Under the pieces are notes generated by a model. It searched no databases. It was given only the letters and a program-made list of their open reading frames with translations, and was not told the origin of the DNA. A DNA stretch of 64,000 bases, from assembly GCA_026645735.1 (NCBI GenBank), contig JAPKMT010000011.1:1-64000 (forward strand), written 5' to 3'. Positions 1-64,000 of the stretch are shown piece after piece. Every line of letters begins with the position of its first letter. Positions within the stretch are counted from its first letter, which is position 1. Made by a program: the position numbers and the translations under genes. The DNA is from Flexilinea sp. GTDB taxonomy: Bacteria > Chloroflexota > Anaerolineae > Anaerolineales > Anaerolineaceae.

Positions 1-112
1 ACCTGAATCGGCTTACCAGAAATTGAAAGATTGGGATTATGGGCAAAAAAAAATGCCGTCTCCTTATTTGACCTACTTATGCTATCGAATATTTGAACGC
101 CTGGAATACTGA
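1..112 (+). CDS. C-terminal end of an upstream gene (partial)
   Basis: Reading frame 2 is open from the window edge to TGA at 110-112. It encodes about 36 residues rich in Tyr and charged residues, ending in FERLEY. I do not recognise the family. It is called a gene tail only because the frame is open and its composition is protein-like. Too little is visible to assign a function. Confidence 0.4.
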   Translation, partial: PESAYQKLKDWDYGQKKMPSPYLTYLCYRIFERLEY

Positions 113-220
113 TAATATATCAAGGTACCCTACGTCGCAATTACATCAGCAATTCGAAATTTGGAGAAGCAAATTTTATTTTGTCAGAAACATATATATA
201 AGCAGAAAAGAGAAGCTACT

Positions 221-715
221 ATGGAAAACAAGGCGTTAGTCGTTATTGACATTCAGAATGATATTACAAAACATTATAAAGACATAATCGGTACGATCAA
301 TTCCGCCATTGATTGGGCGATCGCAAATCATATTCATGTTGTATACATCCAGCACAACAATCTTTCGGATGGCACCCGCACCTTCAAACCGGATACCAGG
401 GGCGCGGAACTTGTACCCGAGATGAAAGTCGTATCAGACAACATCTTTGTGAAAACCAGGGGGAATGCCCTGACTAGCGAGGCATTTGCCGGGTTCATTG
501 AGAAGAACCGTATCAATGAGTTCTATATCTCGGGTGCAGATGCCACCGCCTGCGTGAAATCAACCTGCTTCAACATGACCAAGGCCGGCTTCACCGTGCA
601 TGTCTTTTCCGACTGTGTCACCAGTTACGACCTGAAAAAGATGGACGAAATGCTTGCCTATTACGAAAATCAGGGGTGCGAAGTCAAAACGTTTGCCGAA
701 ATGATTGGAAAGTAA
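221..715 (+). CDS. Isochorismatase-like cysteine hydrolase
   Basis: A 164-aa cytoplasmic hydrolase of the isochorismatase/nicotinamidase-like superfamily. The three expected catalytic residues are visible: Asp10 in VVIDIQND, Lys78 in FVKTRGN, and Cys111 in the GADATACV segment that matches the usual G-x-x-T-x-x-C-V block. Length fits the small stand-alone members of the family. The frame is open upstream to a TTG at 161, but the start at 221 is preferred because AAAAGAGAAG lies just before it and the conserved beta strand begins at residue 5. The substrate cannot be told; relatives cleave nicotinamide, isochorismate or ureido/carbamoyl compounds. It stands alone, after a copy of the ATTCGAAAT repeat end at about 151-163. 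Confidence 0.85.
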   Translation: MENKALVVIDIQNDITKHYKDIIGTINSAIDWAIANHIHVVYIQHNNLSDGTRTFKPDTRGAELVPEMKVVSDNIFVKTRGNALTSEAFAGFIEKNRINEFYISGADATACVKSTCFNMTKAGFTVHVFSDCVTSYDLKKMDEMLAYYENQGCEVKTFAEMIGK

Positions 716-1026
716 GCAAAGCGAAAGAGAATCCTCCCCTTATAAAAAAACCTGAAGTACAAATGTGTGATTGTGCGAATTGGAAATACTAAGAATGGTT
801 ATTGGCTGATCAATGAGTGATTACCAGATTGCAAATTAACCCCCTATAACCCTTGCGGTATAGAGGGAGAAAAAATATAATGTGTTGAAATCTATCTGCG
901 AATTTTAATGCAAAGCAAATATTTCAATGCATGTCGAGACTATGGCTTGATATCCAGGAACGATGAATTCTTAAAACAAGAGGATTTCTGACGCAATATA
1001 AAGGGACTTTAATTGTAATAACGGAC
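716..1026. other. Intergenic stretch before the VOC gene
   Basis: There is no convincing gene here. It contains a weak imperfect hairpin at 841-867 that could end the upstream transcript. An intact Shine-Dalgarno-like AAGAGG at 978-983 lies before the damaged start codon of the VOC gene (ACG at 991-993). Confidence 0.4.
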
Positions 1027-1452
1027 ATGGAGCGGAGCAAAAAGTTCTATCATGACGTGTTGAATATGAACGTTGTCAATGATTTCGGGGCTAACGTTGA
1101 ATTGGAACATGGTTTGTTTTTGCAGGAAAAAGAGACATGGGTAAAATTCATCAACAACAAAGCGGTTCACTTTCAGCATAATGCCGGTGAGCTCTATTTT
1201 GAAGAGCAGGATATGGATTCATTCTTAAAAAAGCTGGAAGAAACAGCGGTTGCGTATGTCCATCAACCGCTCGAGCATCCCTGGGGGCAAAGAACAGTCC
1301 GTTTTTATGATCCGGATCAGCACATCATCGAAGTCGGCGAAGAGATCAGGGGCGTCGTAAAACGTTTTCTTAATCGTGGGATGTCTGTTGAACAAGTAGC
1401 TGCGTATATGGATGTGCCGGTTTGTTATGTGCAAGATTGTCTGCAGGGTTAA
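1027..1452 (+). CDS. VOC (glyoxalase-fold) protein, start codon lost
   Basis: This is a small vicinal-oxygen-chelate protein, over 80 percent identical by eye to the gene at 26449. The frame homologous to the paralogue continues upstream of the ATG at 1027, back to 991, where the paralogue's ATG is replaced by ACG. The following codons (TQYKGTLIVITD against MQFKGTLIVVTD) and the AAGAGG ribosome site are kept. The cell must start at ACG, or at 1027 (141 aa, losing the first beta strand), or not make the protein. The VOC fold occupies most of the length. The C-terminus (GMSVEQVAAYMDVP) resembles a short helix-turn-helix-like tail. The reaction is unknown; the family includes glyoxalases, dioxygenases and resistance proteins. 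Confidence 0.7.
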   Translation: MERSKKFYHDVLNMNVVNDFGANVELEHGLFLQEKETWVKFINNKAVHFQHNAGELYFEEQDMDSFLKKLEETAVAYVHQPLEHPWGQRTVRFYDPDQHIIEVGEEIRGVVKRFLNRGMSVEQVAAYMDVPVCYVQDCLQG

Positions 1453-1612
1453 GTTCTTTTTCCCATTCGGACTGGTCTGTTCCTTCTCCCTTCCGACCAT
1501 TCAGAATGCTGTCAGCCTCAATTTTTCGAACAATGATTCGCATACCAGTCTCTATCCGTACTTTTAAGATAATACGCAAAAAAAAATAATTTTTCGCCAA
1601 ACTGTAGAAAGA

Positions 1613-1734
1613 CAGTAATTCGAAATATGGAAAAGCCTTTTGAGAGAAAAGAGAAATCTTGTTGTTGTGTTGTTTTTGCGCGAAGCGTAATACTATAAAA
1701 ACAACCAAGAAATCTTTTCAAATTTCGAAGCGTT
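1613..1734. repeat. Nested palindromic repeat, full copy (partly decayed)
   Basis: The left end reads CAGTAATTCGAAATATGG and the right end AAATTTCGAAGCGTTG, so the ends are inverted copies. The centre has TTGTTTTTGCGCGAAGCG and a poorly matched right arm ending ACAACCAAG. It lies immediately before the ribosome site of the gene at 1752. Confidence 0.75.
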
Positions 1735-1751
1735 GACAGGAGTGAAATAGG

Positions 1752-3344
1752 ATGAATCTTGACGGTCCGCCTACCTTCCAGGGAAGCATAAAGAAGATAC
1801 AGATTATTTCCAACAATATCTGCTTTGCACCTCGTCCTGAGCCTGACGAAGAAGTTGAACAGCGTCTGACAATCAATGCTGATGGTGGCGTATGGTTCTC
1901 CGGCTATACCTTCGGCCAGGGTTTTCATAATTATCTGTGCGGACGCAGGAAGAACTTCACCATTGGAAAAGAAGCCGCTGTTCCTATCTTAAATGCAATC
2001 GGCACTTATTTCAGCGATGCGCAGGATATGGTATTTGTCACGGATAGCGGCCGCTGGGATGTGACCATCACCAACACTGCGGGTAAACCATATCAATTTG
2101 CAGGGTCGATTGGTTTCGATCTAAATGTTGACGGTGTTGACCTCTCCGATCTGATACGTGATACACTCAATATGCCGGACTTGTTCTTGTTTGATGGAAA
2201 TTCCAAGCCGGACAGCGTCAATAAAATCTCAATAAACTACCATCGAGTCACAAAAATTAAACCCAAAGTTCCTTTTAGTGATTCGGTGGAATACTGCACA
2301 TGGGATTACTCAGAGCAACTCATACTCGACAGAGAATCTGAATCCCTGGAACACATTCAACAGTTCGGATCAGGTTGTATCGTTTCGAAAAAATATTATG
2401 TACAGGATGGCGTTGTAAATTTGCTGGATAACCTCGACGCCGACAGATTATTTGCGCATATATACGGAAATTCTCCGGACGATTTAATCGATCCGCTCGA
2501 AACAAAGAATTATGAAATCACGGTGGACTTCAAGAAACGACCGCGGCTTATGATCAAGGGGACTTTTGATAAGAACGGATTACCCAGTGATTTTCCAGAA
2601 TTGGCAGAGAGCATTTTTGATTTTATGCAGTTTTATAATATTGGGGAAATGCTTAATCCCGCTGTATACACCAAAGCAAGGCGTAAGACCAATGATTACA
2701 TCTTTTGCAGCGTGGAGTTTAACGAGAGCGGTAAAAGTTATTACTACGCAACCGAGGATGATACGTTAAAAATTGGTGATGATGTTTTAGTTCCCGTTGG
2801 AAAAGATGGACATAGCGCCATTGCGAAGATTATTCGTATTGAGTATTTCCAGGAGGATAATGTCCCGTTCCCGATGGATAAGATAAAGCAAATCATACGG
2901 AAGTGCACCGATGATGATTTTAACATATCCATAGAAGCGAATATACAAGAAAATAAAAGTATTGAGCTGGATAAAATCAATCCTATGATTGAAAAACGAT
3001 TCGACAACAAAGATCCCATGGGATCTTTTGAAGAATTCGAGCTATGTAATGAGGAATTCTCTCGTGTAAAGGTAAAAGTTTGGGCTGAGTTATCAGGAGG
3101 TTGTCTGATGATTTCAGGTCAGGACTTAGGTGAGGCCGCTGTGGTTATGTCCGGTGAGAATGAATATGAGTATTTTTATAAATTTGACCAGGAAAACACA
3201 GAGCTTTTATTTGCTTTGTTAGCCCCCAAAAGGGAGAATATGAAAGAAATGCTGCTACAGAAGTTTGGCGGAATGGATGGCTGCAGCTTATTGCGAGAGT
3301 TTTGCAATGTCAATAACATCACCTACAGCTTTTTTTCGTGTTAG
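1752..3344 (+). CDS. Protein of unknown function upstream of the hsd operon
   Basis: I do not recognise this 530-aa soluble protein. It has no signal peptide or membrane segment. Two parts can be seen. The N-terminal 240 residues are rich in aromatic residues and beta strands. A middle segment around residues 310-375 (YYYATEDDTLKIGDDVLVPVG, then YFQEDNVPFPMDKIKQIIRKC) resembles a small beta-barrel module seen in other uncharacterised Bacillota proteins. The C-terminal 130 residues look like a separate compact domain. The start is supported by GACAGGAGTG ten bases before the ATG. It lies 290 bp before hsdM on the same strand, but there is no coupling and no motif tying it to restriction. It could equally be independent cargo. 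Confidence 0.6.
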   Translation: MNLDGPPTFQGSIKKIQIISNNICFAPRPEPDEEVEQRLTINADGGVWFSGYTFGQGFHNYLCGRRKNFTIGKEAAVPILNAIGTYFSDAQDMVFVTDSGRWDVTITNTAGKPYQFAGSIGFDLNVDGVDLSDLIRDTLNMPDLFLFDGNSKPDSVNKISINYHRVTKIKPKVPFSDSVEYCTWDYSEQLILDRESESLEHIQQFGSGCIVSKKYYVQDGVVNLLDNLDADRLFAHIYGNSPDDLIDPLETKNYEITVDFKKRPRLMIKGTFDKNGLPSDFPELAESIFDFMQFYNIGEMLNPAVYTKARRKTNDYIFCSVEFNESGKSYYYATEDDTLKIGDDVLVPVGKDGHSAIAKIIRIEYFQEDNVPFPMDKIKQIIRKCTDDDFNISIEANIQENKSIELDKINPMIEKRFDNKDPMGSFEEFELCNEEFSRVKVKVWAELSGGCLMISGQDLGEAAVVMSGENEYEYFYKFDQENTELLFALLAPKRENMKEMLLQKFGGMDGCSLLREFCNVNNITYSFFSC

Positions 3345-3633
3345 ATATTGGGCTGAAAAAAACGGTTTACGAAATAATCATCAGCATTTCGATATTTCGA
3401 ACAGCAGATGAAAGAAATTACACATCCGAAAATGAAAATTGACTTCTATTTTCAGAGGAATTGCTGCTGAATGTTTCCGCGTATGTCCAGAGGCCGGTGA
3501 TATCATTTAGAGTGTCTCGTTCCTCGTGGAGACGACGGTATTGATCTCAATGCAGCGAGAGCGGGGGATAATCAATCAGGATGATGAGAACAAAGAACAG
3601 TGATTCTCTTAAAAAAAGAGTGAGGATTCAGGA

Positions 3634-6219
3634 ATGAATAAGCAGCAACTGGCAACAAAAATTTGGGAATCAGCCAATAAGATGCGTTCCAAAATCGAAG
3701 CCAACGAATACAAGGATTATATTCTTGGCTTTATCTTTTATAAATTTCTGTCGGACAAAGAAGTCCGCGATATGCAAAGCGACCGCGCTACCTTTGAAGA
3801 TATCAGGCACTTAAGGGAAGAAGATATTGAAATTGTCCAGCACATCCAGGGAAATATCGGCTATTTCATTGCCTATAAAGACTTGTTTTCCACCTGGCTT
3901 TCCATGGGCAAAGATTTTGATGTTTCGAATGTGCGTGATGCGCTCTCAGCCTTCAACCGTTTAATTGACAGCAATTACAAGAAAGTATTTGGTAATATTT
4001 TTGAGACGCTTCAAACCGGACTGTCTAAGCTGGGCGAAAGCGCTGGCTCACAGACAAAAGCCATCAGCGATCTCATTCAACTGATAAAAGATATCCCGAT
4101 GGACGGCAAACAGGACTATGATGTTTTGGGCTTCATTTACGAGTATCTCATCTCCAACTTTGCAGCCAATGCCGGCAAGAAAGCCGGCGAATTTTACACG
4201 CCGCATGAAGTATCGCTGTTGATGAGCGAAATCGTGGCTGATCATCTGAAGGATCGCAAGGAAATCCAGATCTACGATCCGACAAGCGGTTCCGGCAGCC
4301 TGCTGATTAACATCGGGCGCAGCGTTGCCAGGCACATGGATAATGAGAATAACATCAAATATTATGCCCAGGAGCTGAAACAGAACACGTATAACCTGAC
4401 CCGTATGAATCTGGTTATGCGCGGCATTTTGCCGTCTAACATCACGACTCGCAATGGTGATACATTGGAGGACGACTGGCCGTATTTCGAAGATAATGAC
4501 CCGGTCGGTACCTATAACCCACTGTATGTGGACGCCGTTGTTTCCAATCCCCCCTATTCGCAGCAATGGGATCCGGAAGATAAGGGCGCTGACCCGCGCT
4601 ATGCCCGTTTTGGTCTGGCGCCAAAAGGGAAAGCAGACTATGCCTTTTTACTGTATGACCTGTATCATATCAAACCGGATGGCATCATGGCCATCGTTCT
4701 TCCGCACGGTGTATTATTTCGGGGCGGCGAAGAAGGTGCTATTCGTAAGAACCTGATCGAGAACAATCATATCGATGTCGTCATTGGACTGCCGGCCAAT
4801 ATCTTCTTCGGCACAGGTATACCGACCATTATTATGGTGCTTAAACAAAAACGTGCAAATACGGACGTGCTGATCATCGACGCATCCAAAGGTTTTACGA
4901 AGGTCGGCAAAAATAACATGCTGAAAGCATCGGATATCAAACGAATCTCCGATACGGTAGCGGCTCGGAAAGAGGTCTCGAAATTTGCGCGTGTGGTCAG
5001 CCGTGATGAGATTCGAAAGAACGAATACAACCTCAACATACCGCGTTATGTGGATTCTTCCGAGGCTCCTGAAAGCTGGGATATTTACGCTTCCATGTTT
5101 GGAGGAATTCCCAAAACGGAAATCGAAGAACTCTCTGCTTATTGGCAGACTTTTCCGGAGCTGAAGATGGATTTGTTTACGAATGACCCTGGTGAACACG
5201 TACACATTGCGGAGGGCAACGTCAAAGATATCATCAAAAACCATCCGAATGTCGCCGTTTTCAAGGAACACTACGCGAGGGCTTTCGAAGGTTTTGATGC
5301 CGAGTTGTACCGTGATCTGGTGGCCGGAGTGAACACGCTGAATATCTCCAAAGAAGAAACGAAGCTCAGCGCTGAAATTTTTAAGCGCCTGGTATCGGTG
5401 CCGCTGGTGGATGAATATCATGCCTATCAGCTCCTGAATGATGCGTGGATCAAGATCGCCGTTGACTTGGAAATGATTCAAACCGAAGGTTTCAAGGTAA
5501 CGAAACAAGTGGACCCGAATCTGGTGATCAAGAAAAAGAATGGAAATGATGTGGAAGTCCAGGAAGGCTGGCTGGGCAGAATCATCCCCTTTGATCTGGT
5601 GCAAGAAACGCTGCTACATGCGGAAGCAACAGCCCTGAAAGAAAAAGAAGAACGCCTCACACAGGTAACAGCCGGGCAGCAAGAAATCCTTGATTCACTG
5701 ACGGAAGAAGAAAAAGGAGACCTGGCGGATGTTTTGAATGACGACAATACCGCATTTCTGGCGAACCCGTTGAATAAAATAGCAAAAGAGCTGCTCAAGG
5801 GGCACGATGCGGCAGACTACACCGAAGACAGCCTGGAAGGCAAGATCATCACTGTGATGAACCTGCTCGATGAAGAAAAGGAACTGAAGAAAACCATCAA
5901 GACCGATTCTGACAAACTGCATGGACTCACAAAAGAAACCATTGAAGCCCTGACAGACGAACAAGTCTGCGCTTTGCTGGCGTTAAAATGGATCACACCC
6001 CTGATCACCGAATTACGAAAGATGCCTGAAGTCATCCTCGACCAACTCGCAGCCAGAGTGCAATCGCTTGCGGATAAATACGCTGTGACCTTTGCCGATG
6101 TGGAAAAAGAAATCGAAGAGACCGAAGCATCGCTATCCTCCATGATCGAAGGGCTCACCGGCAGCGAGGCGGATAGGAAGGGCCTGGCTGAGCTGAAGAT
6201 CCTGCTGGGGGGTGCGTGA
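3634..6219 (+). CDS. hsdM: Type I restriction-modification methyltransferase subunit HsdM
   Basis: The modification subunit of a type I restriction system transfers methyl from S-adenosylmethionine to adenine N6 within the HsdS-specified site. An N-terminal HsdM helical domain covers about residues 5-150. The SAM motif DPTSGSGSLL follows at about 215 and the catalytic NPPY at about 305. The start has AGTGAGGATTCAGGA before the ATG. At 861 aa it is much longer than the usual 500-550 aa. The extra 330 residues at the C-terminus are charged, helical and probably coiled-coil. HsdS starts inside its stop codon (GTGA), so the two are translationally coupled. Confidence 0.95.
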   Translation: MNKQQLATKIWESANKMRSKIEANEYKDYILGFIFYKFLSDKEVRDMQSDRATFEDIRHLREEDIEIVQHIQGNIGYFIAYKDLFSTWLSMGKDFDVSNVRDALSAFNRLIDSNYKKVFGNIFETLQTGLSKLGESAGSQTKAISDLIQLIKDIPMDGKQDYDVLGFIYEYLISNFAANAGKKAGEFYTPHEVSLLMSEIVADHLKDRKEIQIYDPTSGSGSLLINIGRSVARHMDNENNIKYYAQELKQNTYNLTRMNLVMRGILPSNITTRNGDTLEDDWPYFEDNDPVGTYNPLYVDAVVSNPPYSQQWDPEDKGADPRYARFGLAPKGKADYAFLLYDLYHIKPDGIMAIVLPHGVLFRGGEEGAIRKNLIENNHIDVVIGLPANIFFGTGIPTIIMVLKQKRANTDVLIIDASKGFTKVGKNNMLKASDIKRISDTVAARKEVSKFARVVSRDEIRKNEYNLNIPRYVDSSEAPESWDIYASMFGGIPKTEIEELSAYWQTFPELKMDLFTNDPGEHVHIAEGNVKDIIKNHPNVAVFKEHYARAFEGFDAELYRDLVAGVNTLNISKEETKLSAEIFKRLVSVPLVDEYHAYQLLNDAWIKIAVDLEMIQTEGFKVTKQVDPNLVIKKKNGNDVEVQEGWLGRIIPFDLVQETLLHAEATALKEKEERLTQVTAGQQEILDSLTEEEKGDLADVLNDDNTAFLANPLNKIAKELLKGHDAADYTEDSLEGKIITVMNLLDEEKELKKTIKTDSDKLHGLTKETIEALTDEQVCALLALKWITPLITELRKMPEVILDQLAARVQSLADKYAVTFADVEKEIEETEASLSSMIEGLTGSEADRKGLAELKILLGGA

Positions 6220-7481
6220 AAATGCCTGAAAATGAAAAAGTGCCTGCCATCCGATTCAAAGGCTTCAGCGATGTTTGGGAACAGCGTGAGTTTGCTGAAA
6301 TGGTTATAAGAAACTCTACATTGGCTGTTTGCAATAGCGGTTTGCCAAGTGTCGAGTACGAGGACATAATTTCTGGACAAGGTGTTCTAAATAAAGACAT
6401 TAGAGAGAAAGAGACAGTCAAAACAGGCATCAGATTTTCCCCTTATGACGTCCTTTTCGGAAAGCTCCGTCCATACCTTCAGAACTGGCTTTTGCCTGAT
6501 TTTTCGGGCGTTGCAGTGGGAGATTTTTGGGTAATGAAGCCATCAGAAATAGACAGCCGATATTTATATTACCTTATCCAAACGCCGCCTTTTCAAGTAG
6601 CTGCAAATCAATCCACGGGTACAAAAATGCCCCGTGCAGACTGGAGTCTGGTGTCAAAAACTCCTTATTATTTACCGAAGAATCATGCTGAACAAGCGAG
6701 AATTGGACAGACATTACAAACCCTCGACAACCTTATCACCCTTCATCAGCGAAAGCTTTTGAAACTCAAAAATGTTAAAAAAGCCATGCTTGAAAAAATG
6801 TTTCCTAAAAACGGAAGCAACGTTCCGGAAATTCGATTTTCCGGATTTTCGGATGCTTGGGAACAGCGTAAGTTCTGCGAAACCTTTATATATTTACAAA
6901 ACAATTCGCTTTCACGAGCAGATTTAAACTACGAGCAAGGCTTGGTAAAAAATGTTCATTATGGTGACGTCCTGATAAAGTTTGGCGAAATATTAGATGT
7001 AGTAAAAGCGGAAATACCGTTCATTTCTAACAATGAATTTGCTGTAATTAACACATCATTATTGCAGAATGGAGATGTCATAATTGCCGATGCTGCAGAA
7101 GATGAAACGGTCGGTAAATGTAGTGAAATCAATGGTATAGAGGATTCAAGTGTTGTCTCAGGATTACATACGATCCCTTGTAGACCTACCAAGACATTTG
7201 CATCAGGTTATCTGGGATATTATTTGAATTCAAGTGCTTATCATGATCAGTTGTTACCCTTGATACAAGGTACAAAAATTTCATCTATTTCAAAATCAGC
7301 GCTACTGAATACTGACATTGTTTACCCTGATTCAGAACAAGAACAGTTACAAATTGGACAGTTTTTTCAAAGTCTCGACAATCTTATCACCCTTCAACAG
7401 CGTAAAGTTGAAGCATTGCAGCATCTCAAAAAAGCCTGTCTTGAGAAGATGTTTGTATCAGGAAGGAGCGTGAACTTGTGA
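6216..7481 (+). CDS. hsdS: Type I restriction-modification specificity subunit HsdS
   Basis: The 421-aa DNA-recognition subunit selects the bipartite target for HsdM and HsdR. It has two half-repeats. Each target recognition domain begins with a near-identical block (IRFKGFSDVWEQREF at about residue 12, IRFSGFSDAWEQRKF at about 206). Each ends in a conserved coiled-coil spacer (LITLHQRKLLKLKNVKKAML and LITLQQRKVEALQHLKKACL). The start is GTG overlapping the hsdM stop; an ATG two codons later is also possible. The variable domains look richer in A+T than the conserved blocks, as expected where recognition domains are exchanged. HsdR starts at a GTG overlapping its stop. Confidence 0.95.
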   Translation: MKMPENEKVPAIRFKGFSDVWEQREFAEMVIRNSTLAVCNSGLPSVEYEDIISGQGVLNKDIREKETVKTGIRFSPYDVLFGKLRPYLQNWLLPDFSGVAVGDFWVMKPSEIDSRYLYYLIQTPPFQVAANQSTGTKMPRADWSLVSKTPYYLPKNHAEQARIGQTLQTLDNLITLHQRKLLKLKNVKKAMLEKMFPKNGSNVPEIRFSGFSDAWEQRKFCETFIYLQNNSLSRADLNYEQGLVKNVHYGDVLIKFGEILDVVKAEIPFISNNEFAVINTSLLQNGDVIIADAAEDETVGKCSEINGIEDSSVVSGLHTIPCRPTKTFASGYLGYYLNSSAYHDQLLPLIQGTKISSISKSALLNTDIVYPDSEQEQLQIGQFFQSLDNLITLQQRKVEALQHLKKACLEKMFVSGRSVNL

Positions 7482-10400
7482 TCTTTAATACGGAAGCGGA
7501 ATTTGAAGCCGCCATGATTGCAGCCTTGCAGAATAAAGGCTGGGAAAAACAGGTTCTTCAATACCCGACAGAAGAGGCATTGCTGCAGAACTGGGCGAAT
7601 ATCCTGTTTGAAAACAATCGCGGCATCGATCGCTTAAATGATGCTCCTTTGACGGATACGGAGATGCAGCAGATTCTGGAGCAAATATTGACGCTTCGTA
7701 CGCCTTTAAAACTCAATGGTTTTATTAATGGCAAGACGGTCTCCATCACCCGTGATAATCCGGATGATCCTTGCCATCTGGGCAAAGAAGTGAGCCTTAA
7801 GATTTATGACCGCCTTGAAATAGCCGCCGGGCAAAGCCGATACCAAATCGCTCAGCAGCCTCACTTCAAATCTAATTCACATATTCTGAATGACCGCCGC
7901 GGCGATTTGATGCTGCTTATTAACGGCATGCCGGTGTTTCATTTGGAGCTGAAAAAGAGCGGTTTTTCTGTCAGTCAGGCGTATCACCAGATTGAGAAGT
8001 ACTCCGATGAGAGTATTTTCACCGGGATCTTTTCTTTAGTGCAGATATTTGTGGCGATGCAGCCCGAAGAAACGGTCTATTTTGCGAATCCCGGACCTGA
8101 TGGCGTTTTTAATAAGGACTTTTATTTTCATTGGGCGGATTTCAATAACGAGCCCGTCAACAAATGGAGCGATATCGCGACGGTTCTTCTGTCCATACCG
8201 ATGGCTCATCAGATGATCGGTTTTTATACTGTGGCTGACGATTCGGACGGTGTGCTGAAGGTCATGCGCAGCTATCAGTATTATGCGGCCAATGCAATCT
8301 CGGATCGTGTGTCAAAGATTGACTGGAGCTATAAGCAGTTGCTTGGGGGCTATATTTGGCACACCACAGGCTCGGGGAAAACAATGACGAGCTTTAAGTC
8401 TGCTCAGCTCATCGCGAATTCGAAGGATGCCGACAAGGTGATCTTCCTGATGGACCGGATTGAGCTGGGCACGCAGTCGCTTCAAGAGTATCGCGCTTTT
8501 GCGGAAGACAATGAAGCGGTTCAGGCGACTGAGGATACCCGTGCGCTCATCACAAAACTGAAAAGCAAGGATCCTGTCGATACGCTGATCGTCACATCCA
8601 TTCAAAAGATGAGCAATATTAAGGACGAAGAGGGCGGCTTGAATGCTGCGGATATTGCGTCGATGACCTCCAAGCGGATTGTTTTCATCGTGGATGAAGC
8701 ACACCGTTCCACGTTTGGCGACATGCTGATCACTGTGAAACACACTTTCCCTGGGGCCGTGTTTTTTGGATTTACCGGCACACCGATTCATATGGAGAAC
8801 CAGATAAGGATGAATACGACAGCGACCATCTTTGGCGATGAGCTGCACCGCTATAGCATCGCAGATGGCATTCGTGACGGGAATGTGCTTGGCTTCGATC
8901 CGTATAAAGTCCTGACTTATGCGGACATGGATCTACGAAAAGCGGTGGCACTGAAGAAGGCAAATGCCGCTACAGAAAAAGAAGCCATTAGTGACCCGAA
9001 GAAAAAAATCAAATATTATCACTACATGGATAATGTCAATGTGAAAATGGTCGGATACCGTGAAATGAACGGCAATTACGTCAAAGGAATTGAAGATTAT
9101 CTGCCGAGAGAACAGTACGATCGTACCGAACACCACAAAATGGTAATACAGGACATTTTGGATAACTGGCTGCGATTGAGCCACGCCTCAAAGTTCCACG
9201 CGATTTTTGCAACCAGCAGTATCCCGGAAGCCATCGCGTATTACAGGCTCTTTAAAGAGTCAAAACATGATCTGAAAATCACAGCGCTGTTTGATCCAGC
9301 TATCGACAATAACGGTGGTGTGAAGTTCAAGGAAGACGGTCTTGTTGAGATTCTGGAAGATTACAATGCAGCATATGAGCAAGACTTTACTTTAGCCACT
9401 TACGGGAAATTTAAGAAGGATATTGCAGCCCGCCTGGCACACAAGAAGCCGTATGAGCGTATCGAACGCAACCCCGAAAAACAGATTGACCTTTTAATCG
9501 TAGTCGATCAGATGCTGACGGGTTTTGACTCCAGGTGGGTCAATACACTTTATTTGGACAAAGTCCTCAAATATGAGAACATCATTCAGGCGTTTTCTCG
9601 TACGAACCGTCTGTTTGGTCCCGAGAAACCTTTTGGCACGATTCGTTATTACCGGAAACCAAACACGATGGAAAGAAACATCAACGAAGCAGTAGCGCTC
9701 TACTCCGGTAATCGGCCACTTGGATTGTTTGTGGAACATCTGGACTACAACCTGGAGAAGATGAATCAAATTTTCGCTGATATTTCATGTCAATTTACAA
9801 TGGATGGAATCTTGGACTTCTCCCGCCTGCCAGAGGATGCAGCTGAGCGTGGCAAGTTTGCCAAGCTGTTCAGCAGTCTGAATGATCATCTGGAAGCAGC
9901 AAAAATACAGGGATTCACCTGGGAGAAGCCGGCTTTCACTTTTGAGAATCCAAAAAAAGTTGTCAAGATGGCATTCGACGAGAACACCTATCTGACACTG
10001 GCGTTACGTTACAAAGAACTTTTTTCAGGACCAAGTGACGATGACGGCGGAGATATCCCGTTTGATATCGATGGACATCTGGCAGCGATCGATACGGGCA
10101 GAATTGATACGAATTACATGAATTCGCGCTTTGAGAAATATTTGAAAGTGTTGTATCAGGACGATATGGATCAGGCTCGGCTTCAAGCAACGCTGGACGA
10201 GCTGCATCAATCTTTTGCGACCCTTACTCAGGAAGAACAGAAGTATGCCAATATTTTTATCCATGATGTGCAAAGTGGAAATGCTGAAATCGAGGATGGC
10301 AAGTCCTTCCGGGATTACATCACGGAATACCAGTCCCTCGCCAAAAAAGAGCAGGTTCGCCAATTAGCGAATGCGCTGGGGGTTGATATTCCAAAGCTGG

Positions 10401-10618
10401 AAAACCTTATGAATGCCGGCGTTACTGAAGCGAGTATCAACGAATACGGCAGGTTCGATGACCTGAAGAAAACCGTAATCAGGGAGAAAGCCGCGGAATA
10501 TTTTGTGTCGGCGGAAGGCACACAAATCCCAGCTTTCCATCTGAGCATCAAAATCGATAAGCTGCTCAAAGATTTTATCCTCAATGGGGGATTGGATATC
10601 CATGCGGAAAAAAAATAA
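7478..10618 (+). CDS. hsdR: Type I restriction endonuclease subunit HsdR
   Basis: This 1046-aa motor and nuclease subunit pulls DNA in and cuts away from the recognition site. The N-terminal PD-(D/E)xK nuclease is visible as RGDLMLL followed by HLELKKSG at about residues 144-168. The superfamily 2 helicase follows: Walker A TGSGKT at about 297-302, DEAH box VDEAHRS at about 405, and FGFTGTP motif III. The TGFDSRWVNTLYLDK and QAFSRTNR motifs lie further on, followed by a helical C-terminal domain. All key residues look intact, so the system is probably active. The GTG start overlaps the hsdS stop by four bases. Confidence 0.95.
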   Translation: MIFNTEAEFEAAMIAALQNKGWEKQVLQYPTEEALLQNWANILFENNRGIDRLNDAPLTDTEMQQILEQILTLRTPLKLNGFINGKTVSITRDNPDDPCHLGKEVSLKIYDRLEIAAGQSRYQIAQQPHFKSNSHILNDRRGDLMLLINGMPVFHLELKKSGFSVSQAYHQIEKYSDESIFTGIFSLVQIFVAMQPEETVYFANPGPDGVFNKDFYFHWADFNNEPVNKWSDIATVLLSIPMAHQMIGFYTVADDSDGVLKVMRSYQYYAANAISDRVSKIDWSYKQLLGGYIWHTTGSGKTMTSFKSAQLIANSKDADKVIFLMDRIELGTQSLQEYRAFAEDNEAVQATEDTRALITKLKSKDPVDTLIVTSIQKMSNIKDEEGGLNAADIASMTSKRIVFIVDEAHRSTFGDMLITVKHTFPGAVFFGFTGTPIHMENQIRMNTTATIFGDELHRYSIADGIRDGNVLGFDPYKVLTYADMDLRKAVALKKANAATEKEAISDPKKKIKYYHYMDNVNVKMVGYREMNGNYVKGIEDYLPREQYDRTEHHKMVIQDILDNWLRLSHASKFHAIFATSSIPEAIAYYRLFKESKHDLKITALFDPAIDNNGGVKFKEDGLVEILEDYNAAYEQDFTLATYGKFKKDIAARLAHKKPYERIERNPEKQIDLLIVVDQMLTGFDSRWVNTLYLDKVLKYENIIQAFSRTNRLFGPEKPFGTIRYYRKPNTMERNINEAVALYSGNRPLGLFVEHLDYNLEKMNQIFADISCQFTMDGILDFSRLPEDAAERGKFAKLFSSLNDHLEAAKIQGFTWEKPAFTFENPKKVVKMAFDENTYLTLALRYKELFSGPSDDDGGDIPFDIDGHLAAIDTGRIDTNYMNSRFEKYLKVLYQDDMDQARLQATLDELHQSFATLTQEEQKYANIFIHDVQSGNAEIEDGKSFRDYITEYQSLAKKEQVRQLANALGVDIPKLENLMNAGVTEASINEYGRFDDLKKTVIREKAAEYFVSAEGTQIPAFHLSIKIDKLLKDFILNGGLDIHAEKK

Positions 10619-10668
10619 TCCATACAGCGGTGTTGTTTTTGCGCTCTCTACAAAACCAAAGGAAATAC

Positions 10669-10736
10669 AAATTTTCTTGATTGATTCCTGAGTATCTCGA
10701 ATTAGTGCCCTGAAATCTCTAAATTTTCTTGATTGA
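10669..10736. repeat. Short direct repeats and fragment of a second repeat family
   Basis: AAATTTTCTTGATTGA occurs twice, at 10669-10684 and 10721-10736. The sequence between them (ATTCCTGAGTATCTCG, then TAGTGCCCTG) closely matches 26335-26380 near the second VOC gene, so this is a second low-copy repeat. Its function is unknown. Confidence 0.45.
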
Positions 10737-10776
10737 CTTGAAAAAACAATCCAAATTTCGATTCGCTCCTTATTAG

Positions 10777-10805
10777 TTGACTTCAATCATTCTCATAAGT
10801 ATAAT
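10777..10805 (+). promoter_or_regulatory. Sigma-70-type promoter of mntP
   Basis: TTGACT (10777-10782) and TATAAT (10800-10805) are separated by exactly 17 bases. Transcription would begin near 10811, at the 5' edge of the riboswitch. Confidence 0.75.
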
Positions 10806-10810
10806 GGTGG

Positions 10811-10935
10811 GGGATAAGGGAGTAGTTAACACAAAACGAATTGTGTAATAAAGTCAACATACTGATACTATTTATCTGGCTTTATTTTAAATAATGAGAC
10901 TTATCTGCAGAAAAAGACTGCAGATAAGTCTTTTT
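10811..10935 (+). promoter_or_regulatory. yybP-ykoY manganese riboswitch upstream of mntP
   Basis: The conserved blocks of the yybP-ykoY class are present in order: AAGGGAGTAG, then a small hairpin (ACACAA/TTGTGT), then GTCAACATAC, a second arm, and AATGAGACTT. The closing stem P1 can form between GATAAG (10813-10818) and CTTATC (10900-10905). The same CTTATC is part of the terminator hairpin, so the two are mutually exclusive. This class is established as a Mn2+ sensor that turns on manganese export genes, and the next gene is mntP. Manganese binding would therefore hold P1 together and let transcription continue. Confidence 0.88.
10898..10935 (+). terminator. Riboswitch-controlled intrinsic terminator
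   Basis: A perfect 13-bp stem GACTTATCTGCAG/CTGCAGATAAGTC with a 7-base loop is followed by TTTTT. The left arm shares the bases needed for riboswitch stem P1. Confidence 0.88.
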
Positions 10936-10961
10936 AACGGAAATCATTTCGATCATAAACT

Positions 10962-11014
10962 AGCGATTCGAAATTTCTCTCCATTCAAAAAGTGTGTCCA
11001 AATTTCGAATCGCT
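10962..11014. repeat. Short hairpin-less form of the nested repeat
   Basis: Perfect 15-bp terminal inverted repeats, AGCGATTCGAAATTT and AAATTTCGAATCGCT, enclose only 23 bases, without the central hairpin. It lies in the mntP leader between the terminator and the ribosome site. Confidence 0.75.
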
Positions 11015-11038
11015 GATCATCAACAAAGAGAATTGAAA

Positions 11039-11632
11039 ATGAGTTTAATGGAATTATTTATTCTTGCAATAGGTTTGTCGATGGATGCATTTGCAGTCGC
11101 AATTTGTAAAGGACTGGCTTTTAAGACTGTAACATGTAAAAAAGCAGGCACGGTTGGTTTATATTTTGGAGTTTTTCAAGCTGGAATGCCCTTAATCGGG
11201 TATTGTTTAGGCGCCCAATTTCAGGATAAGATAACAGCCTTTGATCATTGGATTGCATTCGTTCTGCTTGGGTTAATCGGTTTTAATATGATTAAAGAAT
11301 CACGTAGTAATGGATGTGAAGTTTCAACTACCCATGAGTCGTGTGAAAATGCAGATGAATCACTAAATTTTAGAACGATGTCTGTTTTAGCCATTGCGAC
11401 AAGCATCGATGCTTTGGCAGTGGGTGTTTCTTTTGCATTTTTAAAAATTGATGTGGTATCTGCAGTTGCATTGATTGGGATTGTCACTTTCTCTTTATCT
11501 GTGATCGGTGTCATGATTGGCAATGTTTTCGGTTTGAAATACAAATCCAAGGCAGAATTAACAGGCGGACTTATACTCATGTCTATTGGCTTGAAGATTT
11601 TGTTGGATCATACAAATATTCTTATTGCGTAG
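11039..11632 (+). CDS. mntP: Manganese efflux pump MntP
   Basis: A 197-aa inner-membrane manganese exporter of the MntP (formerly DUF204) family with six predicted membrane helices. The two halves repeat the family motif with membrane aspartates: GLSMDAFAVAICKGL near the N-terminus and TSIDALAVGVSFAF near residue 120. The start at 11039 is chosen over an in-frame GTG at 10994, because the latter lies inside the repeat and AAAGAG precedes the ATG. The manganese riboswitch immediately upstream confirms the role. It is a single-gene transcript that converges with the ferredoxin gene downstream. Confidence 0.93.
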   Translation: MSLMELFILAIGLSMDAFAVAICKGLAFKTVTCKKAGTVGLYFGVFQAGMPLIGYCLGAQFQDKITAFDHWIAFVLLGLIGFNMIKESRSNGCEVSTTHESCENADESLNFRTMSVLAIATSIDALAVGVSFAFLKIDVVSAVALIGIVTFSLSVIGVMIGNVFGLKYKSKAELTGGLILMSIGLKILLDHTNILIA

Positions 11633-11735
11633 TAATTCGGAATTTTTTCTTATCTTTCGGATTTTTAGATTAAAAAGTAGATGTTGCGCTATGCACAACA
11701 TCCACACAACAACATAAGATTTTCAGTATATTTTT
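11631..11735. repeat. Decayed nested repeat between convergent genes
   Basis: GTAATTCGGAATTTTT at the left, a hairpin GATGTTG/CAACATC at 11680-11702, and an ACAACAACATAAG segment at the right recall the nested repeat, but the right end is lost. The hairpin may act as a weak two-way terminator. Confidence 0.4.
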
Positions 11736-11740
11736 AATTG

Positions 11741-12811
11741 CTATTTATTTTTAGAAATCTTGCCTAAAAAGGTGGTTGTATAAGACAGAGTTTCCGTGGT
11801 GCATGTATCTATGCAATGACCACAGCCAACGCATCGCAGTGAAGTGACCGGTTCTCCCTGTAAAGCCCGGGTTTTTATATCGATGGCCATTGGACATGCG
11901 ATATTGCATTGATTACAACCGATGCATTTTGTTTGATTGGTTATGATTTTCTGTCCGGCGAATTTCCCGAAAATTCCCAAAAGCGTGCCAAGCGGACAAT
12001 AATAGCAATATCCTCTGCCCGTGAAAACGATCCAGAAAAACATCATCATCAATAATTCGGCGCTCAGATATTTGTAATTCTCCAGCTTACCGATCAGAAG
12101 GTAGTTTTTAAATACCGACACCCCGAATAATAAGAGAATCCAATAGACCGTAAAAAATAATGCAAGTATAAACATAATCCACTTGAGGATCGTCAATATA
12201 CTGACTGTTCCGGGTTGAACTTTTTTCTTTTTGCCGATCAGTGGAAAGGCGGGTGCAAAAACTTCAGAAGCAAAACCGTTAAAAAGGCACAGCGTTGAAC
12301 ATTGCCACCTTCTGCCAAACAACAGCGTACCAATCAACACAATACCGCTTACCACCAGATAAAATATCAGCGCAGCAGTAATTCCCGTCAGACCCCAGAG
12401 CGGAAATCTGCTGGCATAAAATGAAGAATTCTCGAATAACAACTGTAATGGAGTCGTCGTCCAGGGCAACGGCATCGCAAAGAAATACAACTCATTATTC
12501 TTTAAGATCCATGGGGTGACGATATGAACAACCAGGGCTGCGATCACAAAACCGATCAAATTCCTTTTGACCATGCGCGTCCGTTTCGTTCGTTTGACGA
12601 TCCTGATGGTCAGAATACTGGCTGTAATGATAAGAATCGTTTTAATCCAGTTTTCATAAAAGTGCCAGGCTGATGTGATAAATTTTGCGACAGGTTCCGG
12701 CGCGGTCTTCACATAACCATAATTTAACCCGGCAAGGATGATACATAAAATGATATACAGCCAAAGAATTATTTTAAGGAATACTACATCTTTATTTTTT
12801 TTATCGGACAT
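11741..12811 (-). CDS. Membrane polyferredoxin, NapH-like 4Fe-4S protein
   Basis: A 356-aa membrane electron carrier with about six hydrophobic helices. Between helices it has a CSTLCLFNGF motif and a GYCYYCPLGTLLGIFGK motif, as in NapH, NosR and CcoG relatives. A C-terminal double 4Fe-4S domain (CIGCNQCNIACPMAI, then CVGCGHCIDTC) would face the cytoplasm. Such proteins pass electrons between quinol or ferredoxin pools and an oxidoreductase, but no partner enzyme is nearby, so the role here is open. The start has AGGGAG upstream. It appears to be monocistronic. Confidence 0.85.
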   Translation of the reverse strand: MSDKKNKDVVFLKIILWLYIILCIILAGLNYGYVKTAPEPVAKFITSAWHFYENWIKTILIITASILTIRIVKRTKRTRMVKRNLIGFVIAALVVHIVTPWILKNNELYFFAMPLPWTTTPLQLLFENSSFYASRFPLWGLTGITAALIFYLVVSGIVLIGTLLFGRRWQCSTLCLFNGFASEVFAPAFPLIGKKKKVQPGTVSILTILKWIMFILALFFTVYWILLLFGVSVFKNYLLIGKLENYKYLSAELLMMMFFWIVFTGRGYCYYCPLGTLLGIFGKFAGQKIITNQTKCIGCNQCNIACPMAIDIKTRALQGEPVTSLRCVGCGHCIDTCTTETLSYTTTFLGKISKNK

Positions 12812-13161
12812 CCGCTGACTCCCTGGTGCATAAGGTTGAGAAAACTATCGGACAAACATCAGTACATTTTTTGAATCATATCAGGAAATTGGAATTTGTT
12901 ACGATCTTTTGAAAAAAGATAAACGAACCATCAACCAAGAATCCTCCCAAAAATTCGAATTACTGTATGGATGAAAAAAAGAGGAGCTGCGGATTGCCGC
13001 GTCGCTTCGCTCCGCGCAAAGACGGACTCTCGTCATCGTGAACCATTGTGAGGTACCTGTCGCAGTCCACATAGCCCTGTGTTCTTTTCTTCTGCTTACT
13101 GGCGCGGACTTGTCGGGTTGATGGTTTGACAGGCAGATTCTGGATGTCGCACAATTTTTAA
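12812..13161. other. Gene-poor stretch with repeat fragments
   Basis: It contains a right-end fragment of the nested repeat near 12940-12960 (AAAATTCGAATTACTG) and the dispersed repeat listed at 12991. I see no gene. Confidence 0.4.
12991..13040. repeat. Dispersed 'TGTCATTGCGAG'-type repeat fragment
   Basis: GGATTGCCGCGTCGCTTCG followed by CTCCGCGCAAAGACG and CTCGTCATCG resembles the intergenic palindromic repeat found scattered in many anaerobe genomes. It is related to 57655-57720 in this window. Confidence 0.5.
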
Positions 13162-13190
13162 TTGAAAAACTTAAAATATATGGTTATACT
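13162..13190 (+). promoter_or_regulatory. Promoter of the small membrane protein
   Basis: TTGAAA (13162-13167), a 17-base spacer, then TATACT (13185-13190). Confidence 0.6.
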
Positions 13191-13231
13191 GAAAATAATT
13201 CTCGACAAACATCAATTTTATGGAGCATGCG

Positions 13232-13327
13232 GTGAATATCGATTTGTTATTCTCGTTCCTTATATTTTTTTCGATTATCGTGAGCCTGGTCGTTTTCGCA
13301 ATGGCTGCGGAAAGTTTCAAGCAATGA
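13232..13327 (+). CDS. Possible 31-residue membrane protein
   Basis: A GTG-started frame of 31 codons follows TGGAG at 13221-13225, about 40 bases after a good promoter. The peptide is MNIDLLF, a single strongly hydrophobic helix of about 20 residues rich in Phe, Ile and Val, then a short polar tail AAESFKQ. Small single-helix proteins often assist larger membrane complexes. No partner is obvious; the secreted protein at 13390 is next. It could be chance, but the promoter, ribosome site, helix and clean stop agree. Confidence 0.4.
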   Translation: MNIDLLFSFLIFFSIIVSLVVFAMAAESFKQ

Positions 13328-13389
13328 GATATGCCCGGTGCCCTTGCATTTTCTATACAATCGTTCGAATTACTGAAGGAGAAGTTGAA

Positions 13390-14964
13390 ATGAAAACAAG
13401 AAGACGCAATCTTTATTGGTCTCTAATGATCGCGGTGATGCTGCTGGCGACTGGACTTCCAGTTTGCGAAGCATCCAATTCACCGATCGATGTCAACAAC
13501 CAAACACTGGACGACATCACCAATCAAATAACGAATAGCATGAAGGCGCTCGACCTCGAGGTCAACGAAGGCTATTTTCAAATGTGGGGTGCGGATGAGT
13601 GCTTGCCTACCTTTGAACTGATGGGGAGTTGTTTTTTCAACAATCCGGCTGCACCGTATATATTGCCTGTCCTGCCTTACTGGTCAGAGGAATTTGTCGA
13701 CCCGGCAACGAAGGATGTCTTCGGTGTGACCAGGGAAGGCTATGGCACTACCTATCGATTCGATCAGAATGAGGCGATCATCATTTTTGGTAATTTACCT
13801 CCTCAGGCACACTACTTTGGGATCCAAAGCTATACATTCACTCGCGAGGGCAATTACGAGACAGACAACGAGAGTTATGCCTTCCTTTCCTCGATTGGCG
13901 TCCAAGATGTGTTCTTCCACGAAATTCCGCTCAATCCGAAGCGTATTGGTTACATCAATAGCTTGAGCAATAGCACCAACAATGTGGTCATCGAACAGCA
14001 GTCAGGCTCGAGCTGGGAGCAGTTGCGCTACTTTGTCATCACACCAGATGAACATCTGGATACCGAAATCCGTCAAGCCCTGACAGGGCTGGGTGTTGAT
14101 GCAAACGAAATTTTCACCGAAGGAATTCCCGAAAATGTCCGCCTTGGGCTGAACGAGAATGCTGATGACTTTACTACAGTTTTAAGATATTCAATGCCGA
14201 TCGATGGCGGCGGCGACGGTTCTGCCTCGTTTGCGTGGCGGCACAATCCGACGCTCAGGGTGCTGCGTGTGCGAGACACGTCTCCTGACTACCCCAGGCA
14301 GACCTACCCAGCCTGGGTACCGGAAAGTCCGGAGGAACGGACTGCGGTCTCTGAGGCTTATCTGAGTGAGGATCTCACGAAATTGGTATTTGCAGTCGCA
14401 CAAGCCTGGGACCAGGCGTGTTCCGACTTGGGATGTTCCGATCGGTACAGGTCTTTCATTGATTTACAGACCTCGCCGCTCAACTTGCTCGGACCTAAGT
14501 GCGCGGAGATCGGGATGGATTGTTTGGGTGACTCTCAAGATGCCAGCTATGGGTTCTGCCCGGGGATAACTTTGGACGATGGCGAGGTCTGGGCTGCAAT
14601 CGGGACGCTTGGTACGGAGACTGGTAATGCTGTTTATGTCGGTTTAGGGGTCAACAACTTCAGTTTGAGGCTTGGGGCGAAGAATATCGATTACACCATG
14701 CTTGAGGGAAGTGCCATGCCCTACGACAATGGAGATATTTCTAACCTCGACAAATTCTTTGTCTACTACTTTGCGCGTGATTGTAGCGACATCGAGGCGT
14801 GGACCCATGGCTACTGTGCCGAAGTTGAAGATAGTCCACTCGTTCTTCCAGCAGGAGACAGAGCTACCTTGACAGAGCGTGATTATATTGTGCCAGGGAC
14901 GCGACGCGGTCCTGCCTCCACTTTGCTTCTGCCTTCCAGGGCAATCAAGCTGGTGCGGCCATAG
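13390..14964 (+). CDS. Secreted protein of unknown function
   Basis: A 524-aa exported protein. It begins MKTRRRN, followed by a hydrophobic stretch and a cleavage site near CEASNSP, so a Sec signal peptide of about 28 residues. The start at 13390 is chosen because GAAGGAGAAG precedes it and the signal peptide begins there; the frame upstream is open but not protein-like. The mature part has several cysteines (for example CSDLGCS, CAEIGMDC) that could form disulfides, and many aromatic and Gly-rich turns. I do not recognise the family. The gene is visibly richer in G+C than its neighbours, which hints at acquisition from elsewhere. It ends at a strong hairpin. Confidence 0.7.
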   Translation: MKTRRRNLYWSLMIAVMLLATGLPVCEASNSPIDVNNQTLDDITNQITNSMKALDLEVNEGYFQMWGADECLPTFELMGSCFFNNPAAPYILPVLPYWSEEFVDPATKDVFGVTREGYGTTYRFDQNEAIIIFGNLPPQAHYFGIQSYTFTREGNYETDNESYAFLSSIGVQDVFFHEIPLNPKRIGYINSLSNSTNNVVIEQQSGSSWEQLRYFVITPDEHLDTEIRQALTGLGVDANEIFTEGIPENVRLGLNENADDFTTVLRYSMPIDGGGDGSASFAWRHNPTLRVLRVRDTSPDYPRQTYPAWVPESPEERTAVSEAYLSEDLTKLVFAVAQAWDQACSDLGCSDRYRSFIDLQTSPLNLLGPKCAEIGMDCLGDSQDASYGFCPGITLDDGEVWAAIGTLGTETGNAVYVGLGVNNFSLRLGAKNIDYTMLEGSAMPYDNGDISNLDKFFVYYFARDCSDIEAWTHGYCAEVEDSPLVLPAGDRATLTERDYIVPGTRRGPASTLLLPSRAIKLVRP

Positions 14965-15015
14965 AAATAAACAACCGCTACGCGTTTACGATCCTCGCGT
15001 TGCGGTTGTTTATTT
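14965..15015. terminator. Two-way terminator between convergent genes
   Basis: A 14-bp stem AAATAAACAACCGC/GCGGTTGTTTATTT, extended inside by ACGCG/CGCGT, sits directly after the secreted-protein stop and before the end of the minus-strand operon. A and T runs flank both sides. Confidence 0.8.
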
Positions 15016-15044
15016 AATTACTGTCTTCGATCTATGCAAACAAC

Positions 15045-16412
15045 TTAGCACTTCACTATTGGAAAACGATCCCGTAAAACAAGCCCGGCGCGTTTGCGAA
15101 TTGAATCCGCATGAGATTTCGCTTCCTGTAAGATGTCCTTTTCGTCAAGTGTAATCATGACGCCATCTTTCATGATCCATTTGCCATCGCATAAAACAGA
15201 TTTTACATTTGTGTTACGCATCGCTGTAACGAGGTTGGCAATCGGGTCGTGCATGGGCATCATCATCGCGTCATTCGGATCGATCAGGATCAGATCCGCC
15301 TTTTTTCCGGGTTCGAGTGATCCATAGGATTCGTCTGCTAACATAGATCGCGCGCCGTCAATGGTTGCCATTTTCAAGATCTGTTCAGCCTTAACAATGG
15401 TCGGATCCAGTCGCCAGCCTTTATGAATTAACGAGGTTACCCACATTTCGTCAATCATTGTCATGCGGTTGCTCGATGCAGCGCCATCGGTACCAATTGA
15501 TACGCAGACTCCTTTATCGAGCATCTGAGGAATTTTTGCGAAACCCAATACCCGCATAGCCGATGCCGGATTGTGAGAGACCTTTACATCATACTTCTTA
15601 AACAGGTCAATTTCTTCATTCGTAAGCCAGACCGTGTGGACTGCCAGCAGATTTTTATCAAGCACACCAAGATTATGGAGATGTGTAACAGTCGGAACAC
15701 CCTTTACTTTTGTTACATATTCCACCTCATCTTTCGCTTCTGCCACATGCATCGTATAACCGACTTTGTATTTATCTGTCAATTCCTTTGTGCGAACGAC
15801 AAGTTCATCGGAATTGTTGAAAAGAGTCCGCAAGGCAAACCAGACCCTTACTCTGCCATCTGCTGTGTTATTGTATTTTTTGACGTTATCTTCCTGAACA
15901 TCCAGCTCTTCCTGCGTTGTCTTTTTCCAAATTTCAGGCAGCCCTTCGCCACAGTCCATTGACGACTTTGAAAGAATTCCACGGATACCGGCTTCCGTTA
16001 CGGCTTTAGCCATGCTGCCGACAAACTGCCCGCCGGCTTCAGTGAACGCAGTAACGCCAGAGCGAATCTGTTCGACCATACAAAGAAGCGTGGATATATA
16101 GGAGTCTTCCTCCGTCAGGCTGCTTTCATACGGAAAAGTCCGTTCGGCCAACCAGGTAAGCAAACTTACATCATCTCCAAGCCCTCTTTCCAGCTGCTGG
16201 GAAGTGTGTACATGTGTGTTTACAAGACCTGGCATAATGATCATGTCATGCGCATTGATTTTTTGTGCATCTTCATGAATCAAAGATGGATCAATTTTTC
16301 CCACGGACAGAATCTTATTATCCTGAATTAGGATATCCCCATTGGAATATACTGTTCCATTTTTATCCATCGTAACGATGTATGATGCATTTCGAATATA
16401 AATTTGTCCCAT
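15045..16412 (-). CDS. Metal-dependent amidohydrolase (SAH/MTA or guanine deaminase type)
   Basis: A 455-aa TIM-barrel deaminase or hydrolase of the amidohydrolase superfamily. The metal ligands can be seen: HVH in GLVNTHVHTSQ, His in MHVAEAKDE, His in AVHTVWLT, and Asp in SIGTDGAASSN. This pattern is that of MtaD/atrazine-hydrolase relatives that deaminate adenosine derivatives or guanine. The start is the second ATG (MGQIYIRN), since the first ATG lies within the GGAGG that serves it. It is last in the operon, after adenine deaminase, which favours a purine or nucleoside substrate. The exact substrate is not decidable. Confidence 0.85.
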   Translation of the reverse strand: MGQIYIRNASYIVTMDKNGTVYSNGDILIQDNKILSVGKIDPSLIHEDAQKINAHDMIIMPGLVNTHVHTSQQLERGLGDDVSLLTWLAERTFPYESSLTEEDSYISTLLCMVEQIRSGVTAFTEAGGQFVGSMAKAVTEAGIRGILSKSSMDCGEGLPEIWKKTTQEELDVQEDNVKKYNNTADGRVRVWFALRTLFNNSDELVVRTKELTDKYKVGYTMHVAEAKDEVEYVTKVKGVPTVTHLHNLGVLDKNLLAVHTVWLTNEEIDLFKKYDVKVSHNPASAMRVLGFAKIPQMLDKGVCVSIGTDGAASSNRMTMIDEMWVTSLIHKGWRLDPTIVKAEQILKMATIDGARSMLADESYGSLEPGKKADLILIDPNDAMMMPMHDPIANLVTAMRNTNVKSVLCDGKWIMKDGVMITLDEKDILQEAKSHADSIRKRAGLVLRDRFPIVKC

Positions 16413-16459
16413 AAAATCCTCCATCGCTGGAAATCAGCAACTTAATGAAATTTCGAAGA

Positions 16460-18226
16460 TTACTTTTGAACCGCAATGACAGGATCGATGATCTTCCAGT
16501 CCAGGACGTCCATCAGACCTTTATCTGTAATTCCATAGAAGGGGATGAAGATCAGGGTAATGAAGGATAAGGTCATGTAAGGCGAATTCATTTCGCAACC
16601 ATCCTTACGCAGATATTCCTGCATCTTTTCCAATTTTTCAGCTACTTCCACACCACTTTCTTCTGTCAGCAGTCCGCAGATGGGTAGCGCAATCTCGAAG
16701 ATCACCTTCCCCTTATCAACGATAATGATGCCGCCATTCAGTTCCTGCAACCGGTTTACCGCTATGGCCATATCAGCCGGATCACTTCCGACAACGGTGA
16801 TGTTATGATGGTCATGGCCGACAGAGGTGGCGATCGAGCAGCTCTTCGTTCCGAAACCATTAATGAATGAACGACCGATCCCGCCTTTTTTTCCATGGCG
16901 TTCTACACAGGCAATGTGCAAAACATCCTGGTTGATGTCAGGCTGGATGAAACCATTTTCAACAGGCAGCTCTGCTTCCTGTTTTTCCGTCAGCAGGGAT
17001 ACCGGGCTGGCTCCAATCACATGTACTTTTGCTTTTTTTACCGAGTTATCCATTTTAATCATTAAATCCTCTGCTTCGATCTTTTTGGATAATTTCACGG
17101 TATTCAGCATCAATGGCGAAAGAACGGGGTTGTTGAAGTGCTTGATCATTTTTTTATTTTCGACTACCAGTTCACCATTTGCGATGACTGACTCAACGGT
17201 ACAGTTTTCCAAATTGGACAGGAAAACGAGATCAGCGCATTTTCCCGGAGCTATACTGCCATGGCAATCATCGATTTGCAGGCTTTCCGCAGGATTCAGA
17301 GTAACCATTTGAATAGCAGTCACCGGGTCCACGCCATTCTTAATTGCCATACGGACTTTGTGATCCAGATGACCCTTTCGATAGATGTGCAATGCATCGA
17401 TATCATCACTGACCATCGAGCAATGACGCGCATCAACATGATTTTCAGTGAGCATCTTGATACATTTATTCAGGTCGGTCGCTGCTGATCCTTCGCGAAT
17501 CAGGATGCGTAACCCGTGACGCAGTTTATCAAGTGCTTCCGCAGCATTACTGCTTTCATGATCGGATCGGATCCCGACAGAACAATATGCATTCAATTTG
17601 GATCCGGTCAGAGCCGGAGCGTGACCTTCGGCAGTCTTATGCCGCGCATGCGCCAGGTCAAGCATCCACTCAGAATTGTCACTCTTGGCCAGGATCGGCG
17701 GGTAGAGAACTTCTGCCAGACCGACGGCTTGCGGATAATCGATCAGCTCCTCCATCATCTGTGGATTGAGCGGAGCGCCAATAGTTTGATACTCATCTTC
17801 GGATGCCATAAATGCAGGCACCGGGTATTTCAGCTTTACAGGATTTCCTTCCGCTTCGCGAAAAACTTCTTTGACTCCGTCGATTCCGGAAACAATCGCA
17901 ATTTCCATCAGATCCGTGGCAATTACTGTGGTTCCGTGAGGTAAAACCATCCGGGAGAATTCCATGAAAGTCAACATACTGCTTTCAATATGGATATGAG
18001 CATCGATGAATCCAGGTGTAATATATGCTCCTTTTGCATCGATCACCTGCGTATCTTTTCCGTAAACACCCGGTTCCAATACGCCCGTGGCAGCAATGAT
18101 CTTATCGGCAATTGCGATATCTGCCTGGTATATTTCATGTGTTAATACATTCACGAGCATACCATTTTTTACAACAATATCGGCGGGACTGTTCCCCAGT
18201 GCAACATCAATGACTCTTCTGTTCAT
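16460..18226 (-). CDS. ade: Adenine deaminase
   Basis: A 588-aa adenine deaminase converts adenine to hypoxanthine and ammonia. It has the N-terminal composite domain (MNRRVIDVALGN), the metal-binding GFIDAHIHIESSM, SDDIDAL at about residue 278, and the long C-terminal domain typical of Ade (VGHDHHNITVVGSD, LPICGLLTE). The length matches the family. Its start codon abuts the stop of the OsmC gene without a gap, so they are cotranscribed. Together with the nucleoside-type ABC system it suggests use of purines as a nitrogen or carbon source. Confidence 0.95.
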   Translation of the reverse strand: MNRRVIDVALGNSPADIVVKNGMLVNVLTHEIYQADIAIADKIIAATGVLEPGVYGKDTQVIDAKGAYITPGFIDAHIHIESSMLTFMEFSRMVLPHGTTVIATDLMEIAIVSGIDGVKEVFREAEGNPVKLKYPVPAFMASEDEYQTIGAPLNPQMMEELIDYPQAVGLAEVLYPPILAKSDNSEWMLDLAHARHKTAEGHAPALTGSKLNAYCSVGIRSDHESSNAAEALDKLRHGLRILIREGSAATDLNKCIKMLTENHVDARHCSMVSDDIDALHIYRKGHLDHKVRMAIKNGVDPVTAIQMVTLNPAESLQIDDCHGSIAPGKCADLVFLSNLENCTVESVIANGELVVENKKMIKHFNNPVLSPLMLNTVKLSKKIEAEDLMIKMDNSVKKAKVHVIGASPVSLLTEKQEAELPVENGFIQPDINQDVLHIACVERHGKKGGIGRSFINGFGTKSCSIATSVGHDHHNITVVGSDPADMAIAVNRLQELNGGIIIVDKGKVIFEIALPICGLLTEESGVEVAEKLEKMQEYLRKDGCEMNSPYMTLSFITLIFIPFYGITDKGLMDVLDWKIIDPVIAVQK

Positions 18227-18673
18227 CTACATTCCTTTCAAATCTGGTAGAAACTCAACCATGGTCTGGTTGCTTATGTTATCAATTACCGGACATCGTT
18301 TCATTACCGCATCAAGCCAGACAGCTTTTTCTTCTTCAGACCAGAAAGCATCTGCTTTGATTTGAATTTCGATTTTCTGAAAGCCACACCGCTTTTCGTA
18401 TGATTTGCCAAAAAAAGCATCGGAATTTATTTGACCACTGATGTGCGTCACCAAATGCTCGATGCGAATTCCCATTTGGCTGGCTTGCCAATGCCCTATG
18501 GCACTGATACATCCCGCAATGGATGCCAGGAGGAATTCGACCGGGCTTGGCGCTAAATCATTCCCCCCGAACAGTGCCGGTTCATCAATCAGAATTTTAT
18601 GTTTGCCAATGTGAACCTCGGTTGTCGGGGTGTCAGTACTTTCTGCCTTGATGGAAATTGTTGCCATTGTCAT
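18227..18673 (-). CDS. OsmC-like protein
   Basis: A 148-aa OsmC/Ohr-family protein. The conserved pieces are the GGNDLAPSPVEFLLASIAGC segment, whose cysteine is the expected reactive thiol, and the helical RCPVIDNISNQT near the C-terminus. Members reduce hydroperoxides or are of unknown function. This branch often lies in metabolic operons without a clear stress role. It sits directly between the M20 hydrolase and ade and shares their transcript. AGAGG precedes its start. Confidence 0.88.
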   Translation of the reverse strand: MTMATISIKAESTDTPTTEVHIGKHKILIDEPALFGGNDLAPSPVEFLLASIAGCISAIGHWQASQMGIRIEHLVTHISGQINSDAFFGKSYEKRCGFQKIEIQIKADAFWSEEEKAVWLDAVMKRCPVIDNISNQTMVEFLPDLKGM

Positions 18674-18694
18674 CGTTGGAGCCTCTTTGCTTTC

Positions 18695-19882
18695 TTAACT
18701 GGTAAACGCTTTGGATCTGCCGAGAACCAAAGCTGTCAGATACTCAACGCCAATCGGCAAAGCATCTTCGTCCATCACATATTTTGGATTGTGATGCGGG
18801 AACTCAGTTCCTTTCTCAGCATTGCCTGTACCCAACTCGAGGAAGAATCCCGGGCACACTTTTTGGTATTCTGAAAAATCATCGCCCGGTATAATCATTC
18901 CAATATGCTCGATCTGATCAGCTCCAAATTGATCTGTTATGATTGATTCAGCAAAATCTGTAAGAGCGGGATCGTTATAGATTGAGTCGTACCCTTCTTC
19001 GTATTCATTTTCAGCATCAGCCCCATGAGCCTGAGCGATACCTCTGGACAGTTCACAAAGAAGCCTCTTGATCAAATCTCTGACTTCTATTGAATAGGAG
19101 CGGACGGAACCGATGATTTTCATCTCATTGGGAATAATGTTGTAAGCATCACCGGCAGAGACCTGACATACGGAGACTACAGCCTGTTCTGACGCTTTGA
19201 TTCGTCGGGATAAAATGGTCTGGATCGAAGTAATAATCTCAGCCCCGATGACGATCGGGTCTTTACAGGCATAAGGCATGGACGAGTGCCCACCAGCTCC
19301 TTTTACAGTGATTCGAAAGCAATCGGTTGCAGAAGTCAGAATTCCGGACTTTATCCCAAAAGAACCGGTTTTTTGAACAGAAACCAGATGCAATCCATAC
19401 ACCTCATCGACATGATCGAGAACACCGGCCTGAATGACTTCAACAGCACCACCCGGTGGAAGCTCTTCAGCGTGTTGGAAGATGAACCTGATCTCCCCGC
19501 ATAAATTTTCTTTGTATTCGACCAGCAATCGAGCTGCCCCTAACAGAATCGCTGCGTGGCCATCATGTCCGCAGGAGTGCATGGCACCTTTGTTTTGTGA
19601 TGCGAATGGTAAATTGGAGCACTCATCCATTGGTAAGGCATCAATATCTGCCCGAATGGCAATAACAGGACCCTTGCGATCAGTTTTGAGCACAGCCATC
19701 ACGCTTGTTGCTGTCGGATGGGTGATGATCAAGCCGCCGCCAATTTCTTCAAGCCGCTGTGTGATATAGTTCGATGTCTTTTTTTCATGAAACGAAAGTT
19801 CCGCATGTTGATGGATCCAACGCCGAATTTCTATCACCTCTTCAGCGATCTCTTCAACGCGATTATGGAGTTGTTTATTCAT
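18695..19882 (-). CDS. M20-family amidohydrolase
   Basis: A 395-aa dinuclear zinc peptidase/amidohydrolase of the M20D group (hippurate hydrolase and N-acyl amino acid amidohydrolase relatives). Metal-binding motifs are HSCGHDGHAAILLG at about 96-109 and the catalytic FQHAEELPPGG at about 131-141. A dimerisation domain (KGAGGHSSMPYACKDP) follows, with the last ligand His in FPHHNPKY. It removes acyl groups from amino acids or opens amide bonds. Within this operon it may act on a ureido or formamido intermediate, but that is inference. Confidence 0.9.
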   Translation of the reverse strand: MNKQLHNRVEEIAEEVIEIRRWIHQHAELSFHEKKTSNYITQRLEEIGGGLIITHPTATSVMAVLKTDRKGPVIAIRADIDALPMDECSNLPFASQNKGAMHSCGHDGHAAILLGAARLLVEYKENLCGEIRFIFQHAEELPPGGAVEVIQAGVLDHVDEVYGLHLVSVQKTGSFGIKSGILTSATDCFRITVKGAGGHSSMPYACKDPIVIGAEIITSIQTILSRRIKASEQAVVSVCQVSAGDAYNIIPNEMKIIGSVRSYSIEVRDLIKRLLCELSRGIAQAHGADAENEYEEGYDSIYNDPALTDFAESIITDQFGADQIEHIGMIIPGDDFSEYQKVCPGFFLELGTGNAEKGTEFPHHNPKYVMDEDALPIGVEYLTALVLGRSKAFTS

Positions 19883-19920
19883 ATTTTTATCTCTGTGTTG
19901 TATAAAATCAGGTTTCTGAA

Positions 19921-20652
19921 TTAGAGTGTCTTTTGAAAATCATTTACGATTTTCATGCAGGACTCAGTGAATGCTGCTAAAAAGCGTTCCCCTTTTTCTG
20001 CCGATGCTTTCGTGGGGTCTCCAAAGACGCCCACTGGATTAAATGAGGAAATCAACACCTGCGTTTCACCATATGCCGGTGGAAATTCCGGATAATCTGG
20101 TTGCGCTTTTTCCATTTTTACGCCCTCAGGATATTCGGCAAGAACAATGGAAGTCTCAAATTCGTCTGCATGATAGAACATACCTCCAGCCGGACTGGAC
20201 TCACAAATGCTTTTAGCGATCGTTTCCAGTTCAGGAAAATTCAGGATCAGAACAGGGTAATTTTCTTCGGAACGCATTCGTCTGGCTGCCAGGGTGATTG
20301 GGCTCATATTTCCGTAGTGGCCATTCACGATGATCAATGCACGCAGACCGCCTTTTTTTACGCTACGGGCAATGTCGAGAACTAGTGCGGTCAGTGTTTC
20401 GGGTTCCAGTGTAATTGTCCCCGGAAAATCATTAACCGACCAGCTTTCACCGTAGGAAATTTTGGGTAACAATATACCGGAAATTCTGTCAGCTATCCGT
20501 TCCGCCAAAGCATTGGAGATAATCGTATCGGTCAGCAAACTGCAATGCGGACCGTGTTCCTCATGAGCTCCAACGGCAATGACACCGATCGCTCCTTCGT
20601 TCGCCAATTCATGAAATTCTGTCCAGGATAGTTTTTCACTGTAGTGGATCAT
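19921..20652 (-). CDS. Creatininase-family amidohydrolase
   Basis: A 243-aa metal-dependent cyclic-amide hydrolase of the creatininase family. It shows the family signature: Glu and His in AVGAHEEHGPHCSLLTDT (metal ligands), GESWSVNDFPGTITL, and VNGHYGN. Besides creatininase, the family includes formamide hydrolases of riboflavin synthesis in archaea and peptide-cleaving MftE, so creatinine is not certain. Its start overlaps the stop of the upstream permease by four bases, making transport and hydrolysis directly linked. Confidence 0.9.
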   Translation of the reverse strand: MIHYSEKLSWTEFHELANEGAIGVIAVGAHEEHGPHCSLLTDTIISNALAERIADRISGILLPKISYGESWSVNDFPGTITLEPETLTALVLDIARSVKKGGLRALIIVNGHYGNMSPITLAARRMRSEENYPVLILNFPELETIAKSICESSPAGGMFYHADEFETSIVLAEYPEGVKMEKAQPDYPEFPPAYGETQVLISSFNPVGVFGDPTKASAEKGERFLAAFTESCMKIVNDFQKTL

Positions 20653-21602
20653 TCTTTCTTCCCTCCACGTTCATAAGGTTCCCCTAATGCGGCCGGAGCG
20701 CTCGAAGTGCGGCTGAAGAGTATCATCACAACCATACACAGAACATATGGAAGCATGACCAGGAACTGATATGGGATTTTGAAACTGAATAACTGCGTTC
20801 TCAGTTGCAGTGCATCTGCAGCGCCAAAAAGTAGCGCAGCACCAAAGACGCCCCATGGATTCCTCCGACCGATGACAAGAATCGCCAATGCGATGTATCC
20901 GCGTCCTGCCGTCATATTCTGTACGAAAAGACCGGTTGCGGCTGTGGAAAGGAACGCGCCTCCTACTGTACACAGTATTCCCGAGATAACGATCGCAATG
21001 TACCGTGTAAGGATCACATCAACGCCAAGTGTTTCGGCTGCTTCCGGATTTTCACCGCTTGATATGAAGTTCAGACCCCAGGCAGTTCGGCTGAAGAATA
21101 TCGCAGTAATTATCACAATGAGGTATGTAATATAAGCAAGAATTGTCTGTTGGAAAAATAGCGGACCGATCAAAGGAATCTTTGAAAGCACAGGAATCGA
21201 CAAGGTTGGCAGAGGATCAATACGGGGTGAGTTGCCGACTCCGAAAATGATCCGGTAGAGGAAGCTCGTCAAGCCTACACAGAACAGATTCATCGTAATA
21301 CCAAAAACGACCTGATTTACTTTCAGTGTTATTTCGAAATACCCCATGATCAACCCCTGAATCGCACCAATGACGATCACTGCGGCAATACTGATCCAGA
21401 TTGATCCGGTTGCATAGGCAATGACAAAACCAAACAAACTCCCGAGAATCATGAAGCCTTCCATTCCTATATTGGAAAGTCCCGCTCGTTCGTTAAAAAT
21501 CCCGCCGATTGCTGCTAACATTATCGGAATCGCAAGACGCATACTGGCAGAAAAGAATCCTTCGACAATGGGGGTAGAGAGAAAGTTCAAAATGGGTTCC
21601 AT
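20649..21602 (-). CDS. ABC transporter permease (nucleoside/BMP type)
   Basis: A 317-aa integral membrane permease of the BPD_transp_2 family with about eight to ten helices. The NERAGLSNIGMEGFM segment near residue 38 and the GRRNPWGVFGAALLFGAADAL coupling region near 245 are typical of the second permease in NupOPQ/YufPQ-like nucleoside importers. It overlaps the first permease by one base (TAATG) and the creatininase gene by four. Confidence 0.93.
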   Translation of the reverse strand: MEPILNFLSTPIVEGFFSASMRLAIPIMLAAIGGIFNERAGLSNIGMEGFMILGSLFGFVIAYATGSIWISIAAVIVIGAIQGLIMGYFEITLKVNQVVFGITMNLFCVGLTSFLYRIIFGVGNSPRIDPLPTLSIPVLSKIPLIGPLFFQQTILAYITYLIVIITAIFFSRTAWGLNFISSGENPEAAETLGVDVILTRYIAIVISGILCTVGGAFLSTAATGLFVQNMTAGRGYIALAILVIGRRNPWGVFGAALLFGAADALQLRTQLFSFKIPYQFLVMLPYVLCMVVMILFSRTSSAPAALGEPYERGGKKE

Positions 21603-22702
21603 TATGCTCTTTTATCCTTTGATGTATGAAATCGTTTCCACAGACGTGGAAATGCATTTTTGCCGATGAAGATGATAACGATCAGATATTGGATCATACT
21701 GACTGCTGAGGACGGAATTCCAACCATTGTTTCCATCGAACTGGCACCGACCTGTAAAGCTCCGAACAGAATTGCAGCCAATAAAACACCAATTGGATTC
21801 AGTTGTCCTAAAAGGGCTACGACAATTCCCGTATAACCATACCCGGAAGAGATATTCTCGATCATTCGGTTTTGGATCCCTGATGCTTCAAACATACCTG
21901 CTAACCCTGCAAGCGCACCACTGAAAAACATGGCAGAATAGAATATCCGCTTGACTTTGATGCCCGCAGCCTTGGAGGCCAGCATGTTTTTCCCGGTAAC
22001 CTTGATTTGGTAACCCCAGACAGTTTTTTCAAGCAGGAAATACGTAATGATCACTAATATGAGCAAAACGATGATCCCGGCATGAAGTCTGGTGCGCTTT
22101 AAAATTACAGGAATAATTCCGTTGACGCTGAATTTTTCCGTTTGTCCCAGAGGAGAACCAGGTTGTTGGATTGGACCATGGACCAGCCACGAAACAAAGT
22201 AGATTACAACGTAGTTCATCATGATCGTATTGATCATTTCGTTCGCATTGAACTTGATTTTGAGGAATATTGCCAACCCGCCCAGAAGCGCACCTGCTCC
22301 CATTGCGGCCAGGGCCATTAATGGCAGTAACAGATAGCGTGGCAGATCGGGTAATGCTAGTGCAACACAGGCAGCTGCTGTCGCACCGATAAATAATTGT
22401 CCTTCTGTTCCAACATTGAAAACAGAAGCACGAAATGCAACGGTAGCACCTAATCCCACCAGAGCTAACGGCATTGCGCGAAGTAAAGTCTCTGCAATGG
22501 CGTTTGTAGTTCCGAAGGAGCCTCTGTATAACGCCTTATACGCCTTGATAGGATCCGAACCGATGAGACAAATAATGACAGCACCGATCAAAAGAGCTAA
22601 CAGGACCGCACCAATACTATAAAAAAACTCAGAAGATGAGCGCAGTTTGTCAAAAAATCTGTGATAGAAAGAGTCTTTGTTATTCGTGTGATCATTAACC
22701 AT
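21602..22702 (-). CDS. ABC transporter permease (nucleoside/BMP type)
   Basis: A 366-aa inner-membrane permease, the larger partner. A short cytoplasmic N-terminus is followed by about ten helices. FRASVFNVGTEGQLFIGA near residue 90 and LGQLNPIGVLLAAILFGALQ near 300 match the NupP-like permeases. It overlaps the ATPase gene upstream by eight bases and the other permease by one. Confidence 0.93.
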   Translation of the reverse strand: MVNDHTNNKDSFYHRFFDKLRSSSEFFYSIGAVLLALLIGAVIICLIGSDPIKAYKALYRGSFGTTNAIAETLLRAMPLALVGLGATVAFRASVFNVGTEGQLFIGATAAACVALALPDLPRYLLLPLMALAAMGAGALLGGLAIFLKIKFNANEMINTIMMNYVVIYFVSWLVHGPIQQPGSPLGQTEKFSVNGIIPVILKRTRLHAGIIVLLILVIITYFLLEKTVWGYQIKVTGKNMLASKAAGIKVKRIFYSAMFFSGALAGLAGMFEASGIQNRMIENISSGYGYTGIVVALLGQLNPIGVLLAAILFGALQVGASSMETMVGIPSSAVSMIQYLIVIIFIGKNAFPRLWKRFHTSKDKRA

Positions 22703-24245
22703 TTGTTTTACCTGTCATCAGCAAGCCAATGTTTTCTCTTGTGGCTTCTTCTCGTTTGATAGTTGCCAGAATTCTTCCTTCATAAATAACAGAAATCCGG
22801 TCAGAAAGATCAAAAACCTCGTCAAGTTCCGTTGAAATCAATAGAACTGCGCTGCCAGCGTTACGTTGTTCAATTAGTTTTTTATGGACAAATTCTGTTG
22901 CGCCCACATCCAAACCATGGGCAGGCTGCATGGCCAGCACGAATATTGGATTCCGTGATAATTCTCTGGCAAGCACAAGCTTCTGTTGATTTCCGCCGGA
23001 AAGCGTGGAGGCCTTCTGTTTCACTGATTTACAACGGATATCGTAGTCCTTGACCAGATTTTCAGAAAAACTGGTTATTGCATCTTTCTGCAATATTCCT
23101 CTGTGTGAAACAGGCTCTCGTTCACTGCCTTCGATGATGAAATTGTCCTCCATGGAAAGGTCGAGGATCATTCCATACTTATGCCTGTCGCTGGGAATGT
23201 GTGCAAGACCTGCTTGCAGTCTTTCTTTAGGAGATGCTTTAGAGAGATCCTTCCCATTTAAGGTGAATTTTCCTTTCGTTTGATGAAGTAAACCCGAAAG
23301 GATACTGGCAAGCTCTACCTGTCCATTCCCATCTACACCGGCAATGCTGTGAATTTCTCCTGCTTTGACCGTGAGGTTGATACCGTTCAAAACAGAAACT
23401 TTTCGGTGGTCAATGTACGTGATATTATCCAAACAAACCAACTCCTTGGCGTTTTCAGGAACTGGTTTGAGGTGTTTTTCAGTTTGAAATTCTCGTCCAA
23501 CCATGAGTATTGCCAATTGACGTTCCGTTGTTTCCTGTTTTGCCAGTTCTGCAGTTACATGACCTTGACGAAGAACTGTGATCCTGTCGCTGATTTCCAT
23601 CACTTCATTCAATTTGTGACTGATGAAAATGACTGAATTTCCTCTTTTTGTCAGAAAATGAATGATGTCAAACAACCCGGCTGTTTCCTGCGGTGTCAGG
23701 ATCGATGTCGGTTCATCCAGAATCAGAATTTTTGCTCCCCGATATAGCGCTTTTAATATTTCGACACGCTGCTGAGTCCCAATTGATAAGGTCGAAACGA
23801 TTGCTTTCGGGTCAACCAGCAGGTTATATTGCTCGGAGAGCTCAGATAACTCCTCCTCGACTTTCCTGACATCGGGGAACGGATAGCCCGTTGATTTCAG
23901 TCCAATACAAATATTTTGTGCGACAGTTAATTTTGGGATCAGCATAAAGTGTTGATGAACCATTCCTATTCCCAAGCGTTGCGAGTCCTGAGGAGAATCT
24001 ATACTTACTTCCTGCCCATCAACGATTATCCGTCCTCCTTCAGGATGAAGAAGTCCGGCTAACACTTTCATGAGGGTTGTCTTACCAGCTCCGTTCTCCC
24101 CTAGCAAGGCTTTGATTTGTCCGGGATAAACAACCAGATTGACGTTATCATTTGCGACAAAATCACCATAATTGACCGTGATGCCTTCCATGATCAGACG
24201 TGCTTCTGCCTTGTTGTCCTGACGTGTATTCGTAGTATTATCCAT
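22695..24245 (-). CDS. ABC transporter ATPase with two nucleotide-binding domains
   Basis: A 516-aa double-ATPase as in ribose and nucleoside importers. Domain 1 has GENGAGKTTLMKVL, signature LSIGTQQRVEIL and Walker B ILILDEPTSIL. Domain 2 has an altered Walker A (GVDGNGQVELASIL, lacking GKT) and an intact signature LSGGNQQKLVLAREL. Its Walker B (VLAMQPAHGLDVGA) lacks the usual Asp-Glu, so the second site is probably non-hydrolytic, as is common in this family. It is separated from the binding-protein gene by a hairpin at 24278-24308. Confidence 0.95.
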   Translation of the reverse strand: MDNTTNTRQDNKAEARLIMEGITVNYGDFVANDNVNLVVYPGQIKALLGENGAGKTTLMKVLAGLLHPEGGRIIVDGQEVSIDSPQDSQRLGIGMVHQHFMLIPKLTVAQNICIGLKSTGYPFPDVRKVEEELSELSEQYNLLVDPKAIVSTLSIGTQQRVEILKALYRGAKILILDEPTSILTPQETAGLFDIIHFLTKRGNSVIFISHKLNEVMEISDRITVLRQGHVTAELAKQETTERQLAILMVGREFQTEKHLKPVPENAKELVCLDNITYIDHRKVSVLNGINLTVKAGEIHSIAGVDGNGQVELASILSGLLHQTKGKFTLNGKDLSKASPKERLQAGLAHIPSDRHKYGMILDLSMEDNFIIEGSEREPVSHRGILQKDAITSFSENLVKDYDIRCKSVKQKASTLSGGNQQKLVLARELSRNPIFVLAMQPAHGLDVGATEFVHKKLIEQRNAGSAVLLISTELDEVFDLSDRISVIYEGRILATIKREEATRENIGLLMTGKTNG

Positions 24246-24277
24246 GGTTTATTTACACCTTATTCCGATTTAAGACG

Positions 24278-24308
24278 GCGCCGCATAGCTTCAATAGCCA
24301 TGCGGCGC
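24278..24308 (-). terminator. Intercistronic hairpin after the binding-protein gene
   Basis: A GCGCCGCAT/ATGCGGCGC stem with a 13-base loop lies between the binding protein and the ATPase. No strong T run follows on the minus strand. It is therefore better seen as a partial terminator or mRNA-stabilising hairpin that keeps the binding protein in excess. Confidence 0.6.
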
Positions 24309-24323
24309 GTAACTTGCAATTAA

Positions 24324-25301
24324 TTATTCAATATCACTGGTATCGTGCGGAACTACAAATTTGCCCGATTTAATGTCTTCGTACTTCTGATTCACTTTTT
24401 CCATAACTTCGGCAGGAATGTTAGAATCCAGACCATGGAAATCGGAGAAGTAGACTGAACCATCTGCGATACCATAGGAACGGTTGGTGTTGGTCCATGT
24501 TCCGTCGAGTACTTCCTGGACTACACGTTTGACACATGGGTAGAGGTCCCACATAACACTGGTGAGGACGACATTCGGACCCATGAAATTCTGATCCGTC
24601 ATTGCGCCAATTGCCCAAACATTCTTTTCAATTGCAGCATCGATAACACCAACACCCTGCGAGCTCAATACGTCGGCACCTTTTTCTACCTGAGCAATTG
24701 CTGCTTCCTTTGCTTTAGGCGGATCATACCAGCTACCGATGAAGGTATGAAGAACCTCAATTTCCGGGTTCATTTCTTCGGCGCCATCGCGATAAGATTG
24801 GAAGTTTGCAACCATGTTCGGGGAAGCAATACCATCAACCCAGCCGATTGACCCGGATTTGCTGATTCCGGCAGCAAGCATACCAGCCAGATAAGCACCC
24901 TGGTAATCAGGATTATCGTATGTACCCAGATTGGGGTTTTCTACTGGGGGTGTTCCTGCATTCATGAAGATGACTTCAGGAAAATCAGCCGCAACTTTTG
25001 AAGCAGCTTCGCCAAAGGAGAAACTGTGGGCAAAAATCAGACCGTAGCCGTTGGCAACATATTCGCGGATGATACGTTCTGCGTCAGCATCCGGAACACT
25101 TTCGATGTATGCATACTCAACACCAAGCTCTTCGCAAGCTTTTTTCAATCCGTTGTACCCCACGGAGTTGAAGTCATCGTCGTTGATAGGACCAGAAAGT
25201 ATCATCGCAACTTTCAAGTCATCTGCTGCCATTGCCGGAATTGCAACAACAGTCAGCGTAACTACTAAACAGATAATAAATAAAATACTTTTCTTGCTCA
25301 T
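24324..25301 (-). CDS. BMP-family substrate-binding protein
   Basis: A 325-aa periplasmic or extracytoplasmic binding protein of the Bmp/PnrA family, whose known members bind purine nucleosides. It has a Sec signal peptide with cleavage after AMA at about residue 25. There is no lipobox cysteine, unlike many Gram-positive relatives. Family blocks include LSGPINDDDFNSVGYNG, the FAHSFSFGEAA segment, SIGWVDGIASPN and ADVLSSQGVGV. It is first of the transport genes, 78 bp after the gntR gene and followed by a hairpin. Confidence 0.93.
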   Translation of the reverse strand: MSKKSILFIICLVVTLTVVAIPAMAADDLKVAMILSGPINDDDFNSVGYNGLKKACEELGVEYAYIESVPDADAERIIREYVANGYGLIFAHSFSFGEAASKVAADFPEVIFMNAGTPPVENPNLGTYDNPDYQGAYLAGMLAAGISKSGSIGWVDGIASPNMVANFQSYRDGAEEMNPEIEVLHTFIGSWYDPPKAKEAAIAQVEKGADVLSSQGVGVIDAAIEKNVWAIGAMTDQNFMGPNVVLTSVMWDLYPCVKRVVQEVLDGTWTNTNRSYGIADGSVYFSDFHGLDSNIPAEVMEKVNQKYEDIKSGKFVVPHDTSDIE

Positions 25302-25329
25302 TAAATTGCTCCTTTTTTTAATTTGTCTT

Positions 25330-25335
25330 ATTATA
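25330..25335 (-). promoter_or_regulatory. Possible -10 element of the binding-protein gene
   Basis: TATAAT on the minus strand in the 78-bp gap. No good -35 is seen at 16-18 bases. The upstream CTTCATAATCATGAGGAAG is an imperfect palindrome that could be a regulator site. Confidence 0.35.
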
Positions 25336-25379
25336 CTTCCTCATGATTATGAAGACGTAATTCCATAAAGTACTATGAT

Positions 25380-26147
25380 TTATCCATAATTCTCATTAAC
25401 GATCTCTGAGCGCCGGCGTAGAATTTTAAATTGTATATAATTACTATAATAATTAAGACCCAGCGAAAGCGGCTTGTTTCTCAAAGGGTTCAAAAATACT
25501 TCTGACATGAAAAGGATTGGCTGCCCAATAGGGATATCAAACAGGACGGCTATGCGGGTATCAGCCGTAATTGGAGTCAGGTTGGATTTCCCGTATTCGA
25601 CGACATCGCCAGTACAGGATTCCACAAATGAGAGAAAATTTGAACAGATCTCTTCTTCAGAAAAATTTTTCTGATTTTTCTTTTCCCCGCATGGGACATA
25701 ATCTATGGTAAATATCGCTGGCTTTTCATCAGCAAAAAAAAGTTTCTCAAAACAAAAAACAGGTTCGCCGATTTTGGTTTCCAGAATCCTGCAAATTTGT
25801 TCATCTGCAGGAATAACACTTTGAGATAAAACCTGATATTTTGCAGAATAGCCTGCCGTCTGGATGAACTGACTATGCTCAACAAAAATGTCCAGTCGAC
25901 TATTGATCATATCGGACATGTTTGCAACGTAAGTTCCGCTTCCATGATTTGAGATCGCAAGGCCTTCATGATTTAACATTTTTAAACCCTGACGAATCGT
26001 ATTACGACTGACATGGTAAAGTTGCACGAGTTCCCGCTCAGAAGGAATTTTGTTGCCGCTCTCGTATTCTCCTGAAAGTATTCCCTTCTTTATATCCATT
26101 GCGACCTGGATATAAAGTGGCGTTGGATCATGTCGGTTGATGGACAT
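25380..26147 (-). CDS. GntR-family (HutC/UTRA) transcription regulator
   Basis: A 255-aa repressor. The N-terminal winged helix covers residues 1-75 (PLYIQVAMDIKKGI, IPSERELVQLYHVSRNTIRQ, GSGTYV). A C-terminal UTRA ligand-binding domain (about 90-245) has EKLFFADEKPAIFTIDYVP and IGQPILFMSEVF. It heads the purine/nucleoside operon on the same strand. A palindrome TTGGTACCAA overlaps its start point of transcription, so it probably represses itself and the operon until a pathway metabolite binds. Confidence 0.93.
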   Translation of the reverse strand: MSINRHDPTPLYIQVAMDIKKGILSGEYESGNKIPSERELVQLYHVSRNTIRQGLKMLNHEGLAISNHGSGTYVANMSDMINSRLDIFVEHSQFIQTAGYSAKYQVLSQSVIPADEQICRILETKIGEPVFCFEKLFFADEKPAIFTIDYVPCGEKKNQKNFSEEEICSNFLSFVESCTGDVVEYGKSNLTPITADTRIAVLFDIPIGQPILFMSEVFLNPLRNKPLSLGLNYYSNYIQFKILRRRSEIVNENYG

Positions 26148-26171
26148 TGTGACCTCATTGTGGTTCAGTTG

Positions 26172-26181
26172 TTGGTACCAA
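26172..26181. promoter_or_regulatory. Putative GntR-family operator
   Basis: The perfect palindrome TTGGTACCAA is centred on the expected transcription start of gntR. Operators of this form are known for HutC-type regulators. Confidence 0.55.
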
Positions 26182-26184
26182 TTC

Positions 26185-26214
26185 AGTATAATTCAGTCAA
26201 AATAGCTCTGTCAA
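26185..26214 (-). promoter_or_regulatory. Promoter of the gntR-led operon
   Basis: Minus strand: TTGACA (26214-26209), an 18-base spacer, TATACT (26190-26185). It is followed at once by the TTGGTACCAA palindrome. Confidence 0.75.
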
Positions 26215-26448
26215 TATTACATTTAGCATGTCTGGCGTTAAATCTCATACGACGGTTGTATCAATAACCATTTTTTTATTTATGACCCTTGACCGGGCAA
26301 ATTTGAAATGCAGACGACAAATTACCATGTGTGTATTCCTGAGTTATCTCGTGGTAGTGTTCTGGAATCTACAAATTTGAGCGAAAATGGAACTTTGTTT
26401 TAAAAATTGAGAATCTCAGGATATCATTATTTAACAGGAGGATATCTG
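26215..26448. other. Region between gntR and the second VOC gene
   Basis: It holds a fragment of the second repeat family (26335-26380, like 10683-10726) and a GCAAATTTGAAATGCAGACG segment also resembled at 57388-57406. No gene is seen. Confidence 0.4.
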
Positions 26449-26910
26449 ATGCAATTTAAAGGAACACTGATCGTAGTAACGGACATGGAGCGGAGCAAAA
26501 AGTTCTATCATGACGTGTTGAATATGAATGTCGTCAATGATTTCGGAGCCAACGTTGAATTGGAACATGGTTTGTATTTGCAGAAAAACGAGACGTGGGC
26601 GAAATTCATCAACGACAAAGCGGTTCACTTTCAGCATCATGCCGGTGAGCTCTATTTTGAGGAACAGGATATCGATTCATTCTTTAGAAAATTGGAAGCG
26701 ATGGAGATTGTGTATGTCCATCAACCGATCGAGCATCCCTGGGGCCAAAGAGTGGTGCGTTTTTATGATCCGGATCAACACATCATCGAAGTCGGTGAAG
26801 AGATCAAGGGAGTCGTAAAACGCTTTCATAATCGTGGGATGTCTGTTGAACAAATCGCTGCCTATATGGACGTCCCGGCAGGTTATGTGCAAGACCGCCT
26901 GGGGGGTTAA
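26449..26910 (+). CDS. VOC (glyoxalase-fold) protein
   Basis: A 153-aa vicinal-oxygen-chelate protein, the intact paralogue of the gene at 1027. The start is the ATG at 26449, after ACAGGAGG. The first strand MQFKGTLIVVTDMERSKKFY begins the fold, and YDPDQHIIEVGEE is the typical closing strand with a metal-ligand glutamate. The last 30 residues (GMSVEQIAAYMDVPAGYVQD) form a helix-turn-helix-like tail outside the VOC fold. The substrate is unknown. The near-identity of the two copies points to a recent duplication. Confidence 0.88.
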   Translation: MQFKGTLIVVTDMERSKKFYHDVLNMNVVNDFGANVELEHGLYLQKNETWAKFINDKAVHFQHHAGELYFEEQDIDSFFRKLEAMEIVYVHQPIEHPWGQRVVRFYDPDQHIIEVGEEIKGVVKRFHNRGMSVEQIAAYMDVPAGYVQDRLGG

Positions 26911-27011
26911 TTTTTCTTCAATGTACGATGAAGTCAATATCAGCGCGATTTTCACGAGTCACTGCGATTCAAGAATTAAAGTCTGGCGTAAGGTCAGCCA
27001 TTGGCTGCGTG

Positions 27012-27063
27012 TCAGTAAATTCGGCCAAATGACAAAGATTTCTTCCCGTATTTCGAATCGCTG
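27012..27063. repeat. Short hairpin-less form of the nested repeat
   Basis: A left end CAGTAAATTCGGCCAAATG and a right end CGTATTTCGAATCGCTG enclose only about 15 bases. It lies 33 bp before the dioxygenase gene. Confidence 0.6.
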
Positions 27064-27095
27064 TTTCTTCATTTATAGAAAGGAATGGAAAAGGG

Positions 27096-27866
27096 ATGTT
27101 AAAAATGCCGGTACTATTTGCAGGACATGGATCACCGATGAACGCCATTGAAGATAATAATTATTCAAGGACCTGGAAAAAAATGGCAGACAGAATTCCA
27201 AAACCGGAGGTGATTTTATCTGTCTCTGCTCATTGGTATACAAAGGGTACCAAAATTATGAATGCGGATAACCCGAAAACCATCTATGATATGTTTGGCT
27301 TTCCGGATGAATTATATGAAGTTACCTACAACACGGCAGGTTCAACCCGTATGGCGGAAATTTCCAAAAAGCTTATTTCCAGGGAAACGAAATTTGATAA
27401 TTCCTGGGGGATCGATCACGGAACCTGGTCGGTATTGGTTCATATGTATCCGGATAGAGATGTTCCAGTATTTCAGATCAGTATCGATGCGGATGCTCCT
27501 CCGGAAACACATTACAAAATTGGTAAGGAATTACGAACCTTAAGAGAACAGGGAGTGCTACTATTTGGCACTGGAAATATTGTCCATAACTTAAGACGGA
27601 TTGACTGGGACAAAGCAGGTGAGGGCTTTGATTGGGCAAATGAATTTGATGACTTTATTTATGAAAACATCATCCACAAGAATCATGAAAAAATTCTGAA
27701 ATTCAAGGAAATTGGAAATATTGCCAGACTGGCGGTGCCGACTCCGGACCATTTTTATCCGCTTTTATATGCACTCGGGGCATCGGATGAAAACGATACC
27801 ATCCATGTCTATAATAAATCCTGTGAACTGGGATCCATGTCCATGACTGCTTACCTTTGGGAGTAA
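27096..27866 (+). CDS. LigB/DODA-type extradiol dioxygenase (YgiD-like)
   Basis: A 256-aa class III extradiol ring-cleavage dioxygenase homologue, like E. coli YgiD and plant 4,5-DOPA dioxygenase. Metal-site histidines lie in FAGHGSPMNA (residues 8-17), SAHWYTKG (about 46-53) and PTPDHFYPLLYALG (about 211-224), with another conserved histidine in GIDHGTWSVL. It should bind one Zn or Fe ion and open catechol rings using oxygen, though the true substrate of bacterial members is rarely known. The start follows AAGG and GGAAAAGGG. It seems to be monocistronic. Confidence 0.9.
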   Translation: MLKMPVLFAGHGSPMNAIEDNNYSRTWKKMADRIPKPEVILSVSAHWYTKGTKIMNADNPKTIYDMFGFPDELYEVTYNTAGSTRMAEISKKLISRETKFDNSWGIDHGTWSVLVHMYPDRDVPVFQISIDADAPPETHYKIGKELRTLREQGVLLFGTGNIVHNLRRIDWDKAGEGFDWANEFDDFIYENIIHKNHEKILKFKEIGNIARLAVPTPDHFYPLLYALGASDENDTIHVYNKSCELGSMSMTAYLWE

Positions 27867-28138
27867 TGCTAATTTTTCATGGGAATACTTTTTATCGATA
27901 GAAATTGCTTCCATGAGAAAAAATGCCAGGAACTTAATCTTTTAATGTGGAGTCCTTATCGTTCCCCTCAGAGACTTCCTGAAGATCCTTTTTGAATGGT
28001 GCTCCAAGTTTATTGGCGATAACGCCCCAGGGTTCTTATCGGTTTTATTCGATTAAATGATAAGCATAACGATCCGTATTCATCCCTTATTCAAATCGAA
28101 ACAAGCATTTCAAATAAAACGTGAAGATTTCTACCCTA
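27867..28138. other. Intergenic stretch
   Basis: A weak hairpin TCATGGGAA/TTCCATGA at 27877-27916 may end the dioxygenase transcript. I see no gene. Confidence 0.35.
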
Positions 28139-28166
28139 TTGCATATTCTTGTATATCCTGTATAAT
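28139..28166 (+). promoter_or_regulatory. Promoter of the DUF454 gene
   Basis: TTGCAT (28139-28144), a 16-base spacer, TATAAT (28161-28166). Confidence 0.5.
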
Positions 28167-28208
28167 AGTATTAAGTCCTAATAACAATAATGAAGATATG
28201 GAGAAGCT

Positions 28209-28595
28209 TTGCAACTGAAAACTTTTTTACTTACAGGACTCGGATTTGTATTTCTGGGTTTGGGCGCTATTGGATTATTGCTGCCAGTTTGGCCGACAAC
28301 GCCATTTGTTCTGGTTTCTGTCGCATGTTTCTCATCAGCGCCGCGTGTTAAATCCAGGATTGTAAAGATCCCGTTTTTCAGGGAACATATCGAAAACTAC
28401 GAACACAGAACAGGCTTATCGCATAAAACCGTCTGGATCAGTATGGTCTGGTTATGGGGAATGTTGTTTCTGTCTATGTTTCTACTTAAAAGTTTTTGGA
28501 TTTCAGTATTCCTTTTGATGGTCGGCGCTGCTGTTACCACCCACATCTTATGGATGGCCAAAGGAAACTTCAGAAAAAAGGAAAAGAAAGCATGA
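28209..28595 (+). CDS. DUF454 (YbaN-like) inner membrane protein
   Basis: A 128-aa membrane protein with two hydrophobic pairs. The DUF454 hallmark is LGFVFLGLGAIGLLLPVWPTTPF near the N-terminus. It starts at TTG, with TGGAGAAG six bases upstream; no ATG is available in the conserved region. The function of the family is unknown. The next gene starts inside its stop (ATGA). Confidence 0.85.
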   Translation: MQLKTFLLTGLGFVFLGLGAIGLLLPVWPTTPFVLVSVACFSSAPRVKSRIVKIPFFREHIENYEHRTGLSHKTVWISMVWLWGMLFLSMFLLKSFWISVFLLMVGAAVTTHILWMAKGNFRKKEKKA

Positions 28596-29242
28596 AGCGC
28601 GTATTTGGAACCGTTGAAGCGCTATTCAATCTTTCATATCTGACAGCAGCTTTCATTCTTGGTTTAATGCTTCTTTCAAATGCATCAGGAAATCCTGCGC
28701 GGATGCTGGCTGGCGCCATGGCTTTGATCCTGGCTGGTGGCGATGCTTTTCATCTGGTGCCGCGCATTGCCGTTATCAGGACCGGCAGCGAAGAACCATT
28801 GCGCAAGGCGCTTGGATACGGGAAACTGGTTACTTCCATCACCATGACACTGTTTTATCTGTTCCTTTGGCAGATCGGAGTTCTCATTTTTTGGCCTGCG
28901 AATATCAGCCTTTGGACATATGGGATTTATATATTAGCGGTTGTCCGTATTTTTCTATGTCTGTTACCTCAGAACCAATGGCAGGAGCGCTATCCTCCGG
29001 TAATCTGGGGAATTGTAAGAAACGTTCCTTTTTTTCTGCAGGGAGCAATCGTCGCAGGATTATTCTTTCTGGAAATTAGCTCTGAACCCGGAATTGGCTT
29101 GATGTGGCTTGCGATTGCTCTAAGCTTTGTGTTTTATTTTCCGGTAGTCGTATGGGCGAATAAAAAGCCCAAAATCGGAATGCTCATGCTGCCAAAAACC
29201 TGTACTTATTTATGGATGCTGGCGATGTGCCTGTCTTTATAA
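28592..29242 (+). CDS. Integral membrane protein of unknown function
   Basis: A 216-aa protein with about seven predicted helices (for example LSYLTAAFILGLMLL, ILAVVRIFLCLL). The start at 28592 overlaps the DUF454 stop by four bases, so the two are translationally coupled. The longer open frame to 28496 overlaps DUF454 and has no ribosome site. No motif is recognised. Confidence 0.75.
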   Translation: MKRVFGTVEALFNLSYLTAAFILGLMLLSNASGNPARMLAGAMALILAGGDAFHLVPRIAVIRTGSEEPLRKALGYGKLVTSITMTLFYLFLWQIGVLIFWPANISLWTYGIYILAVVRIFLCLLPQNQWQERYPPVIWGIVRNVPFFLQGAIVAGLFFLEISSEPGIGLMWLAIALSFVFYFPVVVWANKKPKIGMLMLPKTCTYLWMLAMCLSL

Positions 29243-29268
29243 ATGCAAATATCCTGAGATGTTCGCCG

Positions 29269-29381
29269 TTCATTCGAAAATTGGAAAAGCCTATTGAGAA
29301 AAAAACTTGTTGTTGCGTTGATTTAAGCGAAGCGCAATACGACCCAACAACAAATAATCCCTCTCTCATTTCGAATTACCG
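29269..29381. repeat. Nested palindromic repeat, full copy
   Basis: Left end CATTCGAAAATTGGAAAAGC, right end CTCATTTCGAATTACCGG. The centre CTTGTTGTTGCGTTG and CAACAACAAA encloses GCGAAGCGC; the arms match imperfectly. It forms most of the leader of katA. Confidence 0.8.
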
Positions 29382-29417
29382 GATGTTTGCACATACAAAA
29401 ACGAAAGGATTATTATC

Positions 29418-30932
29418 ATGAAAGAATACAAAAAACTAACAAACGAAGTCGGTGCACCGGTACCTGACAACGAAAATTCCATTACGGCTGGTCCGCGTGG
29501 TCCGGTTGTCATGCAAGATGTATGGCTGATGGAAAAAATGGCGCACTTCAACCGGGAGGTGATACCGGAACGTCGTATGCATGCCAAAGGTTGGGGAGCT
29601 TATGGAAAACTCACCGTTATCCACGATATCTCGCGTTATACCAGGGCGAAGGTTCTTCAGCCTGGTGCAGAGACAGATTTGTTCATCCGATTCTCCACTG
29701 TTGCAGGGGAGCGTGGTGCGGCGGACTGTGAACGGGATATCCGTGGAGTAGCCGTCAAGTTTTACACCGAGGAAGGTAACTGGGATCTGGTGGGAAACAA
29801 TACGCCGACCTTCTTCATCCGCGACGTCCACAACTTCTCTGACTTGAATCGTGCGGTCAAGCGTGATCCTCATACAGGGCGCCGTTCTGCCCAGAATAAC
29901 TGGGATTTTTGGACATTGCTGCCAGAGTGCTTCCACCAGATTACCGTTGTCATGAGTGATCGAGGCATTCCTGCTTCCTTCCGTAACATGCACTTCTTCG
30001 GTGAGCACACATACTCTTTTTATAACGAGAAAAACGAACGCGTATGGTGCAAGTTCCATTTTAAAACGCAGCAGGGTATTAAGAATCTCTCCAATGAGGA
30101 AGCTGCAAAAATTAATGGAATGGATCGTGAGTACCATGGCAAAGACCTCTTTGAAGCGATTGAGCGTGGCGATTTTCCCAAATGGACGATGTATGTGCAG
30201 ATTATGACCGAAGAACAGGCAAAAAAGCATTATGAAAACCCCTTCGACATCACGAAAATCTGGCGTCATGCGGAATATCCCCTGATTGAGGTAGGTGTTT
30301 TGGAACTGAATCGCAATCCCGAGAACTTCTTTGCTGAAGTAGAGCAGGCTGCCTTTACACCGGCGCATGTTGTACCCGGCATCGGATTCAGCCCTGATCG
30401 TTTCCTGCAGGGCAGGCTGTTTTCTTACGGCGATGCACAGCGTTACCGGCTTGGTGTCAATCACAACCAGATCCCGGTGAATCGAGCAAAAGTTGAGGTC
30501 AATGAATATCATCGTGACGGCGCAATGCGCGTAGACGGCAATTACGGAGCTGCACCAGCGTATACTCCGAATAGTTATGGTGTATGGACTGCACAGCCTG
30601 AAGTAATGGAACCGCCGCTGGATTTAGAAGGTGCGATGTACCGATATGATCCAAAGGATGATCCGACTGACGATTGCTTCCGTGCCGGTGGAAATTTGTG
30701 GCGTGTGATGACAGAGGACAAGAAACAAATTTTGATTGAAAATACAGTCGCAGATATAGCCCCTGTCAGTGTCAACATCAAATACCGCCATGCTGTGCAT
30801 TGCTATCTGGCCGATCCGGAATATGGCGAACGCTTCACGAAAGCTGCCGGCCTCGACTTTGGCAAAGTGAAAGAGCTATCCAAACTGAATCATAATGAGT
30901 TGAATCTGGCGACGCTTTCCAGTTCCATGTAA
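29418..30932 (+). CDS. katA: Catalase (monofunctional, small-subunit clade)
   Basis: A 504-aa haem catalase that turns hydrogen peroxide into water and oxygen. The active-site His55 lies in [10 protein letters not shown], the distal Asn in [11 protein letters not shown], and the haem-ligand Tyr near residue 337 in [12 protein letters not shown]. The length fits clade 3 catalases. Its start follows CGAAAGGATT. The Fur/PerR-type gene follows within 32 bp on the same strand, which points to peroxide-responsive control. I see no clear PerR box upstream, where a nested repeat occupies the leader. Confidence 0.97.
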
Positions 30933-30963
30933 GCAAATCCTGACAGGATTGGAGTGTTCTCTT

Positions 30964-31383
30964 ATGAAACAGCAGAGAAACACCAGACAACGGCAACTGG
31001 TTTTAGATACCGTTCGAGCACGCTTTGACCATCCCAGTGCGGATCAGATTTATCTGGATGTTCGGGCTCTCAATAACAAGATCAGTCGTGGCACGGTGTA
31101 TCGCAATTTAAACGTTTTAGTTCAGCAGGGAGAAGTTCTCCAGGTTAAGCTGGCGCATACCGATCGGTATGAGGGGCACCTGTATAAGCATTATCATCTT
31201 GTATGCCAAAAATGTGGCGCTGTGTGCGATGTGCCCTTGCCATATCGTAGCGAGATGGACGAACTGACAGCACAAAAAACGGGATATACGATTCATGGGC
31301 ATCGCACAGTTTTTGAAGGATTATGCCCGGAATGCCAACAGACACGTCAGCAGCAGAGTGAAATTGATTCAGTAGATCACTAA
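30964..31383 (+). CDS. Fur-family regulator, PerR-like
   Basis: A 139-aa winged-helix metalloregulator. The DNA-binding half has RQRQLVLDTVRARFDHPSADQIY and ISRGTVYRNLNVLVQQGEV. The C-terminal half has the regulatory histidines (GHLYKHYHLVC) and two CxxC structural zinc pairs (CQKCGAVC; CPEC). The ATG at 30964 follows TTGGAG. Position after katA and the residue pattern favour peroxide sensing (PerR) over iron sensing. A strong terminator follows. Confidence 0.9.
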   Translation: MKQQRNTRQRQLVLDTVRARFDHPSADQIYLDVRALNNKISRGTVYRNLNVLVQQGEVLQVKLAHTDRYEGHLYKHYHLVCQKCGAVCDVPLPYRSEMDELTAQKTGYTIHGHRTVFEGLCPECQQTRQQQSEIDSVDH

Positions 31384-31389
31384 AAACAA

Positions 31390-31420
31390 GGCACGTTACA
31401 AAAATTTCTCGTAACGTGCC
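31390..31420 (+). terminator. Terminator after katA-perR
   Basis: A 10-bp perfect stem GGCACGTTAC/GTAACGTGCC with an 11-base loop, then CTGTCCTTTTC. Confidence 0.8.
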
Positions 31421-31554
31421 CTGTCCTTTTCTCCGTATTTCTCCACATCCGCTATCCAACCTGGAAATCATTCCATCGCGAATTTGTCTTCATGGACAAT
31501 CAACATATACTTCTTCGCATATTTCGAACTGTCAGAAAATAAGCTGCCCAATTG

Positions 31555-31835
31555 CGGATAAAATCAATGGTGACACATTATCGCTTGCCATCTCTCTGTA
31601 CAAAGAGTATCGAAATTATGGGATTGGAACAGCATTAATGAAGCAGATGCTAAATTTGCTGAAACAAGAAGGATATTTTGCGGCATCACTTTCTGTTCAA
31701 AAAGAAAATTATGCTGTAAAAATGTATAAGAATGTCGGGTTTGAGGTTGTTCATGAGAAGGATGAAGAGTATATCATGATGTGTATGTTGCATGACAACG
31801 AAGCGATTCGAAAAATGGACATTCTTTTCAAATAA
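31555..31835 (+). pseudogene. Truncated GNAT acetyltransferase remnant
   Basis: The frame encodes the core acetyl-CoA-binding segment of a GNAT protein (YRNYGIGTALMKQMLNLL, then ENYAVKMYKNVGFEVV). The N-terminal strands are missing; upstream in-frame sequence is not protein-like and crosses the perR terminator area. The last 11 codons and the stop come from an inserted nested repeat. It is probably non-functional. Confidence 0.75.
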
Positions 31836-31920
31836 TGAGAGAAATGTTGTTGTGTTTTCGCGAAGCGTAAACACAACAACAACAATAACCAGTAATTCTT
31901 TCCATATGTAAAATTGCTGA
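31802..31920. repeat. Nested palindromic repeat, full copy
   Basis: Left end AGCGATTCGAAAAATGG, right end CCATATGTAAAATTGCTG. The central stem at 31845-31881 is TGTTGTTGTGTTT-T-CGC / GCG-T-AAACACAACAACA around loop GAA, with a single T-T mismatch. The left end forms the tail and stop of the GNAT remnant. Confidence 0.85.
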
Positions 31921-31953
31921 TGTCAATTGCATAACCAGTTAAGGTGAACTTAT

Positions 31954-33054
31954 ATGAGAAAATGGTCGAAACTACCTGGAAATCGAGAAAAAACCTATGC
32001 TCAGCTTGCATCTGACAATTACTGGATTATCAGAGCGTACAACGAAAGTATGTTATCTGTACTGACTCTGATGGGCGGTGTATTGATGGTCCTGCCGTTG
32101 TTGGCTACTCCCTTTAGTAAAACGAAATTCAACGCTATTACCTACTATTTGCTGGCTGATTTATTTTATTTTGCGCTGTTCTTTTTGTTTCGAAATTCAG
32201 TGATGAAAAAGTATACGCTATTCGGGCTTTATGCGGCATTTTCAATATTCTTTCTGTTTGCGATATTCCTCAGCGTAATTCACACACCCTATATGCGGGC
32301 GACAATTTTGTTGGGTGTGTTCTGCATTATGCCACTTGGTTTCATCGATCGTCCCAGTCGAATGAATCTGTTTGTGGCTTTCTGGTTTGTGGTGCACACA
32401 ATTTTGGCGTTTTATTTAAAACCGCAATATGCGCTGGATGATACGATCAATGGTTTATGTTTTGCCATCCTTGGGTGTTTCCTCGGTAATATCATGGTAT
32501 GGGTTCGTTTAGAAAGTTATGAAGCGCATCGTCTGTTGACCATTGAAAAAGAGACCGATGTCCTGACAGGCCTTTCCAACCGCCGGAAGCTGTTCGAAAC
32601 CCTGGCTGTTCTGGATAAAGCGGATGCAGAAAAACCCTCCGGAATCATGATGCTTGATATCGATCACTTTAAAGAGTTTAATGACAACTATGGTCACGCT
32701 GCCGGTGATAGATATCTGAACTGTTTTGGCGAAGTGCTGACAAAATTTGCGCAGAATTTTCGGCTGCAGTTCTATCGATATGGCGGTGAAGAATTCGTTG
32801 CCATGGCATATGGCTACGATGAAAAAGAATTGGCCTCCATTGCCGAAAGTCTGCGGATTGCGATTCAAAACATAGTGGTGGACGGGAATCGTACCACGGT
32901 AAGCATTGGCATTGCCTGCTGCGGCGGCGAACAAGTCCGAAATTATGAAGATTTTATCAATCGTGCGGATAATGCCGTCTATGTAGCCAAAAATTCGGGT
33001 CGAAATAAAGTGTGTGTGGAGCAAATCAATTGTAGTGACAGGAAAAATAATTGA
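31954..33054 (+). CDS. Membrane diguanylate cyclase (GGDEF)
   Basis: A 366-aa protein with about six membrane helices (residues 30-185) and a C-terminal GGDEF domain (about 200-355) that makes cyclic di-GMP from GTP. The catalytic motif is YRYGGEEF at about 274-281, and the metal site is MLDIDHFKEFND. There is no RxxD inhibitory site five residues before the motif. The helical N-terminus is likely to be the sensor. The start follows AAGGTGAAC. A broken regulator gene overlaps its 3' end. Confidence 0.93.
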   Translation: MRKWSKLPGNREKTYAQLASDNYWIIRAYNESMLSVLTLMGGVLMVLPLLATPFSKTKFNAITYYLLADLFYFALFFLFRNSVMKKYTLFGLYAAFSIFFLFAIFLSVIHTPYMRATILLGVFCIMPLGFIDRPSRMNLFVAFWFVVHTILAFYLKPQYALDDTINGLCFAILGCFLGNIMVWVRLESYEAHRLLTIEKETDVLTGLSNRRKLFETLAVLDKADAEKPSGIMMLDIDHFKEFNDNYGHAAGDRYLNCFGEVLTKFAQNFRLQFYRYGGEEFVAMAYGYDEKELASIAESLRIAIQNIVVDGNRTTVSIGIACCGGEQVRNYEDFINRADNAVYVAKNSGRNKVCVEQINCSDRKNN

Positions 33055-33502
33055 TGTAACCATCGATGAATTGCTTTCCGGAGATGAGATCCTTCTGGCC
33101 GCAGAACAAGAGAAAAAAGAAAATGCGTGGAGCCTCCAAACAATCCTGTATGGATTGTTTGACATGATGAATCTTGTATTCTTTTTTCTCCCTCTGTTTG
33201 GTGAGCAGAATGGAGATTATATCGAATCCGTTTCGTTATTCTCCATGAAGTCATTGGAAAACTATATGCTGATTTCCTATATGGTTATTTTCGGAATTAC
33301 GGCTGTCTTTGGAATTGGCGAAATTTTATTACAACATTATCAGAATCATTTTTGGAAAAAGAACCATGCATATATTTCCATGGTGCTGACGATTGCGGCA
33401 ACATTATTATTCATTTTGAGCCAGGAACCTTATATCGCATTTTTTCAATTCTGGATCTTCATTATCAAGGGCGTTTTGTACGTGAAACAACAATCCATGT
33501 AG
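33044..33502 (+). pseudogene. 5'-truncated XRE-type membrane regulator
   Basis: The frame continues IIDVTIDELLSGDE, the usual end of a Cro/C1 helix-turn-helix domain. A linker and four hydrophobic helices follow (LFDMMNLVFFFLPLFG, YMLISYMVIFGITAVFG and others). This is the C-terminal part of a known XRE-plus-membrane domain arrangement. The DNA-binding helices are missing because the diguanylate cyclase gene ends here. The open frame runs back to GTG 33014 inside that gene. A truncated protein might be made, but it could not bind DNA. Confidence 0.75.
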
Positions 33503-33506
33503 CCTA

Positions 33507-33591
33507 TTCGAGGCATAAAACTGCTCCATCAAAACATGTGTTTCGAATCGAGAAAGGAAAATTTTTGTTCCAAATTTCGAATTGCTGTCAG
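33507..33591. repeat. Degraded nested repeat
   Basis: CATTCGAGGC at the left, an internal TTTCGAATCGAGAAAGG, and a good right end CCAAATTTCGAATTGCTG. The central hairpin is lost. Confidence 0.5.
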
Positions 33592-33642
33592 ACGATCCCG
33601 ACAATTAAAAAAACGCATCAGTTTATGAGAGGAGAAATACAG

Positions 33643-34050
33643 ATGTCCATCCAAGAAAAATGCAAGGATTTTGATTTCCAAAACAATCCTTATGAAGAGG
33701 AAGCGAGAAAACGCTGGGGCGATCAGATTGTAGAGGACTCCAACCGAAAGGTTCAGAAAATGTCAACGCTGGAGCAAAAAGCATTCGCAGAAAAAAATCA
33801 GGCTGTCTTCCAGATGCTGGCATCGCTGCGCCACCTGAATCCCGCTTCTGATGAAGCGCAATCCGGCATTGAAATGTGGTATGACCTGGTGAATCAAATG
33901 GGCAGCTATTCCCCTGAGGCTTTCAAAAAGCTCGGTCAAATGTATATTGAAGATGAACGATTTTTGAAGAACATCGATCAATACGGAGAAGGATTAGCCA
34001 GATTCATGTGTGATGCCATGGCATTATTCTCTGAAAAAAATCAGCAATGA
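33643..34050 (+). CDS. Stand-alone TipAS-domain protein
   Basis: A 135-aa all-helical protein matching the antibiotic-binding C-terminal half of MerR-type TipA regulators (NPYEEEARKRWGD, EGLARFMCDAMALF). The ATG at 33643 follows GAGAGGAG, so it looks like a complete gene, not a truncated one. In TipA this domain traps thiopeptides. A free-standing form, like the natural TipAS product, could sequester a drug without regulating. No MerR helix-turn-helix lies upstream. Confidence 0.8.
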   Translation: MSIQEKCKDFDFQNNPYEEEARKRWGDQIVEDSNRKVQKMSTLEQKAFAEKNQAVFQMLASLRHLNPASDEAQSGIEMWYDLVNQMGSYSPEAFKKLGQMYIEDERFLKNIDQYGEGLARFMCDAMALFSEKNQQ

Positions 34051-34061
34051 TTCCAATCAGA

Positions 34062-34166
34062 CAGCGATTCGAATTATAGGGAGAATTACCTGTTGTCGTG
34101 TTGTTTTTGCGTTCCGCGCAAAAACAACACGACAACAGGTAATCCCTCTCACATTTCAAAATGCTG
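34062..34166. repeat. Nested palindromic repeat, full copy with perfect hairpin
   Basis: Outer ends CAGCGATTCGAATTATAGGG and CATTTCAAAATGCTG. The central hairpin at 34085-34143 has two perfect 27-base arms around a 5-base TTCCG loop. Confidence 0.9.
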
Positions 34167-34174
34167 ATTGTGTG

Positions 34175-34222
34175 TTGATTTTGACAAAATTCCCCGTATA
34201 ATGTTTTTAACAACGTTGTCAA
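34175..34222 (+). promoter_or_regulatory. Promoter and palindrome of the DUF1413-like gene
   Basis: TTGATT (34175-34180), 16 bases, TATAAT (34197-34202). An imperfect palindrome TTAACAACGTTGTCAA at 34207-34222 lies where a repressor would block initiation. The regulator is unknown. Confidence 0.5.
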
Positions 34223-34273
34223 TACGAATATCCATATCAATAACAATAACCTTATCAACAAGGAGTGAGAACC

Positions 34274-34510
34274 ATGACTGACGTGAACAGACTCCTGGAT
34301 GAAGCGATTGAAGAAACCGGAAATCTCAATATCGGTGAAGTTTTTCTTGTAAAAGATCTTTTTAAAGGATATATCTGGAACAGAATCCAGCTTAGAGATC
34401 GATTGTTATTGGGCACACTTTTTCTTAATCGGGTGAATCAAACGAACCATCATTTGGCTGCAATTGAAAAGACATCTTCGCACCAGCAAAAATATATAAA
34501 GATACAGTAA
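34274..34510 (+). CDS. Small DUF1413-like protein
   Basis: A 78-aa soluble protein. The ATG at 34274 follows AAGGAG. The pattern of a polar N-terminus, VFLVKDLFKGYIWNRI and LLLGTLFLNRV resembles the DUF1413 family, whose role is unknown. It has its own promoter and a palindromic operator-like site. Confidence 0.65.
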   Translation: MTDVNRLLDEAIEETGNLNIGEVFLVKDLFKGYIWNRIQLRDRLLLGTLFLNRVNQTNHHLAAIEKTSSHQQKYIKIQ

Positions 34511-34604
34511 TTACAAAGATAATTCTCGTTTTTTTTATTAAATTACCAGAAATTTTGTTTGCAAGCGCTCATCGATGTGAATCATCTGTAAGAGGAGAAT
34601 GTGT

Positions 34605-37475
34605 ATGCAAAAGCTGATTGCTTTCATTTATCTTTTAATCGGCACAATTTTGGCAGGTATTATTCCGGTAGTCGCTGCTGACAATAACATCCCATGGACA
34701 ATGGATGAGCTTGCATTTTTAAAAGAACATCCCGTTATTCGTCTTGGAGTAGATCCCGGTTTTGTTCCTTTTGAATTTATCGATGACAAGGGAGAATACC
34801 GGGGAATTGCTGCCGATTATCTTTCGCTGATTCATGATAGAACTGGCTTACAATTCGAAGTCGCCAAGAACCTCACATGGCCGGAAGCCTACGATCTGGC
34901 TTTGGCAGGCGGCGTGGATGCTCTGCCTTCCATCGGAAAGACGCCAGAAAGAGAAAACCAATTTCTGTTTTCTGAGCCTTACTATTACTTTAAAAGGGTG
35001 ATCGTAACCCAGGATACAAACACGGAGATCTCCGGACTGGAGGATTTGGAAGGATTAACGGTTGCTGTGCAGCGTAACAGTTCACATCATAGTTATCTTT
35101 TAGACTACCCAAAGATCAATCTCAGTCTGTACGATTCGGTAGAAGCGGCCCTTACAGCAGTTGCTGCAGGAACTGAGACAGCGTTCATCGGAAATATTGC
35201 CACGACCAATTATCTGATACGCACAACCGGTCTTACCAATCTGCGTTTGATTTCCTTCGAAGCTGAGAAACAACAAGCATTATATTTCGCTGTTCGAAAA
35301 GATTGGCCTGAAATGATACGTATTTTCAATAAAGCCATGGACACGATTCCTGAGAGTGAAAAGACTGCCATTAATAATAAATGGATTGAATTAGATACCA
35401 AAGTTGATTACCGTCCAATCATTCGAATGGTATCGATCGTGGGGTCACTCTTGCTGGTTATTTTTGCAGTTTCCACTTTCTGGATTGTTCGTTTACGAAA
35501 AGAAATACGCCAGCGGAAAGCAATTCAACAGGATTTGGAGATCGCCAAACGCGAGGCGGATGAGGCCAATCAAATCAAATCCAGCTTTATGGCAAGAATG
35601 TCTCATGAAATCCGGACACCGCTGAATGCAATCACCGGCATGTCCTATCTCCTGAAGAAATCTGAAATCTCTTTGACTCAGAGTATGTACATCGACAGAA
35701 TCAGTCAGGCTGCCAATAATATGCTGAGTATCATCAATGACATTCTTGACTTTTCAAAAATTGAGGCTGGAAAAGTGGAGCTTGAAATTACTTCTTTCAA
35801 TATCGATCAGGTGATACAAGATGTCGTCAACATTGTTTCTTATAAGATCCAAGAGCAGGAAATCAGTTTCCGTCTGATAAAGGATCCACTCATCCCCAAC
35901 TGGTTAATCGGTGATGCAAAAAGGATTGAACAAGTATTAGTAAATATTCTTAATAATGCGGCTAAATTTACTCATACGGGTGAAGTATCGCTGGATATCC
36001 GTCTGGTAGCAAAAGAAAATGAAAAATATCATATTTCTTTTACGGTCAAGGATACTGGAATCGGTATGACGGAAGAGCAGGTAAAAAAGCTTTTTATGCC
36101 TTTTGAGCAGGGTGATATCAGCATTAATCGCCGTTTTGGGGGATCAGGTCTGGGCTTATCGATTGTCAAGAACCTTATCGAGATGATGGAAGGAGAGATT
36201 AAGGTTTTCAGTACACCCGGAGAAGGCTCGACCTTTATTATTGACTTGTCGTTAATGGTTGATAAAGATAAAGAAGCTATTCACGAAAAATCTTTATCCG
36301 GCAAGCATTTCCAGGATTTACGGGCGCTGGTGCTCGAAAAAACCGGTGCCAATATTAATCTGATTCAAAGTTATTTGAACAGCTTCGGCATTCACTGTGA
36401 GCTGACCAGTTCAGAAGCCAGTGCATCAGCGATGCTGGAGGCTGCCGATAGCAAATTTTCAAAACCATTCGATTTATTTATTTTGGATTATGATACGCCT
36501 GCAGAAGGGGGATTCCGTTATGCAGATATCGTGCGGAATAATCCAAAAATTGGAAAGCCTCCCAAAATCATCATGCTGCTACCGATGATGCGCGCAGATT
36601 TGTTCGACAGATTAAATGAGCATGGTATTGATGCCGGAATTGGTAAACCGATCATCCCTTCCATTTTACTAAACGGGATTCTGGATATTTTTAATCTGAA
36701 AGCGATTTCAGGTTCCCAGCCTTCCGCCACGAAAGAATTGTTGCCGGTGAAATTTGAAGAACCCCACTATGTTTTATTGGCTGAAGATAACAAAACCAAT
36801 CAGATGATTGCCAAAACACTTCTGGAACAGATTGGTATCGAATCGATCATTGCCAATGATGGCAAAGAGGCAGTGGAGCAATATCAGAAGCATCAAGCAG
36901 TCATCGAACTGATCTTGATGGATCTGCATATGCCGGTTATGAATGGTTATGAGGCAGCCGAAGAAATCCGCAAGATTTCAGCCACAATTCCGATCATCGC
37001 CATGACGGCCGATGTTATTTTAGATGTTCGTGATAAATGCGAAAAAAGCGGAATTTATGACTATATCAGCAAGCCATTTCATCCAGACCGTTTTATCCAG
37101 AAAGTCAAAGATATAATTCTGGAAAATAACCATCAAGATGATCAAATTATGCCGGTTCTGGATCGAACTTTAGGCCTTCGCAATATGGGTGGCAATGATA
37201 CGCTTTATCAGCAAGTTCTGGAAGCTTACCGAATTGAAAACCGGGATACGGCGGAGAGGTTGTCGACAGCAATTAATGAAAAACAATATGCAGAGGCCAT
37301 ACAAATCGTCCATAAAGTTAAGAGCAGTTCCGGGAGTATTGGTGCGATGTCCTTATACAATGCGACGATAACGCTTCAGAAAGCTTTAAAGGAAGATCAG
37401 AATGACGAAATCACAGCGTGGTATGAAAAATTTTCTGAATTAATGGGCAAATTACTTGTAGAAATCTCAGAATGA
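34605..37475 (+). CDS. BvgS-like hybrid sensor histidine kinase
   Basis: A 956-aa membrane kinase. In order: a signal/anchor segment (1-25); a periplasmic solute-binding sensor of the SBP_bac_3 type (about 30-265, HPVIRLGVDPGFVPFEF); a membrane helix (about 275-295); and HisKA with His334 in MSHEIRTPLN. HATPase follows with NILNNAAKFT and GSGLGLSIVK, then a receiver lacking the acidic pair, an intact receiver (Asp773 in LMDLHMPVMNGYEA) and a C-terminal Hpt domain (His903 in VHKVKSSSGSIGA). It would sense a small solute and relay phosphate His-Asp-His-Asp. The start is set at the second ATG, seven bases after AGAGGAG. The next gene, a receiver-EAL protein 47 bp downstream, is the obvious output. 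Confidence 0.95.
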   Translation: MQKLIAFIYLLIGTILAGIIPVVAADNNIPWTMDELAFLKEHPVIRLGVDPGFVPFEFIDDKGEYRGIAADYLSLIHDRTGLQFEVAKNLTWPEAYDLALAGGVDALPSIGKTPERENQFLFSEPYYYFKRVIVTQDTNTEISGLEDLEGLTVAVQRNSSHHSYLLDYPKINLSLYDSVEAALTAVAAGTETAFIGNIATTNYLIRTTGLTNLRLISFEAEKQQALYFAVRKDWPEMIRIFNKAMDTIPESEKTAINNKWIELDTKVDYRPIIRMVSIVGSLLLVIFAVSTFWIVRLRKEIRQRKAIQQDLEIAKREADEANQIKSSFMARMSHEIRTPLNAITGMSYLLKKSEISLTQSMYIDRISQAANNMLSIINDILDFSKIEAGKVELEITSFNIDQVIQDVVNIVSYKIQEQEISFRLIKDPLIPNWLIGDAKRIEQVLVNILNNAAKFTHTGEVSLDIRLVAKENEKYHISFTVKDTGIGMTEEQVKKLFMPFEQGDISINRRFGGSGLGLSIVKNLIEMMEGEIKVFSTPGEGSTFIIDLSLMVDKDKEAIHEKSLSGKHFQDLRALVLEKTGANINLIQSYLNSFGIHCELTSSEASASAMLEAADSKFSKPFDLFILDYDTPAEGGFRYADIVRNNPKIGKPPKIIMLLPMMRADLFDRLNEHGIDAGIGKPIIPSILLNGILDIFNLKAISGSQPSATKELLPVKFEEPHYVLLAEDNKTNQMIAKTLLEQIGIESIIANDGKEAVEQYQKHQAVIELILMDLHMPVMNGYEAAEEIRKISATIPIIAMTADVILDVRDKCEKSGIYDYISKPFHPDRFIQKVKDIILENNHQDDQIMPVLDRTLGLRNMGGNDTLYQQVLEAYRIENRDTAERLSTAINEKQYAEAIQIVHKVKSSSGSIGAMSLYNATITLQKALKEDQNDEITAWYEKFSELMGKLLVEISE

Positions 37476-37522
37476 GCAGTATGATGCAGATTTGATTGTG
37501 ATCTGCAGAAAGTGAATTGAAA

Positions 37523-40039
37523 ATGGAAATTAAGATTTTGGTAGCTGATGATTCCGCTTCCGATCGTCTGATCATTCGGAATATGCTGAGCGATTTCAGG
37601 ATCCTTACAGCCAGTGATGGCAGGGAAGTCATACAAATTCTGGAGGAGAATGAGGATATCAATTTGCTCATTCTCGATTTAAATATGCCCAATATGGATG
37701 GCTTTCAGGTTTTGCAGAAATTACGGACGGATCAAAAGTTCATACGAATTCGCACAATCATTCTGACGAATTATGAAGAGCTGGAAAATGAAATTGCCGG
37801 TTTAAAACTTGGAGCCGTCGATTACATCCGCAAACTAATTCACATGGAATCTTTAAGAGCAAGGATCGATATTCATATTGCATTGATTCGCACTCAGAAT
37901 TTATTGGAACAGAAATTGTATCAACAGGGTGTTACTTTTGAGCTGATTTTTAATCAGGCTCCAGTCGGGATTGCAATTTCGTATAGTTATGAGAGAGATT
38001 CTGCTGATTTGAATCCGTTTTTCAGCATTAATCCGGCATTTGAGAAAATTACAGGCAGGACGAAAGAGGAGCTCTTAAAGGTTGGATGGGCGGCGATAAC
38101 ACATCCGGATGATTTAGAGGAAAATCTGAAATTGCACAAAAGTCTTCTCATTGGTGAAACGAATGACTACACCATGGATAAGCGCTATATTAAGCCGGAT
38201 GGTTCGATTGTATGGGTTCATATGCTGGCAGCCAGATTGGATTTGCCTGAAGGGCATCAGTTTAATCATATCGCGATCATGAAAGACATCACGGAAAGTA
38301 AAGAAACTGAAAGAAAACTGGTCGAGAGTGAGCGCAGTAAATCCGTCCTTCTCGCACATCTCCCCGGAATGGCATACCGCTGCATCCGGGATCGAAAAAG
38401 GACGATGCAATACGTGTCAGAGGGATGTCTCGGATTAACTGGTTACCTGCCTGAAAATCTCATCAATAATAAAAACATCTCATTTGTGGATTTAATTAAA
38501 CCGGAATACCGTGATGTTTTGGAAATGGAATGGAATCGAGTTCTCAGGGATCAACTGCCTTTCAGTTATGAATATGAGATTGAAACCGCATCAGGAAAAA
38601 CGAAATGGGTCCTTGAACTGGGACAGGGAATTCTCAATGGCCAGGGAGAAATTGAAGCCCTTGAAGGAATGATGATTGATATCTCAGATCGGAAAGCTAT
38701 TGAAACTACGTTGAAATACAACAATGACCATGATCGATGGACTGGCCTGTACAACCGCTCTTTTTTAGAGGATCTTTTAAGCGCACAAACAAAACAGATT
38801 GTTGGAACGAAACGCGCATTAATCAGTGTCAATCTCAGTTCATTGCAGACTTTAACCGCATCTTATGGATTCCATTATACGCAAGACCTGGTAAAAAACA
38901 TTGCACATGCATTAATGATACATTGTGCTGCCAACCGATTGCTGTTTAATACCTATGAGAACCGCTTCGTTTTTTACATAACCGAATACCTTGATAAAAA
39001 AGAATTGGTGGAATTTTCCAGATTGATCACACAAACGCTGGAGTCATACCTGTCAATCGAAAGAATTGCGGGCGGGATTGGAGTCATTGAAATGGATCAG
39101 AATAATAACCTCAGTGCGGACCAAATTCTGCGAAACCTGTTAATTGCTTCCGAAAAAGCCCTCGAAATCAATGATGGCGAAATTGTAACCTGTTTCTATG
39201 ACTCCGAACTTGAGAAAGAAATCAATCGCGAACAAGAAATCAAACATGAACTGAACCAAATCATTCAGGATGAAAACGATGGCGGACTATATCTTCAATT
39301 TCAGCCCATCCTTGATTTGAGGTCCAATCAAATCTGCAGCTTTGAGGCACTGGCAAGAATTAATGGCCGCAGTCTTGGCCGGGTTCCGCCATTGGAGTTT
39401 ATTCCGATCGCAGAGAAAACAAAGCTGATGATTCCGGTTGGTACGAAAATCATTCGTCAGGCTTTTCGTTTTCTCAACCATTTATATGCGCTTGGTTTTG
39501 ATACAATCAGTGTTTCGATCAATATCTCTGTAGTGCAGCTTCTAAAAAATGATTTTTGTCAAAATTTTCTCAATATTGTCAGGGAAATGCAGGTCATTCC
39601 TGAAAATGTGATTGTAGAAATTACAGAGTCAATTTTTTCTTCCAATTATCAGGAGATTAATAGAATACTTGCAGAATTGCAGAAAGCCGGAATTCGCATC
39701 TCTGTTGATGATTTTGGTACAGGATACTCCTCTCTTTCAAGAGAACGGGAACTCAATGTAAATTGCCTCAAAATCGATAAGTATTTTATCGATAGCTTAT
39801 TGTCGATCAATCCTGAAAAGACTATCACGGGTGACATCATTTCCATGGCCCACAGATTGGATCACTGTACTGTGGCCGAAGGAGTCGAGCATGAAATGCA
39901 GTGGCAATATTTGCTCGAACACCACTGTGATATGATTCAGGGTTATTTAATCAGCAAACCGCTTGATGAGGATGCGGCTGTCGAATTGCTCAAAAAAAGT
40001 ACGGCAGAACATAACTTTTTTCGAACTTTTTCTTCCTGA
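37523..40039 (+). CDS. Response regulator: REC-PAS-PAS-degenerate GGDEF-EAL
   Basis: An 838-aa cytoplasmic protein. The receiver (1-120) has LVADDSAS, Asp in LILDLNMPNMDG and the conserved Lys but not the usual Pro (YIRKLI). Two PAS domains follow (about 135-270 and 275-400). A GGDEF-like domain (about 400-560) has NTYENRF in place of the motif, so it is inactive. The EAL phosphodiesterase domain (about 575-825) has EAL at 608, EITES, DDFGTGYSS, LKIDKYFID and VAEGVE, so it should hydrolyse c-di-GMP. ATG 37523 is preferred over TTG 37517. It follows the hybrid kinase and likely receives its phosphate. It is a paralogue of the genes at 48507 and 61614. Confidence 0.93.
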   Translation: MEIKILVADDSASDRLIIRNMLSDFRILTASDGREVIQILEENEDINLLILDLNMPNMDGFQVLQKLRTDQKFIRIRTIILTNYEELENEIAGLKLGAVDYIRKLIHMESLRARIDIHIALIRTQNLLEQKLYQQGVTFELIFNQAPVGIAISYSYERDSADLNPFFSINPAFEKITGRTKEELLKVGWAAITHPDDLEENLKLHKSLLIGETNDYTMDKRYIKPDGSIVWVHMLAARLDLPEGHQFNHIAIMKDITESKETERKLVESERSKSVLLAHLPGMAYRCIRDRKRTMQYVSEGCLGLTGYLPENLINNKNISFVDLIKPEYRDVLEMEWNRVLRDQLPFSYEYEIETASGKTKWVLELGQGILNGQGEIEALEGMMIDISDRKAIETTLKYNNDHDRWTGLYNRSFLEDLLSAQTKQIVGTKRALISVNLSSLQTLTASYGFHYTQDLVKNIAHALMIHCAANRLLFNTYENRFVFYITEYLDKKELVEFSRLITQTLESYLSIERIAGGIGVIEMDQNNNLSADQILRNLLIASEKALEINDGEIVTCFYDSELEKEINREQEIKHELNQIIQDENDGGLYLQFQPILDLRSNQICSFEALARINGRSLGRVPPLEFIPIAEKTKLMIPVGTKIIRQAFRFLNHLYALGFDTISVSINISVVQLLKNDFCQNFLNIVREMQVIPENVIVEITESIFSSNYQEINRILAELQKAGIRISVDDFGTGYSSLSRERELNVNCLKIDKYFIDSLLSINPEKTITGDIISMAHRLDHCTVAEGVEHEMQWQYLLEHHCDMIQGYLISKPLDEDAAVELLKKSTAEHNFFRTFSS

Positions 40040-40075
40040 TGAATTAAAGATGATATTAGCGTACTATCAAGCAAT

Positions 40076-40131
40076 TTGCCAGCAAAAATAACACAACAAC
40101 AAATAATCCACACAAAATTTCGAATAGCTGG
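40076..40131. repeat. Right half of a nested repeat
   Basis: GCAAAAATAACACAACAACAA followed by the right end AAATTTCGAATAGCTG. The left half and left arm are missing. Confidence 0.65.
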
Positions 40132-40434
40132 CACAACATTTCTGCTTTCGAGAAGTTTTTCAAATAAATCATTTGCTTTCCAACGATCGGAATAAACCAT
40201 TCTGATCAACGATTCAAAATACTGATTTTCATTTCGAATCAATCGAAAAAACCAAACCATATCGGATAATATTCCCTATATTTCGAATCGATGTATACGG
40301 GTGTCCAGTCTTATTGCTAATAAGGTAAAATGATCAGTAGAGAGCTGAATCCGGCATTTGAAATGGAGGATTTCACGGCTCTAAAATCATTGTTATCGAT
40401 CGAAAATTAACTTCGAAATGGAGGGTTGTACAAA
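40132..40434. other. Intergenic region before the hemerythrin gene
   Basis: A small inverted pair GATTCAAAAT/ATTTCGAATC at 40211-40240 and another TATTTCGAATCGATG at about 40280 look like repeat debris. I see no gene and no convincing promoter. Confidence 0.4.
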
Positions 40435-40977
40435 ATGGGAAAAGCAACACAGGATCTTAGGAATGAACATTCTGCCATTCTTTATGTCTTGAAAATATTG
40501 GACAAGATGATGGTTTCAGAGAACAGCGATCCACAATCGCTGCTTTCAATTTATTACGAGGTAGTGGATTTCCTGAAAATTTTTGCGGACAAATGCCATC
40601 ATGGGAAAGAAGAAGGTTACCTGTTTCCAGAACTGGTGCGAAAAGGAATTCCCGATGAAGGCGGTCCTGTGGGTGTGATGTTGCAGGAACATGTCCAGGG
40701 GAGATCCCTTATTTCACAAATGTTTACCAGCCTCGAACAGAAGGATCTTAATTCTTACCTTCATGCTGCCGTTCTATACCGGGATTTGCTGCGTGCTCAT
40801 ATTGAAAAAGAGAATCAGGTTCTATTCGTAATGGCGGATCGAGTGATCAGTGAAGCAGAACAAGATGTTATGTTTGAGTCTTTCGAACGTCATGAGGAGG
40901 AGGTTATCGGACATGGGGTTCATGAAAAACTGCATGCCAGAATCGATGCCTGGGCAAAAACCTTCGGCGTTGACTGA
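40435..40977 (+). CDS. Hemerythrin-like protein
   Basis: A 180-aa four-helix-bundle diiron protein. Ligand histidines and glutamates are visible as NEHSAILYVL, CHHGKEEGYLFPEL, QEHVQGRS and HIEKENQVLF. It may bind or sense oxygen or handle iron. ATG 40435 follows GGAGGG; the in-frame TTG at 40426 touches the ribosome site. It is the first of three small genes with rubredoxin and a cupin, which suggests an oxygen-protection group. Confidence 0.9.
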   Translation: MGKATQDLRNEHSAILYVLKILDKMMVSENSDPQSLLSIYYEVVDFLKIFADKCHHGKEEGYLFPELVRKGIPDEGGPVGVMLQEHVQGRSLISQMFTSLEQKDLNSYLHAAVLYRDLLRAHIEKENQVLFVMADRVISEAEQDVMFESFERHEEEVIGHGVHEKLHARIDAWAKTFGVD

Positions 40978-41017
40978 ATAAAACACAAAAAAGGAAATCG
41001 AGAGGAGATTATTTTTT

Positions 41018-41182
41018 ATGAAAAAATATCGTTGTATTCCATGCGGATATATTTACGACCCGGAAATCGGTGATCCCGATGGAGGAATTACACCCGGTAC
41101 AGCGTTTGAGGATATTCCGGATGATTGGCAATGCCCGATCTGCTATGTAGGAAAAGAAGATTTTGAACTGGTCGAGGAATAA
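41018..41182 (+). CDS. Rubredoxin
   Basis: A 54-aa iron-sulfur-free electron carrier holding one Fe by four cysteines: [10 protein letters not shown] and CPICYVGK. The second knuckle has Tyr where most rubredoxins have Gly (CPxCG). The PDDWQCP segment is typical. AGAGGAG precedes the ATG. In anaerobes rubredoxin feeds electrons to flavodiiron proteins, rubrerythrin and related oxygen- or peroxide-reducing enzymes. It lies 40 bp after the hemerythrin gene. Confidence 0.95.
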
Positions 41183-41241
41183 GAAAACAAAACAGGGTAC
41201 ATTACTCAATACACGAAACGTTTTAAGGGAGGTTCCGCAGT

Positions 41242-41553
41242 ATGGTTGAACAAGTTTATAAATTATCTGTAGGCAATGAAAAAGCAGTTGAGAAGATCCT
41301 TTTTGATGAGAATGTTCATTATCTGCACATGGTGTTTAATAAGGATGAAGGTTTACCAGAACATTTTTCAAATTCGAATGTGTATATGACCGTTGTGAGA
41401 GGACGGCTTTCAATCGGGCTCGATGAACAGGAACTCCATGTGTATGATGCCGGGACAATGCTGAAAATTCCGTTTCAGACCAGGATGAATGTAAAAAATC
41501 TGCATTCTGAAACACTGGAATTAATTGTCGTCAAAGCACCGGCGCCAAAATAA
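41242..41553 (+). CDS. Cupin-domain protein
   Basis: A 103-aa small beta-barrel protein. GLPEHFSNSNVYMTVVRGRL and the GTMLKIPFQTRMNV second half match cupin motifs. The metal site is incomplete (His in PEHF; the usual second His is replaced), so enzymatic activity is doubtful. It follows AGGGAGG, is third of the hemerythrin-rubredoxin group, and is closed by a hairpin. Confidence 0.8.
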   Translation: MVEQVYKLSVGNEKAVEKILFDENVHYLHMVFNKDEGLPEHFSNSNVYMTVVRGRLSIGLDEQELHVYDAGTMLKIPFQTRMNVKNLHSETLELIVVKAPAPK

Positions 41554-41563
41554 GACAACACAA

Positions 41564-41590
41564 CCGGCTGGTCCCTAAATGATCAGCCGG
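41564..41590 (+). terminator. Hairpin after the cupin gene
   Basis: CCGGCTG/CAGCCGG stem with a 13-base loop, shortly after the stop. The T run is poor. Confidence 0.55.
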
Positions 41591-41620
41591 AATAAACTGT
41601 CTGACAGTCGAAGAAACCAA

Positions 41621-41661
41621 AAATTCGAAATATGGATTGACTTTTTGAATAAAGAAAAAAA
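41621..41661. repeat. Left half of a nested repeat abutting a start codon
   Basis: AAATTCGAAATATGGATTGA, then CTTTTTGAATAAAGAAAAAA, matches the left part of the copy at 51381. The match ends exactly where the ATG of the next gene begins. Confidence 0.65.
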
Positions 41662-44268
41662 ATGATTCTCCCCTTCTCTACCACAGAAACACCGCTGCTT
41701 GCAGAAACAGGCAGTAAAGCGAAAGCATTAATAGAAACCACGCAAGCCGGTTTTCAGGTGCCGGATGGCTTTGTACTGTGCACCTCCTTTTTTGATCCAT
41801 GGACAACTCAGTTGAAGATGTCCAATGATTGGAAATATTTTTTATCTGATCCAGTGAAAGAAAATTGTGATCGGTTGAAAAAGGCGGCTGAAAGCTTTTC
41901 TCTGACAAAAAATCAACGCAAAGACCTGTCTGCATCCATCCAAAAAATGAAGGCATCCTGTTATGCGGTACGCTCTTCATCGCCCGAAGAAGACCTGGCA
42001 GATATCAGCTTTGCCGGGATGTATACAACCTGTCTGGGCGTTTCTGAAGCGGAATTGGAATCCAGCATCGCAAAAGTCTTTGCTTCGATGTTTGATTTTC
42101 GTATCATCGAGTACAAACGAATCCATCTTCTGGATCCGGCGGCAACCAAAATTGCCGTAATCGTGCAGAAACAGGTGCTTTCGGATGTCAGCGGGATTGC
42201 TTTTTCCATCAATCCGCAAAATAATTGTTACGACGAAGTGATGATCAATGCTTCCTTTGGATTGGGAGAAAAGATTGTGTCCGGACAGGTGACCCCGGAT
42301 CTTTATGTTGTCGATGTCATCCGGAAACAGATCATTCAGAAAGAGCTTAATGATAAAAAAGACGCGTTATTTTCGTCAGAGAACGGTAGACTCGTCAATA
42401 AACTTAATGAAAACAACCTGTTACCGGCATTATCCGATGAACAAATTTTTGCAACAGCCGACCTGGTAAAAAGAGTCGAGTCGGAATATGGATATCCGGT
42501 GGATGTCGAATGGGCTATTGAAAACGAGAAACTGTATTTATTGCAGGCACGGCCCGTCACCGCATACTTCCCTTTATATGAGTCATATCAGACCGAACCG
42601 GGTCAGACAAAGAATTTATACCTTGATGTTATCAAGCTGACACAGGGCTTTGACTGGTCGATGTCCGAATTGGGCGCGGAAATATTTATGAAAATGGTTG
42701 AAAAAGCGAAACAAGGAGTCATGCCGGCAGGCAGGGATGGGATTATTTACAGCGTACATGGAAGGATCTACCTGTTGATTAATCATATGGTCAGAGCTTA
42801 CGGAAAAGCCATCCTGCCGAAGACGATTGGTTCTTATGACAGACCAACCCGCTCGATTCTTGAGAATTTCTCGTTTGAGGGGTATATCCCCCGGAAACGG
42901 CCTGCGAAAACGAATCGAATGGTAATCAACTCGCTTCAGTTGATCTTGAGGAGCTTTATCCCTGTCTTTCGGGCGGGCAGAGATATTCACTTCGCAGCAA
43001 ATGCATTTGCTAACTCTGCAGAGAATGCGATGCTTGAATTGGAACAGTTGAAAGAATCCAATCTGGTTTTCTCGGAACAAGTGGATTTCGCGATCCGGAC
43101 ATTTGACAAAATTGTTTTTGCATTTATGCCGTTTTTGCTTTCCACAATCGCTGAAAATTCCCTGCGAAGATTGTTTAAAAACCAGGGGATGGAAGCAGAA
43201 ATCGCCATGATGAATATGGACCTGACCGGAAATCCAACGGCTGAAATGGGGGAGATGCAGATGAGATTGGCTGCTTCTCCGGAATTCATTGCCTGTCAGG
43301 ACTCTGAAGAATTCCAACGAAAAATTAAAAATCAAAGTTTTTCACAGGATTTTCAGCGATTATTCCAGGAATACATGAAACGTTTTGGCTGCCGTTGTAT
43401 CGGCGAAATTGACGTGGCCAGTGTCCGACCCTATGAGAATCTGGCTGATTTTTATCTCATTCTGAAGCAAATTAATACAGAAGATAACGCCCTTCAAAAT
43501 ATGCGCGATAAAAAACAAAAAGCCTTTCAACAACTCCTCGAAAAAGCCAAATCTCTTGGAAAAGAAAAACAATTTCTGGTACTGCATGAAAGATTGCAGT
43601 ATTTAGGTTTTCGGGAATATCCAAAATATGTCTTCGTGGCAGCAGTCGATGTGCTAAGAAAGAATATTTTACGCCTGGCAGATCGTTTTGTTGCAGAGGG
43701 CAGACTGAAGAACCAGGAAGATATCTTTCTGGTGGATGTACAGCAGGTAAGCAAAGCCCAGGAGGACCGCACTTTTGATCTGATCCCGATTGCAGAAGAA
43801 AACAGGCGAGCCCGCAGTTTAACAGCCAATGTGAAATATTGGCCGGCATTAGTGGATTCAAGAGGAAAAATTTTCACTGCTAAACGACAGAGCCAAGCCG
43901 GAGAACTGGTTGGTGATCCCATCTCGCCGGGAGTTGTTAGAGGAAGAGCCAAAGTACTGCATTTTCCTTTTGAAAAAATGCTGAGCAGCGGCGAAATCCT
44001 TGTTACAAAAGCGACTGAACCATCCTGGACGCCGATCTTCATGAACTCAGCTGCCATTGTGATGGAAGTAGGTGGATTACTGCAGCATGGAGCAATTATT
44101 GCCCGTGAATATGGGATTCCCTGTGTATCCGGTATCGACCGGATTACTGCGATTTTGAAAGATGGCGATCTGATTGAAGTGGATGGTACAAATGGGATCG
44201 TCCGGATTTGTGAACCGGATGAAACTACGACGATTTCCGCGTTAAACCATGAAGAACCATCCCATTAA
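41662..44268 (+). CDS. PEP-utilising / rifampin phosphotransferase-like enzyme
   Basis: An 868-aa dikinase-type phosphotransferase. An N-terminal ATP-grasp domain (about 1-300) has YAVRSSSPEEDLADISFAG, INASFGLGEKIVSG and LYLLQARPVTAYF. A long variable substrate domain covers about 310-750. A C-terminal swivelling domain carries catalytic His809 in GLLQHGAIIAREYGIPCVSG. The order ATP-substrate-His and the length match rifampin phosphotransferases, not PEP synthases. The variable middle means the acceptor could be another molecule. The ribosome site is weak and the upstream DNA is a half nested repeat. Confidence 0.85.
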   Translation: MILPFSTTETPLLAETGSKAKALIETTQAGFQVPDGFVLCTSFFDPWTTQLKMSNDWKYFLSDPVKENCDRLKKAAESFSLTKNQRKDLSASIQKMKASCYAVRSSSPEEDLADISFAGMYTTCLGVSEAELESSIAKVFASMFDFRIIEYKRIHLLDPAATKIAVIVQKQVLSDVSGIAFSINPQNNCYDEVMINASFGLGEKIVSGQVTPDLYVVDVIRKQIIQKELNDKKDALFSSENGRLVNKLNENNLLPALSDEQIFATADLVKRVESEYGYPVDVEWAIENEKLYLLQARPVTAYFPLYESYQTEPGQTKNLYLDVIKLTQGFDWSMSELGAEIFMKMVEKAKQGVMPAGRDGIIYSVHGRIYLLINHMVRAYGKAILPKTIGSYDRPTRSILENFSFEGYIPRKRPAKTNRMVINSLQLILRSFIPVFRAGRDIHFAANAFANSAENAMLELEQLKESNLVFSEQVDFAIRTFDKIVFAFMPFLLSTIAENSLRRLFKNQGMEAEIAMMNMDLTGNPTAEMGEMQMRLAASPEFIACQDSEEFQRKIKNQSFSQDFQRLFQEYMKRFGCRCIGEIDVASVRPYENLADFYLILKQINTEDNALQNMRDKKQKAFQQLLEKAKSLGKEKQFLVLHERLQYLGFREYPKYVFVAAVDVLRKNILRLADRFVAEGRLKNQEDIFLVDVQQVSKAQEDRTFDLIPIAEENRRARSLTANVKYWPALVDSRGKIFTAKRQSQAGELVGDPISPGVVRGRAKVLHFPFEKMLSSGEILVTKATEPSWTPIFMNSAAIVMEVGGLLQHGAIIAREYGIPCVSGIDRITAILKDGDLIEVDGTNGIVRICEPDETTTISALNHEEPSH

Positions 44269-44458
44269 AAAACAGTTTTTGGATGCTGACCGTGCAAAAT
44301 GAAAAGTTATCGCATGGGTTGGTGAAGCGAAACGTGCCAGACGGCAGATCTTGGCATTGAATCAAAAATCTTCTCATATTCTTCATCGGACTGATTGAAA
44401 TTTCGAGATGCTGAGCGCTGCAAAAGCTTGATTCCTGTTATTGAAAGCGGGTGAAAAA

Positions 44459-44675
44459 TTGGCTTTTATTGATTTATCCGACAGTAATGATAAGAAGAAA
44501 ATCATGATATTTACCGATGGGACTATTCTGAAGCCGAAATCGTGGTTTCTGCTGTATCACTTTCGCTCGTATCAGCCCATCGGGATTGCTGCTGCAAAAG
44601 TATCATCATTTGGTTGAAAGTGTTCATCCGGCGATTCTGATCGAGGATGATTGCAGGAGCATGAACGAATGTTGA
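44459..44675 (+). pseudogene. Internally deleted, frameshifted remnant of a conserved protein
   Basis: One frame gives KKKIMIFTDGTILKPKSWF and YHFRSYQPIG. Shortly after, another frame gives YHHLVESVHPAILIEDDCRS and a stop. Both are typical of the two ends of a single HAD-like or nucleotidase-like hypothetical protein, with the middle lost. The stop overlaps the next start. Confidence 0.6.
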
Positions 44676-45184
44676 CTCAAGAACCAACACCAGCGATGAA
44701 AAAAGAATGGGAAAATGTCTGGCATACCTGCAAAGATGTGATCAAACCAAACCGAAAATCCGGGCAGGAACTGATGGATCACCTTAAGGAAAAATATGTT
44801 TTAACAGAAATCTTTGAAAAAGAAGCGGCTGATACGGTTTCCGGAAATGTGATGTTGAATCGGCATTTTTCTGAAAAAATGCCCAGCGGAGCAAGCCCGC
44901 TCCCCAAAACCTTTTTTGTAGAAAACAGCGGCGCTGGTGAGATCTTTTATAAAAAAGAGAATCGCAGCCTGGATTGTTTAAGAAAGAACCTTTCTTCCAG
45001 AATTTTTGTCGGAATCGATTTGATATCCGGTTATTTTATGGTTGAAGGCAGTTCGCTTCTTTGGGATGAGTTGTGTGCTTTTCAAGGGCTTGATGAGGCG
45101 GATCTTCAAAACGCATTTTGTACTGCGCAATATGTTGCCTGTATTGAACGTTTTGGCAATTTGGATGACCTTTCCACCAGATGA
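44669..45184 (+). CDS. Protein of unknown function
   Basis: A 171-aa soluble protein. The ATG at 44669 lies ten bases after AGGAG and overlaps the stop of the remnant upstream, so the two once formed an operon. The sequence has an N-terminal charged helical part and a C-terminal part with ISGYFMVEGSSLLWDEL and FCTAQYVACIERFG. I do not recognise the family. It may be a leftover of the decayed pair. Confidence 0.6.
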   Translation: MLTQEPTPAMKKEWENVWHTCKDVIKPNRKSGQELMDHLKEKYVLTEIFEKEAADTVSGNVMLNRHFSEKMPSGASPLPKTFFVENSGAGEIFYKKENRSLDCLRKNLSSRIFVGIDLISGYFMVEGSSLLWDELCAFQGLDEADLQNAFCTAQYVACIERFGNLDDLSTR

Positions 45185-45228
45185 AAGTCGTTTCCATACT
45201 TCGAATCGATGAAGGATGTGATTCCCTA

Positions 45229-45257
45229 TTGACATTTTTTTTTGGAAAGATTAAAAT
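45229..45257 (+). promoter_or_regulatory. Promoter of the metal-resistance operon
   Basis: TTGACA (45229-45234), 17 bases, TAAAAT (45252-45257). Confidence 0.75.
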
Positions 45258-45260
45258 AAT

Positions 45261-45286
45261 AACATATGAATAGTTGTTCATATGTT
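45261..45286. promoter_or_regulatory. ArsR/SmtB-family operator
   Basis: A perfect 10-base inverted repeat AACATATGAA/TTCATATGTT with a 6-base centre lies at the expected transcription start. It matches the known ATATGAACA-type operator of SmtB/CadC regulators. Confidence 0.85.
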
Positions 45287-45308
45287 CAAGTAATGATGAG
45301 GTAGTTGA

Positions 45309-45683
45309 ATGGTTCAAAAAATACAACCGGTTGAAAGATGTGATTGTGAGGTGATTCATGAGGATACCGTGAATCGGGTGCGGGAAAAAATGCCTCTTGA
45401 AGAAACGCTTTACGACCTTGCTGAGCTGTTTAAAGTATTTGGAGATTCCACGAGAATTAAAATCTTATGGGCATTGGACGAAGCTGAGATGTGCGTTTGT
45501 GACATCGCTGTCTTGTTAAAAATGACGCAATCTGCGATTTCTCATCAATTACGGCTGTTGAAACAGGCTGCCCTGGTGAAAAGCCGCCGGGAAGGCAAGA
45601 TTGTCTTTTACTCGCTTGAAGATGAGCATGTCAAACAGATATTTGATCAGGGTTTGATTCATATCTCGGAAAATAAGGAGTAA
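45309..45683 (+). CDS. ArsR-family metal-sensing repressor, CadC-like
   Basis: A 124-aa winged-helix repressor. The helix-turn-helix is MTQSAISHQLRLLKQAALV. N-terminal ERCDCEVIHE and alpha-3 EMCVCDIAV supply the four cysteines of the CadC-type Cd/Pb/Zn sensor site. It would release the palindrome upstream when metal binds. It lies 12 bp before the P-type ATPase it should control, and after a good promoter. Confidence 0.95.
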   Translation: MVQKIQPVERCDCEVIHEDTVNRVREKMPLEETLYDLAELFKVFGDSTRIKILWALDEAEMCVCDIAVLLKMTQSAISHQLRLLKQAALVKSRREGKIVFYSLEDEHVKQIFDQGLIHISENKE

Positions 45684-45695
45684 AAAATATCCACT

Positions 45696-48068
45696 ATGAT
45701 CCGAAAGCAAATGATTTTAGAAAATCTGAACTGTGCGAATTGCGCCTCCAAAATTGAAGATGAGGTCAATCAGATTGAAGGCCTCAATGCAAATGTGAAT
45801 TTCATGAACAGGGTGTTAACGCTTGAGGCTGAATCCGATTTCGATTTTATAAACTCCATGCAGCAAGTGCAAACCATTGTCCACAAGCATGAACCGGACA
45901 TTGTGATTGCAGAAAAATCTGAAAGTTCTTATTGGAATAACACCATTCAATCAGTAGCTTTGGGAGATCAGAACCGTTCTATGATTGAAGCATCTCAAAT
46001 TGACTGGATTCATGATACTGAAGTACTTTCAGACAATCAATTTGGATCGGAACTTTTTAGGTCACCCAAAGCCACAGATCAAGAAACTGAGAGGACAACG
46101 GAATCCGAATCTCTGAAAAAAATCAGCAAAACTGCAACCTTTTCATCCGCTGAGAAACCGGAGGATGAAATAGCAATAACCCGCACAAAAAAACAGGTCA
46201 TTCATGAATTTTTTGAAAGCACTCGCAAGAAACAGCTTTTCAGATTATCCATTGGGGGTATTCTGTTTGGAGCAGGTATGATCCTAAAATTGCCAAATTG
46301 GCAGGAATTGATCCTATTCCTTCTCAGCTATCTCATTGCAGGAGGGGCAGTCATCGCCAAAGCGATTCGAGGTATTCTGAGAGGTCAGGTTTTCAGTGAA
46401 AATTTTCTGATGAGTATTGCGACCATTGGTGCTTTTTCGATCGGTGAATATCCTGAGGGTGTCGCAGTTATGCTTTTTTATCTGATCGGAGAAATTTTTG
46501 AAGAACAGGCAATCGGTCAGTCTCGGAAATCAATCAGCGCCATGATGGATATTCGTCCGGATTATGCGAATCTGGTGTCCGGTGATGAGATTCGGCGCGT
46601 ATCACCGGAGACGCTGACCATCGGAGATGTGATTCTGGTATATCCTGGAGAAAAAATACCGCTGGACGGAAAAGTCATCAGCGGAATTTCATTGGTGGAT
46701 ACTGCCGCATTAACCGGAGAATCGGTTCCTCGTGAACTGAAACCTGGCAGTGAAGCTTTCAGCGGTTTTGTAAATAAAAACGGTGTCCTTACAATGGAAG
46801 TTACAAAAAATTTTGGTGAATCGACGGTATCGAAAATTTTGGATCTGGTGCAAAATGCGGGCAGTCGAAAAGCACCGACGGAACAGTTCATTACAAAATT
46901 TGCCCGTTACTATACGCCGGTTGTGGTCTTCGGAGCCTTGGCGTTGGCTTTACTCCCTCCGTTGATTATTCCGGGAGCGTCCTATCAAGACTGGATTTAT
47001 CGGGCATTGGTATTTCTGGTCATTTCTTGCCCATGTGCCTTTGTGATTTCGATCCCGTTAGGTTTCTTTGGCGGGATTGGCGGGGCTTCCAAACGGGGTA
47101 TTCTTGTCAAAGGCGGCAATTATCTGGAAGCACTGAATAACGTCGAGATGGTTGTATTTGACAAAACCGGAACGTTAACCAAAGGAGTTTTTAATGTCGT
47201 CCGTGTCAATCCTCAGCCGAATTTTTCAAAAGAAGATCTGATTCGATTTGCTGCCTATGCCGAATGCCACTCGAACCATCCAATTGGCTTGTCCATCCTG
47301 AAGTCGTATCAAGGTCAAATCGATTTCAAAAAAATTCAAACGTATGAAGAAATCGCTGGAAATGGCTTGAAAGTTACTGCTTTTGGAAAACAAATCCTTG
47401 TTGGAAATGCCAAATTTATGATAAAAGCTGGTATCCCGCTACAGAATCAGGAACCTTATGGGACAATTGTATATGTCGCAGTTGATCAACAGTATGCAGG
47501 GAATCTTGTCATTGCGGATGAGATTAAAGAAGATGCTGCTTCAGCAATTCAAGATCTAAAAACGTTGGGTATCAAAAAAACGATTCTGTTGAGTGGGGAT
47601 TCGAAACCAGCGGCTGAAGATGTCGCATCCCGGTTAGGTCTGGATGTAGTTTTTTCAGAATTGCTTCCGGCAGATAAAGTAGAAAAATTGGAAATGTTGG
47701 ATTCAGAAAAATCCAAAAAGGGCAAGATCGTTTTTGTCGGTGACGGTATCAACGATGCGCCAGTACTTGCCAGAGCGGATATCGGCATGGCAATGGGAGG
47801 GTTAGGGTCCGATGCAGCCATTGAAGCCGCTGATATCGTTCTGATGACTGATGAACCATCGAAAATTGTCACTGCCATAAAAATCGCCAGAAAAACAAGA
47901 CGAATTGTTGTTCAGAATCTGCTCTTTGCCTTTGGTGTAAAAATTTTGTTTCTAACATTGGGAGCTTTTGGCGTGGCATCCATGTGGGAGGCTGTATTTG
48001 GTGATACGGGTGTAGCGGTCATTGCGATTCTCAATTCCATGCGGGTGATGAACACGAGACGACTTTAA
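45696..48068 (+). CDS. Heavy-metal-translocating P-type ATPase (Cd/Zn/Pb type)
   Basis: A 790-aa P1B-type ATPase exporting soft divalent metals. The N-terminal HMA domain has LNCANCASKIE. A long acidic, poorly conserved linker covers about 70-165. The membrane domain has the CPC metal-pathway motif (SCPCAFVIS, about 444-446). The phosphorylated Asp489 is in DKTGTLTKG, and the HP motif is SNHPIGLS, with VGDGINDAPVLARAD near the end. The CPC plus CadC-like regulator favours Cd/Zn/Pb. The nearest ribosome site AAGGAG is 15 bases before the ATG, unusually far. Confidence 0.95.
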   Translation: MIRKQMILENLNCANCASKIEDEVNQIEGLNANVNFMNRVLTLEAESDFDFINSMQQVQTIVHKHEPDIVIAEKSESSYWNNTIQSVALGDQNRSMIEASQIDWIHDTEVLSDNQFGSELFRSPKATDQETERTTESESLKKISKTATFSSAEKPEDEIAITRTKKQVIHEFFESTRKKQLFRLSIGGILFGAGMILKLPNWQELILFLLSYLIAGGAVIAKAIRGILRGQVFSENFLMSIATIGAFSIGEYPEGVAVMLFYLIGEIFEEQAIGQSRKSISAMMDIRPDYANLVSGDEIRRVSPETLTIGDVILVYPGEKIPLDGKVISGISLVDTAALTGESVPRELKPGSEAFSGFVNKNGVLTMEVTKNFGESTVSKILDLVQNAGSRKAPTEQFITKFARYYTPVVVFGALALALLPPLIIPGASYQDWIYRALVFLVISCPCAFVISIPLGFFGGIGGASKRGILVKGGNYLEALNNVEMVVFDKTGTLTKGVFNVVRVNPQPNFSKEDLIRFAAYAECHSNHPIGLSILKSYQGQIDFKKIQTYEEIAGNGLKVTAFGKQILVGNAKFMIKAGIPLQNQEPYGTIVYVAVDQQYAGNLVIADEIKEDAASAIQDLKTLGIKKTILLSGDSKPAAEDVASRLGLDVVFSELLPADKVEKLEMLDSEKSKKGKIVFVGDGINDAPVLARADIGMAMGGLGSDAAIEAADIVLMTDEPSKIVTAIKIARKTRRIVVQNLLFAFGVKILFLTLGAFGVASMWEAVFGDTGVAVIAILNSMRVMNTRRL

Positions 48069-48072
48069 AAAA

Positions 48073-48172
48073 CGCGATTCGAAATAAGCAAAGAATACTT
48101 TGTTGTTTTTATGTGTCAGGGTTTTGTAAGAAAAAAACATAAGAGCAATAAATTTATTATTTCGATTTGCTG
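48073..48172. repeat. Decayed nested repeat
   Basis: Left end CGCGATTCGAAATAAGC and right end TTATTTCGATTTGCTGG. The centre keeps TTTGTTGTTTTTATGTG, but the arms no longer pair. Confidence 0.6.
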
Positions 48173-48506
48173 GTTTTTTGAAATTAGGTATAAAATTCAA
48201 GTAAAATTGAATTGAATATAAAAATTATATCCTTCGAAAATTCCAGTCAGTTATGAATGAAAACTAAAATTGATGCGGAAGAATATGAAAAGATTTTGGG
48301 TTTTGCTAGCTGGATTCTTCTGATCGTGATTCATAAGGATCTCGCTATGAATCAATTCAGTTCCATCTCGGCGCAATACCAAAAAATCAACCTTTTTTGG
48401 ATGTAAACAACATTTCATCAAATAAAAACGAACTCAGGCATTTGTTTGCTGACTACAAAGAGACAAGTCATGCTGAAAAAAAGCAACGATCCAAAAAGCA
48501 CTCGAA
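48173..48506. other. Gene-poor stretch before the sensor-EAL gene
   Basis: A 49-codon open frame at 48257-48406 lacks a ribosome site and a recognisable motif, so I leave it uncalled. Nothing else can be supported. Confidence 0.35.
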
Positions 48507-51335
48507 ATGAGGAAAATCCATTACAAAAAAAAAGAATGGAGAATGAAATTTGGTTTTGCGGGGAAATTTTTATTCATCCTGCTTGTCTTAGTTGCCTGTG
48601 GTTTCTACCTGTTGTTTGAATGGAACCGGTTTCAAAAAATTGTATCCTCGGAAGCTGTCTTCCTGGCAGAGTCAATCGAATCCTTTGTGCATCCGGAACA
48701 TATTGCAGCTCTTTCCGGAGAAAATCAGGATCTGGAAAAAACAGAATACATCATGCTCAAGACCAACCTGCAGGATCTGGTAGCGATTGCTAATCCGATT
48801 CATTTCGCTTATGTGTTGGCGCAACGTGATGACAATCTGATCATTTTGATCGATTCTGAATCCCCCGATTCCCCTGAGTATTCACCTCCCGGACAAGTGT
48901 ATGAAGAAGCCGAAAAAATCTATTATGAACCATTCCGCACAGGCAAAACTGTTCTGACAGATCCGATTACCGATCGTTGGGGAACGTGGATCAGTGCGAT
49001 CGTTCCTATCACGGATACCCAGAATAAAAAAGTCATCGGTGTCCTCGGAATTGATTATTCAGTCTCAGAATGGTATACACGAATTTGGAAGCATTTGGTT
49101 CCTGACTTGGTGGTTGTCATCAGTGTTCTGATCCTTTCTTTTGCGGTACTGCAGGGGTGGAAGCAACACGGACAGCTCAAAGCCCTCAGTAAAAAACTGG
49201 CTTACGACGAAGCGTTGTTTCACAGTATTTTTGATCAGGCTCCGATCGGAATCGCAATTATGACGGATATAAGCCATGCCGTAGAAACTGAATTTGGCGA
49301 TGTGAATATCAATCCGATGTATGAAAAAATACTTGGCCGTACAAGAGCTGATTTACAGACACTTACCTGGCCTGAGATAACTCACCCTGATGACCTGCAA
49401 TCCGACCAGGATCATTTTGAGCGTTTTAGAAAGGGAGAAATCGTCAGTTATTCGATGGAAAAGCGTTTTTTTCGCGGAGATGGATCCATTGTGTGGGTCA
49501 ATATGACGGTTTCTCCTTTTCTTGGAGTGCAATCCAGGGATGCAATGCATTTTTGTTTGATTGAAGACATCTCTGACCGCAAGCAAATCGAAATGGATCT
49601 GCATGAAAATGAACGCAGTAAAACCGTCTTGCTTTCGCATCTTCCTGGAATGGCTTATCGCTGTCGCTATGATCACGAATGGACGATGTTGTTCGCTTCT
49701 GCCGGATGTTTGAAACTTACCGGTTATCATCCGTTCAGCATCATCAACAATCAAAATCTCTCATATTCCGAGCTCATCATTCCGGAGTACCGTGAATTAA
49801 TTTGGAAAGAATGGGAACGTGTTTTAGCGGAAAAACAGCCTTTTAATTATGAATATGAAATTACTACATTGAATGGGGAACGAAAATGGGTTCTTGAATT
49901 GGGCGAAGGCATATATAACCAGGCTGGAGATGTGGAAGCATTGGAAGGCATCATTATCGATATTTCCGATCGAAAGAAACTGGAAGAGACGCTGGTCTTT
50001 CAAAACGAGCATGATCGATGGACCGGTCTGTATAATCGCTATAAGCTGGAACATCATCTTGAAAACGATTTCCAAAAAGAGGATCCTGGAAAAAAAGCGC
50101 TGATTGGCATCTATTTCAAAGCAACCGAATCGATTACTGCAATTTATGGTTTTCATTACACGCAAAATCTGATTAAGAAAATTTCTGATGCACTGAACCG
50201 GTTATGCAGCGATAACTGTTCTCTGTATAACACGTATTGGGATCGATTTGTTTTTTATTTGAGCGATTATCGCGATACGGATGAATTGTGTATTTTTAGC
50301 AATAAAATATCCAGAACACTGGAATCTTTGCTGAAAGCGGAACGAATCAGCGGCGGAATTGGAATTCTTGAATTTGATCAAAGTGAAGAACAAAATGCAG
50401 ATGCGCTTTTGAAAAAACTCTTAATTGCTTCTGAAGCGGCGCGGGATAAAGAAAAGAAAAACTTCAGCGTCCGTTTTTATGATGCGAACATTGAGCAGCA
50501 AATTTTGCGCAATGAGGACATTCAGCGGGAGCTTGATCGGATTGCGGACGATGTTCAGAACGATGGCCTGTTTTTGCAGTACCAACCGGTACTGGATATT
50601 TTGGAAAATAAGATTGGCGGATTTGAAGCTTTGTCCAGGATTCAAAGCAGTAAATTAGGATTAATTCCCCCTTTGGAATTTATCCCGATTGCAGAAGAGA
50701 CCAAAATGATTATTCCGATCGGTTGGAAAATTTTCAGATGTGCATTCCAGTTTCTGAATCAACTGCGCGAAGCAGGATATCCTGACATCGTTGTCAGTAT
50801 TAACGTCTCCGTTATCCAACTGCTGAATGATCATTTTGTATCAGACCTTCTGAAGATCATGCAAAACATGAAGATCAATCCGATAAATGTCGGTATTGAA
50901 CTGACTGAATCCATCTTTGCTACAAATTACATTGAAATCAACAATATAATTCATGAATTGAGAGAAGCTGGTTTCCACGTAGCAATCGATGATTTTGGAA
51001 CTGGGTATTCCTCCTTTGCGCGGGAGCGCGAATTGGAGATTAATTGTTTGAAAATCGATAAATATTTTATTGATAAACTGCTGGAGGTTCAGCCGGAACA
51101 GTCAATGACCAGCGACATCATTTCCATGGCACATAAAATGGGGCAATGTGCAATTGCTGAAGGTGTAGAGGAAGAAAGGCAGCTTCAGTATTTGAAAGAA
51201 TGGGGTTGTGATCGTGTCCAGGGTTATTTGATTGCCAAACCGCTCGATGCGAAAGATGCGCTGGAATTCGTCCGGCAATATGCAAAAAAAGCCAATCTTG
51301 AAAGACCGCCTTCTGAAAAAGTAATTTTTTCATAA
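48507..51335 (+). CDS. Membrane sensor: Cache-like-PAS-PAS-degenerate GGDEF-EAL
   Basis: A 942-aa inner-membrane protein. Helices at about 17-37 and 195-215 bracket an extracytoplasmic sensor of about 155 residues (YEPFRTGKTVLTDPITDRWG, typical of Cache-type domains). Two PAS domains, a GGDEF-like domain with NTYWDRF in place of the motif, and an EAL domain follow. EAL is at 707, with LTESIFA, DDFGTGYSS, LKIDKYFID and IAEGVE. It is predicted to degrade c-di-GMP. From the first PAS onwards it closely parallels the genes at 37523 and 61614, but its receiver is swapped for a membrane sensor. The start could also be the ATG at 48543, since neither has a good ribosome site. Confidence 0.92.
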   Translation: MRKIHYKKKEWRMKFGFAGKFLFILLVLVACGFYLLFEWNRFQKIVSSEAVFLAESIESFVHPEHIAALSGENQDLEKTEYIMLKTNLQDLVAIANPIHFAYVLAQRDDNLIILIDSESPDSPEYSPPGQVYEEAEKIYYEPFRTGKTVLTDPITDRWGTWISAIVPITDTQNKKVIGVLGIDYSVSEWYTRIWKHLVPDLVVVISVLILSFAVLQGWKQHGQLKALSKKLAYDEALFHSIFDQAPIGIAIMTDISHAVETEFGDVNINPMYEKILGRTRADLQTLTWPEITHPDDLQSDQDHFERFRKGEIVSYSMEKRFFRGDGSIVWVNMTVSPFLGVQSRDAMHFCLIEDISDRKQIEMDLHENERSKTVLLSHLPGMAYRCRYDHEWTMLFASAGCLKLTGYHPFSIINNQNLSYSELIIPEYRELIWKEWERVLAEKQPFNYEYEITTLNGERKWVLELGEGIYNQAGDVEALEGIIIDISDRKKLEETLVFQNEHDRWTGLYNRYKLEHHLENDFQKEDPGKKALIGIYFKATESITAIYGFHYTQNLIKKISDALNRLCSDNCSLYNTYWDRFVFYLSDYRDTDELCIFSNKISRTLESLLKAERISGGIGILEFDQSEEQNADALLKKLLIASEAARDKEKKNFSVRFYDANIEQQILRNEDIQRELDRIADDVQNDGLFLQYQPVLDILENKIGGFEALSRIQSSKLGLIPPLEFIPIAEETKMIIPIGWKIFRCAFQFLNQLREAGYPDIVVSINVSVIQLLNDHFVSDLLKIMQNMKINPINVGIELTESIFATNYIEINNIIHELREAGFHVAIDDFGTGYSSFARERELEINCLKIDKYFIDKLLEVQPEQSMTSDIISMAHKMGQCAIAEGVEEERQLQYLKEWGCDRVQGYLIAKPLDAKDALEFVRQYAKKANLERPPSEKVIFS

Positions 51336-51380
51336 AGGAATCAAGATAAAAATAATTTGTTTAATGCGGGAGAACCATCA

Positions 51381-51501
51381 TCAATTCAAAATTTGGATTG
51401 GCTTTTCGAATAAAGAAAGAAAAAATATTGTTCTTATGGGTTTGCACGAAGCGCAAACCCATAAGAACAACGATGAATTATTTTCATATTTTGAATTATT
51501 G
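51381..51501. repeat. Nested palindromic repeat, full copy
   Basis: Left end CAATTCAAAATTTGGATTGG, right end TCATATTTTGAATTATTG. The central stem at 51428-51470 has arms of 20 bases, with a single A-C mismatch, around loop GAA; the apex is GCACGAAGCGC. It runs up to the ribosome site of the gene at 51509. Confidence 0.9.
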
Positions 51502-51508
51502 AGGAACC

Positions 51509-53074
51509 ATGATTCCCGGAGAATATAGATTAAAATTTCCAACAATCCGTCGTTTTACATTTTTTTTCTTTATTTTTCTGATCCTCATCTACACTGGTTT
51601 GATTGTATATTTTGAGTATGACCAGAATCGCAAATTGGTCGATTATTTCGATTATCGTGATGAATTACTGGATAATTCGATTCAGGATATTTTAGGAACC
51701 TACGAGGAGTTTTCCAATTTTATTTTTGATTCACAAATTAACCAGGATTCTGTTCTTAAACTGATTGCGCAGGCTAATGAAGGCAGTGAGACTGCAAAAG
51801 GGACAATTCGGCAACAACTTTATAGCGACTTGCTGCAAATATATGAGCGTATTCAGACTTATAATTTTCGGCAACTCCATTTTCATTTGGCCAATGGCGA
51901 GAGTTTCCTGCGATTTCACAGTCCTGATAAGTACGGTGACAATCTGATGGATGTTCGGGAATCAATCCGCATTGCAAACGAAGAAAAACGCTATGTGACG
52001 GGATTTGAAGAGGGCAGAATTCTCAACGGTTACCGGTTTGTGTATCCTTTAGCTTATAGCGGTTCTCATATTGGGAGCGTCGAAGTGTCCGTATCCATGG
52101 CCAGTGTTATTTCAGAACTATATAAAAGCAGTATCAAGAGAGACGTAGGTTTTCTGATCGACAATGATCTTGTGGAAAACACGGTTTTCTCGGATGAACA
52201 AAACCGTTATATGCCAAGTTTTGCCGCTGAAAATTATCTGCATGACAAAGAGGTATTCCAACTGATTGAAGAAAGTACGAACAGTGTTAAATTTTACAAA
52301 GATGCCAATTTCATTGAAAAATTAAAAGCAACTATAAATGAAGACCTCCGTTTAAAAGAATCGTTTCGCAATTCTCTGTTTTACAATGGGAAAGCTTATC
52401 TGGTTCAGTACCTTGCGGTTAAAGATATATCCGGTAAACCGGCCGGTTATTTATTTTCCATCAGTGAAAACAGTTATTTGTTGGAAATTCAAAGACAGAA
52501 GATGATTATGCTCTTCTTTTCTATATTTACAATTCTAATTTTGATCACAATGTTCTGGATCACTCTGAAAATTCAAAGCATTGTCCGTAAAATGATAATG
52601 GTAGACCAACTGACACAAGTTTACAACCGATCCTCATTTTTTGAATTTTCCCTGAAGGAAGCTGCGAGACAACGGAGAAATCACAGTTCTTTGTCGTTTG
52701 CGTTGTTGGATATTGATCATTTTAAGATTATCAATGATACATTCGGACATTCTGCCGGGGACAGCACGCTGAAACAGCTGGCTGAGATTGTGTCCAAATC
52801 AATTCGGGAATATGATATTTTTGCTCGCTATGGAGGTGAAGAATTCGTTTTGTTGCTGCCGGATACCAGATTGGAAGATGGATCTGCCATATTGGAAAGG
52901 ATCAGAGAACGAGTCGCAGCATACGATTTTCCAACCGTAAAACATATTACGATCAGTGCCGGTGTGATTGAAAAGAGACCGGAAGAGAGTGTTGATGTTG
53001 CGATCAGCCGGGCTGATTCGGCGATGTATGAAGCGAAGGCCAGAGGCAGAAATCAGGTTGTACAGGAATCATAA
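51509..53074 (+). CDS. Membrane diguanylate cyclase with extracytoplasmic sensor
   Basis: A 521-aa protein with helices at about 12-35 and 328-350. Between them is a 290-residue extracytoplasmic sensor of Cache-like character (FHLANGESFLRFHSPDKYGD). The C-terminal GGDEF domain (about 360-515) has an intact active site, RYGGEEFVLLLPD at about 440-452, and an REYD inhibitory site five residues before the motif, so it should be product-inhibited. The start follows TTGAGG, supplied by the edge of the nested repeat. Confidence 0.94.
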   Translation: MIPGEYRLKFPTIRRFTFFFFIFLILIYTGLIVYFEYDQNRKLVDYFDYRDELLDNSIQDILGTYEEFSNFIFDSQINQDSVLKLIAQANEGSETAKGTIRQQLYSDLLQIYERIQTYNFRQLHFHLANGESFLRFHSPDKYGDNLMDVRESIRIANEEKRYVTGFEEGRILNGYRFVYPLAYSGSHIGSVEVSVSMASVISELYKSSIKRDVGFLIDNDLVENTVFSDEQNRYMPSFAAENYLHDKEVFQLIEESTNSVKFYKDANFIEKLKATINEDLRLKESFRNSLFYNGKAYLVQYLAVKDISGKPAGYLFSISENSYLLEIQRQKMIMLFFSIFTILILITMFWITLKIQSIVRKMIMVDQLTQVYNRSSFFEFSLKEAARQRRNHSSLSFALLDIDHFKIINDTFGHSAGDSTLKQLAEIVSKSIREYDIFARYGGEEFVLLLPDTRLEDGSAILERIRERVAAYDFPTVKHITISAGVIEKRPEESVDVAISRADSAMYEAKARGRNQVVQES

Positions 53075-53206
53075 TATATCAAAAAAAAAAATGGTATTAC
53101 CTGATGATCTGAAGTAATCTGACAGAGCTTTTTCAATTACAGTTAATGCGCAGATTTATGGGAAAGGTCGATCCTATTGCTGCAATGCGAAATATTGCAT
53201 TCCAGA

Positions 53207-53438
53207 CGATTTTCGAAAGATTACGAAACTAACAGCAGAAAAACTTCGGCAAATTGTGTAAAACCAGACGCTGCAAATCGAGGATGCTTCTATCCGGATG
53301 ACTGCCAGTTTCGGTGTGGCTTCTCTCACCGGTGACGAACACCTTGCCCTGAAACAGGTCTATAAGAATACAGATGATGCATTGTATCTTGCCAAAGAGA
53401 ATGGGCACAATCGTGTAGAAGCAATATCAGCTGCATGA
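53207..53438 (+). pseudogene. C-terminal remnant of a GGDEF domain
   Basis: In one frame, LTAEKLRQIV is followed by a stop codon. Then come IRMTASFGVASL and LYLAKENGHNRVEA, the last conserved blocks of a diguanylate cyclase. The active-site half is gone. It lies directly downstream of an intact GGDEF gene and may be debris of a duplicate. Confidence 0.8.
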
Positions 53439-53513
53439 AGCGGATTGCCTGCTTTGGGGATACTCTTGCCATAAGAGGAAATCTCCCGATCAGGTAGGCA
53501 GGAAGGAAGAAAA

Positions 53514-54362
53514 ATGAATCAAGTCGGGATTGAATTTGAACAAGAACCCATAGAAATTTCAGAGGGCATTTATTGGGTGGGTTATGCGGATAATAATTCC
53601 GGTCTGCATTGCAATCCCTATTTAATTATTGAGGACGATGAAGCTGTTTTGATTGATGGCGGCAGCCGTGATGATTTCAGTAATGTGATGCTTAAAATTT
53701 TGCGAACCGGGATCAAACCATCCCAGATAACCAGGTTGATATATCAACATTATGATCCGGATTTATGCGGCAGTCTGCCTCAACTGGAAGCAATTATTCA
53801 TCATGATAATCTGAGAATTATTTCACATGCTGAAAATAATATTTTTATTCACTATTATTCTTCGAAGACAAAAAAACTTGATTTTCGGGCTATCGGGAAT
53901 TCTTTTCGATTTGCAACCGGAAGGCGTCTGGACTTTTTTGGAACGCCATTTTGCCATCTTCCGGGCAGTTTTGTCACTTATGATCAGAAAACAAAAACAT
54001 TGTTCTCCAGCGATTTGTTTGGAAGCTTCGATAACCGATGGACACTTTTCCTGAATTTACCGGATGCCTGTCGGAAATGCAATCATTTGGAATCATGTCA
54101 TGAGACGATCGATGTTTGTCCCGTAAAGGGAATCATCGAATTCCATCAGCGGATCATGACATCCAACATGGCATCAGCCAATGCGCTCCGAATTATCGAA
54201 TCCCTGGATGTCGCAATGATTGCCCCGCAGCATGGCAGTGTGCTTACAACAAAAGAAGAGATCAAAGCAGTCATTCGGCATTTGCGATCGGTTGAAAATG
54301 TTGGCATTGAGCATTTACTTCTGGATAAAAGCAATGACAAAATAGAATCAGATCAAAGATGA
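53514..54362 (+). CDS. ODP-like metallo-beta-lactamase-fold diiron protein
   Basis: A 282-aa protein of the metallo-beta-lactamase fold, close to flavodiiron proteins and the oxygen-binding ODP domain. LIDGGSRDDF, QHYDPDLCGSL, HLPGSFVTYD, LFSSDLFGSF and APQHGSVL are the metal-site segments. The first site reads H-x-D-x-D-L where flavodiiron proteins have H-x-E-x-D-H, so one ligand is changed to Leu. There is no flavodoxin domain. A Cys-rich loop (ACRKCNHLESCHETIDVC) is unusual. It may bind or sense oxygen. AAGGAAG precedes the ATG. Confidence 0.82.
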   Translation: MNQVGIEFEQEPIEISEGIYWVGYADNNSGLHCNPYLIIEDDEAVLIDGGSRDDFSNVMLKILRTGIKPSQITRLIYQHYDPDLCGSLPQLEAIIHHDNLRIISHAENNIFIHYYSSKTKKLDFRAIGNSFRFATGRRLDFFGTPFCHLPGSFVTYDQKTKTLFSSDLFGSFDNRWTLFLNLPDACRKCNHLESCHETIDVCPVKGIIEFHQRIMTSNMASANALRIIESLDVAMIAPQHGSVLTTKEEIKAVIRHLRSVENVGIEHLLLDKSNDKIESDQR

Positions 54363-55207
54363 GTTCGATTCAGCTTTTTCATTGCGGCATCGGCTGCCAG
54401 TTTTCCGGTTAAGATGGAGATCGGCAGACCGGAGGGACTGAATGTCCATTGTCTGCACTGATAGATATCATCCATGGGAGTTAAGACTGATTGGCTAATT
54501 TTCTTGATTTGGTCAACAGAAGGGATCGGATGATTTATAAAAGACCAGCCGGTTATGGCGCCTTGTGTATTTCCGGTTTCCCGTTCTATCGTGACGGGTG
54601 TTGAACATATCGAGTAAAGTATTTTGTCTCGTAAGCCAGGGAAAATGGTCGAATTCAATACCTGTGTGATGGTATCGATAGAAAGTTGTTTGAATGCTTC
54701 ATAGCGACCCTCTTCCAGTATTTGTCGCACCAAATCATAATCCATCAATGTTCTGACAATTAACCCGGTTTTCCCCTCCGGTGCGAGAGCGGGATCTCTC
54801 AATGATGGACAGGAAATTTCGTAGGTCGTACATTCAAGATAAGTTTGTATCCATCGGTTTATCGAAAACCGTTCCTGATGAACTGCTTTTTGCCAGGCGG
54901 GAAGCGATGAAAGTCCAATTTTTAAAGGTGTATAAAATGCATGAGCGCCGCAGCGACTTATGAAATAATCCCTGTCGAGATCGGTGCCCAAAAAGAGCGT
55001 CAGAATGGAGTCGTTATTACTTTTTTGATTTCTATCTTGATACGCGTAACATCAGCTGTATTATGCGGAAAAAGATTTGATAGCATGGTGGCATAATCTT
55101 CAAGGCTTGCGGGCGACCTGAGTGACACCCACACGGCACAAACAGGCGGCGCTTGTCAATCCCGCCATCCCCCCGCCTGCAATAATCACATCATATTCTT
55201 GATTCAT
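54353..55207 (-). pseudogene. Decayed CrtI-like FAD oxidoreductase
   Basis: The minus strand from 55207 begins MNQEYDVIIAGGGMAGLTSA, a perfect dinucleotide-binding start. Soon after it jumps to LEDYATMLSNLFP, then after a frameshift to SILTLFLGTDLDRDYF. The rest, an open 212-codon frame ending at 54353, is the C-terminal part of a phytoene-dehydrogenase/retinol-reductase-like protein (GAHAFYTP, TGWSF, GLPISILTG). More than half of the usual 500 residues are missing. It lies next to an intact relative. Confidence 0.85.
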
Positions 55208-55229
55208 GCGGTTTCTCCGATCAGATAGT

Positions 55230-55352
55230 CAGTAAATCGAAATATGAATTTACTTTTCGAATAAAAAAAAGAGAATTTGTAGTTCTTATGGTTTTGCGCG
55301 AAGCGCAAAACCATAAGAACTACAATGAATTATTTCTACAATTCGAATTGCC
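55230..55352. repeat. Nested palindromic repeat, full copy with perfect hairpin
   Basis: Left end CAGTAAATCGAAATATG, right end ACAATTCGAATTGCCG. The central hairpin at 55277-55325 has perfect 23-base arms and loop GAA; the apex is GCGCGAAGCGC. Its right side encodes the last codons and stop of the minus-strand gene ending at 55320. Confidence 0.92.
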
Positions 55353-57182
55353 GATCAGGTAGTGGATCACTTCTCGGATTTGAACAGGTGTGCCTTCTTC
55401 TTTAGCACAACGACATGCGCCTTCGAATTCAGTCAGTCGGGCGTCATCCACTGGAGCTTTGTCCCAGCATTTTTTGGCGCCGATGAAATTGCCTGCTGCA
55501 ACACGGCGCATAATTCCCCGGATATCTGCTGCATCTCCCGCTGTGCAGGATGGGAACTCGCACAATCGACAGCGCATCGCTGCTTGCATCACGGAACGGG
55601 ATCGTTCATCATAGGATTCGAAAAGACGGTCGGTGATAAACGGTTTTTCAACGATTTTGACATAATTTTTCATCTCTTTTTGATAAATATACGGTTCTTT
55701 TCCAAGCTTCTTCAGCAGGGCATTTGCCGCAGCCACTCCGGAAATCGTGACGGTTGGAGTACCGGTTCCCATGACGGTTGATTCTCCGCAGCAGAATAGG
55801 TTGTCCCATTCAGATCTGGTGTGCAATCGATGGAACATATGCTGTCCAATCATCTGTTTGGGCCCGGCAACTGCTCCGCCGTTTTTTAAGGTATACCGTT
55901 CGATCGTGCGGGGCGAAGCCAATTCCACATAGCGAATGGCTTTTGAAAAACCTGGAAAACGTTTTTCCAACACTCCGATCAGCCTTTTTATCTCTTTCTC
56001 TTTCTTTTTTTGATATTCCTGAGCGTCATCCGTAAACCATTTTTCAAAAGTCGGACCGATGGCTGCAATGGTATGTTCATCTTCCCGGCAGAGGGTCTTG
56101 TCATCAATGCTCATGATATAAACGGTAACTTCACTCTCGTCCAGTTTATCCGGATTGCCGATCAGCATTTCAATCGGCGCTGTGTCCTTTGGAATAGCAT
56201 CGCTGTTGACAACCGCATAGAGCACAACACTTGGATAGGTTGGTATTTGTTTCCGTGCCCATTCTCTGCGCTCCTGTGTTGTGAATGCGGGATCGATCAA
56301 TTTCTCGTACAGATTCCACACAGTCCCTGAATAAATAATGTTTGGAGCAAAGATCGATGTGCCATCATTCAATTGAACCCATGCAGGTTTTCCATCTTTA
56401 AAAATCAACGAGACAGCTTCGCGTTCAAGCAGCATATCCCCGCCATTTTCTTCGATGACTTTCTCCAGTTTCCCAGGCAGATAAAGCGTGGATCCTGCCG
56501 GATAATAGCTGCCTCCGACATGATTATCAACAAACATGACCGCAGCAAGAACCGCAGGCGCTTCTTCTACCGTGGCATAACAATATGTCGAGGTCAGTTT
56601 GTCGAAAAACTTAAAAATTTCCGGATCTGTGAAGTATTTTTGCAGCAAATCCTTAGCGCTTTTATTGAGTAAACCAAGAAAGCGGGCATAAGAAATCGGA
56701 TGTTTGAGCATGTTTTTCAATGCGGACTTTCGATCTTGCTCATCGGCAGTTGTGTAACTGGGATTTTCAACGAGGACATGCTGGTACATCTTCAGCATGT
56801 CGCGATAGAAACGATGGATATTTTCTTTTTCTGCGGGGAAAACTTCCGAAAGTTCGTCTGCAAATTTGTGGACATCAGCCCAAAAGCGGATTCTTTTCCC
56901 TTTAAAATTGACGCAATATAAAAGATCGTGGCGGATGATATCGATCGGTTCTTCAAGCGCATTAAAGACAAATCGATGTGCATTGAATCCATGTTCGCCA
57001 AAGCCGTATAACATGGCTGCACCTTGATCAAAAGTGACATGTCCGCGTTTGAATATACCGCAAGAACCGCCCGGATTATAGCTCTTTTCGACAACGGCTA
57101 CGGAGAGATTTCGTTTCGCCAGCAAGCTGGCAGCTGTTAATCCGGAGAGACCACCACCGATGATAATTACGTCATATTTCAT
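55320..57182 (-). CDS. CrtI/CrtISO-like FAD oxidoreductase with Cys-rich tail domain
   Basis: A 620-aa flavoprotein. The N-terminal FAD site is DVIIIGGGLSGLTAASLL and VVEKSYNPGGSCG. A phytoene-desaturase-type body follows, with the C-terminal FAD motif CCGESTVMGTGTPTVTISG at about 480. After residue 530 an extra segment has CRLCEFPSCTAGDAADIRGIM, AAGNFIGAKKCW and ACRCAKEEGTPVQIREV. It resembles the Cys-rich ferredoxin-like N-terminal domain of glutamate synthase small subunits, so it may carry an Fe-S centre. The last residues (SNCRNNSL) come from an inserted nested repeat. The substrate is unknown: a carotenoid-like or other polyene/enone. Confidence 0.88.
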   Translation of the reverse strand: MKYDVIIIGGGLSGLTAASLLAKRNLSVAVVEKSYNPGGSCGIFKRGHVTFDQGAAMLYGFGEHGFNAHRFVFNALEEPIDIIRHDLLYCVNFKGKRIRFWADVHKFADELSEVFPAEKENIHRFYRDMLKMYQHVLVENPSYTTADEQDRKSALKNMLKHPISYARFLGLLNKSAKDLLQKYFTDPEIFKFFDKLTSTYCYATVEEAPAVLAAVMFVDNHVGGSYYPAGSTLYLPGKLEKVIEENGGDMLLEREAVSLIFKDGKPAWVQLNDGTSIFAPNIIYSGTVWNLYEKLIDPAFTTQERREWARKQIPTYPSVVLYAVVNSDAIPKDTAPIEMLIGNPDKLDESEVTVYIMSIDDKTLCREDEHTIAAIGPTFEKWFTDDAQEYQKKKEKEIKRLIGVLEKRFPGFSKAIRYVELASPRTIERYTLKNGGAVAGPKQMIGQHMFHRLHTRSEWDNLFCCGESTVMGTGTPTVTISGVAAANALLKKLGKEPYIYQKEMKNYVKIVEKPFITDRLFESYDERSRSVMQAAMRCRLCEFPSCTAGDAADIRGIMRRVAAGNFIGAKKCWDKAPVDDARLTEFEGACRCAKEEGTPVQIREVIHYLIGNSNCRNNSL

Positions 57183-57464
57183 AGAAAACCCCCTGTTTTT
57201 TCGTTTTCTCCTCGGAAAGATAATTCTGAGGGCGATTTTCTTTTTGTTTCTCTCTCGATTCTTTTCCTGCGAACCACTTTAATGTCAGGAATATTTACAG
57301 CGTTCTGGTAGTCATTCGAAATTTGGAATAATTTTGTTGAAAAAGAGAGAAAAGTAGATGTTGTGCTGCTTTTCCCCTTGACGATGGAAATTTGAAACGC
57401 AGACAATAAAACCTGAGGAAATTCATATTCAATATCAGAAGATTATAATAGGAACTATGCCTCA
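57183..57464. other. Gene-poor region
   Basis: Fragments of the nested repeat (ATTCGAAATTTGGAATAATT at about 57314; AGTAGATGTTGTGCTGCTTT at about 57353) and of another repeat (GGAAATTTGAAACGCAGAC at 57385) lie here. No gene is seen. Confidence 0.45.
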
Positions 57465-57526
57465 CAGCAATTCTAAATATGGATTGACTTTTCGAATAGA
57501 GAATTCTTTTCATATTTCGAATCGCT
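57465..57526. repeat. Short hairpin-less form of the nested repeat
   Basis: Left end CAGCAATTCTAAATATGG with GATTGACTTTTCGAATAGA, joined directly to GAATTCTTTTCATATTTCGAATCGC. It is the full repeat minus exactly the central hairpin. Confidence 0.75.
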
Positions 57527-57654
57527 AATGGGAATTAGGAGAAACGAATAATAATCGGCTAAGAATACTAAAGAATTTTCCCTTAATGAATGATGATCTA
57601 TATGAAATTATTTGATAACAAGTCAAATAGAATGGATGAAAGTAAGGGCGAAGC

Positions 57655-57720
57655 AATCTCCTGCCACAAGTGGGAATAGATTGCCACGTCGGGCTGACGC
57701 CCTCCTCGCAATGACAGATC
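57655..57720. repeat. Dispersed 'TGTCATTGCGAGGAGG'-type repeat
   Basis: On the minus strand it begins TGTCATTGCGAGGAGGGCG and continues CGTGGCAATCT and GGAGATTGCTTCG, the pattern of the widespread intergenic palindromic repeat of many anaerobes. Confidence 0.7.
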
Positions 57721-57742
57721 AATTTATGAATCATTTATTATA

Positions 57743-57811
57743 TAAACCTTTTGGCACGAAGCGCAAAACCAAAAGAACAACAAAGAATTCTTTTTATATT
57801 TCGAATAAATG
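57743..57811. repeat. Left-truncated nested repeat
   Basis: ACCTTTTGGCACGAAGCGC then AAAACCAAAAGAACAACAAAG and right end TTATATTTCGAATAAATGG. The left arm has lost a few bases and the left end is missing. It borders the ribosome site of the MFS gene. Confidence 0.65.
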
Positions 57812-57825
57812 GAGAGGACTAATCT

Positions 57826-59064
57826 ATGAAGGAAAGATTGAAAATGCGTTTTTCGCCTGCGGTGACTGTGATCATGCTATTTGGTTTTATCAGCATGTTC
57901 GGCGATATTATCTATGAATCGGCAAGAGGTGCGAACGGACAGTATTTCAATCTGCTGCATATCAATGCTGCGCAAATCGGACTTGTTTTTGGAATTGGTG
58001 AATTTCTCGGATATTTCTTACGGCTTGTTTCCGGTGTTTTTTCCGATCGGCGCGGCAATCATTGGCTGCTGATATTTCTGGGATACGGTATGTTGGCAGT
58101 CGTGCCGCTCATTGGATTCACCATGAAATGGAATTTGCTGATTGTGCTGATCTTGATGGAACGAATCGGAAAAGCACTTCGCAGTCCGGCAAAGGATACG
58201 ATTCTATCCGCAGTTGCAGAAAAACAGGTCGGGATCGGAATGGCCTTCGGACTGCAGGAAGCATTAGATCAAATCGGCGCTTTCATCGGACCGATGATTT
58301 TCACAACAGTCTTTTTCTTATCAGGGGAAAATGGCATCACACAATATCAGACGGGCTATCGTTTGCTTTTCTTACCATACGGGATGTTAATGCTGTTTTT
58401 AGTCTTTGCTTATTCAAAAATTAAAAAGGATCAGCTGATAACAGGAGATGAAAAAAGGGAAAAACCTTCAGAGCAGCTCCAACCCATTTTTTGGATTTAT
58501 ACAGCTTTTACTTTTTTCTGTACACTGGGATTTGTCAATTTCAGTATGGCAGGGTATCACCTGAAAGCCAACCATCTTTTACCGGACGGCAGTATTACGA
58601 TGCTGTACTCGGTTGCAATGATTGTGGATGCTGTAACAGCGCTGGTAATCGGAAAAATTTATGATCGAATAAAAATACGGACAGAAAAACAAACGGGTGG
58701 CATACTGGTTCTGGCGGCGATTCCGCTTCTGACCATGCTGCTGCCAATTTTTGTATTGAGCGCTTCAAGAATTTGGATTGTCATTGGTATGATCGTTTTT
58801 GGCATGATCATGGGCACGCATGAAACGGTGATGCGCTCCGCAATCGCGGATATTACGCCATTTCATAAGCGAGGTACCGGCTATGGCGTTTTTAATACAA
58901 GTTATGGATTGGCTTTGTTGGTTGGAGCTGCAATCATGGGATGGCTTTATGATCAGAATCAAAAAGACCTCATTATCGTTCTAAGCTGTATTTCGGAATT
59001 AATCGCCTTCTTTCTATATTCCATGATGAATCGGATGGTGAAGGGAATTCATCCGGGAAAATAA
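57826..59064 (+). CDS. Major facilitator superfamily transporter
   Basis: A 412-aa integral membrane transporter with about twelve helices and a cytoplasmic mid-loop (around 200-215). The motif-A-like loop FSDRRGNHWLLI between helices 2 and 3 and RIGKALRSPAKDTI after helix 4 are typical of drug or metabolite exporters of this superfamily. GAGAGG precedes the ATG. The substrate is unknown. The DUF1232 gene follows directly. Confidence 0.9.
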   Translation: MKERLKMRFSPAVTVIMLFGFISMFGDIIYESARGANGQYFNLLHINAAQIGLVFGIGEFLGYFLRLVSGVFSDRRGNHWLLIFLGYGMLAVVPLIGFTMKWNLLIVLILMERIGKALRSPAKDTILSAVAEKQVGIGMAFGLQEALDQIGAFIGPMIFTTVFFLSGENGITQYQTGYRLLFLPYGMLMLFLVFAYSKIKKDQLITGDEKREKPSEQLQPIFWIYTAFTFFCTLGFVNFSMAGYHLKANHLLPDGSITMLYSVAMIVDAVTALVIGKIYDRIKIRTEKQTGGILVLAAIPLLTMLLPIFVLSASRIWIVIGMIVFGMIMGTHETVMRSAIADITPFHKRGTGYGVFNTSYGLALLVGAAIMGWLYDQNQKDLIIVLSCISELIAFFLYSMMNRMVKGIHPGK

Positions 59065-59086
59065 TAAAGGGAGAATTCTTATCATC

Positions 59087-59455
59087 TTGAATCTCAAGGA
59101 GAAGGCAAAATCACTAAAATTGGATATTCCTGCTCTTTTCATTGCCATGAAACGATCTGATACACCGATTGCCGCAAAAATTCTTGCCGGTATTACAGTC
59201 GGGTATGCGTTATCCCCGATCGATCTGATTCCGGATTTTTTACCCGTCTTGGGTTTTCTGGATGATTTGATCATCCTTCCTTTGCTGGTTACGTTGACTG
59301 TGAAAATGATCCCTCGGAATATCCTCGACAAAAGCAGAATCGAAGCAATGGATTTATGGACAAATGGAAGACCAAAAAAGTGGCGCTATGCAATTCCGAT
59401 TGTTATTTTTTGGTTCTTGCTGATTGGTTGGATTGTATCCCGTTTCCTGCGTTGA
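59087..59455 (+). CDS. DUF1232 (YkvA-like) membrane protein
   Basis: A 122-aa protein with the family block VGYALSPIDLIPDFLPVLG at about 44-62 and a C-terminal helix (VIFWFLLIGWIVSRFL). It starts at TTG 59087; AGGGAG lies 13 bases upstream, so the start is not firm. It is 22 bp after the MFS gene and probably cotranscribed. The function of the family is unknown. Confidence 0.85.
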   Translation: MNLKEKAKSLKLDIPALFIAMKRSDTPIAAKILAGITVGYALSPIDLIPDFLPVLGFLDDLIILPLLVTLTVKMIPRNILDKSRIEAMDLWTNGRPKKWRYAIPIVIFWFLLIGWIVSRFLR

Positions 59456-59481
59456 TTCTTTCTTGATGAATTGATCACGGA

Positions 59482-59596
59482 CAACGGTTTGAAACATGGA
59501 ACGGGTTATTTGTAGTAGTGTTGTTTTTGCGCGGAGCGCAAAAACAACACTACTACAATTTCTCTCAAAAGGCTTTTTCCTATTTTGAATTTCTGG
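59482..59596. repeat. Nested palindromic repeat, full copy with perfect hairpin
   Basis: The central hairpin at 59510-59558 has perfect 23-base arms and loop GGA (GCGCGGAGCGC). The outer right end CTCAAAAGGCTTTTTCC and TATTTTGAATTTCTGG is good; the left end GGTTTGAAACATGG is diverged. Confidence 0.9.
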
Positions 59597-59610
59597 AAGG
59601 ACGGTATAGG

Positions 59611-60162
59611 ATGAAAGATTTTTCCAGACCGAACTTAAATTTTTCACTCTGCGGTTTGAATTGTGGATTGTGTCCTATGAAACTGGGCGGATATTGTCCA
59701 GGATGTGGCGGTGGTATTGGCAATCAATCCTGTGCCATTGCTCGCTGTAGTTTAAAGCATGATCATGTGGAATATTGCTTTCTTTGTTCAGAATATCCCT
59801 GCAGCCGTTTTTCGAACACTGATCCATATGATTCCTTTATCACGCATCAGGGACAAATCCGCGACATGGAATGTGCCCGGGAAATCGGAATGGAAGCGTA
59901 CAATATCCAATTGACGAAAAGGATCCAAATCCTGAAGAAACTTATCAGTGAATATGATGATGGCCGGAGTAAGACTTTTTATTGTCTTGCATTGAATCTT
60001 CTGCCTTTACCTGATATTGAAATTTTGTTGGAAAGGACCATCCATGAGAGCGCTTTTACTGACCTGCCTGTAAAAGAAAAATGCAGGCAAATTACAGCTC
60101 AATTCAAGGAACTTGCCCAGCAACAAGGTATCCTGCTGAAACTGCGGAAAAAAGGCAGTTGA
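59611..60162 (+). CDS. DUF3795 cysteine-rich protein
   Basis: A 183-aa protein with a Cys-rich N-terminal half: SLCGLNCGLCP, GGYCPGCGGG, CAIARCSLKH and YCFLCSEYPCSRF. This is the DUF3795 pattern and probably binds metal. The ATG at 59611 is preferred over the open frame through the repeat to 59518. GGAAGG lies ten bases upstream, provided by the repeat edge. The function is unknown. Confidence 0.85.
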   Translation: MKDFSRPNLNFSLCGLNCGLCPMKLGGYCPGCGGGIGNQSCAIARCSLKHDHVEYCFLCSEYPCSRFSNTDPYDSFITHQGQIRDMECAREIGMEAYNIQLTKRIQILKKLISEYDDGRSKTFYCLALNLLPLPDIEILLERTIHESAFTDLPVKEKCRQITAQFKELAQQQGILLKLRKKGS

Positions 60163-60254
60163 AAAACCCATTTGTATCCTATAAAATCAAAGAATGATGT
60201 TGTTTATTTTTGTATGTTTCGCATAACAGCGAAGATAATTGATTGGAGACAAAA

Positions 60255-61208
60255 ATGGATTCAATCATTCAATGGTTGCTGGATGGCGATGTATCTATCC
60301 AATATTTGACCCGTCTTGAATTATTGGGCGAATCTCCCGATCAGCTTCAATCGTTGCAGAAAAGGATTGAGACAGAAGGGTATGGAGCGCGATTTCTTGC
60401 GTCACGGAATGAAAACGGACATTGGGGCATCTGGTTCTATCAGCCCAAATGGACCTGTACGCATTATACCCTGCTGGATTTGAAAGAAATCGGTATACCG
60501 CGTGACAATCTTTCTTGCAGAGAAATGGTCATCCGTGCTCTTAATCAATGCATGCTGGATTCTGGCGGGATCAATTTCGCAAAATCAAAAATCCAATCGG
60601 ATATGGCGATAGACGGGATGTTCTTGAATTATGCAGCCTTTTTTTGTCCTGAAGACGCGAGAATTGAACGATTAGCTTCTTTCATTATTCGATACCAGAA
60701 AGCAGATGGCGGATTTTCCATGGATCCTGGAGGTCTGCAAAGTGATCCACATACAACCTTGTGTGTTCTGGAAGGTTTTGCAGCCTATCGAAAAGCAGGA
60801 TTTACAAAATTTCTGGATGATATCAACTACTCGGAATCCACAGCGATTGAATGGCTTTTGGCGAAAGACCTGTTCATGTCTGATGATGTCCGATACCGGA
60901 AATTCTCTTTTCCTTATCGGTACCGGTATGATCTTTTGCGAGTTCTTGCGTATTTTTCCAGAAATCATGTGACAATGGATTCCAGAATGGAACCTGCAAT
61001 TCAATGGCTGATCAGAAAAAAAGATTCTTCCGGATGCTGGTATCTGGAAAATATCCATCATGGTAACGTTCATTTTCATTTGGAAGAAAAGGGAAAACCA
61101 AGTCGTTTTGTAACATTGAAAGCCTTGTTTATTCTAAAGAATTATTACCAATCGGACGGATTGGCAGATTTACCAGCAATTCGAAATATGGAAATGCTTT
61201 TCGAATAG
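60255..61208 (+). CDS. Prenyltransferase/squalene-oxidase-repeat-like protein
   Basis: A 317-aa soluble alpha-helical protein with repeats of the terpenoid-cyclase/prenyltransferase alpha-barrel fold: WGIWFYQPKWTCTHYTLLDL, DGGFSMDPGGLQSDPHTTLCVLEGF split over two helices, and SGCWYLENIHHG. No DxDD catalytic motif is visible, so it may only share the fold. ATG 60255 follows TTGGAG. The final codons AIRNMEMLFE and the stop lie within an inserted nested repeat, so the native C-terminus was replaced. Confidence 0.75.
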   Translation: MDSIIQWLLDGDVSIQYLTRLELLGESPDQLQSLQKRIETEGYGARFLASRNENGHWGIWFYQPKWTCTHYTLLDLKEIGIPRDNLSCREMVIRALNQCMLDSGGINFAKSKIQSDMAIDGMFLNYAAFFCPEDARIERLASFIIRYQKADGGFSMDPGGLQSDPHTTLCVLEGFAAYRKAGFTKFLDDINYSESTAIEWLLAKDLFMSDDVRYRKFSFPYRYRYDLLRVLAYFSRNHVTMDSRMEPAIQWLIRKKDSSGCWYLENIHHGNVHFHLEEKGKPSRFVTLKALFILKNYYQSDGLADLPAIRNMEMLFE

Positions 61209-61294
61209 AGAAAGGAAATTCATAGTAGTGTTGTTTTTGCGCTTCGTGCTAAAACAACACTACTATAATTATTTTTTAATATTTCGAATAGCTG
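61174..61294. repeat. Nested palindromic repeat, full copy (inverted apex)
   Basis: Left end CAGCAATTCGAAATATGG, right end AATATTTCGAATAGCTG. The central stem at 61222-61266 has 21-base arms with one G-T and one T-T pair around TTC. The apex reads GCGCTTCGTGC, the reverse of other copies. Its left end encodes the tail of the gene ending at 61208. Confidence 0.9.
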
Positions 61295-61397
61295 CAGATT
61301 TACAAAGATGGTTGTATCAAACCGATTTTCAATTTAGAATTAATTGGAATTGATAAGGGATATTGTTTATTCAATGATAATAATGATATTGGTAGTA

Positions 61398-61519
61398 AGT
61401 AATTCGAAATTTGGAAAAGCCTTTTGAGAAAAAAGAGAAAACTTGTTGTTATGTTATTTTTGCGTTCTGCGCAAAAATAACATAACAACAAGTAATTCTC
61501 CTCAAATTTCGAATGGCTG
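61398..61519. repeat. Nested palindromic repeat, full copy with perfect hairpin
   Basis: Left end AGTAATTCGAAATTTGG with AAAAGCCTTTTGAGAAAAAA, right end CTCAAATTTCGAATGGCTG. The central hairpin at 61441-61493 has perfect 24-base arms around TTCTG. It is about 100 bp after the previous copy. Confidence 0.92.
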
Positions 61520-61613
61520 ACTGATAATGCATATTGTGTCATAAAGATCTTGTATTTTGATGCACTTGGAAGACGAACCGGCTCATGTGTGTTTTATGGA
61601 AAGCAAAAATGTG
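61520..61613. other. Leader of the last EAL gene
   Basis: No clear promoter or ribosome site is visible in the 94 bases between the repeat and the gene. Confidence 0.35.
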
Positions 61614-64000
61614 ATGACCATAAAAATTTTAGTAGTGGATGATTCAGCAGTTGATCGTTTGCTCATTCAGCAGATGCTCGGTGAATATCAAGTCGAAACA
61701 GCATGTGACGGACTGGATGCGATCACGAAAATTGAAGCGGACCCGGCAATTTGTCTGGTTTTGTTAGATATTAATATGCCGAAAATGGACGGATTTCAGT
61801 TTCTTATGCTGTTAAAATCCGACGAGCGTTATCGAAAAATTCGTACCATTATCTTGTCCAACTATCAGGAATTGGACAACGAAATCAAAGGACTGAAATT
61901 AGGCGCAGTCGATTATCTTCGAAAACCGGTTCAAATAGATTTATTACGAGCCAGAGTTGCGATTTATATCGAATTGCTGCGGATGCAAGAGGCATATGAA
62001 CAAAAACTGCAGGAACAAGGGCTGACATTTGATGTGATTTTTCACCAGGCGCCGATCGGCATTGCGATTTCGCAGCGTCGCGATGCCTCACAAGGAGAAA
62101 ATGATGTCCTGGTGGATGTGAATCCGCTATATGAGAAGATTACCGGAAGGACAAAAGAAGAACAAGCCAGGATCGGATGGGAAAATTTTACGCATCCGGA
62201 TGACCTGGAACAAGATCGTGAGAATCTAAAAAAACTCCGTGCCGGTGAAATTCGAAGTTATGCTATGGATAAACGGTATCTCAAACCGGACGGATCTATT
62301 GTCTGGGTGTATATGGTCGTGGCTCCGTTGACTATTAACACAAAAAATTTATTCACTCACATTTGTCTTGTTCAGGATATCACCTGGCGCAAAGAAATTG
62401 AAGCCCGATTATTGGAGAGTGAACGGAGCAAATCGGTGCTCCTTTCGCATTTACCGGGACTTGCATATCGCTGCAAATATGATCGTGATTGGACCATGCT
62501 GTATGTATCGAGCGGATGTTATCCATTGACCGGTTATCAACCGGAAAGCCTGATTCAAAACAAGGACCTTTCCTACAACGATATTATCTCACCCGAATAC
62601 CGAAAATTGTTGTGGAATCAGTGGAAACAAATCCTGTCAGAGAAAATTCCTTTTCGACAGGAATATGAAATCATGACAGCCGACGGCAATCGCAAATGGG
62701 TTCTTGAGATCGGAGAAGGTATTTATAATGAAAAGGGAGAGGTGGAAGCCCTGGAAGGTATTGTGATTGATATATCGGATCGCAAGCAAATTGAGAATTC
62801 CCTGCGTTACAATAATGAACATGATCCCTGGACCGGACTGTACAATCGCAGTTTTTTGGAAAATTTGCTGGCAAAAGATACCGAAGAACCACTGAAAATT
62901 AAGCGTGCTGTTATCTCGATCAATCTGAGCTCGGTGCAATCCCTGGCGACCACCTATGGTTTTCATTACACACAGGAGTTTATCAGAAATGTCGTGGATG
63001 TGCTCCTCCCACATTGCAATGGGTTGCGGCAGCTGTTCAATACGTATGAAAACCGCTTTGTTTTCTATGTCAAGGATTACAAAACCAAAGCGGAGTTAAT
63101 TCGTTTCTGTGAATTGATTATCCATTTATTGGAGCCTTTGTTATCCAGCGAAAGGATCAATTGCGGAATTGGAGTGGTTGAAATCGACTCCACAAATCAA
63201 TGGGATGCCAATCAATTATTGAAAAACCTTCTCATTGCATCGGAACGGAGCCTGGAGCTGCGGGATCGAGATTTAGAGATTTGTTTCTACGATGCCGACA
63301 TGGAAAAGCATCTAATCCGCGAAGCGGAAGTGAAACATGAGCTTGGAAGAATTGCTTCCGAAGAGAATGACGGTGGACTGTTTTTGCAGTATCAACCGAT
63401 CCTAAATCTAAAAACCAATCGGATTTGCGGCTTTGAAGCTTTGGCGCGAATGCGCGGGGAGAAACTCGGACTGATTTCACCTTTGGAATTTATTCCGATT
63501 GCGGAAAAAACAAAACTGATCATCCCTGTGGGAAAAAAGATTTTTATCCAGGCAACGCGTTTTTACAGGAAGTTGGCGGCTTTTAATAACATCACGCTGA
63601 ACATATCCATCAATATTTCAGTAATTCAGTTGTTAAAAAATGATTTTTGCAGATTAATTCAGAATCTGATGGAAGAAATACAGGTTAGACCGGAAGCGAT
63701 TTGTCTGGAAATCACGGAATCGGTTTTTGCATCTGATTATGAGGAAATCAATTCAATTCTGGGTCAGTTAAAAAAAATCGGTTTCCATATTGCCATTGAT
63801 GATTTTGGAACGGGATATTCATCACTATCTCGCGAACGGGAATTGAATGTCAACTGTTTGAAAATTGACAAGGAATTTATTGACAGTCTCATGCGGATGG
63901 ATCCTGAATTAACCTTTGTATCGGATATTGTTTCCATGGCACATAAGGTCGGGCACGATGTAATTGCGGAAGGTGTTGAGCATGAGGAACAACTTCAATA
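61614..64000 (+). CDS. Response regulator: REC-PAS-PAS-degenerate GGDEF-EAL (3' cut by window)
   Basis: The frame is open to the window edge (795 codons). The receiver has LVVDDSAVDR, Asp in LLDINMPKMDG and YLRKP intact. Two PAS domains, a GGDEF-like domain with NTYENRF instead of the motif, and an EAL domain follow. EAL is at 608, with EITESVF, DDFGTGYSS, LKIDKEFID and IAEGVE. It is collinear with the gene at 37523. It should degrade c-di-GMP, controlled by phosphorylation and PAS input. Starts at ATG 61596 or GTG 61611 are also possible, as the ribosome site is weak. Confidence 0.92.
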   Translation, partial: MTIKILVVDDSAVDRLLIQQMLGEYQVETACDGLDAITKIEADPAICLVLLDINMPKMDGFQFLMLLKSDERYRKIRTIILSNYQELDNEIKGLKLGAVDYLRKPVQIDLLRARVAIYIELLRMQEAYEQKLQEQGLTFDVIFHQAPIGIAISQRRDASQGENDVLVDVNPLYEKITGRTKEEQARIGWENFTHPDDLEQDRENLKKLRAGEIRSYAMDKRYLKPDGSIVWVYMVVAPLTINTKNLFTHICLVQDITWRKEIEARLLESERSKSVLLSHLPGLAYRCKYDRDWTMLYVSSGCYPLTGYQPESLIQNKDLSYNDIISPEYRKLLWNQWKQILSEKIPFRQEYEIMTADGNRKWVLEIGEGIYNEKGEVEALEGIVIDISDRKQIENSLRYNNEHDPWTGLYNRSFLENLLAKDTEEPLKIKRAVISINLSSVQSLATTYGFHYTQEFIRNVVDVLLPHCNGLRQLFNTYENRFVFYVKDYKTKAELIRFCELIIHLLEPLLSSERINCGIGVVEIDSTNQWDANQLLKNLLIASERSLELRDRDLEICFYDADMEKHLIREAEVKHELGRIASEENDGGLFLQYQPILNLKTNRICGFEALARMRGEKLGLISPLEFIPIAEKTKLIIPVGKKIFIQATRFYRKLAAFNNITLNISINISVIQLLKNDFCRLIQNLMEEIQVRPEAICLEITESVFASDYEEINSILGQLKKIGFHIAIDDFGTGYSSLSRERELNVNCLKIDKEFIDSLMRMDPELTFVSDIVSMAHKVGHDVIAEGVEHEEQLQ

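Follow-up and report, generated by a model that had tools for sequence, protein, structure and literature searches.

The window analysed here, a stretch of 64,000 nucleotides from the draft genome of a Flexilinea sp. (G000), carries a series of short nested palindromes, and the question is what these repeats are, what moves them and how the arms of their central hairpins can differ from copy to copy and still pair. We consider it very probable that they form a MITE family of about 123 bp that owes its insertion in trans to the DDE-like transposase of an ISNCY-like element with the same ends, and whose hairpin arms are homogenised by replication template switching.

The repeats of the window belong to one family with a modal length of about 123 bp, terminal inverted repeats of the form CAG-YRATTCGAAATWTGG and, at the centre, a hairpin with arms of about 22 bp. 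The size of 105-125 bp given in the preliminary description was correct: in an 864-kb census the largest bin, 120-124 bp, took in 67 of the 200 sampled copies. The inner and outer strings quoted there are consensus-like: in the window ATTCGAAATWTGG has exact copies six times on the + strand and twice on the - strand, AAAAGCCTTTTGAGA 2+1 times and GATTGACTTTTCGAATA once. An end-profile census called 20 paired-end elements in the window, several of them low-scoring or long and perhaps chance or composite pairs, and none in the reversed window. All nine full copies reported previously were recovered within 2 bp of their reported positions (starts at 1613, 29267, 31801, 34062, 51379, 55230, 59482, 61174 and 61397), and 15 of the 20 elements begin beyond 26.9 kb, in line with the described clustering in the later part of the window. 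The following features were compared, where possible, with the related genome G010.

1613-1735, + strand: full-length MITE, subfamily A, right hairpin arm decayed; same-site copy at G010:C3:1164500-1164621
10961-11015, no strand assigned: 55-bp hairpin-less form, flanks ATCATAAAC/ATCATCAAC (8/9); same-site 55-bp copy at G010:C3:1168836-1168890
12882-12965, no strand assigned: shortened, decayed copy, 84 bp
26962-27063, + strand: decayed copy, 102 bp
29267-29381, + strand: copy, 115 bp, subfamily A, target duplication GATGTTCGC/GATGTTTGC (8/9)
31801-31919, + strand: copy, 119 bp, subfamily B, flanks ATGACAACG/ATGTCAATT (6/9)
34062-34166, - strand: copy, 105 bp, subfamily A, perfect 27-bp stem, 5-nt loop
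40207-40293, no strand assigned: shortened copy, 87 bp
48072-48172, - strand: decayed copy, 101 bp
51379-51501, + strand: full-length copy, subfamily B, flanks GAGAACCAT/AGGAACCAT (7/9)
55230-55353, + strand: full-length copy, subfamily B, perfect stem; flanks TCAGATAGT/TCAGGTAGT reach 8/9 only with a reading offset of 1 nt
57309-57402, no strand assigned: decayed copy, 94 bp
57465-57527, no strand assigned: hairpin-less short copy, 63 bp
57723-57811, no strand assigned: half copy consisting of a hairpin remnant and the right end, the paired left end not being called
59034-59042, + strand: empty site with a single GATGGTGAA; G010:C3:1194225-1194348 is a 124-bp copy flanked by AATGGTGAA/GATGGTGAA
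59482-59595, - strand: subfamily A copy, 114 bp, with a perfect 23-bp stem; G010 has a probable relative at this site near C3:1194796-1194981
61174-61294, + strand: copy with the exact duplication CAGATTTAC on both sides; ORF 60243-61208 extends into it
61397-61519, + strand: full-length copy, subfamily A, perfect 24-bp stem, 5-nt loop, flanks 6/9
11630-11743, 13358-13541, 45013-45211 and 47542-47699: examples of doubtful paired-end calls, low-scoring or long

A genome-wide search for the end motif with up to two mismatches returned 567+500 matches in G000 (control, 1+1). The repeats are short, non-coding and bounded by terminal inverted repeats, the features by which MITEs are recognised (200 paired-end copies in the 864-kb census against a null of 4). 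Their placement at gene borders, noted earlier for the window, holds in the sample, where 11 of 142 better-scoring elements lie inside called ORFs though 81-86% of the bases were called coding. Copies are found on many contigs of G000, in G010 (three contigs, with end matches on both strands when the DNA was read directly) and in the further genome G003. That the copies arose by local segmental duplication, the outcome that the preliminary description had named as a refutation of its own reading, or as an artefact of the window's assembly has a negligible probability: the copies are dispersed over the genome with differing flanks and with target duplications of their own, and nothing was found in favour of this explanation. 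The family reaches well past the window and has several hundred copies per genome. Of 58 end matches in another genome compared, G388, 17 lie no more than 250 bp from the start of a contig, a pattern suggestive of insertion sequences repeated where the assembly breaks.

Target duplications of 9 bp with at least eight of nine matches flank 30 of the 200 census copies at offset 0, compared with at most two copies at any of the six other offsets at which 9 bases were compared and none of 195 mismatched controls. The duplicated sequences vary. Comparison with the related genome identified three empty sites (gap of -9, duplication of 8/9) among 93 mapped G010 copies and none by the same rule among 75 mapped G000 copies; one precise empty site, at 59034-59042, lies inside the window. 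Duplication of a TA dinucleotide is a feature of IS630/Tc1-type MITEs, and a RUP-like element of this type was rejected because the duplications here are 9 bp long and of varied sequence. The inverted ends, 9-bp duplications, dispersal, empty sites and an insertion sequence with the same ends together support the MITE interpretation. The copies are also palindromic, extragenic and numerous, as would be expected if a RAYT (Y1 HuH) transposase had spread them as REP or BIME elements, the alternative that the preliminary description had left standing. REP/RAYT elements are not known to make a target duplication, however, and this alternative is contradicted by the 9-bp duplications, the terminal inverted repeats and the DDE-like partner; by eye, neither a GTAG nor a CGTC tag was seen in the consensus ends. 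We regard it as highly improbable.

The possibility that elements of 35-44 bp are mobile mini-forms was rejected, since none of the 13 is flanked by a duplication of 7/9 or better; they resemble half copies with an inner arm that mimics an inverted end. Among short forms of 45-69 bp, 8 of 31 have a duplication of at least 7/9, and most short forms lack the hairpin. Later deletion accounts for some of the short forms with good duplications.

The window itself was said to contain no transposase, and Pfam scans of 20 of its ORFs found none (2 of the 20 had no family match at all), nor did PF01609 match in the window's contig. What the preliminary description advised looking for, a transposase gene between the same ends, is present in G010 within an intact 1,632-bp insertion sequence with a terminal inverted repeat match of 16/18 and GCATTCTGT exact on both sides. 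It encodes a 446-aa DDE-like transposase, in whose alignment (8 relatives) D128, D216, D217 and E344 are invariant. Judged by its ends, this element is the likely autonomous partner of the MITE family, with which it has only about 17-18 bp of sequence in common. Because the transposase was not found in G000 or in G003, the link to the partner in G000 rests on the shared ends. Family ends paired at a distance of 0.2-4 kb and flanked by duplications of 8/9 or better were absent from the G000 part of the 864-kb sample, and the same end-pair search in the G010 part returned two low-scoring, T-rich and unconvincing cases. We infer that the MITEs of G000 were moved by the G010 transposase or by one closely related to it. 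Mobilisation in trans, as the preliminary description had it, is supported at the level of sequence.

Relatives with CAGCAATTC left ends and 9/9 duplications occur in G241, a further genome compared, in Anabaena cylindrica and in Calothrix; ends and duplications were tested at 15 loci, which gave four clear solutions, some of the others having an unsuitable contig stretch or reading direction. The insertion sequences of these transposase relatives measure 1.4-1.9 kb and make 9-bp duplications. Relatives were present in 13 plasmid records, 8 of them cyanobacterial, and nothing similar was found in phage records; the best match among solved structures had an E-value of 0.42. A search of 150 kb of two cyanobacterial plasmids for MITEs with cyanobacterial-type ends found insertion sequences alone. 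The G010 transposase resembles the ISAs1 family in its weak matches to PF13808 and PF01609, both below the cut-off. Membership of that family was rejected: the NCBIfam ISAs1 model gave no match at E-values up to 10, whereas the positive control, a genuine Calothrix ISAs1 protein, scored 427 bits, and direct comparison of the two proteins gave an E-value of 0.14. NCBIfam assigned no family to the G010 transposase. In size and 9-bp duplications its relatives, one of which, in Gloeothece, is annotated as an ISNCY family transposase, may resemble ISNCY-type insertion sequences. The partner appears to be an unclassified, ISNCY-like insertion sequence, perhaps of the ISMae2 group (ISNCY).

The preliminary description knew of no named family with this architecture, and none was found in the literature searched or in Rfam, which had no match in the window at gathering thresholds. 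The family is a new MITE within the known class of bacterial MITEs, of which Correia, ERIC, Chunjie and RUP are described examples (PMC10969869, PMC3049150). The features that it has in common with bacterial MITEs in general, as presented in the relevant parts of these sources, are shortness, lack of coding capacity, inverted ends, target duplications, intergenic location, decayed or shortened copies and movement in trans (PMC10969869, PMC3049150). Copy numbers of several hundred per genome are towards the top of the range by the same accounts, in which ERIC reaches 711 copies in Photorhabdus luminescens; a long central stem that varies in register is not mentioned in those parts (PMC10969869, PMC3049150). 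Nezha, a cyanobacterial MITE for which ISNpu3-like elements are the proposed mover, was likewise matched to an insertion sequence by its ends, according to the section concerned (PMC3049150), and the present transposase has cyanobacterial relatives. A very abundant MITE would in this way be tied to a poorly classified transposase family that extends into cyanobacteria, and the ends, duplication length and candidate transposase are now at hand for a direct test.

The hairpin arms vary widely, yet the two change in register, and this is true of copies that share an orthologous site too. Among the 50 listed of 98 places, none of 400 free stem pairs is mismatched, and 23 arm sequences occur, 17 of them singletons. 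A count by divergence class, which used 145 of 181 copies, found compensated pairs in excess in five of six classes, the sixth being a single copy; in one class, 27 were compensated compared with 4.8 expected for any double change. One-sided stem changes nevertheless outnumber compensated ones in every comparison but a pattern-selected set, and the most diverged large class contains 36 uncompensated double changes. With the element in fixed orientation, 94 of 103 loops read RRA or its complement TYY.

Quasipalindrome template-switch mutation has arm homogenisation and spacer inversion as its signatures, as set out in the pertinent parts of published work (PMC8604942, PMC7202029, PMC8794818), and it is from this analogy and the in-register signature that we infer template switching as the mechanism. 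The DDE-like transposase of the end-sharing insertion sequence would insert the approximately 123-bp MITEs in trans with a 9-bp duplication, and the inserted copies would then be inherited and decay. As an imperfect palindrome, the hairpin would be a mutation hotspot at which replication template switching uses one arm as the template for rewriting its partner. In this way the stem could stay paired while its sequence drifts, and the loop could flip; at times most of the hairpin would be deleted, leaving short forms of about 55-80 bp. Unlike the cases described in E. coli, yeast and RNA genes, the process would here act on hundreds of dispersed mobile-element hairpins, making the family a natural experiment on the rate of hairpin homogenisation by template switching in bacteria.

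Orthologous copies show both a compensated stem change and a deletion in place, the orthologue test covering 7 of 12 pairs, selected after inspection. Between G010:C3:1970295-1970452 and the copy in G000:C33 from about 48784, whose flanks are 97-99% identical, the 22-pair stem differs by a T-A to A-T change on both sides and by no one-sided change. The copy at 55230-55353 differs from its G010 orthologue by one compensated stem pair and two one-sided changes, and a loop flip was not seen between clear orthologues. Such changes at the same site speak against the rather unlikely alternative that the hairpin is required for, or rebuilt during, transposition, so that matched-arm copies alone spread and the covariation stems from source lineages. 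The least-diverged copies (shoulder divergence below 0.04) do already contain 9 compensated double changes against 12 one-sided ones, as this alternative would have it; with 17 of the 23 listed arm sequences being singletons, however, it would need many separate sources, and some of the mostly hairpin-less short forms have good duplications, later deletion being the explanation for part of these. Unlikely as well, in our view, is a self-templated step in transposition or replication that rewrites arm from arm and repeatedly renews stem sequence and loop orientation, by which the mobile element would keep a diverging, paired palindrome that possibly aids movement, for instance by presenting the ends single-stranded or in a cruciform.

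Covariation is commonly read as proof of a functional RNA, and host selection on an RNA or DNA structure (a terminator, an mRNA-stability element or a cruciform protein-binding site) would account for its strength here, for the intergenic location and for the fold of a typed subfamily-A sequence, which is very stable (-54.1 kcal/mol, z -9.5). Placement and orientation give no sign of RNA function, however: by home-made gene calls, tandem intergenic space (83.6 kb) contains 74 copies, divergent space (35.0 kb) 40 and convergent space (18.9 kb) 15, which is not terminator-like, and orientation is unbiased (23 same versus 18 opposite, P 0.53). The window is without an Rfam match, and in each of two orthologous pairs one copy has lost its hairpin by deletion in place. 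We therefore give selection on structure little chance, and template switching, a known process, is the best explanation and preferred over selection for RNA. The hairpin is often lost, not maintained: at least 15 of 22 pairs were present in both genomes in 11 of 55 same-site comparisons, in one genome only in 13, several with poorly aligned flanks, and in neither in 31, many of them low-scoring and perhaps never with a hairpin. The shared copy at 1613 has 14 and 12 of 22 positions paired in the two genomes, and its stem differences are mostly one-sided.

An end-profile census recovered all nine full copies claimed in the preliminary description, with starts within 2 bp of those claimed, and they were also recovered by a direct-repeat analysis of the window (families D1-D4, D6, D7 and D10). 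Searches of the window, which forms the first 64 kb of contig C2, for tRNAs and Rfam families returned neither. Across the draft genome (G000; 3.35 Mb in 86 contigs), a query with the 1613 copy returned 510 first-look candidates, 40 of which were scored, and the end pattern CAGNNATTCGAAATWTG, with up to 2 mismatches, occurred 567 times on one strand and 500 times on the other, compared with 1 + 1 for its reversed control. The census joined convergent ends separated by 36-220 bp across 864 kb, made up of the window plus 400 kb each from G000 and from G010, a related genome of the same genus. It yielded 200 paired copies, or 2.5% of the bases, versus 4 in reversed sequence; the pairs that are long or score low include chance and composite cases. 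The G000 part held 115 pairs in 464 kb, which extrapolates to roughly 800 in the whole genome.

The commonest copy length was 120-124 bp. Both ends consist of CAG-YRATTCGAAATWTGG, inverted relative to each other, and two asymmetric shoulders of ~29 and ~11 bp separate them from a central hairpin with ~22 bp per arm and a three-base loop. Subfamily A is characterized by shoulder AAAAGCCTTTTGAGA and arm TTGTTGTTGTGTTGTTTTTGCGC, and subfamily B by shoulder ATTGACTTTTCGAATAAAG and arm TTGTTGTTCTTATGGTTTTGCGC; a typed subfamily-A sequence gave an RNA fold of -54.1 kcal/mol (z -9.5). A literature search, incomplete in its coverage, returned no description of this MITE family among the matches listed.

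The copies are flanked by a 9-bp duplication. The 9-base flanks at offset 0 matched at 8 or 9 positions in 30 of 200 copies, a score reached by at most 2 copies at six other offsets and by none of 195 mismatched-flank controls.

Copies with a duplication of at least 7/9, by length
120-125 bp: 27/70
100-119 bp: 2/28
70-99 bp: 7/25
45-69 bp: 8/31
35-44 bp: 0/13
>125 bp: 0/33

Collinearity between the window and G010:C3 is partial and spans 1162-1198 kb of the latter. With further collinear blocks added and both flanks of each copy mapped, we could place in the other genome 75 of the 115 copies from G000 and 93 of the 229 from G010 that had full flanks. By the rule of our script, 33/75 and 35/93, respectively, were shared, a class that takes in low-scoring pairs within conserved genes; 0/75 and 6/93 were empty, and 42/75 and 52/93 were neither. 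Three of the six empty sites combined a duplication of 8/9 with a gap of -9, and the other three, with duplications of 5 or 6 of 9, were left uncounted.

Empty sites (duplication 8/9, gap -9)
Window 59034-59042, opposite copy G010:C3:1194225-1194348
G000:C11:135637-135645, opposite copy G010:C2:99914-100020
G000:C33:66361-66369, opposite copy G010:C3:1945478-1945599 (target less conserved)

Because the sites of copies such as those at window 1613 and 10961 are also occupied in G010, some members of the family are older than the divergence of the two genomes or have passed between them. The flanks of the 1613 copy and ~48.9-56 kb of G000:C33 are 97-100% identical between G000 and G010, compared with ~75-90% for most other aligned blocks, pointing to either cross-assembly or a recent exchange between species. 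A G000-specific copy (G000:C44:5072-5195, L163) lies within the end of an older relic that is uninterrupted in G010, and old copies may be preferred insertion targets. At ~484495-484770 of G010:C3 (L129), three element ends or elements follow in series ~8-9 bp apart, as if new copies had repeatedly inserted beside old ones.

When 61 genomes were searched for the ends with at most 1 mismatch, matches per strand numbered 350+313 in G000, 270+331 in G010, 67+82 in G003 and 4+8 in G008, compared with 0-2 in the remaining 57 and 0-1 in the controls. These four genomes belong to a single genus, and the expansion is absent from its other sampled members.

Sub-threshold matches to PF01609 numbered one in G000, where it is an IS1634-type transposase, two in G010 and none in G003. 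One of the two in G010 is part of an element of 1,632 bp, which starts with CAGCAATTCGAAATATGAG, finishes with CATTTTTCGAATTACTG and carries GCATTCTGT at both sides. The 446-aa protein that it encodes has weak matches to PF13808 and PF01609, under both cut-offs. The ISAs1 family was tested for this protein and rejected; an NCBIfam search gave no family at E up to 10. Among 61 relatives, the transposase was found in G010, with a 42% relative in genome G059 and a fragment in G041, and 23 of 400 genomes of the order contain a match. Relatives also occur in 13 plasmid records, 8 of them cyanobacterial and every one below 60% identity; one carries an ISNCY annotation. D128, D216, D217 and E344 stay invariant when the protein is aligned with seven relatives (36-43% identity) and could make up a DDE triad. 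Ends and duplications were examined at 15 loci, and four gave a clear solution in which the duplication was 9/9 and the TIR matched at 16/18 or more.

Loci with a 9/9 duplication and TIR of at least 16/18
G010: 1,632 bp
G241 (a further genome): 1,403 bp
Anabaena cylindrica: 1,876 bp
Calothrix: 1,865 bp

The left ends of all four start with CAGCAATTC. A second plasmid copy from Calothrix is likewise bounded by a 9/9 duplication; the copy in Gloeothece has ends of this type, but its flanks agree at only 3/9. In a further genome, G388 (L238-L257), 17 of 58 end matches fall no more than 250 bp from a contig start, which suggests that the assembly breaks at repeated insertion sequences; such breaks could likewise hide the transposase in G000.

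The hairpin arms vary widely among copies yet tend to stay complementary. We collected 181 full-length copies, 145 of which passed the alignment filter and were grouped by shoulder divergence; the single copy in a sixth class showed no compensated change.

Stem changes in five classes of rising shoulder divergence
Compensated double (Watson-Crick-keeping): 9, 5, 27, 64, 95
Uncompensated double: 0, 0, 3, 8, 36
Any double, expected under independence: 0.5, 0.4, 4.8, 20.6, 49.9
One-sided: 12, 12, 59, 95, 179

A genome pattern with 14 bases fixed per arm and 8 pairs free found 98 places; the 50 of these that were listed contained 0/400 mismatched free pairs and 23 arm sequences, 17 of them singletons, and at least two places outside the 50 (L004, L012) had a one-sided change at a free pair. 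Nearest-neighbour comparison was limited to stems with at least 18/22 pairs, a filter that favours pairing. The differences that it gave were 31 compensated, 44 one-sided and 1 uncompensated double among the 69 stems of G000, and 52, 72 and 7, respectively, among the 34 stems of G010, not all of them independent events given shared ancestry. The loops were RRA (GAA 25, AAA 16, GGA 10, AGA 5) or the complement TYY (TTC 13, TTT 9, TCC 12, TCT 4) in 94 of 103 elements oriented by the longer shoulder. We infer that a flipped hairpin tip accounts for these loops more readily than separate changes at each of the three bases; no loop flip was seen at one site between G000 and G010.

Among 55 same-site comparisons, at least 15/22 pairs were present in both genomes in 11, in one only in 13 and in neither in 31. 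A 12th pair, window 55230 and its G010 copy, was aligned by eye. Because orthology was unsure owing to poor alignment, distant flanks or misplaced loops, five pairs (C11:52474, C11:113991, C33:95200, the G010:C2:73729 copy and the G010 copy aligned to C33:41253) were left out; they held 17 one-sided, 29 compensated and 10 uncompensated double changes. The seven kept pairs, two of them the same in G000 and G010, showed 12 one-sided, 7 compensated and 1 uncompensated double change in 154 stem pairs, with 0.42 compensated changes expected under independence (P = 3e-7); because this choice was made after the data were seen and the 15-pair filter favours pairing, the cleanest single case counts most. 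There (G010:C3:1970295-1970452 and G000:C33, flanks 97-99% identical), one T-A became A-T in both arms and the rest of the 22-pair stem is unchanged.

Published work describes template switching as perfecting imperfect inverted repeats further in E. coli (PMC7202029), as homogenising arms and inverting spacers in yeast (PMC8604942), and as able to create and maintain RNA hairpins (PMC8794818). The hairpin pattern fits such switching on inserted copies. Selection for an RNA could also produce covariation but is less likely because copies are not enriched between convergent genes, their orientation shows no preference (23 same versus 18 opposite) and the hairpin can be lost in place, as two orthologous pairs show: G000:C11:65913-65985 (73 bp) and G010:C2:100614-100670 (57 bp) each correspond to a 123-bp copy in the other genome. 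A role of the hairpin in transposition is possible.

The copy at window 10961 is 55 bp in both G000 and G010. The ORF for a manganese efflux pump (Mntp) begins within this element (10961-11015), which therefore lies at the 5′ end of the ORF. A type I restriction-modification operon (HsdM, HsdS and HsdR by Pfam) occupies window 3634-10618, and because the unaligned interval around it measures ~7.3 kb and its counterpart in the collinear block of G010 only ~2.3 kb, the operon appears to be an island specific to this lineage. Within the HsdS gene, a repeat of 54 bp (83% identical, 6701-6754 and 7352-7405) probably represents internal conserved repeats of HsdS. A glyoxalase-like gene contains the second copy of a 300-bp repeat (88% identical, 975-1274 and 26433-26732), and two paralogues therefore appear to be present in the window. 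GGDEF/EAL signalling genes lie at 31954-33054, 37517-40039, 48507-51335 and 51509-53074; two of them share long mutual repeats, and a similar stretch recurs at 62.6-64 kb.
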